Of a DNA stretch of 39,996 nt, positions 1 through 39,996 are shown in pieces; positions within the stretch are counted from its first letter, which is position 1, and each line of letters starts with the position of its first letter. Below the pieces are notes generated by a model, which was not told the DNA's origin, did no database searches, and saw only the letters and a list, made by a program, of their open reading frames with translations. The translations under genes were made by a program, and so were the position numbers. The DNA comes from a virus: positions 1-39,996 of IMG/VR virus record IMGVR_UViG_3300047469_000393. The stretch is one strand, 5' to 3'.

Positions 1-29
1 ATGGTTGGCTTTGTCCAGATGACGGGCAT
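1..29 (-). CDS. truncated start of a late gene
   Basis: A possible ATG at base 29 reads leftward as MPVIWTKPT and then leaves the window. It follows the previous late gene by 9 bases and is in the same direction, as expected for the next gene of the tail operon. Too little is present to name a family. The other candidate start, 10 bases upstream in another frame, is less protein-like. Confidence 0.3.
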
Positions 30-38
30 CGGGCCATC

Positions 39-524
39 TTACGACCGCGAATCGGAAACCGTAATGTCTTTGAAGGCCGTAGCGGCGGCTGCATCGGTTA
101 CGGTCACGCGATACACACCGGATGTCGGAGAGTTCTATGGCGGGTTGCCGGTGCGAGTAAAGGATGTGCCCTGCCCGCTTGGACTGTTGATCGTGAAGGT
201 GCTGCCGCTCCGAAACGTCCATGCGTATGTGTAGGGAGGCGTGCCACCGCTAGGGTTAGCGAAGGACGAGGCAAAAATGGCGTTGGCTCCGGGCCAGCTA
301 TTGCCGCTCGCGTCACTGGCTCCAACCGAGAGAGGCCCGGTGCGAGCCGTTCCGTAGAACTGCTACATGTTGATGGACCCCGAGGTAGGGATTGAGGCCG
401 TCGATCCGGTATTCGCGACATACGTCCCACCCCGGTAGAACGAGGTGAGACTGGTGCCACGAGGTGCCAGGAATTCGTCCTGAATCTGCGTGAGCTGGAT
501 GCTCCCGCTAGGTGGTAGCGTCAT
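39..524 (-). CDS. tail structural protein with Ig/PKD-like repeat, two in-frame TAGs
   Basis: This 161-residue reading frame requires TAG at codons 54 (bases 363-365) and 130 (135-137) to be sense; the stop is TAA. The N-terminus (LPPSGSIQLTQIQDEF) is the short motif seen at the start of many phage tail or minor structural proteins. The segment around codon 54 reads TSGSINM-Q-QFYG with Gln, which resembles the usual 'IxMxQFYG' form. The second half (PPYTYAWTF, VYRVTVTD) looks like a PKD or Ig-type beta-sandwich. The start overlaps the tail fibre stop as ATGA, so translation is probably coupled. With TAG as a stop only 53 residues would be made. Exact role in the tail is not known. Confidence 0.75.
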
Positions 525-1564
525 TTGCCCTCCAAAGCCCGTACGCGGGCCGACAAGCCGATTACGCACTCAAGGGCTAGCGATGCCTTGTCTACGCCTA
601 GCGTGCCGTCATGAGTCACATGGACGTACTCAGGGGCAACCTTCTAGACCTCCTGAGCGATCACACCCTGGCCCTCATCGCCCGACTCTTTCCACAGCCA
701 CTCGCAGAACTGAAGTAGGTCAGCCAGTCGGTCGCGAGCTGCCAGTTTCTTGATGGCCTTCTTCTTTCGACGATCCGAGGTAGCGACGAAGTTGGGGCCG
801 GTACAGATGCCGGCGAACGTCCAGTTTGACCCCGTATCGACCGACGCGTGGTTGCCGGCGAACGAGCCCGCAGAGTACTTGGCGAATCCGAGAACGACAC
901 CAGAAGCCGGGTAGTACATGGCTGTCTGGTTGACGCCACCCACCTGAAGAAGGAAGGCGGGGCCGGATCCGTTACAGGCGATGTTGTTGGCGGCAGTTAT
1001 AGCACCGCCAGCCGCGATACCTGCACCCGTCGTCAGCGAGCCGCCGAAGCTGCCACTAGTCGCCGTGATGGGGCCTGTCAGGGTGCCGCCAGTCAGGGGA
1101 AGGTAGCCATTGAGTACCGTCGTCAGGTTGCCGATGTCCGTGGTGGACAACTGCGACCGGGGGCCAACCATCTTCCAGTTGCCCGATCCCTGGCTGCGGA
1201 ACTGGAACACATCGCCCGCCTGGACGGTGATATTCAGGTTATTGGGCAGGACAATGGCGGCTGAGTTGGTCAGGACCGACCCGGCAGCAGGGAAGATCAC
1301 TTCACGCTTGATCCCGGAAGCCGTAGTGCCCAGACTCGTGATCGTGGCCGATCCGGTGACAATGACCGATTCAGCGTCTGAGGTGCCGAGGTCGGTTGTG
1401 GACGCTGCGGCAATGGACGCCGAAGACAGTGCGTTTGTGGAGCGAACGATGGACGATAGGGCGCGCAGGAAGTCATCGAGGCTATTGCCGATGGCGTCCG
1501 ACCCCTAGGGGCTATTGGAGGCGGCTAGCGTCGCCAGATCTGACATTTTTGCAGGAACGGCCAT
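521..1564 (-). CDS. tail fibre with S74-type intramolecular chaperone, two in-frame TAGs
   Basis: 347 residues with TAG at codon 20 (1505-1507) and codon 307 (644-646), ending in TGA. The N-terminus has the 'NSPxGSDxIGxSLDDFLR' attachment motif common in podovirus tail fibres. A repetitive beta-rich centre follows, with LPLTGGTLTGPI. The C-terminal 90 residues are a peptidase S74 chaperone: TSDRRKKK gives the autocleavage region (SD dyad), followed by GVIAQEV-Q-KVAPEYV. The second TAG sits at the Gln of the conserved AQEVQ motif, one of the best indications that TAG is Gln. Termination at the second TAG would remove the end of the chaperone. It is expected to form host-binding trimers. Confidence 0.88.
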
Positions 1565-1565
1565 A

Positions 1566-1781
1566 TTGGACCCTCAACAGATTTTCTTGCGCGTGTTCTT
1601 GGGATTGCTCATCGCCCCAACCATGGCGATCCTGTTTTACGGGACCGCTAGGCTGGTAGCGATGGGCGTGGCGAAGTGGATGCCAGAGTCAGCGCTGAAG
1701 CGACGACTGCTGACGGACACCGAGAGCGGACGACTGGCTTACAAGCCCCGAGGCTCCGGCAGCGACATCCGCAAGGGCTGA
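1566..1781 (+). CDS. small membrane protein on the opposite strand of the late operon
   Basis: A 71-residue frame with one membrane segment (about residues 8-30; FLGLLIAPTMAILFYG) followed by a basic tail (KWMPESALKRRLLTD), a shape seen in small phage inner-membrane proteins. It fills the 124-base gap between the tail fibre and the large ejection protein and overlaps the 3' end of the latter by 93 bases in antisense. The start chosen is TTG at 1566, with AGGA about 11 bases upstream; a GTG at 1590 is also possible. No promoter is evident. It could be a chance antisense frame, but the membrane pattern lies mostly in the gap, where the minus strand has no gene. Confidence 0.45.
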   Translation: MDPQQIFLRVFLGLLIAPTMAILFYGTARLVAMGVAKWMPESALKRRLLTDTESGRLAYKPRGSGSDIRKG

Positions 1782-3614
1782 ACGCTGCTTGGCGGTCATC
1801 TTGGCGATGATGGCCTGCGATTCAGGGGCCTGTGGGTTGGCGATCACCCCGGCCAGCTTGGCCTTGATCGTGTCATTCGTGCCGAACAGCTTGTATAGGG
1901 TGTCTAGAGGCCGCAGGACGGTTCCCAGTAGCCCGCTGTCGGCCAAGCCAGGCAAGCCCAGGCCGTTAGCTGCCTCGCCCAAGAGATTCTGACTGGCGAG
2001 GTTCTGGACGGTGTTGGAGCCTGCGGACTTGCCTACTGAGTCGGCTACGGCCTGGCGGCTAAGGTCATCGCCAATGGTGCCGAGTAGGCCCTGCTGCTGC
2101 GGAGAGAGGATTTTCGCAGCCTGTGCACCCTTCTGCCCCGTAACCTTCTGTGCAATCTGGTCGAGTTGCGAGAGGGAGTTGTTGAAGGAAGTCGGAGCCG
2201 CTACAGCATTGCCGAAAGCGTCCTTGTTGCCCTTCTCCACCCTCCCTAGCAAGCCCTGAAGGATCTCCTACTGATTGATCGGGCCACTAGCCGCCTTGTA
2301 GGCGTCTTTCGCCGCGATGTAGTCCGGGGCAATCTTCCCGATCTCACCAATAAGGTCGTCCTGCGTCTTCCGTACGGATGCCTTCGACACATTCTCAAAT
2401 CCCGGCTTGCCTGCCGAGTTCGCAATATTGTCCAGAGCCAGCTTTACGTAGTGAAGACCCTGCGTTGAACTAAGCGCGTCGCCGATGTTCTGGTCGTTTT
2501 CGGCAGCAAGCCCCTTCGCCATTTCGACGGCCTTCTGCATCGAGGGTCGGTCGGCGAGTTTGAGAAGATCGGCACTCGGCTGGATAGGGGCATCCGTGAC
2601 GGCTTGCGAATACAGCTGATTAGCCGTCTGTGCACGAGCCGCTTTAGCCGCAGCCACATCAGCCGGACTGCCGGCCGCCGCATCGAGAAGACCCACGCGC
2701 GCCTAGTTATTGCCAAGGCGCTGTTCAACGAACTGGTTGGCGATGGCAGGATCGCTATCCGAGACGGCGCGACGCAGCTGGGCAATGCCTGGGTTTCCCG
2801 TCTGCTCGGCGAGGTCAGCCGCGACTCCAGGTACAGCGCTAGGCGTGGCATTCTTCGCCGCATCACCACCGAAGCGGCTTAGCGTGTTGGCTACGATCTG
2901 ATCCTGTCCGCCATCGAAGAACGGAGCAAGTAGTCCTTTGCCGCCACGGTAGGCCGCACCGATGACATTGGACGCCGCCTGACCAAGCAGGCCAGCACCA
3001 GCGCCGATCCCGGTGTTCAGCGCCCGACTACCCTCACCCTAGCCCGTAGCAAGCGGCTGCACGGCACCTAGGGCGGCTCCAGTGGCCGCCGCACCGCGAT
3101 ACCCTGCCGGGACTACGCTGCCTGCCACGCCGGCGCCCTTGAGCAGACCGCCTCCGAGTAGGCCAAGACCCACGTTGCCTGCAATGTCGCCGCCAAGCCC
3201 GGCCTTGGTGTGGATGAGTGCCGAGTCGGTGGCGTTTGCGTCGGCTTGGTCAGCCTTAAGGCTGTCGTAGGCACTTCCGAAGAAATTCGGGTTGCTACCT
3301 TCCGGGGCCAGTGAATGACGGTCAATGAACGCAGGGATCGCGATAGCCGCCTGTTTGGCACCGCGTAAGGTGTCCATGACGGCCTTGCCAGCACCAGCGG
3401 CGAAGTTCTGCGAGTCCGATCCAAGGCCGTTAGCTGCCTTGCCGCCGTCATCCGGGGCGTTTGCGTCGATCAGGTGATACAGGCCAGCCTTCTTGTAGAA
3501 CTCGGCAGGATCGGCATCGGGGTAGTACTTGGTACGAACGGCAGACGCCAGTTTCCCGTCCGGCACGTCGGCATACTGCGGGTACTGCTGTCGGATGTCG
3601 TCGAGTATCGTCAC
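1689..3614 (-). CDS. large ejection/internal virion protein (P22 gp16 position), three in-frame TAGs
   Basis: 641 residues from a GTG start (3614) to TGA, with TAG at codons 192 (3039-3041), 304 (2703-2705) and 449 (2268-2270). Read with TAG as a stop, the gene falls into four fragments in one frame. The N-terminus (MTILDDIRQQYPQY, then KLASAVRTKYYPD) is an 'x-YPQY-x-D' type opening used by many virion proteins. A Gly/Ala-rich stretch around residues 140-250 (GLGLLGGGLLKGAG) could insert in or cross a membrane. The C-terminal half is helical and Gln/Ala-rich. Length and position after a 461-residue protein match P22 ejection protein gp16 (about 609 residues). The ejection role is inferred from synteny, not from a recognised domain. 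Confidence 0.8.
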
Positions 3615-4996
3615 AGGCCAAGTCCAAGCGGGTCTTTCGCGTTGAGGTCAACCTTTCCACCCGAGGGCATCGAGACGGGCGAGGATCCGCCACCTTCACC
3701 CGAGAATTTGTCGAACAGCTTCTTGGCCTTCGGATCGATTACCTGAATGCTGCGCGATCCGTAGCCTAGGGCTTGGTCTGCCTGATCCTGTAGCGCCTGG
3801 AGACGGCCCAGTACGAGTCTGGAGGCTTCCTGATGGGCAGCACGCAGAGCGTCAGCACCGTTGTTAGCGTCGAATATGGCCTTGTTGTGCTCACGGTCAC
3901 CTAGCGCACTCTGTCCGCCCGCGAACGTCTTAGCCAGCTCGTCGCCGACTGCCCCGGATGCGATGTTGAACTTCGACAGATTGGCTTGACCCTTACCACC
4001 GAGTTCCGACGAGAAGAAGTTTGATACGCGATTTACGTTCTTGACGTTGGAGTTGTCCAACTGGTCGATGGTTGAGCCGAACTCGTCCAGATGGTGTGCA
4101 AGGGTATTCAGGGACTTGATCTGCTCGCCAATCTTTCCAGACGTGAAATTTTGCCGTGCAGCGGCCCGGGCCTTGTAGGTGCCCGCATCAAGCGTCGGGT
4201 CAACCTGCTGGGCAACCGAGATAAGGCGCTGCCAGTTCGGATCCATCGCCTGCTTGCCGGTCGGAACCGGGTAGCGGCCGTCAACAATCGACTGGACCGT
4301 AGCTTTGTCCGAGGGCGACAGGGAGTCGATGGTCGGAACGGAACTCGTGTCAGCACCACCGATACCGAGGGCGCGCTTCACATCGTCATCCGTGCCGCCG
4401 TATTGCTTGATCAGGGCGACCTTCTGGGCGAATGCCGACGCAGCCGACTGCTGTGGTGCAAACCGTCCTGCCGTCGCGATGGTCTTCCACGTACCGTCTG
4501 ACTGCTGCTCCTGCGTGACCTTGTTGTTACCCATATCGATTTCACGAGTCTGGGCCGTGTTTAGGTCTCGCTGGGTCTTCTGACCCTGCAACTCGGCGTT
4601 CTTCGACTGGAGTTCGTTCTGGTGAAGCTCCATCGCTGCCTGCGGATCGAACTGGGCCAATGCCGACTGATATCCCGGCATATCGAAGGTGCCATCGGGC
4701 TTGGCGAACTTCAGCGCCAAATCCTGAATCTGCTGGCGACGCTGCATCTACTGCTGCTGGTCATCCATCTGCTGCTGCTGGAACCGCTGCTTGACCAACT
4801 GCTGCCCACCCTACTGGGCCGACTGGATGCCGCCGAGAAGTCCGCCAGACAGCGCCTGAATAGGGGTCACACCCGGCTGGGAGTTGGCCGACAGTGCCGA
4901 GAGGCCAGCCTGAAGGAGGCCCCCCGTAGCCAACGACTTGCGGTCGTCGTCGGAAAGCCCCGGCTGCTGCCCTGTAAAGATGTCCTGCCATGCCAT
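3611..4996 (-). CDS. ejection/internal virion protein (P22 gp20 position), two in-frame TAGs
   Basis: 461 residues, ATG overlapping the previous TAA as TAATG, ending in TGA that overlaps the next GTG. TAG codons are 62 (4811-4813) and 83 (4748-4750). Both lie in a Gln-rich stretch: SAQ-TAG-GGQQ, and DDQQQ-TAG-MQRRQQ. The second TAG therefore sits inside a run of glutamines, strongly suggesting Gln. The rest is alpha-helical and rich in Gln and Ala, with a coiled-coil look at residues 110-150 (AMELHQNELQSKNAELQ). P22 gp20 is 471 residues and lies in the same slot before gp16. Role in DNA ejection is inferred from length and order. Confidence 0.8.
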
Positions 4997-5400
4997 TACT
5001 TCATGCTCCCGAGTAGGCCGAGGCGCGAACCGTTTCCAATGTATCCGGCCTGCCCCTGCTGGACCTGCCCTAGGCGTACCTGCATGGCATGGGCTTGTAG
5101 AGGTGACATCGTTCCCTGCGTGGGCTGAGTGCCCTATGTTGCACCCGCAGACCCCGCCAGCTTCGCCCAGTCCGTACCCGGAGGCTGTTGCTGGCCCTGA
5201 TACTGGTTCTGCTGCATTGCCCACTGGCCGATCTTGGAGAAGTCCAGGCCCTGCGTAGCGGGGGACTGTGCCTGACCGCCACCGAGTACTTGGCTGTAAT
5301 CAGTCGGCTGCTGGAACTGTGCGTATTGCTGCATCGGAGCGGAAGCCTGCGCGTTAGCGTTGGGGCCAGCCAAGCCGGATAGAAAGTCGAAAGTGCCCAT
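4996..5400 (-). CDS. Gln-rich small virion protein, one in-frame TAG
   Basis: 134 residues with TAG at codon 89 (5134-5136), ending TAA. The sequence is Gln/Gly-rich and largely unstructured (MQQYAQFQQPTDYSQVLGGG). After the TAG it continues GTQPTQGTMSP and ends RLGLLGSMK, with the same composition on both sides, so the interruption is not a natural gene end. It sits between two likely ejection proteins and may be a partner of them. No family recognised. Confidence 0.7.
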
Positions 5401-5409
5401 ATGTCCGCC

Positions 5410-6384
5410 TTAGAGGTAGTAGCCAGCCGCACCCATGACGCCACCAGCGACCGCACCGATGGCCGTACCGATGCCCGGAACGACGCTGCCCAGAGCTGCA
5501 CCTGTGGCCGCACCTCCAAGCGCCGAAGTGGCCGCGCCGCCAACCGTACGAGGCTTGTAGGCAGGGTTGGCGCCTGTCGTGGCCGAGCCAGTGAAGTTTC
5601 CGGAGACAGCGTTGAGGGCGTTGCCGTAGTTGTTGATCTTCTGCTGGTCGTAGCCGTAATTCTGCTGATACCAGTCGTTGTAAGCCTGATCGATGTTGCC
5701 CTGGCTGTAGTCCTGCTGGACCTGTCCAAGACTAGCCTGCTGCCCATTGTACTGGGCCTGTAGGGCATTCACGCCGTTGATCGAGTTGGACGCGCCCAGG
5801 ATGTTCTGGGCGTTGTTCTGCGATGCCGCTAGCTGATTCTGGAAGCCCTGCTGCCAGCGATCCGCCTGGTTGTTGTAGTCGGTATAGCGAAGGTTGTCCG
5901 TGTTCGTTGCAAGGCTCTGTGCGAGCTGCTACTGGCTGGCCGTAGCCGCCTGCTGCATCGCGGATCCACCGAATGCCCCGCCCTGCGCAAACTGGGTCGG
6001 AAGCTGGACGCCAGCACCTTGCAGGTACGAGTTGGTGATGTCCCGATTGGAGTCGTTCACCACGCTATCGAGGTACGAATTTGGCCCGGCGAAAGGGCTT
6101 GCCGTCGCGGTTACGTTTTGCGAGCCACGCACCAGATTGTCGAGACCGTTCGTCTGGTTGATGGCCGGAACGGACGTGCCAGACGCGCCCTGCTGGGCAT
6201 TGGCCGCTGCCTGCTGTTGACCCTGCGAGAGATAGGCGTTGAGTTGCCCGCCGTAGGATTGGTAAGGCTTGGCATTCTGTGCCGTGGTCTGTCCTAGGAA
6301 CTACTGATAATCGCTAGCCAGCCAGTCCGGGATTTTCGTCTCGGTGGTGGTGGTCGTATTCTTCGGTGCTCCGCCGCCGCCCAT
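5410..6384 (-). CDS. internal virion protein with C-terminal membrane-active tail (P22 gp7 position), two in-frame TAGs
   Basis: 324 residues ending in TAA, with TAG at codons 28 (6301-6303) and 152 (5929-5931). The first reads SDYQ-TAG-FLGQ and the second ASQ-TAG-QLAQ, so both are flanked by Gln. The middle has Asn/Gln-rich helices. The last 60 residues are a Gly/Ala segment (GAALGSVVPGIGTAIGAVAG) like the glycine-zipper membrane segments found in ejection proteins. It precedes the 134- and 461-residue genes, the slot of P22 gp7. A Gly-rich start (MGGGGAPK) is common in podovirus internal proteins. Confidence 0.78.
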
Positions 6385-6385
6385 A

Positions 6386-6814
6386 TTAAACCTCGTACCA
6401 AGTGGTGATTTTCTTGTATTTCGCCGTCCAGCCTTCTTGGGGGCTGGAGAAGACGACGCGTTCAATGCCAGCCTCGTTAGCAACGTGGCGAGCGGCTTCG
6501 GCCCCTAGGTGGCCGCTGGATTTCTCCACGGAATAGCCGATCCAGACGTTCAGGACGGGGCTGTCCTCGTAGGGGAAGGTGAAAGCCTGGAGAACGGCGA
6601 ACCCGGTGTATGCGCCCTGCCTGTAGCCGACGTACAACGAGGCGTTGCCGGTCATCAGTGCCGTGTAGATATCCTCGGCCAGCCATGGCTCACCGTTGGT
6701 CTCCTTGACCTTCTGGATACCGGGAAGGATAACCGGCCATATCTACCGGATGTTGGCGACGTGATTGTAGGCAATCGTGCCGTCTGCGGTGACGCCTGAG
6801 ATAGGTGGGAGCAT
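6386..6814 (-). CDS. GNAT-like virion-region protein, one in-frame TAG
   Basis: 142 residues, TAG at codon 24 (6743-6745), stop TAA. The fold suggestion is a GNAT-type acetyltransferase: a helix-rich start (HVANIR-Q-IWPVILPG), a strand pair (ASLYVGYRQ, GFAVLQAF), a second strand (VLNVWIGYS), a helix (AEAARHVANEAG) and a strand ending VVFSSPQEGW. Proteins of this kind often lie among podovirus tail genes. I do not see a clear acetyl-CoA loop, so enzyme activity is uncertain. The start overlaps the preceding stop (ATGA). Confidence 0.68.
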
Positions 6815-7119
6815 CAGTTACCCGTAAGTGTGCGAACAGGGAGCCATGTGCCGGGAGTGCCGGCGACGGTGCAGGTCCAGCCGAAGACGAGGTACTTTGA
6901 TCCCGCCGTTCCCAGTTCAGCCGGAGCGTTATTGCGGACGAAATCACCCACCGCGTTCTGGCCCTGAGTGGGGATCGTAGGCCGGGCGTTGTAGACCGCT
7001 GCCGCCCTACCCTCGGTGAGCAGGTTGACCTACGTTGCGGCCTGTTGGAGTAGGTCCGTGAGCCGCAATACCTGCTGCTGCAATTCCTGTGGCAGTGATG
7101 GATTGGTCTGGAGCTTCAT
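6814..7119 (-). CDS. conserved small tail-region protein, one in-frame TAG
   Basis: 101 residues, invisible under the standard code because TAG at codon 30 (7030-7032) cuts it near the start. The first part is a helix rich in Leu and Gln (ELQQQVLRLTDLLQQAAT). After the TAG comes an assembly-type domain (VGDFVRNNAPAELGTAGSKY, then GWTCTVAGTPGTWLPVRT), a pattern common to small podovirus structural proteins. Start and stop overlap both neighbours (ATGA), which fixes the frame. Function unknown; probably structural by position. Confidence 0.72.
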
Positions 7120-8576
7120 TCGGGTGTCGTCGCCAGGATGTCGGGCGTGTAGCCGTTGATACCCACGATGCCAGTCCAGTCCATGCGGACACGGTGCCAA
7201 CGGGCATCCCGGTGGAAGTCGAACCGTCCATTAGCGGCTGCGATGGTCGAGTCCTGCACAGGTGCCGCACCCAAGTCGTAGCGATAGTAGTTCGTTGCCG
7301 TGGACTGGGCCGAGGGTGACGTACGGTAGCGTGGCGTAACACGTTTCAGGAGAGAGTAATTCGTCTCGTCACCCAGGTCGCCAGAGATCAGATACGAGGC
7401 ACCTGGCACACCTGTCAGGCTGTAGAGCTTGTGATCCGTCGCGATGACCCCCGGAACCGTGTTGTCGGCGATCCAGAACGGCGAGTCGTAGGCGATGTTC
7501 GGTAGGTTGTCGTACGTGCTGTAGAGCGTGCCCAAGCCGTCATAGGTGACGTTGCCGGACGAGTACTGGATGACAGCCTCAATGGAGCGGGCGAACTTGC
7601 CCCACTGGTTCGTACGGATATTGTACACCACGCAAATATCGCATATGCCGGTGCTGGCCGTGCTCGGGAAGTACCAGTAAACGAGGTCGCGGGTAAGGTC
7701 GGCACCGCCCTTGATGTTAGCCCGCTGCTGACCGTTGAGGTTGGTGAAGAACCACTCGCGGACCGGGGCACCGATGGAGCGCGGCACCGTGCCATCGTAG
7801 ACGAAGAAGTCAGACGGGCCCACAAAGAAGTGGGACGCACCAATGACCACCACGGCCTCCTGTCCTGAGCAACCGATCTCGCCGGGGATGCGCTGCCACG
7901 ACCAGATCAGCGGAGGGCCGACATACTGGCCCCGGTACATGGATTTCTCCTTGTACGCGATCACATCGTTGCCAAACTCTCGGGCTGCGGTGATCTTGCC
8001 CGGAGCATCCACGAGGCGGGCGTTAGCGGCCTGAGAGCCGATGGCGGGCGTCCATGAGGTCTGGTCGAACAGGTTTGAACACCACCACCCGTCCGGCTGG
8101 TCTCCGAAGCCACCCGTCAGATCCGACCAGTCGAAAGCGAGGACGAAGTTTGCCGCCGAGCAGATAATGGACGCGGCCGGAGCCGTAGCGATATCGGCGA
8201 ACACGGCACCCGGTGCGGCCTACTGGATCTTCTGGGCCCGGTTAGCCGCCAGGATGTTGCTGCCGAACATGGTGAAGCGCCACGGAGAAAGGCCGGTATA
8301 GGCTCCCGCTGCCCGTGTGCGGTCCGTCCAGACGCCACCGGAGATATCCCACAGCTTGGCGTTGGTGCCCGCCACGATGCGTTTGGTGCCGTCCAGCAGC
8401 GTGCCTACGTAGGCCCCCTTGCACGCACTGTCCAGAGCGGCCAATCCCGCATCCACGAGACTGTTGCCCGACGAGAACCCCTTGGTCGTCGGGATGATGT
8501 TGTCGCAATCCACGATCACGCCCGGAGTTGACGGGTCGAGGTCGGGACTGAAGCCGATAAAGGGGATGGCGCTCAT
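7116..8576 (-). CDS. tail accessory/stabilisation protein (P22 gp10 position), one in-frame TAG
   Basis: 486 residues, TAG at codon 119 (8220-8222), stop TGA. Opening residues (IPFIGFSPDLDPSTPG, then DCDNIIPTTKGFS) are typical of the large tail-hub or stabilisation proteins of podoviruses, which then form a beta-propeller-like body (LLDGTKRIVAG; YNIRTNQWGKF; PRYRTSPSAQ). P22 gp10 is 472 residues and lies directly after the gp4-type adaptor, as here. The TAG lies between KIQ-free helical text (ANRAQKIQ) and AAPGAVFADI, in mid-domain, so readthrough is needed for a complete protein. Confidence 0.82.
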
Positions 8577-9175
8577 GCGGTGATGAAGTCCACGCGCGGA
8601 CGGGGCGACGGGCCATACCGGAGCATGTCGTCATTCTTCTTCATAGCGGCAAGGGCCGTCTGGTAGCCCTGCCCGAACAAAGCGGTACGCTGGTCGTCGC
8701 GAAGGTAGATGCACGCCTCCAGAAGCGAACCGTAGAGGTACATCTGGGGCTGGGCGAGGATAAGCCAGTTTTGCGTAGCAGATGCCGACAGACTGGGGAT
8801 GTAGCCGTAGTAGTACAGGCGGTAATCCGTGTCCGCCGCGCCCACGATGTTGATGACGCCATTGACCATCGTGTAGCCAATCGGCAGCACGAAAAGCTCG
8901 GCATTCGTGTCCTGAATCGGGGGAACGGGGTAAAGCTCACGCTCGACACCGTCAAGGCTCACGATCAGGGCCTGAACCTGGCGGAAGTCACCCGGAGGTG
9001 TGATTACACCGCCCACGGACGTGCCCGATACGAGCGCCTACTGAGGGGACAGGCGAAGATCGTTGTTCATCCGGGCTTCGGCGAGCTGGATGAAGGTCGG
9101 GATGATGCCCGCAAGGTCGGCACGCGCGAGGAACTACGCGACGCTTGCTTGTAGGGTCTGGTAGTCATTCAACAT
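8573..9175 (-). CDS. head-tail adaptor, SU10-adaptor-like, two in-frame TAGs
   Basis: 200 residues, TAG at codon 14 (9134-9136) and codon 46 (9038-9040), stop TGA. The N-terminus reads MLNDYQTLQASVA-Q-FLARAD and AGIIPTFIQLAEARMNNDLR, the helical opening of phage adaptor (head completion) proteins. The second TAG follows a Gln (SPQ-TAG-ALVSGT). The body has PGDFRQVQALIVSLDG, and the end has a long helix with YGSLLEACIYLRDD and a catching C-terminus. It would form a dodecameric ring under the portal. The true start at 9175 overlaps the preceding HNH gene by 11 bases. Confidence 0.82.
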
Positions 9176-9605
9176 TTGCGTACCTACCCTTTCGATGCAT
9201 CACATAGTGAACGAGTCCGCTGGTGCAGCCATTCCTTGCTGCCTTCTCCCTTAGCGTTCCCGGGCCGTGGAGAATATCTTGAACGTTCTCCATGGACAGC
9301 TTGATAGATCCATGACGACCCTTGTTGTCTCGGTCGCGCATGTTGTCCTAGTGCGTGCCAAGAAACAGATTAGATGGCGTGACATTTAGCGGATTGTCGT
9401 CTTTGTGGCAGACACACATACCGTTCGGTATTGGTCCAACAAAGAGCATGTAAGCAGCCCGATGCCCGCCAATGGCCCTACCGTCAAGCTTGAATGCGGG
9501 GTAGCGCCACCGGCCATTCGAAAGGCTAGTGCCGCCGATCCACATCCAGAGGTCGCCGCACACGGATACCTTGGCCATGAAACGATCTTTGGGCGACTGC
9601 TTCAT
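9165..9605 (-). CDS. HNH homing-type endonuclease, one in-frame TAG
   Basis: 146 residues, TAG at codon 86 (9348-9350), stop TGA. The HNH core is seen as GHRAAYMLFVGPIPNGMCVCHKDD (residues about 47-70; invariant His, Cys-x-Cys-His), then NPLNVTPSNLFLGTH-Q-DNMRD. In related HNH proteins the segment is 'LFLGT-x-x-DNMRD', so the TAG falls at a variable position just before the conserved DNM. The end (REKAARNGCTSGLVHYVMHRKG) is a DNA-binding NUMOD-like HTH. Being a presumed mobile gene, its in-frame TAG shows long residence in, or adaptation to, the recoded late region. Confidence 0.82.
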
Positions 9606-9608
9606 GTC

Positions 9609-9896
9609 TTAAACCTTCCCCTGCCAGATGCGGAAAGAGGCGAATGCGGACGAATTAAGGAGCCGCCGAAGGTGCTCGGGATTCACCTCAAACTCGTGGG
9701 GCGTGATGCCATGAATATTGATGTAATCCTCAACGAGCACATTGGGGAGCTTGGCTGCATGCTTCATTTCCCGCGAACCCACGGCCCCAATGGATCGCAG
9801 AGCAGCGCAGGCATCGAGAATGGGCTCTACATCCTGAACCCGGTTCTGCGTCATATCGTCACCATCAAAGGAGACGTAGGTCTTGATCAGCCCCAT
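9609..9896 (-). CDS. conserved hypothetical, coat-region
   Basis: 95 residues, no internal TAG, stop TAA. Overlaps the preceding gene by 10 bases. Sequence features: a mixed alpha/beta protein with YVSFDGDD near the start and HEFEVNPEHLRRLL toward the end. It lies between a putative head protein and the HNH gene, in the slot where small head-completion or tail-connector proteins are found. I do not recognise a family. Confidence 0.6.
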   Translation of the reverse strand: MGLIKTYVSFDGDDMTQNRVQDVEPILDACAALRSIGAVGSREMKHAAKLPNVLVEDYINIHGITPHEFEVNPEHLRRLLNSSAFASFRIWQGKV

Positions 9897-10198
9897 TCGA
9901 TGGGAACCACGTTGACCGTGCCCGCAGCGGCGTCCTGAATGACGGCAAAGACGTCGTAATTCTGCACGTTGATGATGACTGCATCACCGGGCATGAGCAA
10001 AAGGTCGTTGGCGGTAGCAACTGCCGTGGTCTTGTTGAACCGGATGTGCGCAGCGACCGTAGCGGCCACGCGGACGTACTTGGCAACCACGCCCGCCGAA
10101 TTGACCGGGATGGGTGTCTGCGCCGTCGTTGCACCGGATGCCACGGTGATACCCGGCATGTCAATGTTGAGGCACGTAATGGTGGACTTGAAGGACAT
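9887..10198 (-). CDS. small head-associated (decoration-like) protein
   Basis: 103 residues, ATG to TGA, no TAG. Almost entirely beta-strand (MPGITVASGATTAQTPIPVN; KYVRVAATVAAHIRFNK; GDAVIINVQ), with small residues and few charges, like phage decoration or capsid-stabilising beta proteins. It directly follows the coat gene. Role is inferred from position and composition. Confidence 0.6.
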   Translation of the reverse strand: MSFKSTITCLNIDMPGITVASGATTAQTPIPVNSAGVVAKYVRVAATVAAHIRFNKTTAVATANDLLLMPGDAVIINVQNYDVFAVIQDAAAGTVNVVPIEWG

Positions 10199-10216
10199 TC
10201 GTTACTCCCAAGGGAA

Positions 10217-10234
10217 GGCCCCCTTTCGGGGGCC
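10217..10234 (-). terminator. strong hairpin after the coat gene
   Basis: On the minus strand the sequence is GGCCCCC-GAAA-GGGGGCC, a perfect 7 bp stem with a GAAA tetraloop, 18 bases after the coat stop. Only two T residues follow, so it is a poor intrinsic terminator. It may instead partly attenuate transcription or protect the 3' end of the coat message, which would raise coat protein relative to downstream genes. Confidence 0.55.
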
Positions 10235-10251
10235 ACCCGCATTGCAGTGGA

Positions 10252-11187
10252 TCAGGTGAGGTCGCGAATGACCGCGTGAGCGTCCTTGTTGTCCATCTGG
10301 AGACCGAACTCCCAGGTGATCAACATCTTCTCCGCGTCGCCCGTCTTCGCCAGCGGCTTGGCCTCGACGTTACGCAGCGTCTTGAAGCTGACGTGATCGT
10401 AGTCGAGCAGGTAGGCCGCAGCGTCGATGAAGCGATCCGGAACCACCTTCAGCGAACCGAAGTCGGTCACGTACACGTCGTACGCGGCGTGGAGCTTGTT
10501 GCTGTCGGCCTGTTCGAAGCGGGTGGCGTTGCCCGTGAAGCTGGACACGATCACCTTATCGGACGGACGGACGAGCAACTGGGTCGGGGCTCCACCGGCC
10601 GTGTAGGCCGTCTGCATGGCCGACTTGACCAGTGCCTCCGACAGCGCACGAGCCGTACCGGCGACCGGAGCCGTGTTGGTGGACGGGACGGGGAACACGC
10701 CCGCACCCGCACCCACGGAGCCCTGCGTGATCCAACCGGCAAGGCCGCGCGTCTGACGTGCAACGGTCGTGGAACCCGCGTTGAACGTGGTGTTCTGGAC
10801 CAGACCCGTCTCGGCGTCGCGCTTCAGCTCCTTGAGCTTCTTCGACTTCTGGTAGGCGATTTCCGACTTACGACCCGCCTTGTCCACCACTTCCTCGGTA
10901 TCGGAAATGATGAAGTTCTTGGTCGAGACCTGGCAGTAGTTGCCCCAGCGGGTGGACGGGGTAACGGCCGTGAAGCTGGCAACGTCGTCGCCTTCAAGCT
11001 GGGCGTTGTTGGCCGCAGCAGCGAGGGCGTCGGTCTGCCATTCGAAGAAGCGGGCCGAAGCCTTGCCCTTCTTGAGCGCCGAGTAGAACGGGGTGTCCGT
11101 CGGCGAGATCATATCGATCACGTCCGACAGGTCTTCACGCTAGCCGATGGCGGCGTACGTGGTAAAGGTATTGGCAACAATCGTCAC
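10252..11187 (-). CDS. major capsid protein, SU10/DUF5309 type, one in-frame TAG
   Basis: 311 residues from a GTG start at 11187 (GAGGA upstream) to TGA. TAG is codon 16 (11140-11142) in TYAAIG-Q-REDLSDVIDMI. The downstream motif MISPTDTPFYSAL is a signature of the DUF5309/SU10-like major head proteins, followed by KARFFEWQTD-like text and NYCQVSTKNFIISDTEE. The chain is about the usual family length. Had translation stopped at codon 16 there would be no coat protein, although an internal start could be imagined downstream. It assembles on the scaffold encoded just upstream. Confidence 0.9.
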
Positions 11188-11200
11188 TTAGCTATCCTCG

Positions 11201-12223
11201 TTATTTAGAGCGGGCCAGCAGGTAGGCCGCTACATCATCGACGTTGCCGGTGCGCTTGGCGCGTTTGGCTAGGTCGTCGGCCCGTTTCTGTGCTGGCGTG
11301 TTTGTGGGGGTATTGGCGTTGCCTGCCTGGACCGCCTTGGGCGGGGTTTTGGCCTGCACTACCTGTTTCTGCTTAACTGCCTGTGCGCGATCCCACATAG
11401 CTGCCTTGTGGGCAATCAGGACGGCGCGATGGTCGATGAGATCCTTCAGTTCTTCGGGGCTGTAACCGTTCGATACGAGGAAGTCAGCCACTTCGCGTTG
11501 TGCTGCTGCTCGTTTCGTCTGGTCACGCCACTCAGGCAACTTCTCCAGTAGCAATTCCTCGTTCTCGCGGAAAGATTCGGTGCGGGCTTTCTCCGCCTCG
11601 TTCTTCTTCATCTACTCGATGGCCGAGTGGTGATGCTGGATTTCGTTGAGGCGAGCCGACTTGGACGCCATTTCCTGCTGTTTTGCGACCCATGCCGCTG
11701 GATCGCTCTGAGCTAGCTCGGCAAGTTTCGCTTGGTCCCCTACAAGCTCCTGATAGAGCACGCTACCCAGGACATTGAGCTGGTTGATACGGTTCTCGTA
11801 TTCCTGCTTAACGAACTGGCGTTCTTGCGTGATCTGCGAGGTTAGCTGTGCAGCTTCCTGCGTCTTGCGGGTGTAATCCTGCTGCCGCATGTAGCCCTTG
11901 AAGGCTTCATCTGCGGTGACTTCCAGTTCCTCACCCTGGACGGTGATTTTCTTGCTCTTGGTCAGCCATTCGTCTTCCTTGGCCTTGGCTGCGGCGGCTT
12001 CCTTTTCCTCCGGCGTGCTCCCGTCGTCGTCCTGCGCTTCAGACTGTTCCTGTTCCGCGGCATCTTCAGCCTCGGCCTCGGCCTCGGGTTCGTCAGTCGT
12101 TGCAGACGCTTCCTACTCGTCTTCGGGATACTTCGGCTCCAGCCGCTTCAGAATTTCGTCTTCCGTCATGCCCTGCGAAGGTTCAATGGCGGTGTTATCG
12201 ACTTCCCCGGTGGGATTGGTCAT
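11201..12223 (-). CDS. scaffolding protein, two in-frame TAGs
   Basis: 340 residues, TAG at codon 37 (12113-12115) and codon 204 (11612-11614), stop TAA. The N-terminal third is acidic and disordered (PEAEAEAEDAAEQEQ). A helical middle region (QEAAQLTSQITQERQFVKQ, residues about 120-200) and a basic C-terminal tail (QKRADDLAKRAKRTG) follow. This acidic-helical-basic plan, and the position between portal and coat, is typical of scaffolds. The second TAG (HHHSAIE-Q-MKKNEAEK) splits one continuous helix, which is inconsistent with a natural end. Confidence 0.82.
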
Positions 12224-12235
12224 GGTGGTTACTCG

Positions 12236-12358
12236 TTAGGGTGAAATTGTGGTCCCGTTGTTGAGCAGGACCTTCCAGTTGCCTCTATCTACCGGAGCGC
12301 CTGAGTAGATCCCAGTCCACGTCTCCTGGCATTCGAACGGTACGGTGATGCGACACAC
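12236..12358 (-). CDS. very small ORF between portal partner and scaffold
   Basis: A 40-residue frame from GTG (12358) to TAA reading MCRITVPFECQETWTGIYSG and ending LLNNGTTISP. It fills the only gap between its neighbours and has no TAG. Start is uncertain: the frame stays open upstream, but those bases overlap the preceding gene. No family recognised. Confidence 0.35.
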   Translation of the reverse strand: MCRITVPFECQETWTGIYSGAPVDRGNWKVLLNNGTTISP

Positions 12359-12390
12359 TGTCAGCGGGCGAATGAGGCATTCAAGCCCAC

Positions 12391-12681
12391 TCAGAACGCT
12401 ACAGAGCCCCGGCCAGTTGCTTGGGCCACACGCATCTTCAGGGTGGCCTCGGCCATCTTCCCCGACTCGATCAGCGACGACAGGTGCGATTGCACTCTCT
12501 CGGACGCCTTCAGCATCAGGTACAACTTTTCGCGGCCTTCCACGTCTCTTGCCGGGGACTTTGACCATCTTTCCTGTACCTCGTTAGCGAATGTGGCGAA
12601 TGCTTCGGCCAGAAGGGGCTCGGCGAGCAGTTGAGCGGCCTTCTGTCCGCGCTGAATCTCGGCTTCCATCAGGTCGGTCAT
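12391..12681 (-). CDS. portal-adjacent helical protein
   Basis: 96 residues, ATG overlapping the portal stop, TGA stop, no TAG. Entirely helical and charged (LMEAEIQRGQKAAQLL; FANEVQERWSKSPARD), with an Ala-rich centre. Small proteins of this type often follow podovirus portal genes. Function unknown. Confidence 0.62.
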   Translation of the reverse strand: MTDLMEAEIQRGQKAAQLLAEPLLAEAFATFANEVQERWSKSPARDVEGREKLYLMLKASERVQSHLSSLIESGKMAEATLKMRVAQATGRGSVAF

Positions 12682-14885
12682 TCGCGGGCCTCTTGGTAGT
12701 CGGCGTCCGCATCAGCCGTAGACGGGTCTTTCGCGCCCATGGTCTTGGCGGACAGGATCTTGGCCTCGGCGTTGATGCGTGCAATGCGCTCGGCAGAGGC
12801 CAGTTTCATCGCCTCTATGCGCTCGGCCGATTCCATGCTCATCTGGGCCTTCTGCATCGTCAGCTGGGCGTCTAGCTGGGCCTTCTCGCGGGCAACCTGT
12901 ATCGCGCTCTCGGCCTGCATCTGGTTGCGCTGAGCCTCAAGCTGGGTTTCCTGCTGCGACTGCTGCGCCTGGAACTCCTGCTTCATGCGTTCGACTTCTA
13001 CATCACCCTGCTGCTTGGCCTGCTGGAGCTGGCCCTGCTGCTGCAACTCGGCCTGCTTGGCCTGCGAGTCGGCCTGAATCTTGAGGATGGCCGGATCGGG
13101 TTTGTCCTGCTGCTGTGGGCCTTCGCCGGGAGCAGTGAAGTACCGACCTACGTCCTTCTTACCCATCGCCGCCAGGAGGTCCTCAAGGCTGCTGTAGGCG
13201 TTCTGTGGCTGCACGAGGCCGTACTGCGCTGCCTGCTGCTGGATCTGGAGCAGCATCATGGCGTTCTGGATCTGCTTGGCCTTGCTCGACGTGCCGATGC
13301 CGATAGATACGGACATCGAGTAGTTGTTCTTCCATGCCCGGGGATCGACCGCCATCCAGTTGCCGTTGACCTTGATCTGGGCCTCTCGGTCCTGATACTG
13401 GGTCGCGTTCTTGAGCAGCAGGCGGTACACGCGGCTGATAAACGTCTCAGCGATGACACGGGCGATCAGTTCAAGGCGCTGGTCCGCCTGATCCTGAAGG
13501 GTTGCGACGCCCTCCGAGCCGATCTGCGACTTCGACAGTTCTTCGCCAACGAGGCCCTGCGAGAACTGCTTGATGCCGGTGCGATTGTCTCGCACGCTAT
13601 CGAAGTAATTGATACCGGCCTGCGCATTCGGGCCGATATCCGTCGTAGTCAGTTCACGGATGGCGTCCGGGTTATCGGCACGGATGATGCCGCCCGGTCG
13701 CGGGTTGAGCAGATCGTCGAGGTTCACCTGACCGGCTACCACGATCTTCTGCGGGTTGTTCGCCAGGTACAGGTTGTCGAGGTACTGACGGGTCACGGCG
13801 GTCTTGATCCGCTGAATGTCCTCGGTCAGATCCCACATGCTCAGGCCAATGAGCTTGTACGGCATGAGGTTGGGGCAGCACAGGGCAAACTCGTGGTCGT
13901 CAACGATCTCGTTTTCGAAGATGACCGTGCCGGCCTTGACGATGCGGCGATACTCGGCGATGCCATCACCGTCCGCGTCCACCCGAATGTACACGAGCTG
14001 CAACGTGACGACACGTTGGCTCGGGTCCGGGGAATCGTCATCATCGGACACCGTGAAGCTGCCGTCGTAGGATTCGCGCTCCATGCGCTCGCCGTACGTG
14101 TCGCCCTCGTCGTCGCCCGTGGGGATCTCGGCAACCTTACCCGCGTCGTAGCCCATCGAAAGCAGGTCGGAAACGGTGCGCTCGGTGTTCTAGCCCACGC
14201 AGCGCAGTTTCTCGATGTCGCGGCTGTCCTTGCTGAACCAGACTTCCTCGGGTGGCACACCCTCAACCACGATGTTGTGCTGCTTGGTCTTGCGCTTGGC
14301 CGTGACGTTGAACGTCGGCTGAGGCGGAGTGCCATCAGGTCCCGGCATGGCCTGAGCGGGAACCTGCTCGACGATCTCCACGTTCTCATCAACGGCAAGC
14401 GCCTGGACATCCTGTTCCGACAGGTACTCGTAGTGTTCCTCGCGCTCGTCCCACGCTTCCTCGCAGTAGACCTTGACCACGCCCATACGGGAGATCAGGG
14501 CCGACTTGATGGCGTCGTGCAGGACCGTGAAGCCCTGGTTCTTGCGGAACAGCATCCAGCCACAGTATTCCGTGGCGTCGTTGGCATTCTTCTCGTCCTC
14601 GGGGCCTTCTGCTTCAAAGCGGATCACGTCGTCGGCCCCGCAGAACATCCGCATGAGCGAAGGCATGGCCGATTCGACGACTTCCAGCAGATCCTTGCTG
14701 ACGACCTTGGACCGGCCATCTACGTCAGGCGGGGTCAGCTCGTGCGTGGCCTCGCCAAGGTAGTACGCCATAGCCCGCGTACGGTCAGACGACAGCTAGT
14801 CCGCGTAGCCGATGCCGTTCGCCCGCTCGTGGTCGATGAGGGCGCAAAGCTCGCCGTCCGTCATCTTCTTGGATTTCTCTGCCAT
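12678..14885 (-). CDS. portal protein, P22-portal-like, two in-frame TAGs
   Basis: 735 residues (P22 gp1 has 725), ATG overlapping the TerL stop as TAATG and ending in TGA. TAG is codon 30 (14796-14798; GIGYAD-Q-LSSDRTRAM) and codon 232 (14190-14192; LRCVG-Q-NTERTVSDLL). Family landmarks are YYLGEATHELTPPDVDGRSK, MPSLMRMF and GMDLTEDIQ-like SMWDLTEDIQRIKTAV, then FSQGLVGEELSKSQ. The last 200 residues form a very Gln/Ala-rich coiled coil (QAELQQQGQLQQAKQQ), the counterpart of the P22 portal barrel. It forms the dodecameric DNA channel with TerL and the adaptor. Confidence 0.9.
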
Positions 14886-16144
14886 TAAGCGGTCGCCAGT
14901 GTCTTGTAAGTCAGTTTGCCGCCCCAGTCCTCGTTAGAGAGCTTCGGGGCGACGACGTGTAGGTAGCGGAACGCATCGGCACCGTGGCTGAACTGATCGT
15001 GCAGTGGAGCGCCAGGCTCGCCCGTTGATAGCGGCAGCGCACGCCTGTAACGCTTCAGGCACTCGACCAGCGGACCAGCCTTGGCCTTGTCGAAGTAGAC
15101 CTGTCCGAACTGCCTACGGGCCAGCCTGATGCCTTCCTCGATGCCGAGCCGTGGAACGATCGATACCTTCCAGCCCAGCTCCTGCATGATCTCCTGCGAT
15201 GACTTGCCGGTCTTGAAGTCCCGGTTCTCGCCATCGTGCGGTAGCCAGATCGTGCCCCAGTTGTGTTTCCGGGTCTTCAGTTCCGTCGAGTACCAGTCCA
15301 GCGTCTTGTGGTTGCCCTCAACGTACTCGATGACACGGAGTTGGCTGAGGTGCTTCTGCACGAGGATCAGCGTCATCTGGTCATTCCAGCCAAGGTCGAA
15401 CACCACATGGACCTTCAGGGCCGGATCGTATGGAACGTCGCAGATTCGGCTAGGCGTGGCTTCCTTGGCACTGGCTATCTCGTCGGCGTAGATCGCCCCA
15501 GAGACAGCAGGCAGGCATACGCCTTCCCATGTGTGGTCGTACTCGGCCTTGGTCAACATTTCCTTGTCGCGAAGCCGCTCGGCCTCAAGGATGCCGTTGA
15601 ACCACGGGTTGTCCGAGTAGTTCATCTTCACGACGAACGAGTCTTCGGGAGCGTTCTCCACGAAGCGTACGTACGTCGGATCGGTGTCCAGCTCCGGGTT
15701 GAACGTGATCCAGACCTCAGAGCCGTCCTTTCGGATGGTCGGGATCAGGATCTTCCAACTCCGCTCCGTGATCGCCTGGGCTTCCTCGCACCACACGATG
15801 TCCACGCCCTCATAGGACTTCACGGACTCGGCGGTCTGGTCACTCAGGCCAGCAAAGGTGATCTCAGTGCCATTCAGGCCCTTGATGACCGTTGCCTGCA
15901 CCTCGTAGAACGCGCCTAGGCCCATGGACGCTATCTGGTCGCCCAGGAGCTTGTGTACGGAGTCCTTGATGGACTTCTGGATCTCTCGGGTGCAGAGGAT
16001 GCGCAACGGCCTCTCAGCGCCCTACAGGAGCAATGCGCGGGCGTAACCCCAAGACTTGCCGGAGCCTCGCCCGCCATATGCCACCTTGTAGCGATGGGCG
16101 TCGAACAAGCCGCGTAGCTTGGCCGGGAACTCGATGTTACTCAC
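14885..16144 (-). CDS. terL: terminase large subunit, one in-frame TAG
   Basis: 419 residues from GTG at 16144 to TAA. The start overlaps the TerS stop (GTGAGTAA). Walker A is GGRGSGKS (residues 24-31). TAG is codon 41 (16022-16024), in ALLL-Q-GAERPLRILCTRE, between Walker A and the adenine-side strand. Walker B and catalytic Glu are in VDIVWCEEA (about residues 114-121). The nuclease domain begins with VVFDLGWND and closes with HGADAFRYL. Stopping at the TAG would leave 40 residues including only Walker A, so readthrough is essential for packaging. Confidence 0.93.
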
Positions 16145-16496
16145 CCTTAGCCTCAACGAATGATAGCGTCAGGCTAGTCAGAGTGCCGGATATCTCGGTC
16201 TGACTCTTGTCCGTATAGTCATTCCGGAACCTACAGCTAACCTGCTTAGCCCACAGTGATGCGTTGAAGCCAGTCTTTTCGAGACCCTCTTGCCCCTTGT
16301 CCTCAAACCACGCCTGAGCCAAGTCTCTCGCCCGCGTGATTGCGTCCAAAAACTCCGGGTAAATCTCTGCCCAGTTGTGCAATGTCTGCCTAGCCACGTC
16401 CAACGACGCAGCGATCTAGGCGTGGCTCTTGCCAGCACGGCCAAGCTCGATGACCTGGTCGCAGTACTCTGGCAGGTAATCAGTCGGGCGTGCCAT
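16137..16496 (-). CDS. terS: terminase small subunit, one in-frame TAG
   Basis: 119 residues, ATG at 16496, stop TAA. TAG is codon 27 (16416-16418), giving GRAGKSHA-Q-IAASLDVARQTLHNWA. This is the HTH of TerS, and the motif 'xAQIAAxLxVxxxTLxxW' normally has Gln at the TAG site, so it is strong evidence for Gln. The rest is helical (oligomerisation). The start lies inside the end of the GIY-YIG gene (17-base overlap). Confidence 0.9.
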
Positions 16497-17007
16497 CGGG
16501 ATACTCAATTGTTATTTTGTGAGCTGCCATGGCGGTCCTGAATGGACCATTACCCATCTGGCTGCGGCACCTGTTTAGGGCTTCGGAAAAAGTGTCAGTT
16601 ATGTCATGTCCTAGAAGGAACAGCTTGCCTCCGCTAGCGGCCATGAACCGGAGTATCTGGGCCATGATGGCGAGGTGCGTCACGTCGTACCTATCCACAG
16701 GATCGCGAGATAGCGGGCCACACACTCCGCCAGGCAACACGTTGGTCAGCTTGTCCAGGCCGATATGGGCGATCCGCTCAGCCTCGAACCCGTATGCCTC
16801 ACTCTCGTCCGTGAAGTACTTGACGATATCTACTCGGTATTCAAGACCTGCGGCCTAGATTTCCCTGATTCTGTTGCACTTTCGGGACCGGACGCCTGCC
16901 TTGGCATACTTAGCGTGCTCGTATGGCCGGTTCTTTGTACCCTTACCAACATAGAACACCTCATCGTTTCGGGGGTCTATAAGGTCGTACACGAAGAACC
17001 TGCTCAT
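16480..17007 (-). CDS. GIY-YIG endonuclease, one in-frame TAG
   Basis: 175 residues, ATG at 17007, stop TGA. The N-terminus has a GIY-YIG domain of the LEM-3/YhbQ-like type: FFVYDLIDP, then EVFYVGKGTKNRPYEH, with the catalytic Glu candidate in EAERIAHIG. TAG is codon 51 (16855-16857) in RKCNRIREI-Q-AAGLEYRVDI, within the catalytic domain. The second half (HLAIMAQILRFMAAS) is unassigned. It sits just before terminase, a common place for free-standing homing endonucleases. Readthrough is needed for any activity. Confidence 0.8.
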
Positions 17008-17129
17008 AAGGCATCCTGTCACACTATCTATTCACAACTTCAGCTCCAGGCCAATCCCAGAGCCGTTTCATGCGTTCGGAATCTATTCGTGTTCGTGATT
17101 CGTGAACAGCGAACGTTAGTTGGATTGGG

Positions 17130-17543
17130 TCAGGGACTTGTCTCATCACCTGGCCACCAATCGTAGCTAACCTCGCGCTTGCTCAACGGATCCCAGTAGA
17201 TCACCGAGACCTTGCCCTATCCTTCGCCGTCTTTCCGGTCCGTGCTGGCCGAGGCAGAGGCTTGCGCCACAGGTTCGTGTGACGGTTCACTAGCATTTCC
17301 ATGTGTTACCTCGTATGTGGCGGGGGTGGTCCGATTCGAACGGACATCCGAGAACTTTAGAGATTCTGGCTCTACCATTGAGCTACACCCCACTAAACCT
17401 TCCAACCTCAAGCTATCCACGTAGTTCTTCTCGCGGACACTGGCGTAGTAATCCTTCTTGGCCGCAAACACTCGATCCCAGTTATCCGAGAACGTCTGCT
17501 CATCCACACTCAGCGGACGACGGTCATCGCCCTTGCCGGTCAC
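17130..17543 (-). CDS. hypothetical frame spanning the suppressor tRNA, one in-frame TAG
   Basis: Frame from GTG 17543 (overlapping the previous stop) to TGA 17130, 137 codons with TAG at codon 109 (17217-17219). The first 50 residues (RRPLSVDEQTFSDNWDRVFA) look like a real phage protein. Residues 52-75 are only the translated tRNA gene. After it the frame stays open (ASEPSHEPVAQASASA) and, beyond the TAG, gives GKVSVIYWDPLSKREVSYDW. It may be a gene that acquired the tRNA by insertion, or two small genes flanking it. Function unknown. Confidence 0.4.
17318..17392 (-). tRNA. tRNA-Sup(CUA), glutamine-type amber suppressor
   Basis: A canonical 75-base cloverleaf with encoded CCA. Arms: acceptor TGGGGTG/CACCCCC (U1-C72 unpaired, six pairs), D stem GCTC/GAGC with AATGGTA loop, anticodon stem AGAAT/GTTCT, loop CTCTAAA with anticodon CTA (17358-17360), variable CGGAT, T stem GTCCG/CGGAC with loop TTCGAAT, discriminator G73. 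Glutaminyl-tRNA synthetase favours a weak 1-72 pair, G2-C71, G3-C70, G73 and U35, all present. It should decode UAG, probably as Gln, using host GlnRS; no synthetase or release factor is encoded here. It lies within the late operon and shows no promoter of its own that I can see. Confidence 0.93.
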
Positions 17544-17710
17544 CGGATGTCTTCCAAATCAATCTTGGGCATCCTGACCTTTAGCGAGCCATCAGGGGCG
17601 ATAACGATAGGAGCCTGGATGGAAGCGCCAGTCACTGGGTCGAACCAGTGCGCAACAATTTGCGTTCCCGCCAAGATGATTTCCCAGTACTTAATATCCA
17701 GGGCACTCAT
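17540..17710 (-). CDS. conserved small phage protein
   Basis: 56 residues, ATG overlapping the previous TGA, TGA stop, no TAG. Reads SALDIKYWEIILAGTQIVAH and then DPVTGASIQAPIVIAPDGSL, compact beta-rich text ending DLEDIR. Coupled to both neighbours. No family recognised. Confidence 0.6.
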   Translation of the reverse strand: MSALDIKYWEIILAGTQIVAHWFDPVTGASIQAPIVIAPDGSLKVRMPKIDLEDIR

Positions 17711-17877
17711 GCAGCAGGCGAGAAGTTCGCGTTGAGGTAGTAAGCCAGCGCATCCCACGTTTCGAAGCTGACGGACTGAGACACCGGAGACGTTGGCGTC
17801 TCGACGATGGCAAAGCCGTTCATGGTCCGGGTGATGACGACACTGTCGTTGTGGATCCAGGCAGGGATACCGGTCAT
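17707..17877 (-). CDS. conserved small phage protein
   Basis: 56 residues from ATG 17877 (overlapping the lipoprotein stop) to TGA, no TAG. Reads IPAWIHNDSVVITRTMNGF, then SVSFETWDALAYYLNAN. Function unknown; position is between spanin-like genes and the tRNA. Confidence 0.6.
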   Translation of the reverse strand: MTGIPAWIHNDSVVITRTMNGFAIVETPTSPVSQSVSFETWDALAYYLNANFSPAA

Positions 17878-18122
17878 TTAGATTCCTCGTCAGAATTCGT
17901 ATTGGATTTGTATTTGCCCCAGCCGCAGATGGCCTTGCCAGTCTCGTCATGGGTCAGGATTTGTTTGGCCGTGCCATCGGTCAGCACGTCGTCTTGGGAC
18001 ACGTAGATGGGCTTGGACCAGTCACACCCATTAATCCCTGCTCCAGTTGTCGCGCAACCGGCCAGCAGCAGAATCGGGAGGCACATCGCGAACAGGAATG
18101 GTCGGGGCGGGTGGTAACGCAT
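17874..18122 (-). CDS. Rz1-like lipoprotein (outer-membrane spanin candidate)
   Basis: 82 residues with a signal sequence and lipobox LLAGC (Cys23). The mature part (GCDWSKPIYVSQDDVLTDG, then ICGW) matches a widespread phage lipoprotein pattern. It starts 92 bases inside the upstream Rz-like gene in another frame, the usual o-spanin/i-spanin arrangement. It probably ends lysis by fusing the membranes with the Rz-like partner. The alternative is a lipoprotein that simply follows the spanins. Confidence 0.65.
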   Translation of the reverse strand: MRYHPPRPFLFAMCLPILLLAGCATTGAGINGCDWSKPIYVSQDDVLTDGTAKQILTHDETGKAICGWGKYKSNTNSDEESK

Positions 18123-18312
18123 CTACGGTGTCCTCAACCTTCGTTCGCTTCTTGTGGTTCTTCGCTACGACCTTTTCCGTCTTCTGGGCCTGCGCCTGTC
18201 GCTCGCTGGTCACCGCTGAGTGGTGAACCCACAACAGACTTGCTAGCCATAGCGCGAGCCCTACCCCAATGCTCCATACCCATCGCTGCATCATCTTCTG
18301 CCTCGCAGTCAC
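18031..18312 (-). CDS. Rz-like inner-membrane spanin candidate
   Basis: 93 residues, ATG to TAA, with an N-terminal membrane anchor (residues 10-29; WVWSIGVGLALWLASLLW), a charged linker (QAQAQKTEKVVAKNHKKRT) and a Pro-rich end. It overlaps the lipoprotein gene, as Rz/Rz1 pairs do. It is shorter than lambda Rz (153 residues), so the name rests on arrangement and topology. Confidence 0.6.
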   Translation of the reverse strand: MTARQKMMQRWVWSIGVGLALWLASLLWVHHSAVTSERQAQAQKTEKVVAKNHKKRTKVEDTVDALPPAPTIPVRDVPPDSAAGRLRDNWSRD

Positions 18313-18436
18313 AAGGGCCGGGCTGTCTAGCCGGTGCCACGCTAGTGCTGCATGTGTTCGTGTGGGTGGCCTTGCCGCTCGCCAGGATGTAAGCCTCGGC
18401 CAGTCGTTCGTTTAGCCAGTCCCTCGGGTCAACCAT
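18134..18436 (-). CDS. hypothetical frame overlapping the Rz-like gene
   Basis: 100 residues, ATG overlapping the preceding TGA (GGTTGA) and ending TGA. The N-terminal half (MVDPRDWLNERLAEAYILAS) looks coding and is coupled to the small membrane gene. The second half is out of frame with and fully overlaps the Rz-like gene, and its sequence is low-complexity, so the real product may be shorter. Function unknown. Confidence 0.4.
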   Translation of the reverse strand: MVDPRDWLNERLAEAYILASGKATHTNTCSTSVAPARQPGPCDCEAEDDAAMGMEHWGRARAMASKSVVGSPLSGDQRATGAGPEDGKGRSEEPQEANEG

Positions 18437-18524
18437 CGCCAGGGCCGAAGTACATGCGGATGGTGATCACGCCTGCCGCTACGATCAGTCCCAGGGTGAT
18501 CCAGTTACTGATGGTCTGTGCCAT
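18429..18524 (-). CDS. 31-residue membrane protein
   Basis: ATG 18524 to TGA 18429, giving a single membrane helix (ITLGLIVAAGVITIRMYF) and a short tail. It begins inside the end of the protease gene and couples to the next gene. Its size and location in a lysis cassette suggest an accessory holin-type or regulatory membrane peptide, but nothing specific is shown. Confidence 0.55.
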   Translation of the reverse strand: MAQTISNWITLGLIVAAGVITIRMYFGPGDG

Positions 18525-19128
18525 AGCCAACCTCTCGGTACTGCTCGGCGGTGAACTTGAAGGGGATCGAGCCCATGAGCTTGAACTGGATGCCGTTGTA
18601 GTTAACGACAATGGCGTAACTGGTGACTGCCGTTACCTCGCCGTCTAAGTTGAAGATCCCGGAACCCGAATCGCCCGGATATCCATTTACGTCGTAAATC
18701 GTCGTTACCTTGCCATCCTTGTCGTCGTATCCCGAGACGTGACCTTCGCGGTACATGAAATAAAGGAACGCAGGCTGGCCCCAGAGGAACACGACATCAC
18801 CGGGCTTCGCCTCCTTACCCATGCGGGCCCACGTAGTGAATGTTGCATCCACCACAAGCATCGTGTGGTCGTTGCCGTCGTCCAGGCGCTTCTATACGTG
18901 GACTACCTTGTCGTTGACCTTTAGTTCCTTCAGGTCTTCGAAGCAATGTGTCGCTGACAGGATCAGGTGTGGGCCAATGGCCGTACCGCTGCACACCCCA
19001 TTCCCATCCATTTCCAACCGGAGGGCTACTGCTCGACTTCGACTGAGCAGATCGTCTCGCGGTGAATGCGTCGCGCATCCAACCATAGCCACGAGAAGGA
19101 CGAGGTAGAACGCGATTCGCAATTTCAT
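18505..19128 (-). CDS. secreted trypsin-like serine protease, catalytic residues split by in-frame TAG
   Basis: 207 residues. Signal/lipobox-like start (FYLVLLVAMVGC, Cys18) predicts export, perhaps as a lipoprotein. The fold is chymotrypsin-like: SATHC holds the catalytic His (His61), NDHTMLVVD holds the likely Asp (about 87), and GYPGDSGSG holds the nucleophile Ser154. TAG is codon 79 (18892-18894; KVVHV-Q-KRLDDGN), between His and Ser. Stopping there gives no active site at all, so the protease requires readthrough. It lies among the lysis genes. Substrate unknown; it could act in the periplasm during lysis or superinfection. Confidence 0.82.
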
Positions 19129-19137
19129 CTTACGGCC

Positions 19138-19332
19138 TCAACCCGGTAAATCCGGGGACTTCTTGGTGGCCACCGCTTCTGCGACATTCGCTGAGAAGTA
19201 AAGGCCGAGTACCCATGTGGTGTAGGTCACCCACTGGGCGGAATCAATTTGGTGGAAGACAAGGAGGGCGAGGGCGATGAGGTACGCACCTACAGCCATC
19301 TTCAACTTGCTTCGAATGAACCAGTCAGTCAT
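19138..19332 (-). CDS. second small membrane protein of the lysis cassette
   Basis: 64 residues, ATG at 19332 overlapping the endolysin stop, TGA stop, no TAG. Two membrane-like segments: KMAVGAYLIALALLVFHQI and WVTYTTWVLGLYFSANV. A holin or antiholin-type topology is likely but the family is not recognised. A GTG nine bases upstream is an alternative start. Confidence 0.6.
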   Translation of the reverse strand: MTDWFIRSKLKMAVGAYLIALALLVFHQIDSAQWVTYTTWVLGLYFSANVAEAVATKKSPDLPG

Positions 19333-19802
19333 GACATACACAGCCGGTACTCGGCATTGCGCCTGTTGACCAACCCCTGAATCTTATGGCCACCGGCATA
19401 AACCCACATAAGCAGGGCCTTGCAGGATCCGGCACGGTCACCCTCGTTCGCCTTGCGAGCCATCGTGGATCCGCAAAAGGCGGTCACTCCGATGTTGAAC
19501 GTGGTACTTGTGAATGCTGCGGCTTGGTTAACCGCCAGTTTTGGTGATGGAACGCATGACAGGACTCCCTCGGCTGCAATCTACAAGTCGCGCTTGAACC
19601 ACAAGTCGCACTGATACTGGCTGTAGACCCTGCCCAGAACCACCTCTGGCCCCGTATGTCCCGTGCAGGCCGTAGTAACCCCTACAACGTCCGAGTAGCC
19701 CTCGTAGACCGTGCCCTCCCATGGCTGGGTGAATGCTGCGGCTGCGGCGACTACGGCGGCAGTGAAGGCCGCGAGCGCTTTAGGGCTTAGGCGTAACGAC
19801 AC
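19329..19802 (-). CDS. endolysin, GH24 lysozyme (SAR-type start), one in-frame TAG
   Basis: 157 residues from GTG 19802 (inside the holin gene) to TGA. An N-terminal hydrophobic Ala-rich segment (residues 9-24) suggests a signal-anchor-release endolysin. The lysozyme triad follows exactly the E-x8-D-x5-T spacing: Glu29, Asp38, Thr44. TAG is codon 74 (19581-19583; FKRDL-Q-IAAEGV), in the middle of the domain. The C-terminal half has the family's AGGHKIQGLVNRRNAEYRLC end. It cleaves peptidoglycan. Truncation at codon 73 would give half a lysozyme, so release of progeny depends on UAG decoding. Confidence 0.9.
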
Positions 19803-19989
19803 TCTTGCGCTCCAAGAAGGGACGAACCCACTTCCGCCAGAGGAAATCTACGATCATCAGCCCTGAGTACACGCAAGCGAGAATGCTCGCCAGGGTTCCC
19901 CACTAAACGCCGGCTACCGTTGAGCCGACATACGCTACTGTTGGAGCCACTTTTGCTGCATCCACGACGTGATCTTGCCAAAGCATCAT
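19780..19989 (-). CDS. holin, one in-frame TAG
   Basis: 69 residues, ATG at 19989 with AGGAGG five bases upstream, TAA stop overlapping the endolysin start. It has an amphipathic start (VAPTVAYVGSTVAGV), then TAG at codon 29 (19903-19905), then a membrane segment WGTLASILACVYSGLMIVDFL and a basic tail (RKWVRPFLERK), the P21-like holin shape. Stopping at the TAG gives 28 residues with no membrane helix, so pore formation needs suppression. It is the first TAG-containing gene of the leftward transcript. Confidence 0.82.
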
Positions 19990-20001
19990 GGATGCCTCCT
20001 G

Positions 20002-20442
20002 TTAGTTGACGGCGAGGGTCCGCACCGGACCGCCCGTGTATACATCGAGCTTTGAAGCAATACGCACGGCGTCAGCGGCGGTAGATCCTGCCAGCATGGC
20101 GCCCATCGCGAATTCTTCGCCGGAACCGATGGCGTACGGCCCCTTAAACTTCATCGGTATCATCGACGTCGAGTCGATCCGGTAACTCAGCTTAGGTCCA
20201 ACAAGAAGCCCGTAGGCGGATGTCTCGTCGGTGTTATCGGCTTCCAGTGGCTCAAGCGAACCGGTCTCGATCTGGCCTAGCATTCGCATGACCAGGGAGA
20301 GCTTGCCTGCCCCACCGAAAACCCATCCACTGAATGGGCCACTCTCCACCCGATGGATCTTCACCACGTCGAATCGCTTGAACGCTGCCGTACTCTGGCT
20401 GTCTGCCGCCACGATCCCATCTTTCACTGCAATCGTGGTCAA
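20002..20442 (-). CDS. HslV-like Ntn-hydrolase peptidase
   Basis: 146 residues from TTG 20442 (GAGGA upstream) to TAA, no TAG. The opening MTTIAVKDGIVAADSQST is that of proteasome-type peptidases: after Met removal Thr2 would be the N-terminal nucleophile. Further family text is GWVFGGAGKLSLV and GPYAIGSGEEFAMGAM. No HslU-like ATPase is nearby. Phage copies are common just ahead of lysis genes but their role is not established. It lies immediately downstream of an AT-rich repeat region. Confidence 0.8.
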   Translation of the reverse strand: MTTIAVKDGIVAADSQSTAAFKRFDVVKIHRVESGPFSGWVFGGAGKLSLVMRMLGQIETGSLEPLEADNTDETSAYGLLVGPKLSYRIDSTSMIPMKFKGPYAIGSGEEFAMGAMLAGSTAADAVRIASKLDVYTGGPVRTLAVN

Positions 20443-20465
20443 GCGGGCGATCCTCGGTAAATAAC

Positions 20466-20518
20466 CTTTAATAACGACCCGGCTTATTAAAGCCTAGGGC
20501 CAGATTCTTTAATAACGA
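20466..20518. repeat. AT-rich triple repeat, candidate late regulatory site
   Basis: Three copies of a 10-12 base element: CTTTAATAACGA at 20466-20477 and at 20507-20518, with an inverted copy CTTATTAAAG at 20483-20492 between them. The stretch is strikingly AT-rich inside a GC-rich genome and lies in a 126-base gap between the phosphoesterase and HslV-like genes. It is directly upstream of the region where TAG-recoded genes begin. A binding site for a late regulator or a late promoter is an inference. Confidence 0.6.
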
Positions 20519-20568
20519 TGTGCGCTTCGTGGTACGTAAAGCCGGGTATGGCATCAGGTAGCGGACAT

Positions 20569-21393
20569 TTAGGCCACGCGTGCCAGTGAGAACCGGCTCT
20601 CTGCATTCTTGTACTGTCGCTTCAGATACGAGGCCAACGACCGGTTCTCGTACTTTCGGCACAGGTAGTCCAGCGTAAGGGGCATTTCGCAGAACGTTCC
20701 GTCGCGTACCTCGTTCAGCACCACGATTCCTCGCCAGTGCGAGTTAGCCATGCCCTTGTACGGCTCGTCATGGAGGTAGCAGCTACCAGCGACGATACCG
20801 TGGCGCATCTGGCCTGTGGCGTACTGTACCGAGCCCTGCTGAAGGCCCTGGACGTGACCTTGGACGAACGTCGTGCCTATCTTGGACAGCCGATTGCTGA
20901 TCGTCCCGCTGATCGGCTTGCCCGTATTCGGATTGGAAAAGTAGTGTGCGTAGGTCACGCCATCAATCACCACTGCGCCCGGTGAGCCGTGAACGTAGTC
21001 GATGACTTCCCATCCCAACTTTCGATCCACGAACTGATGCGACCCAACGGCACCGGCCCACTTCGGGCTGGCCGAGATAGCGCGCTCAAGTCGCCATTCA
21101 TGATTGCCACGAAGGATGACTTTCCGCCCCTTGAAGCCACTCATGGCGTCGTGGAGGCGGATAAGAGCCTCATTACCGGCGTCAAGGTCATCCTGATAAC
21201 GCAAGCCCTCAAGGTCGAGTGATCCTGGCGAACTCCACGAGGACAGGCTTTCGAAGTCCCAATGGTCGCCTAGGTGGACAACCACATCCGGCTTGTAGTC
21301 CTGAATCGCACGACCAACCCACTCAAGGTGATCGGTCGGCGCTCCCGGCTTGATCTGCGTGTCGGGTAAAATCAAATGGCGACGCGGTTTCAT
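20569..21393 (-). CDS. calcineurin-like metallophosphoesterase
   Basis: 274 residues, ATG 21393 inside the previous stop, TAA stop. Metallophosphoesterase motifs are in order: LPDTQI (D-x-H variant, Asp-x-Gln), VVVHLGDHWDF (GDxxD type), LRGNHEWR (GNHE) and a C-terminal THGHxxG-like FVQGHVQGL. It would hydrolyse a phosphoester, possibly a nucleotide or RNA end. Phage copies of this type are frequent in nin-like regions. The first motif with Gln instead of His may alter the metal site. Confidence 0.82.
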   Translation of the reverse strand: MKPRRHLILPDTQIKPGAPTDHLEWVGRAIQDYKPDVVVHLGDHWDFESLSSWSSPGSLDLEGLRYQDDLDAGNEALIRLHDAMSGFKGRKVILRGNHEWRLERAISASPKWAGAVGSHQFVDRKLGWEVIDYVHGSPGAVVIDGVTYAHYFSNPNTGKPISGTISNRLSKIGTTFVQGHVQGLQQGSVQYATGQMRHGIVAGSCYLHDEPYKGMANSHWRGIVVLNEVRDGTFCEMPLTLDYLCRKYENRSLASYLKRQYKNAESRFSLARVA

Positions 21394-21773
21394 CAATCAC
21401 CATCCGGGTCAGCCAAAGGGAAAGCGTAATCTTCATCCCGCCAGTTGCGGGCGTTTCGTGGAACAGGTGCACCCGCCTCTCGCATCAGTTCTTCTTGAAG
21501 CTGGGCCAGTGCGCGCCATGCGACCTTTGCGCTGTGCCTCTGGCCGTCACTGTCGAGCGTGCCGGCGTCGAGCTGGTGCCTGAGAATCTTGTTCGCATGA
21601 TCCGTTGACTTGTCCATAGCCCAGTGCATCGGCTGACCGGCGTTGTGCTGCTCGTTGCCCACCTTGCTAACCCTGGCTACCTCAGCAAGCGCAGCCGGGA
21701 AGTAGTACAGGAGGCCATCAGCCATCGGGTAATCGTTTCGCTCACTGGCGCCTGCCGGTAGGTTGCCGCTCAT
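21393..21773 (-). CDS. dATP/dGTP diphosphohydrolase N-terminal-like protein (DUF5664)
   Basis: 126 residues, TGA stop. Family landmarks are DGLLYYFPAALAEVARVSKVG followed by EQHNAGQPMHWAM and HANKILRHQLD, with conserved Glu and His residues of an all-alpha nucleotide-handling fold. Relatives act on deoxynucleotides and some occur in phages with modified bases, but no companion enzyme of such a pathway (PurZ or DatZ) is seen here. Assignment is by recalled pattern. Confidence 0.7.
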   Translation of the reverse strand: MSGNLPAGASERNDYPMADGLLYYFPAALAEVARVSKVGNEQHNAGQPMHWAMDKSTDHANKILRHQLDAGTLDSDGQRHSAKVAWRALAQLQEELMREAGAPVPRNARNWRDEDYAFPLADPDGD

Positions 21774-22006
21774 GCGGATGCCTCCGTGGTGCCGAATTTC
21801 AGGCCGTTGAAGTACCGGCGAAGGATGTACTGACGAACGAGCGAGATAACCGTGAAGACCAGGCCAATACCGAACGCCTTAGCTGCCGTGATTCCCGAGA
21901 ACCCGAACATGGGCAGGAAAATCATGTTGGCCGACCAGTTGATAGCAAACCCAACGAAAATGTTGGCTACCGCCTCAACGAAGGAACCGAACCGTGTCTG
22001 TGCCAT
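21770..22006 (-). CDS. small membrane protein (DUF7220-like)
   Basis: 78 residues, ATG at 22006 preceded by GGGGGCTGAT, TGA stop overlapping the next gene. Reads AQTRFGSFVEAVANIFVGFA and INWSANMIFLPMFGFSG, two membrane segments, then a basic tail (VRQYILRRYFNG). This form is common in phage genomes, with unknown function. Upstream bases can be read in the same frame but are not protein-like. Confidence 0.72.
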   Translation of the reverse strand: MAQTRFGSFVEAVANIFVGFAINWSANMIFLPMFGFSGITAAKAFGIGLVFTVISLVRQYILRRYFNGLKFGTTEASA

Positions 22007-22192
22007 ATCAGCCCCCGAAGGCTTGGAATTAGGGTGCCGGTGCGATGAATCGGGCATCGCGGGCTGTACGCCACAACCGGCAAAAAATGTTACTTGAGTG
22101 TGCGTTCCGGCCCGAAACCGGTGGAATAACGCCACTTGTGTAAGTCGGGATTTGCACCCGAAGCCACCGACCGAGACCGGATGGGCTGAAAC

Positions 22193-22271
22193 TGGAGCGG
22201 GCCAGGAGAATCGAACTCCGCGTTCTGCGGCTTGGAAGGCCGTTGCGCGCCCTTTACGCTTGTTAACCCGC
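22193..22271 (-). tRNA. tRNA-Gly(UCC), unusual D arm
   Basis: 79 bases with encoded CCA. Acceptor GCGGGTT/GGCCCGC pairs fully with G-U at two positions. The anticodon stem is ACGGC/GCCGC (one A-C mismatch) with loop CTTCCAA, anticodon TCC (22234-22236). The T arm is CGGAG-TTCGATT-CTCCT (four pairs). The D arm is 21 bases, lacks a clear GG and has no U8, so it may be degenerate or poorly modelled. Phage tRNA-Gly(UCC) reads GGA/GGG, but need is unclear. Activity is less sure than for the suppressor tRNA. Confidence 0.68.
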
Positions 22272-22537
22272 AATCTTGATACTCCGCTCAAGAATCAGCC
22301 GTTTCGCTGGGATCTTGAGGTATATGTCAGGTCACGGTTACCGAATCCGTGTCGTCCCGCCAGACGAGGCCCCTGCCTTGCGCAGGTAATCCCGGCCTCT
22401 TTCTGGCTGTGCGGCGACTACCGTTCGATGAACGGGCCCGCAGAGGCTTAGCCGGGAATCTCAGGCGTGTAATCCGCCCTCGTCTCGATCTTGAGGCCAG
22501 TTTTGACCTCTGCGGATAATTGGGGCCGTATTTATTT
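22272..22537 (-). other. gene-free stretch downstream of the Q-position gene
   Basis: 266 bases between a TAG/TAA double stop and tRNA-Gly. No convincing gene on either strand; short fragments such as VKTGLKIETRADYTPEIPG are open in the same frame as the upstream gene after its stops, but lack a good start. A hairpin CCGTTCATCGAACGG lies near 22,430. In lambda the equivalent place holds the late promoter and Q-utilisation site, so a late promoter here is possible, but I cannot mark a -10/-35 pair with confidence. Confidence 0.4.
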
Positions 22538-23062
22538 CTAAGCGGCCAGGTTCTCGGCAAACAGAACCTCGATGTACTGCCAGCGGAGTGCGCCGCAATA
22601 CCGGACATAGCCCCAGAACATCGACTGGGCCAGATCAAGGCGGAACTTCTGGTACGTCTCGCGGTCGACGCCAAGTCGGGACGACACCGAATAGGCGGGT
22701 TCCTCAAACACCGCATCCGGGTTATCGAACACTGCCGGATCCCCGTACTTAATCAGGCACTCCACGGCATCCACGCCTGCCTGTGATATCCAGTCGTTTC
22801 CACGAGCCCTGGGAGCCACCACCGTCCGGCCGTTGCCCTTCCGTGACCGCGAGTACTGCCTAGCCATCCCAATGGCCCACGATGCGATCTGGCGGTCATA
22901 CATCTGGTCATCCCGCTCGATGCGGCTGTACAGGAACCACCCGGGGTAATGGGCATCAAACAACTTCGCCGTCCGGTTCGCCGCATCGATACACGCATCG
23001 GACAGTTCCGGCATGGCAAATGCCTCGTCCGTGTCGCGGCCTAGGATGTCGTGGGTGGTCAT
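22538..23062 (-). CDS. hypothetical at the Q antiterminator position, TAG stop then TAA
   Basis: 174 residues ending in TAG followed by AAA and TAA. Suppression would therefore add only two residues. The middle is helical with Arg/Lys (SRSRKGNGRTVVAPRARG), and the end has an HTH-like segment (SRLGVDRETYQKFRLD). The slot, last regulatory-type gene before late functions, matches lambda Q. A Q-like antiterminator is a guess from position and the HTH; no zinc-binding or Q signature is clear. Confidence 0.5.
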   Translation of the reverse strand: MTTHDILGRDTDEAFAMPELSDACIDAANRTAKLFDAHYPGWFLYSRIERDDQMYDRQIASWAIGMARQYSRSRKGNGRTVVAPRARGNDWISQAGVDAVECLIKYGDPAVFDNPDAVFEEPAYSVSSRLGVDRETYQKFRLDLAQSMFWGYVRYCGALRWQYIEVLFAENLAA

Positions 23063-23445
23063 GCCGCTTCCTTGAGCTTCGTGTAGTCGTTAAGGACCTG
23101 AAGCTGCTCAGTCGCCCATTGCGGGCTAATATCGAGCAACTCAAGGATGTTCACCTTTCTACCTTGCGGCGTTCTGATGAATCCTGTTGAGGAAGTACGT
23201 GAGCGATCCTGCTTTGCAAGGTCATATCCCCGGTAGCCAGCGACACCGAATGCATCCAGCACGGCCCGCTCATATATAGCCCATAGGAATGCCTGCTCGG
23301 GCTTTTCCCACTCCATCACCAAGCATCGGGATGGTTGATTGCCGTGAGTACCCTCCCGATGACGAATTGCACGCCGCTGGTATCGAGATCCGCCAGCAAT
23401 TCGATACAGGCACACCTCAACAGACTTTCTGAGTTCGAAGTTCAT
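23059..23445 (-). CDS. hypothetical
   Basis: 128 residues, ATG coupled to the preceding TAA (TAATG), TGA stop. The basic start (RKSVEVCLYRIAGGSRYQRR) is followed by a better-folded part, EWEKPEQAFLWAIYERAVLD and VNILELLDISPQWATEQL. An internal Met at residue 44 could be the real start. No family recognised. Confidence 0.55.
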   Translation of the reverse strand: MNFELRKSVEVCLYRIAGGSRYQRRAIRHREGTHGNQPSRCLVMEWEKPEQAFLWAIYERAVLDAFGVAGYRGYDLAKQDRSRTSSTGFIRTPQGRKVNILELLDISPQWATEQLQVLNDYTKLKEAA

Positions 23446-23774
23446 TAGGAAACGTCCACGACGCGCTGGTTATACACACGGCGATTGCCGACCTTTTTGC
23501 TGCTCCAGCCATGCACTTCCAGGCGTACGCCTGCCTTGCGAATGTCCGGGGTGTACTCGTTCTCTGCGATCTTCTTAACGCGGGCCGAGACGTTGCTGGC
23601 AGAGGTGGTCTGGACGAACAGGACTTCGTTTTCACGTAGAGCGATCAAGTCCCACGCCGCAAACATATCGACCCGCTTACGGGAAAAGCTCGACCAGTAT
23701 TCGACTATCCAGCAGATGTAACCTTGCGCCCTAAGTGCCGCTAAGCTGTTTTGGGTTGGCGAGTTTCCAGCCAT
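23445..23774 (-). CDS. nuclease-like conserved phage protein
   Basis: 109 residues, TAA stop. The core reads FAAWDLIALRENEVLFVQTT and then NVSARVKKIAENEYTPDIRKAG, ending with a strand LEVHGW. This is the pattern of a small PD-(D/E)xK-like protein (Asp, then Glu-x-x-x-x-Gln with Gln in place of Lys). It is often seen in nin-like regions. Catalysis is unproven. Confidence 0.58.
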   Translation of the reverse strand: MAGNSPTQNSLAALRAQGYICWIVEYWSSFSRKRVDMFAAWDLIALRENEVLFVQTTSASNVSARVKKIAENEYTPDIRKAGVRLEVHGWSSKKVGNRRVYNQRVVDVS

Positions 23775-24247
23775 TAGTGGGATGCCTCATTAGTCCGCGC
23801 AAATTCACCGAAGTAACGAATGGCCGCGTCGTCATAGGCCCTGGCCGCATCATCCACATCCTCAAAGAGGCCAAGATGGATGTTCTGGAAGTTAACCGTT
23901 ATCCGCGCGCTCCACTTGCCCGTCTTCTTGTGCTTAGTTACGCCTTTAGCGCCAGAGATATTTGACTTCACCTTCTGGTTAGCGCAGTTCTGCTGCTTTG
24001 TGCATTTGCGAAGATTGCTACGGCGGTTGTCCAGCATGTCACCGTTGATGTGGTCAACTATCTCGCCCTTAGCCGCATCCATGATTGTTCGGTGGAGGTA
24101 GATGCTCTTTCGCGTACAAGGGTCACGCCGAACCGCATACAGTGAATTTCCGCATCCACTAACACACCATTTTTTTTCAAGGATGTGCTCGCCAACGTCG
24201 TCATCGACAATTGTGCACTTGCCCTTGCTCAGGTTTAGGGTAGTCAT
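23774..24247 (-). CDS. HNH endonuclease with AP2 domain
   Basis: 157 residues, TAA stop, no TAG. HNH core: SIYLHRTIMDAAKGEIVDHI, NGDMLDNRRSNLR and TKQQNCANQ, with the DHxNG motif. A C-terminal AP2-type domain (GAKGVTKHKKTGKWSARI, HLGLFEDVDDAARAYD) would bind DNA. It is typical of free-standing homing endonucleases. Unlike the two nuclease genes of the late region it has no in-frame TAG, as expected for its early/middle location. Confidence 0.87.
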   Translation of the reverse strand: MTTLNLSKGKCTIVDDDVGEHILEKKWCVSGCGNSLYAVRRDPCTRKSIYLHRTIMDAAKGEIVDHINGDMLDNRRSNLRKCTKQQNCANQKVKSNISGAKGVTKHKKTGKWSARITVNFQNIHLGLFEDVDDAARAYDDAAIRYFGEFARTNEASH

Positions 24248-24561
24248 ACCGTCTCCCGAAGATGCTCAGGTATCCACAGGCAGTTTTCCCACTCAACTTT
24301 TTCGTTCGCGTCGGTAGCGGGTTCAAGCTGATCCTCGCGGGGTCCGAATACGAAAGCCATGTAGCCGTTAATGACTGAGGGCGTCGGTGCCTCGGCCTTG
24401 CCCCAACAGTCAGGCGCTACGATCCAGCACCAAGCGCCAGGGGTAGGATGGCTGTCTGGATACGCGCTTGGCTCAATGATCGTCCCAACTTCGCCTGCAA
24501 GCTCGGGCCATCCTTCGGACCACTTGATCCGGACACGCTGCCCCTTGTGGAAGGTAGCCAT
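24244..24561 (-). CDS. conserved hypothetical
   Basis: 105 residues, ATG 24561, TGA overlapping the HNH start. Reads FHKGQRVRIKWSEGWPELAG and GTIIEPSAYPDS, the KOW/SH3-like beta opening often seen in phage proteins, followed by WCWIVAPDCWGK and a Trp-rich end. Function unknown. Confidence 0.62.
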   Translation of the reverse strand: MATFHKGQRVRIKWSEGWPELAGEVGTIIEPSAYPDSHPTPGAWCWIVAPDCWGKAEAPTPSVINGYMAFVFGPREDQLEPATDANEKVEWENCLWIPEHLRETV

Positions 24562-24563
24562 GG

Positions 24564-24818
24564 TCAGTGCCTCGTCACGGTGGCTGAGGCCCATCCCTGG
24601 CATTTCGTCCCGATCAATCGGCCATAAGCCTGCCGGGAATCCTCAAGCTGGACCTGTGTTCGCCCAAGCTCGGCCTCGTAGTCAATGCGATCATCCCGCT
24701 CGTTCTCGTAAAGTTCCTGATAGTTCTCGCAGCGCTCTTTCCAGTAGCGATACTTGAAGTCAGAACGAACCCATGCACCTGCCCCGATGAGGGCGACAAT
24801 CAAAACTAGAATCACCAT
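24564..24818 (-). CDS. Rz-like or membrane-anchored coiled-coil protein
   Basis: 84 residues from ATG 24818, TGA stop. A membrane segment at the N-terminus (VILVLIVALIGAGAW) is followed by a charged coiled coil (ERDDRIDYEAELGRTQVQLE). The shape matches a small i-spanin-like or scaffold membrane protein, but it lies in the nin-like region, far from the lysis genes. Function unknown. Confidence 0.55.
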   Translation of the reverse strand: MVILVLIVALIGAGAWVRSDFKYRYWKERCENYQELYENERDDRIDYEAELGRTQVQLEDSRQAYGRLIGTKCQGWASATVTRH

Positions 24819-25102
24819 TTCAGTACCCTCTCGTTGGCAAGTAGAGCGATCGTTCGTAGGACGCCCTCGTAGAACCACCGACGTACGTCCTCGGTGGCAA
24901 GAAGTTGTGTTCGGCGGTCGCATTCCGCGTGGCAGTCGCTGCATCCGTATGCGCCAAGAATGTCCGGAGCCTTCTGCCCTGCCCCAGTTATCCCGGCGAG
25001 GCGTACGTGGCAGAGCACGACCGTCTCCGGGTTGTGGTTACACACCGTAGGCAAACGGATTAGGCACTCCCGGCCTCTGGCAGCTTTGCGAAGGTCGGTC
25101 AT
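24812..25102 (-). CDS. DUF1364-type nuclease-domain protein
   Basis: 96 residues, ATG 25102, TGA stop. Conserved DUF1364 text: ARGRECLIRLPTVCNHNPET, CHVRLAGITGAGQKAPDI and YGCSDCHAECDRR, with paired Cys and His giving a zinc-binding HNH-like fold. Lambdoid phages carry this gene among the nin genes. Usual length is about 95-100. Confidence 0.85.
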   Translation of the reverse strand: MTDLRKAARGRECLIRLPTVCNHNPETVVLCHVRLAGITGAGQKAPDILGAYGCSDCHAECDRRTQLLATEDVRRWFYEGVLRTIALLANERVLKW

Positions 25103-25103
25103 A

Positions 25104-25196
25104 TCAGTCACGCACCAGTTCGTTGAGGCAGAAGAAAGCACAGGCCCATCCGTACTGACCGACAAGAACCAGAACAATGGCAATCCACTTAAGCAT
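25104..25196 (-). CDS. 30-residue membrane peptide
   Basis: ATG at 25196 (GAGGTGACGTG upstream) overlaps the preceding stop; TGA at 25104 overlaps the next start. It is a single membrane helix: KWIAIVLVLVGQYGWACAF. The tight coupling on both sides supports expression. Function unknown. Confidence 0.5.
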   Translation of the reverse strand: MLKWIAIVLVLVGQYGWACAFFCLNELVRD

Positions 25197-25594
25197 CACG
25201 TCACCTCGTTGGGATCGCAGACGTAGATCCCGATCTCGGCCATGCGGCGCTGGATCTCGGCTACGTAGTTGAGAAATTCGACCTTGCTCATGCGGGAACT
25301 ACGGCGGACCGGACGCAGGCGCTTACGTCCGAAGCCTTCGACCGTCTCCCATCCGTAGATTTCGCCGAGGAAATATTCGTGCAGGTCTTCGGCGTTCCAT
25401 CCGTCGAGCTGACCGCTTGCCAGAATGTCGGGGTATGCACTTCCCCAGAGAAACCGGTTCTGTGCGCTACTACGTGTGTCGGCATATTCCTTCACCTCGA
25501 CCTTGACCCGCTTGCCTGGCAACGCTGCCCTTAGCACGGCGGCGAGACGACTGATATCGGACTCCCTATCCGTGGCGGGCAGCGTCAAGATCAT
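25196..25594 (-). CDS. NinB-like recombination protein
   Basis: 132 residues, TGA stop. The signature pair SSAQNRFLWGSAYPDI and DLHEYFLGEIYGWETVE, then RPVRRSSRMSKVEFLNYVAE, matches the NinB-like phage family (about 140 residues in lambda). NinB (Orf) assists recombination mediator activity on ssDNA. It fits its partners ERF and SSB on the other operon. Confidence 0.65.
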   Translation of the reverse strand: MILTLPATDRESDISRLAAVLRAALPGKRVKVEVKEYADTRSSAQNRFLWGSAYPDILASGQLDGWNAEDLHEYFLGEIYGWETVEGFGRKRLRPVRRSSRMSKVEFLNYVAEIQRRMAEIGIYVCDPNEVT

Positions 25595-25776
25595 TTCGAA
25601 ACCGTGTACACGAGTGTGTTGATCCGAACGATCCGTTCACCGTGCTCGTGGCTGGCGAATTCCCGGGCCCACTCGCGAGTGTTGGCGTAGGTCAGAACCT
25701 TTCCCTTCTCGTCGATAACGCCCCAAGTGGGGTAGTCCTGCGCGTTTACGGTCGTTCCGGTACGGAGGTTTTTCAT
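25591..25776 (-). CDS. small hypothetical
   Basis: 61 residues, ATG to TGA overlapping NinB's start (ATGA). Reads VNAQDYPTWGVIDEKGKVLT and ERIVRINTLVYTVSK. Mixed strands and helix, coupled to both neighbours. No family recognised. Confidence 0.55.
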   Translation of the reverse strand: MKNLRTGTTVNAQDYPTWGVIDEKGKVLTYANTREWAREFASHEHGERIVRINTLVYTVSK

Positions 25777-26039
25777 CGTTTCTTCCTCATGCGTGATTTG
25801 ATGAATTCGAAGGAGTCGTGCATCTGAACTAGTCGGTCGCCGTCCAGGCTGTTGGATTTGTCCGGTCGCTTCCCGATGGATCGTCCGTTTTCTTCTGCGT
25901 AGATCAGCTTTGGATCGAACTCCGCGAACTGGTCCATTAGCTCGGCGGCGTAGGGGAAGGCTTTCCGGTTTTCCTCAGCCTTCCGCTCGCGGGCGGTGAT
26001 GCTGTTCCGGATGAGGTCCTGAACGTCATCGGTTGTCAT
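25773..26039 (-). CDS. small hypothetical
   Basis: 88 residues from ATG 26039 (inside the end of dnaB) to TGA. Highly charged, helical: RNSITARERKAEENRKAFP, ending HDSFEFIKSRMRKKR. Possibly a helicase partner by location, but nothing in the sequence shows it. Confidence 0.52.
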   Translation of the reverse strand: MTTDDVQDLIRNSITARERKAEENRKAFPYAAELMDQFAEFDPKLIYAEENGRSIGKRPDKSNSLDGDRLVQMHDSFEFIKSRMRKKR

Positions 26040-27348
26040 AGGCCATGTCCGTGAAGCGCATCGTCTCGGCCAGCCACGCGGCACGGACTACGCCAGTCGG
26101 GCCGTGACGGTTCTTCTCGACACTCAGGATTGCCTCTGCCTGATCCGCCGAGTCGTCGTGCACACCAGGGCGGTACAGGGTGATGATCTGGTCCGCTTCC
26201 TTCTCGATTTCTGACGAGTCGGAGATATCGCCCATGCCGGGCTGCTTGTCTTCGCGGGTATCGACGTGGCGACCGACCTGAGCCAAAGCGACGACCGGGA
26301 TGTCCAGATCGCGGGCTAGGTTCTTCAGGCCACGCACAACCTCCCCTACCCGCTCATGCTTTGGCGTGCGCTTGTCGGCGTTGCTGGCCTCGATGCGCTG
26401 GACGTAATCGACCAACAGAATCTTGATGCCGTTCTGCTGCTTCCACTTCCGGGCCATGCGAGCTACGTCGGCGATGGACGGTGCGCTGCGGTCGTAAATC
26501 AGGCAGGTACGTTCGATCAGGCGGCCCACGGACAAATCCAGCTTTCGGAGGTCGTCGGTGTCAAAACTGCCGTTACGCATCCGCTCGGCCGGAACGTGGG
26601 AGTCGATGGACATCACGCGGGCCGCAACCTGCTGGGCTGGCTGCTCGGCGGAAATAATCCCGCACGGCACGCCAGCGGACAGGGCAAAGTTAAGCAGGAG
26701 GGCCGTCTTACCCATCGCCGGGCGGGCAGCAACCACCACCAAATCGGAGTCGTGCCAGCCACCTAAAACCTTGTCCAGGCGAGCGAGGCCGGTGGAGATT
26801 CCCGGCACTTTTCCACCGAGTGCCTTCGCACGCTCGGCCTCCTGATACGCAAGGGTCATCGCCTGCCGCAGAGTGAACTCTGCGCGTGACTCGACCTTCT
26901 GCATCGACATCAGGCCAGCGATAGCCCCGTCAAGCAGCGCAGGAGCCTCACTGTCGGACGCGTAGGCATCGACTGATAGGGACGTAGCCAGATCGATCAG
27001 GGAGCGCCGTACGGCCTTCTCACGGACGATCTGCGAATAGGCCGCAAGGTTAGCCGACGACGGGGTGTTGTTCGCTAGGTCGTAGAGGTACGACGAGCCG
27101 CCCATCATGTCGGCGAAACCGTTCGTGTCCATCCAGTCGCCGAGTGTCACGGCGTCACACGGTTGCCCACGGCCGGACAGTTCCAACATGGCCCGGTAGA
27201 TAAGCTGGTGATCGCGGCGGTAGAAGTCCGCCTGCGTCAGACGTTCGGCCACCGTCTCAATCTTCTCCGGCGAGAGCATCAGTCCACCGAGTACTGCCTG
27301 CTCCGCGTCGATGGAATGCGGGGGTACGCGGGCAAAGGTATCGGTCAT
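26026..27348 (-). CDS. dnaB: replicative DNA helicase DnaB
   Basis: 440 residues, ATG overlapping the initiator stop, TGA stop, no TAG. N-terminal domain PPHSIDAEQAVLGGLML and FYRRDHQLIYRAML. RecA core: Walker A VAARPAMGKTALLLNFAL, Walker B with KILLVDYVQRIEA, then DLDIPVVALAQVGRHVDTR and the H4/arginine finger region. Length is close to E. coli DnaB (471). It is a self-sufficient hexameric helicase, so the phage needs no P-type loader to bring in host DnaB, though an O-like initiator lies beside it. Confidence 0.94.
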   Translation of the reverse strand: MTDTFARVPPHSIDAEQAVLGGLMLSPEKIETVAERLTQADFYRRDHQLIYRAMLELSGRGQPCDAVTLGDWMDTNGFADMMGGSSYLYDLANNTPSSANLAAYSQIVREKAVRRSLIDLATSLSVDAYASDSEAPALLDGAIAGLMSMQKVESRAEFTLRQAMTLAYQEAERAKALGGKVPGISTGLARLDKVLGGWHDSDLVVVAARPAMGKTALLLNFALSAGVPCGIISAEQPAQQVAARVMSIDSHVPAERMRNGSFDTDDLRKLDLSVGRLIERTCLIYDRSAPSIADVARMARKWKQQNGIKILLVDYVQRIEASNADKRTPKHERVGEVVRGLKNLARDLDIPVVALAQVGRHVDTREDKQPGMGDISDSSEIEKEADQIITLYRPGVHDDSADQAEAILSVEKNRHGPTGVVRAAWLAETMRFTDMAYDNR

Positions 27349-28058
27349 ACGCCGAGCTCCTTGCGGGTCTTTCGAATGGGCGTTACCGATGCAGATGGCG
27401 ACGCCTTGGACAGCCAGCCATTGATGAACTTCGTTACGCCGCGACGGGTCTTCCGGTTAGACGGGTTGGCGACTAGCCATATCCGCATCTTCGTCAGTTC
27501 GGCAACAAGGTCGATTTTCGGGTAGGCGTTGCGGCACTCGGCGGCGAACTCGGAGGACACCTCAAATTCCGATCCGTCATCTAGAACTAAGAGCGGATAT
27601 AGAGATGGAGATGGAGATGGAGATGGAGTGTTAGATAACGGTTCCGAAACGGTTCCAAAAAAAGTTTCTCCATCACTTAATCCGTTCCAAAAAGCGGCTA
27701 CCTGGGGCTTAAAGGCAACGGCCTGAGGAATGGCCTCCACAGCCTTGAGGATGGCTTTCTTGATGTTCGGGTTGTCCGGCTTGTTCCATTCGCCGAACTT
27801 GCATACCCACACCCATGACGTGCTCTCGTGACGCACGGAAAAGCCAGAGTTTGAAAGGGTTTCGAAACCGTTACGCAACCGTTCCGAATCCCATCCGAGG
27901 TCGTCACAGGCATAAGCGTCCGGGAGGCGAAAGGCCCCCGAAGCATTCGTGTGTGGCGAAGTCAGGAGATAGAGCGCCAGAAGCTTCGCATCAGCACTCA
28001 GGGACTTCAGCGTATCGCTGGCCCAGAATGCCGTGTGTACCTTTCCGTAATCGCGCAT
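27345..28058 (-). CDS. O-like replication initiator with internal repeat region
   Basis: 237 residues, TGA stop. N-terminal winged-helix-like part: HTAFWASDTLKSLSADAKLL and YLLTSPHTNASGAFRLPDAY. The centre is a low-complexity SPSPSPS linker. The C-terminus (VAELTKMRIWLVANPSNRKT, then RRGVTKFINGWL) is the DnaT/helicase-partner type helix set. It is immediately upstream of dnaB, like lambda O before P. It would bind origin repeats within its own gene and bring the helicase. Confidence 0.78.
   Translation of the reverse strand: MRDYGKVHTAFWASDTLKSLSADAKLLALYLLTSPHTNASGAFRLPDAYACDDLGWDSERLRNGFETLSNSGFSVRHESTSWVWVCKFGEWNKPDNPNIKKAILKAVEAIPQAVAFKPQVAAFWNGLSDGETFFGTVSEPLSNTPSPSPSPSLYPLLVLDDGSEFEVSSEFAAECRNAYPKIDLVAELTKMRIWLVANPSNRKTRRGVTKFINGWLSKASPSASVTPIRKTRKELGV
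27602..27688. repeat. candidate replication origin repeats inside the initiator gene
   Basis: Four tandem hexamers (GAGATG) run from 27,602 to about 27,629. Next come AACGGTTCC at 27637-27645 and 27648-27656 (11 bp apart) and CCGTTCC at 27682-27688, separated by A-rich stretches. Related GTTAC/CCGTTCC copies occur again near 27,864-27,886. Iteron-like repeats next to AT-rich DNA within the initiator gene are how lambda's origin is built. That it is an origin is an inference. Confidence 0.55.
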
Positions 28059-28121
28059 TGACCACCTACCGTTGATGCTGTGTTGACACTGGGATTGCTT
28101 TACTTACGGACGCTGGGGGAG

Positions 28122-28682
28122 CTATGCGGCTGATTTACGGCGAGCCCGAAAGACGTATCCTTCCTTGATGTTTTCGCTGGACGTGCAGATGTGGACATTC
28201 CAAAACACGTACGGGCCGTCATCGTTGTTTCGGCCCATCACGTAGCCGTCTCCCCTGCCCCTTTCGGAAAGGTGCCCGGAATCGACCCAGACCTGGTGCC
28301 ATTCCGGGTAGTTGAACTGCCAGGGGATTGAGCGGCGGATGGCGTTGCGCCTCTGCATCGAGTACTTCTTGGAGAGGGCGCCCTTGTTCCACGGAGTAAG
28401 CCCCTCATTCAGAGCCACCACGGTCGCGTAGTCACAGCCGAACATCGCGGCGCACCGAGCATCCCTAGCTGCTGCGGACTGCTCCTCTCGTTCAGCCTTG
28501 CGCTTAGCACCCCGGATTCTCTTGCCGCCATGCTTCCCGTTGAAGCCGTGGCGTCCGACTAGCTGCCTGACGCGCTCTCGGGTAATTCCATAGAGAGCTC
28601 CGATTTCGTCTAGCGTCGACCCATCCGCGTACAACTCGCACATGTTGGCTTCGCGCTGAATATTTCTTGCTGTCGAGTTCAT
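28122..28682 (-). CDS. HTH protein, sigma-region-4-like N-terminus, TAG stop
   Basis: 186 residues to TAG, which is followed by five codons and TAA. The N-terminal HTH is like sigma factor region 4 (STLDEIGALYGITRERVRQL). The second half, IPWQFNYPEWHQVWVDSGHL, GDGYVMGRNNDDGPYVFWNV and ICTSSENIKEG, belongs to a phage family with a 'M-x-R-x-x-D-x-GPY' motif often fused to HTH or HNH parts. Early, cII-like position suggests a regulator. Suppression of its TAG would add just six residues (QLPQRP). Confidence 0.6.
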   Translation of the reverse strand: MNSTARNIQREANMCELYADGSTLDEIGALYGITRERVRQLVGRHGFNGKHGGKRIRGAKRKAEREEQSAAARDARCAAMFGCDYATVVALNEGLTPWNKGALSKKYSMQRRNAIRRSIPWQFNYPEWHQVWVDSGHLSERGRGDGYVMGRNNDDGPYVFWNVHICTSSENIKEGYVFRARRKSAA

Positions 28683-29050
28683 TACGCTGCCCTCGCCTTC
28701 AACTCCGCGTTCTCGGCCTCAAGGCGGGCCATGCGTTCTTCAGGAGACTCGCTGCGCTGCACGAGATCCATGCCGCAGGCGTGAGCAACCCACTGCGACC
28801 AGCCCCAGTTACCGACTGCATGGGCAAACGCCACCGACTTGTCGGCAGGCATGTGGGCGTTGCCGCAGATGATTCGCGCAAGCTGAGATGGCTCGATGCC
28901 GACAGTTCCAGCTACCTGCCGCTGGGTCTTGTGGCCGTAGCGAATCGCCAGGAGAACGGCTTCGCCAGAGGTTCGGCAAAGGCTCACTAGGTGGGCCGGT
29001 ACACGCTCTGGCTTCTTCACTGCGCCCATCAATGACAATTCGCGTTGCAT
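28682..29050 (-). CDS. HTH regulator, cII position
   Basis: 122 residues, TAA stop overlapping the next ATG. A DNA-binding helix-turn-helix is visible (TQRQVAGTVGIEPSQLARII), followed by a helical acidic-basic tail (EERMARLEAENAELKARAA) of leucine-zipper type. It is the first gene after cro and the tR1-like terminator, the position of lambda cII. Function as CII is inferred. The start with the longer N-terminus is chosen; the nearby alternative is seven codons in. Confidence 0.62.
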   Translation of the reverse strand: MQRELSLMGAVKKPERVPAHLVSLCRTSGEAVLLAIRYGHKTQRQVAGTVGIEPSQLARIICGNAHMPADKSVAFAHAVGNWGWSQWVAHACGMDLVQRSESPEERMARLEAENAELKARAA

Positions 29051-29085
29051 GGTGTGGTCTCGTGTAGACGGTTGGATTCGGGGTG

Positions 29086-29113
29086 AAATAAAAGCCGAGG
29101 GGATAGCCCCGGC
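29086..29113 (-). terminator. tR1-like intrinsic terminator after cro
   Basis: On the minus strand the bases just after the cro TAA form GCCGGGG-CTAT-CCCC(T)CGGC, a seven-pair stem with one bulged T, followed by TTTTATTT. It lies directly between cro and the next gene, like lambda tR1. Passage by antitermination or a leaky end is expected but no N-like gene is recognised. Confidence 0.72.
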
Positions 29114-29299
29114 TTACTGAGAGAGAAATTCTTTGGGCATACGGCTGATAAGGACCAACACGTACTTAGAGGGGAGCGGACCTTCAGGGAGCTTCTGGAC
29201 GGCCTGACGGCTCACACATACAAAGCGAGCGAGGCTCGACTGGTTGCCCCCGAAGGCGGCTAGTGCCTCGGCCTTCGTGATAGATGGAATGCTGGTCAT
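29114..29299 (-). CDS. cro: Cro-like repressor
   Basis: 61 residues, ATG 29299, TAA stop. A single HTH: KAEALAAFGGNQSSLARFVC, then SRQAVQKLPEGPLPSKYVLV, the small Cro/YdaS shape. It is divergent to the repressor gene, and its promoter is overlapped by operators O2 and O3. The likely transcription start coincides with the ATG, so the message may be leaderless, as no Shine-Dalgarno is present. Confidence 0.85.
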   Translation of the reverse strand: MTSIPSITKAEALAAFGGNQSSLARFVCVSRQAVQKLPEGPLPSKYVLVLISRMPKEFLSQ

Positions 29300-29305
29300 G
29301 GGGCT

Positions 29306-29334
29306 AGTATCGCAAAGGAGACTACTGGTGTCAA
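29306..29334 (-). promoter_or_regulatory. leftward early promoter (PR-like)
   Basis: Minus-strand -35 TTGACA (29329-29334), 17 base spacer, -10 GATACT (29306-29311). The predicted start is about 7 bases downstream, at or near the cro ATG (29299). The -35 shares its bases with operator O2. The rightward promoter at 30338 has the same hexamers and spacer length, and a similar spacer sequence (GTCTC-x-TTTGC). Confidence 0.85.
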
Positions 29335-29345
29335 CCACAGTTGCC
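29330..29345. promoter_or_regulatory. operator O2
   Basis: GTCAAC-CACA-GTTGCC: a 16 bp near-palindrome with one mismatch, overlapping the cro promoter -35 in the same geometry as O1 at the rightward promoter. Binding by the repressor would block cro transcription. Confidence 0.7.
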
Positions 29346-29353
29346 CCGCCTTC

Positions 29354-29369
29354 AACAACAATAGTTGCC
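29354..29369. promoter_or_regulatory. operator O3
   Basis: AACAAC-AATA-GTTGCC: imperfect copy of the same 16 bp element, ending immediately before the repressor ATG, 24 bp from O2 centre to centre. It would cover the repressor's own weak promoter (candidate -10 AACAAT at 29357), allowing negative self-control by Cro or repressor. Confidence 0.6.
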
Positions 29370-29900
29370 ATGAATACGACGGGCGAACGACTTAGAGCGA
29401 CACGAGAGCGTGCTGGTGAGAGCCAGGACGATGCGGCTAGAGCAGCAGGCGTGAAGAAACAGGCGATATCCAAGATCGAGCTGGATCACACCGTGGATCC
29501 GGGGGCCAGAACGATGTCCCGCCTTGCCAGGCACTACGGCGTCAGCGTGGAATGGCTACTCGATGGTGCGGATTCACCCTCGATCTCATTGGGGTCTGAG
29601 ACAATGAGACTTATCCCGGCTAAGGTCGCTGAAACGGCCAAGGCACTACGGAAGCATTACGAGAGACGGAATCTCGTCTTCAACATAGAGTCTGAGCCGG
29701 AACGATTTGTGCTTGCCTATGCGGCACGTACGGAGTTGCCCTCGGAGCCGACGGAGGACAACTTGATCGAGTTCGGCAGCAAGCTAGAGGCGATTGCGCC
29801 TCTGTCGGAGGGACGAGGGGATGGACGAGCGAATGGTGTGCCGGCTGATGGCAAAGCTGGAGGAAATGTGGCCGGAGGACGGTCCAGCAATAAGGCCTAA
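29370..29900 (+). CDS. cI: CI-like lysogenic repressor without a visible S24 peptidase domain
   Basis: 176 residues, ATG 29370, TAA stop. N-terminal HTH_3: LRATRERAGESQDDAARAAG, then VKKQAISKIELDHTVDPGA and RHYGVSVEWLLDGA. The rest differs from LexA/CI peptidases: no Ala-Gly cleavage site or Ser/Lys dyad is evident, and the last 30 residues are low-complexity. Induction may therefore not proceed by RecA-stimulated self-cleavage. It represses PR-like and PL-like promoters through O1-O3. Confidence 0.82.
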   Translation: MNTTGERLRATRERAGESQDDAARAAGVKKQAISKIELDHTVDPGARTMSRLARHYGVSVEWLLDGADSPSISLGSETMRLIPAKVAETAKALRKHYERRNLVFNIESEPERFVLAYAARTELPSEPTEDNLIEFGSKLEAIAPLSEGRGDGRANGVPADGKAGGNVAGGRSSNKA

Positions 29901-30024
29901 CCTGCGACTGGTTGGGCAGGGGGACGATCAGCCTGCCTTGCAGGCAAGGGCCTGGCGGACGCGGCGACCGCTTCCAGGCTCCCATCGAGCCGCACGGACA
30001 AGCCTTGGGGAGGAAGTGGCATGA
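29821..30024 (+). CDS. small ORF between repressor and lipoprotein
   Basis: 67 residues, ATG 29821 with GAGGGACGAGGGG upstream, TGA overlapping the lipoprotein start (ATGA). The first half overlaps the repressor 3' end out of frame: RMVCRLMAKLEEMWPEDGP. The coupling suggests expression as part of the repressor operon. The rest is Arg-rich. Function unknown. Confidence 0.42.
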   Translation: MDERMVCRLMAKLEEMWPEDGPAIRPNLRLVGQGDDQPALQARAWRTRRPLPGSHRAARTSLGEEVA

Positions 30025-30257
30025 CCAGGAATATCTACCCGCCATTAGTCGTAATTTTGACAATGCTTGGCGGGTGCTCGACAGCTCACTCCATCAAGGG
30101 GTCTAGCGGAGAGTCCGTCGTCATGATTGAGTGCGGCGCCGCTACATCGTTTTCGATCTGCTACGACCGGGCCGCCAAGGAATGCCCGAATGGGTACAGG
30201 ACGGTGGATGAAGAGCCGGGGTTTAATCGAAAGACACTTAAGGTGTCCTGCAACTAG
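30021..30257 (+). CDS. lysogeny-operon lipoprotein, TAG stop
   Basis: 78 residues, ATG 30021 with AGGA ahead, ending in TAG just before a strong terminator. The signal has lipobox MLGGC (Cys19). The mature part has several Cys (IECGAATSFSICYDRA, AKECPNGY, KVSC) that could form disulphides. It is co-directional with the repressor, between it and the early promoter, the place of lambda rexAB. It could alter the host envelope or exclude other phages. It reads naturally to the TAG, with no TAA nearby. Confidence 0.72.
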   Translation: MTRNIYPPLVVILTMLGGCSTAHSIKGSSGESVVMIECGAATSFSICYDRAAKECPNGYRTVDEEPGFNRKTLKVSCN

Positions 30258-30281
30258 ACCCCACCAATAAGCAACGCCACG

Positions 30282-30307
30282 AAGCCCGCCTTGAGCGGGC
30301 TTTTTGT
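30282..30307 (+). terminator. intrinsic terminator of the repressor operon
   Basis: AAGCCCGC-CTTGA-GCGGGCTT, an eight-pair stem followed by a T run (TTTTTGTT). It closes the repressor/lipoprotein transcript 25 bases after the TAG and prevents readthrough into the rightward early promoter. Confidence 0.88.
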
Positions 30308-30326
30308 TGGGTAGGAAAAATTCCTA

Positions 30327-30342
30327 GTCAACTCTTGTTGAC
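30327..30342. promoter_or_regulatory. operator O1 (perfect palindrome)
   Basis: GTCAAC-TCTT-GTTGAC: a perfect 6-4-6 palindrome. Its right arm contains most of the -35 hexamer of the rightward early promoter. It shares its arms with O2 and O3 (consensus GTCAAC-N4-GTTGMC). A lambda oL counterpart. Confidence 0.82.
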
Positions 30343-30366
30343 AGCCGAAGTCTCTTTTGCGATACT
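30338..30366 (+). promoter_or_regulatory. rightward early promoter (PL-like)
   Basis: -35 TTGACA (30338-30343), 17 bases (GCCGAAGTCTCTTTTGC), -10 GATACT (30361-30366). The start would be near 30,373, about 30 bases before the first gene. Same hexamers and spacing as the leftward promoter, so both should be repressed and released together. Confidence 0.88.
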
Positions 30367-30403
30367 TTCTCCCAAGCCAGAAAGCGGCGAGCGGAGACAG
30401 ATC

Positions 30404-30604
30404 ATGCAGGACCAAGTGTGGGGTTCCGAGGCCATCCAGATCGACGCAGACACATGTGTCGATGTGAAAGCCAACAGCCAGGGCGTCGTCCTCGGCCAGC
30501 TTGGCGGGGTCTGGTTCCACGACCTGCATATCTCTCCGGCTCAAGCAAAACAGATCGCCAACGCCCTGATCCAAGGCGCCAACGAATCTCTCGCCGCTAA
30601 CTGA
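30404..30604 (+). CDS. first gene of the rightward early operon, hypothetical
   Basis: 66 residues, ATG 30404 with GGAGA upstream, TGA stop. Reads DQVWGSEAIQIDADTCVDVK and VVLGQLGGVWFHDLHISPAQ, ending ALIQGANESLAA. A small alpha/beta protein. First-expressed genes in this slot are often host-takeover or antitermination factors, but nothing identifies it. Confidence 0.62.
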   Translation: MQDQVWGSEAIQIDADTCVDVKANSQGVVLGQLGGVWFHDLHISPAQAKQIANALIQGANESLAAN

Positions 30605-30656
30605 CACCACACGCCGCCCACCCCGCCACTCTCGGCGAAGCGGCTAGGAGACTCAG

Positions 30657-30803
30657 ATGAAGACCTTCCCGACTCTCGACCAGGCTGCTGACTACGCCGA
30701 CAACTGCGAGGCACGCGGCCTCGATGTGGAAATCGTCCCGGCTGCTGACGGCTACCGCGTCCAGCGCTACGAATCCGATTCCATCGTGTATCTGGCGTAC
30801 TGA
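30657..30803 (+). CDS. small hypothetical
   Basis: 48 residues, ATG 30657 after AGGAGACTCAG, TGA stop. Reads FPTLDQAADYADNCEARGLD and VEIVPAADGYRVQRY, a small fold of helix plus strands. Unknown function. Confidence 0.58.
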   Translation: MKTFPTLDQAADYADNCEARGLDVEIVPAADGYRVQRYESDSIVYLAY

Positions 30804-30805
30804 CC

Positions 30806-31048
30806 ATGACCCTCATCACCGGTCACGAAATCTTCGACACCGCGATTGAGTACGTCGTCGAAGCCAACGCTTCCGCTGCTCGCAAGTGGGCATACGGGAA
30901 CGCACAGAAGAACGCGACGCTTCGTTTGCTTGAGACGGCCAAGGTCATCCGCGATTCGATGTCCGTGGCAGACCAGCCCTCCCTCCATGCTCGTCTTCGC
31001 AGTGATATCGAGGGACTCATCCGACTCGGTTTGGAGACCACGCCATGA
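30806..31048 (+). CDS. small hypothetical
   Basis: 80 residues, ATG two bases after the previous stop, TGA. Helical: GHEIFDTAIEYVVEANASAA and NATLRLLETAKVIRDS. No family recognised. Confidence 0.55.
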   Translation: MTLITGHEIFDTAIEYVVEANASAARKWAYGNAQKNATLRLLETAKVIRDSMSVADQPSLHARLRSDIEGLIRLGLETTP

Positions 31049-31209
31049 GCGCACAGATCATCCAGTTTCCGATCCACACCCTCCGCATCTGCCGGATGCG
31101 TAACGGCTCCATGGAGTACCGGACGATTCCGGGCATCTGGACCGATTGCCCGCGTGGCTGGTCGGTGGTGTGCAAGAGGGTATCGACGCACAAGGGATTG
31201 GTGGCATGA
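31045..31209 (+). CDS. small hypothetical
   Basis: 54 residues, ATG 31045 inside the previous TGA, TGA stop. Reads QIIQFPIHTLRICRMRNGSM and DCPRGWSVVCKRVS. Beta-rich, with three Cys. Function unknown. Confidence 0.52.
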   Translation: MSAQIIQFPIHTLRICRMRNGSMEYRTIPGIWTDCPRGWSVVCKRVSTHKGLVA

Positions 31210-31634
31210 AGAAGAAGTCCAAGCCCATCAGTGATTACAAGATCGGGGACTTCCTGTACCGCTACGTAGAAGCGGCTGGAACGTTCAAGTACATCATTAC
31301 CGGAATACGGTCTTACGAGGGCGAAACGCAGCTTGAGGTCGAGTGCCAGACGTGCTCGCACGGCTACAAGTGCCGCCTTCTTCTGGCTCGCGATGATTTT
31401 GATCACATAGTCCACGTTCACCTGCTGAACGACGACGAGGATTCGTCTCAGGCCATGTGGCACACGAACAGTGGCCTGTACTTCGTGCCGACACCAGAGG
31501 AAGCGAAGAAGCAGGGAATCGCCAAACTCATCGCCTGGAACGAAGGTCGAGTGCGTGATGCGGAAGCCTCCCTATCGGCCGCGAAGAAGCGTTTGCAGGA
31601 ACTCAAGGTTCTCTTTGAAGGAGTGCAGCCATGA
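31206..31634 (+). CDS. hypothetical with zinc-site-like Cys pair and C-terminal coiled coil
   Basis: 142 residues, ATG 31206, TGA stop. Text includes DYKIGDFLYRYVEAAGTFKY, a Cys pair CQTCSHGYKC, and the C-terminal helix RVRDAEASLSAAKKRLQELK. Probably nucleic-acid or protein binding, not identified. Confidence 0.58.
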   Translation: MKKKSKPISDYKIGDFLYRYVEAAGTFKYIITGIRSYEGETQLEVECQTCSHGYKCRLLLARDDFDHIVHVHLLNDDEDSSQAMWHTNSGLYFVPTPEEAKKQGIAKLIAWNEGRVRDAEASLSAAKKRLQELKVLFEGVQP

Positions 31635-31957
31635 GCGCCCAGCCCGACTACGCAAGCTGGGCCGTCGCTCAGTATCTAGAGCAGCAGGCCGAAGCAGAGG
31701 CCGAACGTGATCGCCTCAACAAGCAGATCGCCACGGAACTTCGCAGCCGCGAGACGTGGGAACTGGGGATGTCTGAGGCCAGCATCGAACAGCCGGGCCG
31801 TCCCAATCCGATCCTCGACGCGCTGATCTCCGGCGACGAACTGGAAGCGGGCCGACTGATCCGGAACTACATCACCACGGTCTACGCGAAAGACCAGGCC
31901 GAGGTTGCCATCCACCGACAGGACGAGGACGCGGCTAATGACTTCGCTATCGGTTAG
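31631..31957 (+). CDS. hypothetical with TAG stop and later TAA
   Basis: 108 residues to TAG (31955-31957), followed by six sense codons and TAA (to 31978), so suppression would add seven residues. Helical: SWAVAQYLEQQAEAEAERDR, DALISGDELEAGRL. The next small gene begins inside it (31938). Function unknown. Confidence 0.58.
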   Translation: MSAQPDYASWAVAQYLEQQAEAEAERDRLNKQIATELRSRETWELGMSEASIEQPGRPNPILDALISGDELEAGRLIRNYITTVYAKDQAEVAIHRQDEDAANDFAIG

Positions 31958-32042
31958 CTACTGGAAGGGTCCGGCTAAGGCTTGCGGTATCGCGCTGTCG
32001 ATTGACCTCGCTGTCTATCTCATTCTTCATCACTTCGGATAA
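31938..32042 (+). CDS. 34-residue membrane peptide
   Basis: ATG 31938 to TAA 32042, overlapping the previous gene in another frame. A basic start (VSYWKGPAKACG) is followed by one membrane helix, IALSIDLAVYLILHHF. Function unknown. Confidence 0.45.
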   Translation: MTSLSVSYWKGPAKACGIALSIDLAVYLILHHFG

Positions 32043-32046
32043 TCCC

Positions 32047-32871
32047 ATGAATCAGCAAGCCGTAAATCCCGCCGTGAACCTTGAGATTGCCAAGAAGGTT
32101 CTGGCTGTCGTTAACGCTGGCCTTGTCTCGGGCATGGGCGAGCCTACCCCCGGCAAGATGTGTGTCGAAGCAGCCGTGTGCTACGCCATGGACTTGCCGC
32201 ATTCGGACCGTCCGTCGTGTGTTGGTGATGCGGTCCGCGCATTCAAGATTCGCCTAAACGATTCCAATTGGAGCAACAATGCCGCCCGCACTGACGGTCT
32301 CCGCAAGCTCGCCATTGCGCAGTTGGGAAGCGAGTCGATTGACCAAAAGGCATTCTCAAGGCTGGTCGCTAAAGGCACGATTCAGAAGATTGTCCCGGTA
32401 GCCCTGCGGGCAGCGGCGAAGCGTAATCCGAAGTTCGCCGACGAGCTTGAGGCGGCTGCGGTTCGTTGCGAGGTAGAGGGTACTGGTTCGGCGGCACGCG
32501 ATGCTCGTGACTTGGCTCGTCGTGTTCGTGCCTATGCCGCTGCCTATGCCGCTGCCTATGCCGCTGCCTATGCCGCTGCCGATGCCGCTGCCGATGCCGC
32601 TGCCTATGCCGCTGCCGATGCCGCTGCCTATGCCGCTGCCGATGCCGCTGCCTATGCCGCTGCCGATGCCGCTGCCGCTGCCGCTGCCTATGCCGCTGCC
32701 GATGCCGCTGCCTATGCCGCTGCCGATGCCGCTGCCGATGCCGCTGCCGCTGCCGATGCCGCTGCCGAAAAACGCGACGAAATCCTTCGGATTTCTTGTC
32801 AGATCGGCCTCGACGCCCTGATCGAACTCAAGTCGCCAGGCTGCGAGTTCCTTTTCCTCGTCGAGGACTGA
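32047..32871 (+). CDS. protein with long Ala-Tyr/Asp repeat
   Basis: 274 residues, ATG 32047, TGA stop. Residues 1-160 are a globular helical region (AVNLEIAKKVLAVVNAGLVS, KMCVEAAVCYAMDLPHSD). About residues 161-240 repeat A-Y/D-A-A roughly 20 times. A short ordered end (ILRISCQIGLDALIELKSPG) follows. The first part resembles phage-encoded proteins with 'CVEAAVCYALG-x-PHxD'. The repeat should form one long, striped alpha helix. Function unknown. Confidence 0.68.
   Translation: MNQQAVNPAVNLEIAKKVLAVVNAGLVSGMGEPTPGKMCVEAAVCYAMDLPHSDRPSCVGDAVRAFKIRLNDSNWSNNAARTDGLRKLAIAQLGSESIDQKAFSRLVAKGTIQKIVPVALRAAAKRNPKFADELEAAAVRCEVEGTGSAARDARDLARRVRAYAAAYAAAYAAAYAAADAAADAAAYAAADAAAYAAADAAAYAAADAAAAAAAYAAADAAAYAAADAAADAAAAADAAAEKRDEILRISCQIGLDALIELKSPGCEFLFLVED
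32530..32766 (+). repeat. 12-base tandem repeat coding A-Y/D-A-A
   Basis: About 20 copies of the 12-mer GCCGCTGCC-TAT or GAT, in phase with the gene. Only the TAT/GAT codon varies, plus one GCT. Length changes by 12 bases would not break the frame. All six frames stay open across it, which produces misleading Met-Pro-Leu and Gly-Ile-Gly-Ser frames. Confidence 0.9.
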
Positions 32872-32952
32872 ACGCAACGGTAGCTGGTGCCGTACTCCTG
32901 GGTTCCCGCGCGTGTCCCCACACCAGTAACGCGCAACTTATTCCAACACGGG

Positions 32953-32970
32953 ACCCGGCCGTATCCGGGT
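32953..32970 (+). promoter_or_regulatory. hairpin before the ERF gene ribosome binding site
   Basis: ACCCGG-CCGTAT-CCGGGT directly precedes GAGG and the ATG at 32982. It lies in a 110-base gap, the longest in the rightward operon, and could modulate translation or mark a processing site. No promoter is evident in the gap. Confidence 0.4.
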
Positions 32971-32981
32971 GAGGATTTGAT

Positions 32982-33689
32982 ATGTCCCAGATTGCCCGAG
33001 TTAACGAAGTGCAGACCGTCGCTGACGTGTCGCCCATGATGGCAATGATTGACCGTGCCGCCCGTGATCCGGCCGTCGATATCGACAAGCTGGAGCGGCT
33101 GATGGCGATGAAAGAACGCCACGATGCGCAGGAGGCACAGCGGGAATTCGACAACGCCATGGCCGATATGCAGCCGAAGTTGCCATCTATCGGCGAGCGC
33201 GGTAACGCAGCGGGTCGATACACCTTCGCCCTGTGGGAGGACATCAACTCGGTTGTTAAGCCGATCCTTCAGCAGCACGGGTTTGCCCTGACGTTCCGCA
33301 CGAGCTTCGTCGATGGCGTTGCGGTGACTGGCGTCCTGTCACACCGGGCGGGTCACCGTGAGGAAACGTCGATCACCCTTCCCGCCGATGGCTCAGGCAA
33401 CAAAAACGCCGTCCAGGCGGTCGCCTCAAGCGTCAGCTACGGCAAGCGATACACGGCATCGGCTCTACTCAACCTCACTACGCACGGCGAGGATGACGAC
33501 GCCTACAAGGCCGTTGAGGAATCCATTACCGAGGCGCAGGAAATCCAGCTTTCCGAAATGTTGGAGGCCACTGGATCCGACAAGGCTAAGTTCCTCAAGT
33601 TCTTCAAGGTGAGCGGCCTGTCCGAATTGCCCGCTAAGAAGTTCCAGCAGGCGTTCGGGATGCTCAAGGCTAAGGAGACTGCCAAGTGA
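32982..33689 (+). CDS. erf: ERF-family ssDNA annealing protein
   Basis: 235 residues, ATG 32982 with GAGG ahead, TGA stop. ERF landmarks: LERLMAMKERHDAQEAQREF, MQPKLPSIGERGNAAGRYTF, ALWEDINSVVKPILQQHGF and VAVTGVLSHRAGHREETSI, ending the fold at AVASSVSYGKRYTASALLNL. It would pair complementary single strands in recombination and circularisation, as P22 Erf does. The exonuclease and SSB follow in the same operon. Confidence 0.92.
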   Translation: MSQIARVNEVQTVADVSPMMAMIDRAARDPAVDIDKLERLMAMKERHDAQEAQREFDNAMADMQPKLPSIGERGNAAGRYTFALWEDINSVVKPILQQHGFALTFRTSFVDGVAVTGVLSHRAGHREETSITLPADGSGNKNAVQAVASSVSYGKRYTASALLNLTTHGEDDDAYKAVEESITEAQEIQLSEMLEATGSDKAKFLKFFKVSGLSELPAKKFQQAFGMLKAKETAK

Positions 33690-34291
33690 GCGAGGTGGTC
33701 ATCTATGACTGCGTACAGGGCTCGCCGGAGTGGTTGCTTGCACGCCTAGGCGTGCCCACGGCCTCGCGGTTCTCCGACGTACTGGCGAAGGGTCAGGGCA
33801 TCACGCGGAAGAAGTACCTACTGACCCTTGCGGGAGAAGCGATCACTGGCGATTTGGCCGAGACCTTCAGCAACAAGCACATGGAACGCGGCCAGGTCAT
33901 GGAAGACGAGGCGAGGCAGGCATACGCCTTCAATCGTGACGCTGATCCGGTGTCCGTTGGCTTCATGCGTCGCGGTCGAATTGGGGCCAGCCCTGACAGC
34001 CTGATCGGCGATGACGGCCTTCTGGAAATCAAGACGAAGCTTCCTTCGTTGCAGCTTGAGTTGCTCGACAAAAACGCATTCCCGAGTGAGCACAAGGCGC
34101 AGGTTCAAGGCCAACTACTCGTCTCTGGGAGGGCCTACGCGGACTTCGTTAGCTACTGGCCGAAGCTTCCCATCTTCATCGTCCGCGTCGAGCGTGACGA
34201 GGCTTACATCAAGGCGCTTGAACAGGCTCTGGCCGACTTCCTTGGCGAGCTTGACACCTACATCAACCGTTACGGAGTGCAAGCAGCATGA
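33686..34291 (+). CDS. YqaJ/lambda-exonuclease-like nuclease
   Basis: 201 residues from GTG 33686 to TGA overlapping ssb. Starts VIYDCVQGSPEWLLARLGVP and TASRFSDVLAKG, the YqaJ-type opening, then ERGQVMEDEARQAY (Glu helix), IGASPDSLIGDDGLLEIKTK (PD-(D/E)xK: Asp, Glu, Lys) and EHKAQVQGQLLVSG. It should digest dsDNA ends to give substrate for the annealing protein. Confidence 0.93.
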   Translation: MSEVVIYDCVQGSPEWLLARLGVPTASRFSDVLAKGQGITRKKYLLTLAGEAITGDLAETFSNKHMERGQVMEDEARQAYAFNRDADPVSVGFMRRGRIGASPDSLIGDDGLLEIKTKLPSLQLELLDKNAFPSEHKAQVQGQLLVSGRAYADFVSYWPKLPIFIVRVERDEAYIKALEQALADFLGELDTYINRYGVQAA

Positions 34292-34683
34292 GCGTGAATT
34301 TCAGCGATGTTGGCCGCGTCGGAAAAGACGCCGTCACTCGCCACACAGGAAGCGGCGATCCAGTTACGGGTTTCTCCGTGGCTATCGACTCCGGCTTCGG
34401 CGACAAGAAGGTGACGATCTGGCTGGACTGCTCGGCTTGGGGAAAGCGGTACGAAGGCGTTGCACCGTATCTCGTCAAGGGATCGCAGGTATTCGTACAG
34501 GGCGAGCTTGGAACGCGTGAGCACGAAGGAAAGACATACCTGACGCTGCGCGTGGCTGACCTGAAGCTGGTTGGCGGAAAGCAGGCCAGTGAGTCGCCTG
34601 CGCCTCGCCAGGAACCACAGGCTCCGCAGCGCTCGCAAGCCCCGGTTAATGACGGTTTCAACGATGACGATATTCCCTTTTGA
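34288..34683 (+). CDS. ssb: single-stranded DNA-binding protein
   Basis: 131 residues, TGA stop. OB-fold text: FSDVGRVGKDAVTRHTGSGD, DKKVTIWLDCSAWGKRYEGV and VQGELGTREHEGKTYLTL. The disordered tail ends DDDIPF, the SSB tip that recruits partners. It completes the ERF-exonuclease-SSB recombination set. Confidence 0.93.
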   Translation: MSVNFSDVGRVGKDAVTRHTGSGDPVTGFSVAIDSGFGDKKVTIWLDCSAWGKRYEGVAPYLVKGSQVFVQGELGTREHEGKTYLTLRVADLKLVGGKQASESPAPRQEPQAPQRSQAPVNDGFNDDDIPF

Positions 34684-34691
34684 GGTGAGCC

Positions 34692-35051
34692 ATGAATCAC
34701 GAGACGAACGGCATAACCCCTACTGAGGACACGCCAGTGAGCGAGAGGAAATGGACGAAGGGGCCGTGGGTCTGGAATGAGGACCGTTGGAATGGCGGCT
34801 ATAGCAGCATTACCGGGGCCGATGACGTTGACGTTCTTCGTCCCAATCACTGCAACGACGGCGATGATGGCTGTGCGTGGTTTGAGGACTATCCGAGCGA
34901 AGCTGACAGGGCTTTGATTGCCGCCGCACCCGACCTATTCGAAGCGCTAGACGCCCTCCTTCCCTACGCCGCGAACATGCTTGAGAACGACCATCCTGTC
35001 GTGGCCAAAGCCCGCGCCGCCCTCCAGCGTGCCGAGGGGGAAGGTAAGTGA
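34692..35051 (+). CDS. conserved hypothetical
   Basis: 119 residues, ATG 34692, TGA stop. Reads KWTKGPWVWNEDRWNGGYSS, then SEADRALIAAAPDLFEALDA and VVAKARAALQRAEG. The 'GPW...IAAAPDLxEAL' core is a frequent phage family of unknown function. A GTG at 34738 gives the more usual start, MSERKWTKGPW. Confidence 0.75.
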   Translation: MNHETNGITPTEDTPVSERKWTKGPWVWNEDRWNGGYSSITGADDVDVLRPNHCNDGDDGCAWFEDYPSEADRALIAAAPDLFEALDALLPYAANMLENDHPVVAKARAALQRAEGEGK

Positions 35052-35551
35052 AACCTCGCAATGGTGGGATGACTCAATCGGGCCTCATAGCCTGCCTTTC
35101 CTACGATGCGGATACGGGTTTGTTTTGCAGACTCATGAAAGGCGGTGAATTGAGGTCTATCAAGCCAACACCGAGGACTGACAACGGCTACCTCAGCATC
35201 GGCTTGAAAGGTCGGATTTATTACGCGCACCGACTCGCCTGGCTTTATGTGCATGGGGAGTGGCCGGTTGACTTCATCGACCATATAAATGGCATCCGAT
35301 CGGACAACCGTATCCTCAATCTTCGCGAGTGCTCCGCTGCGCAAAACAGTCAGAACCTTGCTAAGCAATACAACAAAACCCGGTTAACGGGCGTAGTCCC
35401 CTGGAAGAAGCGATTTCAGGCAAAGATCTGTGTGGACTACAAGCGGATCAATCTAGGCAGTTTTAAGACTGCGGAAGAAGCTCACGCAGCTTACCTTGCC
35501 GCCAAAGCCAAGTATCACAACTTCAACCCAGTGCCTCGCGAGGATTCATGA
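35048..35551 (+). CDS. HNH endonuclease with AP2 domain
   Basis: 167 residues, GTG 35048, TGA stop. HNH text: AHRLAWLYVHGEWPVDFIDH, INGIRSDNRILNLRE and AQNSQN. The AP2 C-terminus is KRFQAKICVDYKRINLGSFK and EEAHAAYLAAK. No TAG, in line with its early-operon position. Likely a homing endonuclease. Confidence 0.87.
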   Translation: MKPRNGGMTQSGLIACLSYDADTGLFCRLMKGGELRSIKPTPRTDNGYLSIGLKGRIYYAHRLAWLYVHGEWPVDFIDHINGIRSDNRILNLRECSAAQNSQNLAKQYNKTRLTGVVPWKKRFQAKICVDYKRINLGSFKTAEEAHAAYLAAKAKYHNFNPVPREDS

Positions 35552-35751
35552 TGGGAAGCAACGCCGAATACGCGATGAGCACGCTGTCTCGCAAGGTGGC
35601 ACAGCAAGACGCCCGCATTGCCGAACTCACCGCCGAGGTGGCTCGCTTGGTTGAGTCGCACACGTACATAGCCAAGACATGGCCCGACAGCTCTGCTGCT
35701 AGGCATTCGCGATCCACTGTCGCCCGCAACGCGCTGAAGGATGGGGTGTGA
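35548..35751 (+). CDS. small coiled-coil protein
   Basis: 67 residues, ATG 35548, TGA stop. A coiled coil (LSRKVAQQDARIAELTAEVA) followed by a short Ser/Arg tail. Coupled to both neighbours. Function unknown. Confidence 0.55.
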   Translation: MMGSNAEYAMSTLSRKVAQQDARIAELTAEVARLVESHTYIAKTWPDSSAARHSRSTVARNALKDGV

Positions 35752-36083
35752 TGAGTGAGCTAACGGTTCTTTACATGTGCCCCGATGACCTTCCGCGAAT
35801 CGTGGGCGATAACGGCATCGGCGTGCCTGTGTACGGCGGCACGTTCGGACGATACACGCTACCTCTGGTCACCCACGCCGACTACAGGGCGCTTGAGGAA
35901 GAACTTGCGGAGCTGCGGGTTAGGGTTGGGGATCTAGTCGCGTCTGTCGAAGCACATGAGTCGAAACGGTTGCGCGGGTCTGCCTGCATGAAGTCGTGGA
36001 CCGACGCGCAGAAGGACGATCACCTTGACCGCATGACGGACACGCAGGAACGGCGTCGCCTGGCATTGGAGGGCTTGAAGTGA
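35751..36083 (+). CDS. hypothetical
   Basis: 110 residues, ATG 35751 (a GTG one codon earlier is possible), TGA stop. Reads LTVLYMCPDDLPRIVGDNGI and GVPVYGGTFGRYTLPLV, then a coiled coil, RALEEELAELRVRVGDLVAS. Unknown. Confidence 0.55.
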   Translation: MSELTVLYMCPDDLPRIVGDNGIGVPVYGGTFGRYTLPLVTHADYRALEEELAELRVRVGDLVASVEAHESKRLRGSACMKSWTDAQKDDHLDRMTDTQERRRLALEGLK

Positions 36084-36247
36084 GCCTGGATAAAGCGCAG
36101 GACGCATTTGATCGCATGTATCGCGCGTCGAAACGTGGAACCGGCTGTCACCTGACAGCGGAAATGATAGCTGAGCTTGGCCTTACGTTTCTTGGAGAAA
36201 TCTGGAGCACTGAGCGGCCAGAACCAGATGCGGAGATTGAAGAATGA
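36080..36247 (+). CDS. small hypothetical
   Basis: 55 residues, GTG 36080 overlapping the previous stop, TGA. Helical: KAQDAFDRMYRASKRGTGCH, AEMIAELGLTFLGE. Unknown. Confidence 0.5.
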   Translation: MSLDKAQDAFDRMYRASKRGTGCHLTAEMIAELGLTFLGEIWSTERPEPDAEIEE

Positions 36248-36561
36248 CTCGCTACTCACCAAGCCAGCTTCGCCAGATGGCCGACGAGCTTTCGCACGAC
36301 GCTGGCGGTGAAGGCCGCTATTCCGTGGCCTTGCGACAGGCGGCAGACGACGCGGAGAAACTGTCCGCCATAGAGTGGGGAGAGCCTGAATATGTTGGTC
36401 GTCTTGTTGATGCTATTGAGGGTGAGCTAGACGGACTTTCGATTGACGACACGCAGGCGCAAAACATTCTCCAGTATGTGGCGACCGGCCTTTCTCCCGA
36501 CGAGTTAGACGCGGCCCGGTTCGGTGACGCCACCCGCACCCCCAAGGAGCAGAAGAAATGA
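36244..36561 (+). CDS. hypothetical
   Basis: 105 residues, ATG 36244, TGA stop. Acidic and helical: PSQLRQMADELSHDAGGEGR, VGRLVDAIEGELDGLSIDDT and ILQYVATGLSPDELDAARFG. Unknown. Confidence 0.55.
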   Translation: MTRYSPSQLRQMADELSHDAGGEGRYSVALRQAADDAEKLSAIEWGEPEYVGRLVDAIEGELDGLSIDDTQAQNILQYVATGLSPDELDAARFGDATRTPKEQKK

Positions 36562-36818
36562 CGATGACGCTAGTTGAAGTGCGCGATGAACTTATGCGGC
36601 TGGGCTGGTATGGAAAAATGGTTGCAGCCATCGACTTCCACCTATCCCAACCCCAGCCCGTTGCGCAGGGGGAGGCTGTGGCTTGCGCCGAGGTCGTTAC
36701 CGATCCGTCTACTGGAAATCGTCTGGTGGTTACCTACTTTGCGAACGGGATAACGCCAGAAGTCGGCACGAAGCTGTACACCATCCCCACCGGCCACAGG
36801 GTCGTGCCGGATTCATAG
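36558..36818 (+). CDS. hypothetical with TAG stop, open beyond it
   Basis: 86 residues to TAG at 36816-36818. Reads LVEVRDELMRLGWYGKMVAA, then PSTGNRLVVTYFANGITPEV and a Pro/Thr-rich end. The frame continues in phase for 43 codons to TGA at 36947, so UAG decoding would fuse it to the next small gene. It is the one TAG-ended gene without a nearby TAA where a longer product is plausible. Confidence 0.58.
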   Translation: MTMTLVEVRDELMRLGWYGKMVAAIDFHLSQPQPVAQGEAVACAEVVTDPSTGNRLVVTYFANGITPEVGTKLYTIPTGHRVVPDS

Positions 36819-36824
36819 GGAAAT

Positions 36825-36947
36825 GTGTCGAAGTACAAAGAAGCACTTAACGATATCAAAGCTCGTGTCGCATCTGGCTACTTCGTAGATGCCAAGCATC
36901 TTGGTGACATAGCAGAAAAAGCTCTAGAGGATGGAAGTGATGATTGA
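36825..36947 (+). CDS. 40-residue frame after the TAG, separate gene or extension
   Basis: GTG at 36825 starts KYKEALNDIKARVASGYFVD and KHLGDIAEKALEDG, a clean helical peptide ending TGA. AGGGA lies about 4 bases before the GTG. It is in phase with the previous gene, so it can be its readthrough extension (total 129 residues). A separate start looks plausible. Confidence 0.45.
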   Translation: MSKYKEALNDIKARVASGYFVDAKHLGDIAEKALEDGSDD

Positions 36948-37236
36948 ATCAAAGCAAGGTAGTGGCATCGGCCAGTGGCGAAGGGTTGGAGACCTGATCC
37001 TATTTCGCTGTCTGGAATGTGGGCACCCGATGGGGTTGCAGACTCACCAAATCCAGAACGACGGCACCGTTAATCCGAGTGTGGTTTGCCCGCATCCGGT
37101 GTACGAGTCGAATCCCATTACTGGTGTAAATGAGGATATGCGCTCGCCGAATATCAAGTGCGGACAATGCTCCTTCCACAACTACGTGAAGTTGGTCGGG
37201 TGGGTCGCCGCCTCACCTTCCGCCGGGGGTGTGTGA
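36940..37236 (+). CDS. zinc-ribbon-like hypothetical
   Basis: 98 residues, ATG 36940 (an ATG three codons earlier is possible), TGA stop. Two Cys pairs, FRCLECGHPMG and KCGQCSFHNYV, suggest a zinc ribbon, with a His/Cys site between (VVCPHPVYESN). Unknown function; nucleic-acid binding is possible. Confidence 0.58.
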   Translation: MIESKQGSGIGQWRRVGDLILFRCLECGHPMGLQTHQIQNDGTVNPSVVCPHPVYESNPITGVNEDMRSPNIKCGQCSFHNYVKLVGWVAASPSAGGV

Positions 37237-37493
37237 TGACAATCACGGTCGATACGGCGACGATCTACCGATCGTCCAAGAAGGGGCGGCGCTACCTCAC
37301 GCTCAAGGCAGCAGTTCACGCGGAAGCGGTGGCAATAATCAGCGATAAGTACCCGCGCGAAGATCCGGAGTTCACCGACAACGGGATGTGCAGCTACGGT
37401 GGCTACTACTGGCGGGAAGACATCCCAAGGTCAGACGTGCTTCTCCGTCGTGTGTCACGACTCGTCCGCAACAGCATGGAGCCAAAGCCATGA
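37236..37493 (+). CDS. hypothetical
   Basis: 85 residues, ATG 37236, TGA stop. Reads TIYRSSKKGRRYLTLKAAVH, AEAVAIISDKYPRE and a Tyr-rich centre (MCSYGGYYWREDIPRSDVL). Similar short proteins occur in phage early operons. Unknown. Confidence 0.55.
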   Translation: MTITVDTATIYRSSKKGRRYLTLKAAVHAEAVAIISDKYPREDPEFTDNGMCSYGGYYWREDIPRSDVLLRRVSRLVRNSMEPKP

Positions 37494-37786
37494 CCACCAG
37501 CGTCACAGATGATCGTCAGGCGTTTGAGGCTTGGGCCGTGGCGAACGGACATCCAGTAACCGTCAGATACGATGGTAGCGACAAATACGTTAGCACCCTA
37601 ACGAATCTGCGATGGCATGGCTGGCAAGCCGCACTCCGCAGTCAGGGGAAGGTGGCGGAAGTGTCTAGGCTTAGGGCTCTTGCAGGTTCGTGGCAGCGCA
37701 AGGCAGACAATCTCGGGTTCCCCTACGGAGAAGACTACCTAGGGTGCGCGAACGACCTAACCGCCATCATCGGCGAGGGGGATTGA
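37490..37786 (+). CDS. hypothetical
   Basis: 98 residues, ATG 37490, TGA stop. Reads DDRQAFEAWAVANGHPVTVR, TNLRWHGWQAALRSQGKV and GCANDLTAIIGEGD. The 'AFEAWA...xxWxGWQAA' pattern is common in phage genomes (often next to DUF551 genes), with no known function. Confidence 0.65.
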   Translation: MTTSVTDDRQAFEAWAVANGHPVTVRYDGSDKYVSTLTNLRWHGWQAALRSQGKVAEVSRLRALAGSWQRKADNLGFPYGEDYLGCANDLTAIIGEGD

Positions 37787-37787
37787 G

Positions 37788-38057
37788 GTGAGTTTTACGA
37801 TGGTCCCACCTATCGGTGCACTGAAGTTCATCGACCGAATGAAGGAGAAGACTGTGAGCGAATGGCAGACGATCGATACCGCACCAAAGGACGGTTCTAC
37901 CGTTCTCGCCTACTCCCCAGTGGATGGGCCATTTACTTCACGGTGGGAGGGAAGTCTCTGGCAGGGTCAGCCATGGCGTCCGTATAAGGAGGCGCTAAAG
38001 GCAAGCCCGACCCACTGGATGCCCCTCCCCGAATCTCCGAAAGGAGGTGGGCAGTGA
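37788..38057 (+). CDS. DUF551-like protein
   Basis: 89 residues, GTG 37788 chosen; GTG 37856 would give the usual DUF551 start MSEWQTIDTAPKDGSTVL. The remaining text is RWEGSLWQGQPWRPYKEALK and SPTHWMPLPESP, matching that family's end (THWMPLP). Function unknown. TGA stop overlaps the next GTG. Confidence 0.75.
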   Translation: MSFTMVPPIGALKFIDRMKEKTVSEWQTIDTAPKDGSTVLAYSPVDGPFTSRWEGSLWQGQPWRPYKEALKASPTHWMPLPESPKGGGQ

Positions 38058-38344
38058 GCATGGTTGAGGAATTGAAGGCGGTTCTGGAGCGCATAAGCGC
38101 CAGTGCGGGGCGCATAGGCCAAGATGACCACTACGCGGCTATCTTCCTCCGCGACCACGGCCAGGCGCTTGTTGAGGCGGTGGCGGATGCGGAGCGGTAT
38201 CGGTGGCTGCGTGATATCAAAAATCCCGCAGAGGTGACTATTCTCGAACGCGTCTACGAGGACGTCTACGTGAAGGATGGCGAGAAGCTAGATCAAGCCA
38301 TCGACCTCGCCCGAACCAAGGCCAGCGCGGGAGGTTGGGTGTGA
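38054..38344 (+). CDS. hypothetical
   Basis: 96 residues, GTG 38054, TGA stop. Reads EELKAVLERISASAGRIGQD, AERYRWLRDIKNPAEVT and a DxAIDxAR-type end (LDQAIDLARTKAS), a frequent phage hypothetical. Unknown. Confidence 0.65.
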   Translation: MSMVEELKAVLERISASAGRIGQDDHYAAIFLRDHGQALVEAVADAERYRWLRDIKNPAEVTILERVYEDVYVKDGEKLDQAIDLARTKASAGGWV

Positions 38345-38835
38345 GAAGCAAGAAGAGGGAATTTATCCCTATCGATGCCTCCGATATCGCTGAAAGCGAA
38401 TTCATGAAGTTCGTTCTCATTGAGGACGCGGGCTGCTGGATATGGATCGGCGGAACTGCTTGCGGGTACGGGATATTTCGTGGATACCGTGCACACCGGT
38501 TCGCTTATGCCCTCTTCTTGGGCATTGACCCAGGCCCAATGAACGTGTGCCATCACTGCGATACACCTCCATGCGTCAACCCTTCGCACATGTTCCTCGG
38601 CGACCATAAAAGCAATGCCGCAGACAGGGAGTCGAAGAATAGGGGCAACCATATTTTCGGCGGTGACACTCCTTGGTCGAAGATAAGCAACGCACAAGCC
38701 GCAGAGATAAAAAGGCTTGCTGAAGAGGGAAAGTTTCGGCAGCGCGAAATTGCTGAGATGTTTGGTGTTACCCAGTCTCACGTCAGCCATATAAAGCGAG
38801 GTAGTTACTGGAGGTGCTTAGATGTCGGCCGCTGA
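38341..38835 (+). CDS. HNH endonuclease with C-terminal HTH
   Basis: 164 residues, GTG 38341, TGA stop. HNH core: YRAHRFAYALFLGIDPGPMN, VCHHCDTPPCVNPSHMFLGD, then NAADRESKNRGNH. The C-terminal HTH is EEGKFRQREIAEMFGVTQSH with VSHIKRG. The same fold as the late HNH gene at 9165-9605, but without TAG. Sits just before the excisionase-like gene. Confidence 0.87.
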   Translation: MRSKKREFIPIDASDIAESEFMKFVLIEDAGCWIWIGGTACGYGIFRGYRAHRFAYALFLGIDPGPMNVCHHCDTPPCVNPSHMFLGDHKSNAADRESKNRGNHIFGGDTPWSKISNAQAAEIKRLAEEGKFRQREIAEMFGVTQSHVSHIKRGSYWRCLDVGR

Positions 38836-39151
38836 AGATCTCAACCTAGCTGGTAAAGATTGGCTCACCGTTGATGAGTCCGCTCACTACTGCGGCGTGT
38901 CGGTCAGCCAGTTCCGGGAGCACGCCCTAGCCTACGGCCTGACCCCACGAAAATTCATGGGCAAGCAGCTTTACGAGCGTGCGGAACTGTACGCGGCGAT
39001 TCACGGAGCGGAACCTTGGCGACGATCTACTGGCGCGGTGACCGCGCCTACCTCAACTGGAGTGAGAACGGGCGTCAGGTCCGGCTCTCCATCGGGAAGG
39101 TTGACGCCCGAGAGGCGGAGAGAATTCGTTCCGCGAAAGAAGCGGAGCTAA
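38822..39151 (+). CDS. xis: excisionase-like protein
   Basis: Up to 109 residues, ATG 38822, TAA stop. N-terminal winged-HTH: KDWLTVDESAHYCGVSVSQF, REHALAYGLTPRKFMG and LYERAELYAAI, the MerR/Xis-like binding form. The last third overlaps the integrase in another frame and is Arg/Ser-rich low complexity. Adjacent to integrase, as in many temperate phages. Excision role is inferred from position and fold. Confidence 0.72.
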   Translation: MSAAEDLNLAGKDWLTVDESAHYCGVSVSQFREHALAYGLTPRKFMGKQLYERAELYAAIHGAEPWRRSTGAVTAPTSTGVRTGVRSGSPSGRLTPERRREFVPRKKRS

Positions 39152-39996
39152 CGCATGGCGTGCGGATCCTCGCTCGCTTGCCGACCGTCAAGGCGTTCCT
39201 AGACTGGTACATGGATTGGTACGACGCTGAGCACCCGACGACCGGAGGCAAGGCCAGGAGCGAGATAAAGAGGTTCGTTGCACGTTTCGGCCATCGACCG
39301 ATCGACACCATCCGCCCGACAGAGATCGAGGCTTACAAGCGGGACCGCCTGATTGCCGATAAGGCCGCACCCGAGACCGTAGGCAAGGAGTTGCGCCGGC
39401 TCAAGGCAGCATTCCGCCGAGGCGTCGAATGGGGCGAGCTGGACGTGAATCCGCTGGACAAAGTGAAGGCGCCTCGCGGAGTACGTAGCGTGGCGGTCAA
39501 GTTCTACGCCGCTGCCGATATGGCTACCCTGTATCAGACCAATCCGTCGCGCGCTGCTCTCTGGGCGTTCATGGCCCATACCGGCTTACGCCGTGGCGAA
39601 ATGTGCAAGATGGTGAAGGCCGATGTCGTCAAGGGCGTCCTTCAGGTCGAATCCGACCCGGACGAGGATGGCGATGGCCGTACGAAGTCAGGCCGGTGGC
39701 GAGAGGTGGAGTTGAATCCGAAGGCGCGTGCTGCGCTGGATTTTCTGGCTGACCCACCCGTCTGCGTCCACCCGGACACTCTGAGCGATTGGTTCGCCAG
39801 GGACGCCAAGAGGGCTGGGATAGGTGGGTCGCTGCATCGCCTAAGGCACACTTTCTGTGCCCATCTGGCGATGGCTGGAGTGCCATTGCGGCGCATCCAG
39901 ATACTTGCGGGGCATAGCGATTACAAGATTACCGAGAAGTACGCCCACCTCGCACCCGGCGGATCGGCCGGAGCGGTGGCCCTGCTGGACTTCTGA
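39016..39996 (+). CDS. int: tyrosine integrase
   Basis: 326 residues from TTG 39016 to TGA at the last base. N-terminal arm-binding part: MATIYWRGDRAYLNWSENGR. Catalytic residues are TGLRRGEMCKM (Arg), RLRHTFCAHLA (His-x-x-Arg), LAGHSDYKITEKY (His and the Tyr nucleophile, followed by AHLAP). It is full length for a phage integrase. It should recombine attP with a host site. No direct-repeat att site is visible in the window. Having the window end at its stop makes its location at one end of the prophage likely. Confidence 0.93.
   Translation: MATIYWRGDRAYLNWSENGRQVRLSIGKVDAREAERIRSAKEAELTHGVRILARLPTVKAFLDWYMDWYDAEHPTTGGKARSEIKRFVARFGHRPIDTIRPTEIEAYKRDRLIADKAAPETVGKELRRLKAAFRRGVEWGELDVNPLDKVKAPRGVRSVAVKFYAAADMATLYQTNPSRAALWAFMAHTGLRRGEMCKMVKADVVKGVLQVESDPDEDGDGRTKSGRWREVELNPKARAALDFLADPPVCVHPDTLSDWFARDAKRAGIGGSLHRLRHTFCAHLAMAGVPLRRIQILAGHSDYKITEKYAHLAPGGSAGAVALLDF

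Follow-up and report, generated by a model that had tools for sequence, protein, structure and literature searches.

Reassignment of TAG to glutamine in late phage genes is already known from large gut phages. The code-15 crAss-like, Lak and other large gut phages read TAG as glutamine in structural and lysis genes, retain the standard code in early genes and encode a CUA tRNA, a pattern which the phage analysed here resembles. Peptides proving readthrough of TAG as glutamine have been obtained for two crAss-like phages (PMC9523058), Borges et al. 2022 suggested that recoding regulates late genes (cited in PMC11210395), and a role for recoding in the switch from lysogeny has also been proposed (PMC12386605). 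A phage-encoded CUA suppressor tRNA is often, not always, present in code-15 phages. In gut phages with theta-ribozyme linked suppressor tRNAs the phage tRNA is similarly thought to activate recoded lysis and structural genes (PMC10879173). A related arrangement has been engineered as a suppressor-tRNA feed-forward 'leak dampener', in which, as is inferred for the phage considered here, a TAG-bearing gene and the suppressor tRNA are under common promoter control, which cuts leak; the construct demonstrates that a loop of this type is functional in E. coli (PMC7969014).

The window, the whole stretch of DNA analysed, is an entire IMG/VR viral contig of 39996 bases with a GC content of ~59%. It differs from the large gut code-15 phages in being 40 kb and temperate, in having an integrated relative in Gammaproteobacteria and a tRNA within the late operon, and in usually carrying 1-3 TAGs per gene. 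Compared with crAss-like and Lak phages, whose genomes are roughly ≥100 kb, the 40 kb contig encodes an integrase, a portal of the SU10-type family and a large terminase subunit (TerL) nearest to those of proteobacterial prophages. Among isolates, the Pseudomonas phages of the F116/H66 group, temperate podoviruses (PMC5217972), have a TerL about 53% identical over 95%; nevertheless this is a distant relationship, the window is 40 kb as opposed to about 60-65 kb, and the genus-level similarity in TerL, portal and capsid module that would place it among F116/H66-like podoviruses is lacking, the window TerL being <60% identical to that of every isolate phage. In the partial literature searched, no report was found of recoding in this phage group, of a late-operon tRNA held in one slot or of body exchange with a Ser-like tRNA. 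Within that scope, the host group, the temperate setting, the operon-embedded tRNA and the body swapping are new.

TAG usage in late and early genes

The late genes form a leftward run from position 19989 to 39. Translated with code 11 they break up, while with TAG as a sense codon the lysis, packaging and virion genes join into a single run. Curation yielded 24 late gene models, whose 6059 codons include 30 in-frame TAGs, no TAA and no TGA; the models terminate in TGA (15) or TAA (9), never in TAG. An earlier note, made without database searches, had claimed 30 in-frame TAGs in 21 late genes; this held (21 of the 24 models), with the reservation that two TAGs and their genes are doubtful, one being codon 5 of 17874-18137, just ahead of a likely ATG, and the other lying in 17130-17543, an ORF which traverses the tRNA gene. 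Without these the conservative count is 28 TAGs in 19 genes. The claims that late genes end only in TAA or TGA without internal copies of either, and that the full products match known families, also held; for 15 genes, including TerL, portal, major capsid protein, scaffold, adaptor, holin and endolysin, the PHROG or Pfam matches to the readthrough products extend across one or more TAGs.

Reading leftward on the minus strand, the run begins with the holin (19780-19989, TAG at codon 29; phrog_920, 2.8e-10), in which TAG is also found in 7 of 9 relatives compared, followed by a GH24 endolysin (19329-19802, codon 74; phrog_7, 1e-47; PF00959) and a trypsin-like protease (18505-19128, codon 79; PF13365). 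Beyond the tRNA gene lie a GIY-YIG nuclease (16480-17022, codon 56; PF22945), the terminase small subunit (16137-16508, codon 31; phrog_309, 2.5e-24), TerL (14885-16156, codon 45; phrog_3717, 5e-61; PF04466), the portal (12678-14885, codons 30 and 232; PF23899, 2.9e-189) and the scaffold (11201-12223, codons 37 and 204; phrog_3927). The major capsid protein (10252-11187; phrog_1328, 3.3e-91) has TAG at codon 16, as do the distant recoded phages L009 and L013. The run continues with an HNH endonuclease (9165-9605, codon 86; PF13392), an adaptor/virion protein (8573-9175, codons 14 and 46; phrog_2941), a tail accessory virion protein (7116-8576, codon 119; phrog_3287), a small tail-associated ORF (6814-7200, codon 57; phrog_21471), a GNAT-like protein (6386-6814, codon 24; phrog_610) and a DNA ejection protein (5410-6483, codons 61 and 185; phrog_4287). 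Two internal/ejection proteins, identified through relatives, follow at 3611-5224 (codons 138 and 159; the longest start is probably too far upstream) and 1689-3614 (codons 192, 304 and 449), and the run closes with an S74 tail fibre (521-1564, codons 20 and 307; PF13884) and a Hoc-like decoration/spike protein (39-569, codons 69 and 145; phrog_2973). The usual load is thus 1-3 TAGs per late gene.

The remainder of the genome encodes replication genes, a CI-like repressor, Erf/RecE and an integrase. No internal TAG occurs in the 36 early ORFs (5659 codons), four of which end in TAG (22538-23062 (-), 28122-28682 (-), 31631-31957 (+) and 36558-36818 (+)). The first two of these belong to a standard-code stretch on the same strand as the late genes (20002-31000 (-)), which encodes HslV-like and phosphoesterase proteins, DnaB (26026-27348) and a DnaD-like loader (27345-28058). 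TAG is sense in late genes and stop in early genes, and one genome therefore uses TAG in two ways, split by gene class, as the earlier note had claimed in restricting TAG=Gln to the temperate phage's late half. By gene content the phage is temperate, with a CI-like repressor (29244-29900 (+); phrog_8, phrog_2328) and a tyrosine integrase (39016-39996 (+); phrog_1, 4.5e-55) that is 61.5% identical to the integrase of a Dyella prophage. Around the repressor gene are two promoter-like sites with identical hexamers (TTGACA, 17, GATACT) at 29334-29306 (-) and 30338-30366 (+). A weak tRNA-like match (22 bits) at 22205-22260 (-) is seen too in the L003 and L004 records.

Chance does not account for the internal stops, because every one is TAG although TGA triplets are ~2-fold more common in the three minus-strand frames, and because the TAG columns align with glutamine in relatives. 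That the late genes are decaying pseudogenes, or that the contig contains assembly errors, would be consistent with stops within many genes under code 11. This reading is all but ruled out, however, as no internal TAA or TGA accompanies the TAGs, the family matches are full-length and the same pattern is present in a dozen independent contigs and one isolate genome. Alternatively, the host itself may use code 15, in which case there would be no switch; the host of the window is unidentified, which leaves room for this possibility. Against it, four early genes end in TAG, the phage has its own CUA tRNA and a relative resides in a Dyella strain with RF1, so that this alternative can also be virtually dismissed.

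The amino acid inserted was inferred by scoring each residue, at every TAG site with homologues, by an empirical substitution table derived from sense codons of the same alignments. Glutamine is the residue at the TAG columns, a check that the earlier note had proposed, with Q ranking first over the 27 window sites, ahead of K by 11.9 log units, and in 949 of 1000 site bootstraps. Q was best in every phage with ≥12 informative sites, with 91-100% of bootstraps in its favour, while G004, G007 and G010, taken singly, have 6, 7 and 4 TAG sites, too few for a firm residue. In a control drawing the same number of sites from sense codons, the correct residue was recovered in 11499 of 11500 cases and Q was never falsely called. 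Most TAGs align with CAG in relatives, and a TerL glutamine, Q in about 110 of 118 homologues, is encoded by TAG in L007, L103 and the Dyella prophage. TAG is therefore very likely glutamine in late genes, a conclusion based on comparative columns without peptide or charging data. Homology that continues past the TAGs, this residue inference and a CUA tRNA support the one-codon reassignment, as opposed to random decay, asserted by the earlier note.

The suppressor tRNA, its slot and its distribution

A suppressor tRNA gene with anticodon CUA and an encoded CCA, absent from the earlier note, was found within the late operon at 17318-17392 (-) (ARAGORN; Rfam RF00005, 55.5 bits, gathering 29). 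The gene is situated between the lysis genes and the terminase genes, shortly before the latter and ~2.6 kb downstream of the holin, the first late gene. A sigma-70 consensus scan of the minus strand from 16-26 kb detected no promoter of its own, a weak scan which does not exclude one. The acceptor end has a U1.C72 mismatch, G2-C71, G3-C70 and G73, and in its weak 1-72 pair, G2-C71, G73 and U35 the tRNA matches the tRNA-Gln identity set (PMC9976931); this is shown for the sequence, while charging is inferred. The ARAGORN label of tRNA-Pyl results from the CTA anticodon alone, and pyrrolysine was rejected as the cloverleaf is normal and the columns indicate glutamine. In contrast to the theta-ribozyme systems (PMC10879173), the window tRNA has no adjoining ribozyme match among Rfam families, the theta family's presence in Rfam 15 being uncertain, and its CCA is encoded. 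The leak dampener (PMC7969014) differs in being engineered with the Leu tRNA supP and a hammerhead ribozyme, whereas the window system is natural, would insert glutamine and has no Rfam ribozyme nearby.

The tRNA gene lies in frame inside a small ORF, a doubtful gene (17130-17543 (-), GKGDDRRP...NWDRVF ... IYWDP..WWPG, TAG at codon 109). The ORF recurs in L003-L008, L041, L103 and L110, with an N-terminal GKGDDRRP part and a C-terminal Y[IV][DN]..TG..WWP part, and in all relatives its reading frame keeps the same register with the tRNA 3' end. A motif search of non-recoded relatives found no uninterrupted form. A second tRNA begins three bases after a long-arm CUA tRNA in L008 (9367-9441) and in the L103 record (L194:18209-18283) (Gln TTG, Asn GTT).

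Searching IMG/VR with TerL returned 80 loci, and full records were read for the nearest. Late in-frame TAGs are present in L003-L009, L013, L041, L115, L103 and L110, all of which have a CUA tRNA. L014 and L017, short fragments, carry a CUA tRNA with no TAG in the compared stretch. In-frame TAG is absent from more than 130 other relatives, apart from one site in L061, and the non-recoded relatives that were scanned yielded no CUA tRNA. Thus, this stray TAG aside, relatives with a CUA tRNA are recoded and those without are not. L103 and L110 are recoded with a TerL not closely related to that of the window; comparison of the sequences alone suggests that the packaging module was swapped while recoding and tRNA were retained. 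A phage TerL with 66% identity to the window's is found on a 5.9-kb contig filed as a Micrarchaeota MAG (L114), likely through binning contamination.

L115 is a prophage in the isolate genome of Dyella sp. SG609 (NZ_JAAZQJ010000005.1), a cultured gammaproteobacterium whose genome encodes glnS (GlnRS) and prfA (RF1), both above cut-offs. The part aligned with window genes contains 32 TAGs, and across 58 informative TAG sites in its late region Q was obtained in 1000 of 1000 bootstraps. A degenerate CUA tRNA occupies the same slot (L115:9020-9090). TAG use is far heavier in this prophage (contig 5, about 391-432 kb), with 6 in TerL and 8 in the portal. Its att site is not marked by an 18-base repeat of a tRNA-Met which adjoins another integrase.

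Exchange of tRNA bodies in one slot

At least five tRNA bodies occupy the one genomic slot, one of which is tRNA-Ser-like with a long variable arm. Type A is found in the window, L004 and L110, type B in L003, L005, L006 and L041, type C (94 bases, long variable arm) in L007, L008 and L103, type D in L013, L014 and L017, type E in L009 and type F, with a short D arm, in the Dyella prophage. In all of them positions 1 and 72 are mismatched and G2-C71 and G73 are present, which makes the acceptor ends Gln-type; pair 3-70 is G3-C70 in the window and C3-G70 in types C and E. Type D is nearest to Dyella tRNA-Gln; type C is nearest to Tyr or Ser tRNAs, its D arm being almost the same as that of Dyella tRNA-Ser(GCU). 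Between the window (17318-17392) and L003 (9385-9459) the flanks are near-identical and the tRNA bodies differ, from which we infer exchange close to the tRNA ends. The types do not track the TerL tree, and together with the near-identical flanks this indicates that the tRNA has been exchanged in place.

Changes at acceptor-stem pairs 1-72 and 3-70 turn an amber tRNA-Ser into a glutamine acceptor (PMC9976931). The long-arm tRNAs resemble a natural case of this conversion, charging again being inferred, but carry C3-G70, not G3-C70. In L007, L008 and L103, TAG might alternatively now encode serine, the glutamine signal being a relic; the similarity of the type C D arm to tRNA-Ser(GCU) and G73, which also fits serine, favour this reading. 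Q, however, exceeds S by 16-25 log units in these three phages, TAG occurs at the conserved TerL glutamine, and the 1:72 pair is A.C whereas bacterial tRNA-Ser conserves G1-C72 (PMC9976931). A serine reading is consequently very improbable, and glutamine remains preferred.

Recoding as a putative gate on late genes

The tRNA lies in the same late operon as the TAG genes, and late proteins are therefore expected only once the operon is on. In the proposed mechanism, the tRNA would be processed out of the late mRNA, would receive glutamine from host GlnRS (mismatched 1:72, G2-C71, G73, U35) and would compete with host RF1 at UAG. In a lysogen and early in infection, UAG would truncate late proteins, so that leaky late transcription would yield truncated products, while with the operon truly on the tRNA would accumulate and full virion and lysis proteins would be made. 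As operon transcription and the operon's own tRNA would both be required, this constitutes a coherent feed-forward (AND) gate, which would guard lysogeny and delay lysis. We consider it likely that code-15 recoding acts in this manner; no RNA, charging or peptide data exist and readthrough is inferred.

The distribution of TAGs is relevant here. TAG reaches 21 of 28 homology-supported late genes, more than the 13.6 predicted by random draws of Gln codons (p=0.0002) or the 15.7 predicted by random draws of codons (p=0.004), and the first TAG occurs, at 0.30 of gene length, earlier than the 0.44 given by random Gln draws (p=0.001). The trend is shared by most relatives, with L008 (G006) lacking the 5' bias; the relatives are not independent and gene starts were picked mechanically. 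In a distant comparison with L007, TAG was kept at 10 of 22 sites versus 6 of 41 for the equally rare CAA, and TAGs in holin, major capsid protein, scaffold and portal persist in several relatives. We infer that selection retains one or more TAGs towards the start of every late gene, where they would serve as a translational gate.

A neutral origin would require only that a suppressor tRNA was acquired and that TAG drifts as a synonym of CAG in late genes, TAG being absent from early genes simply because their translation precedes production of the tRNA. The alignment of most TAGs with CAG and their ~8% share of late Gln codons (30/374) are in its favour. We regard it as unlikely, since TAGs occur in more genes and nearer to starts than random Gln draws, the persistent TAGs noted above are retained across several relatives, and recoding endures while the tRNA body changes. 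Against the gate, the HNH and GIY-YIG genes and small ORFs also carry TAG, as drift would equally produce, and the 6-8 TAGs in TerL and portal of the Dyella prophage would need very efficient suppression, which with a degenerate tRNA is unexplained.

A bolder reading, which we would as soon doubt as accept, is that a small temperate proteobacterial phage family maintains a natural AND gate. In this reading the tRNA slot would be fixed, bodies of different origin, one tRNA-Ser-like, would have been repeatedly swapped in and have converged on Gln acceptor ends, and TAGs would have been selected near the starts of nearly all late genes, blocking leak of virion and lysis proteins in the lysogen.

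So far the case for late-gene control by recoding has rested mainly on large gut phages that are uncultured. Standard gene calling fragments the late genes of such phages, and recoding has thus probably been overlooked outside the gut. The tRNA swaps provide a natural experiment on putting glutamine identity onto foreign tRNA bodies, and a prophage in a cultured Dyella strain, with a 40-kb genome, makes recoding control directly testable.
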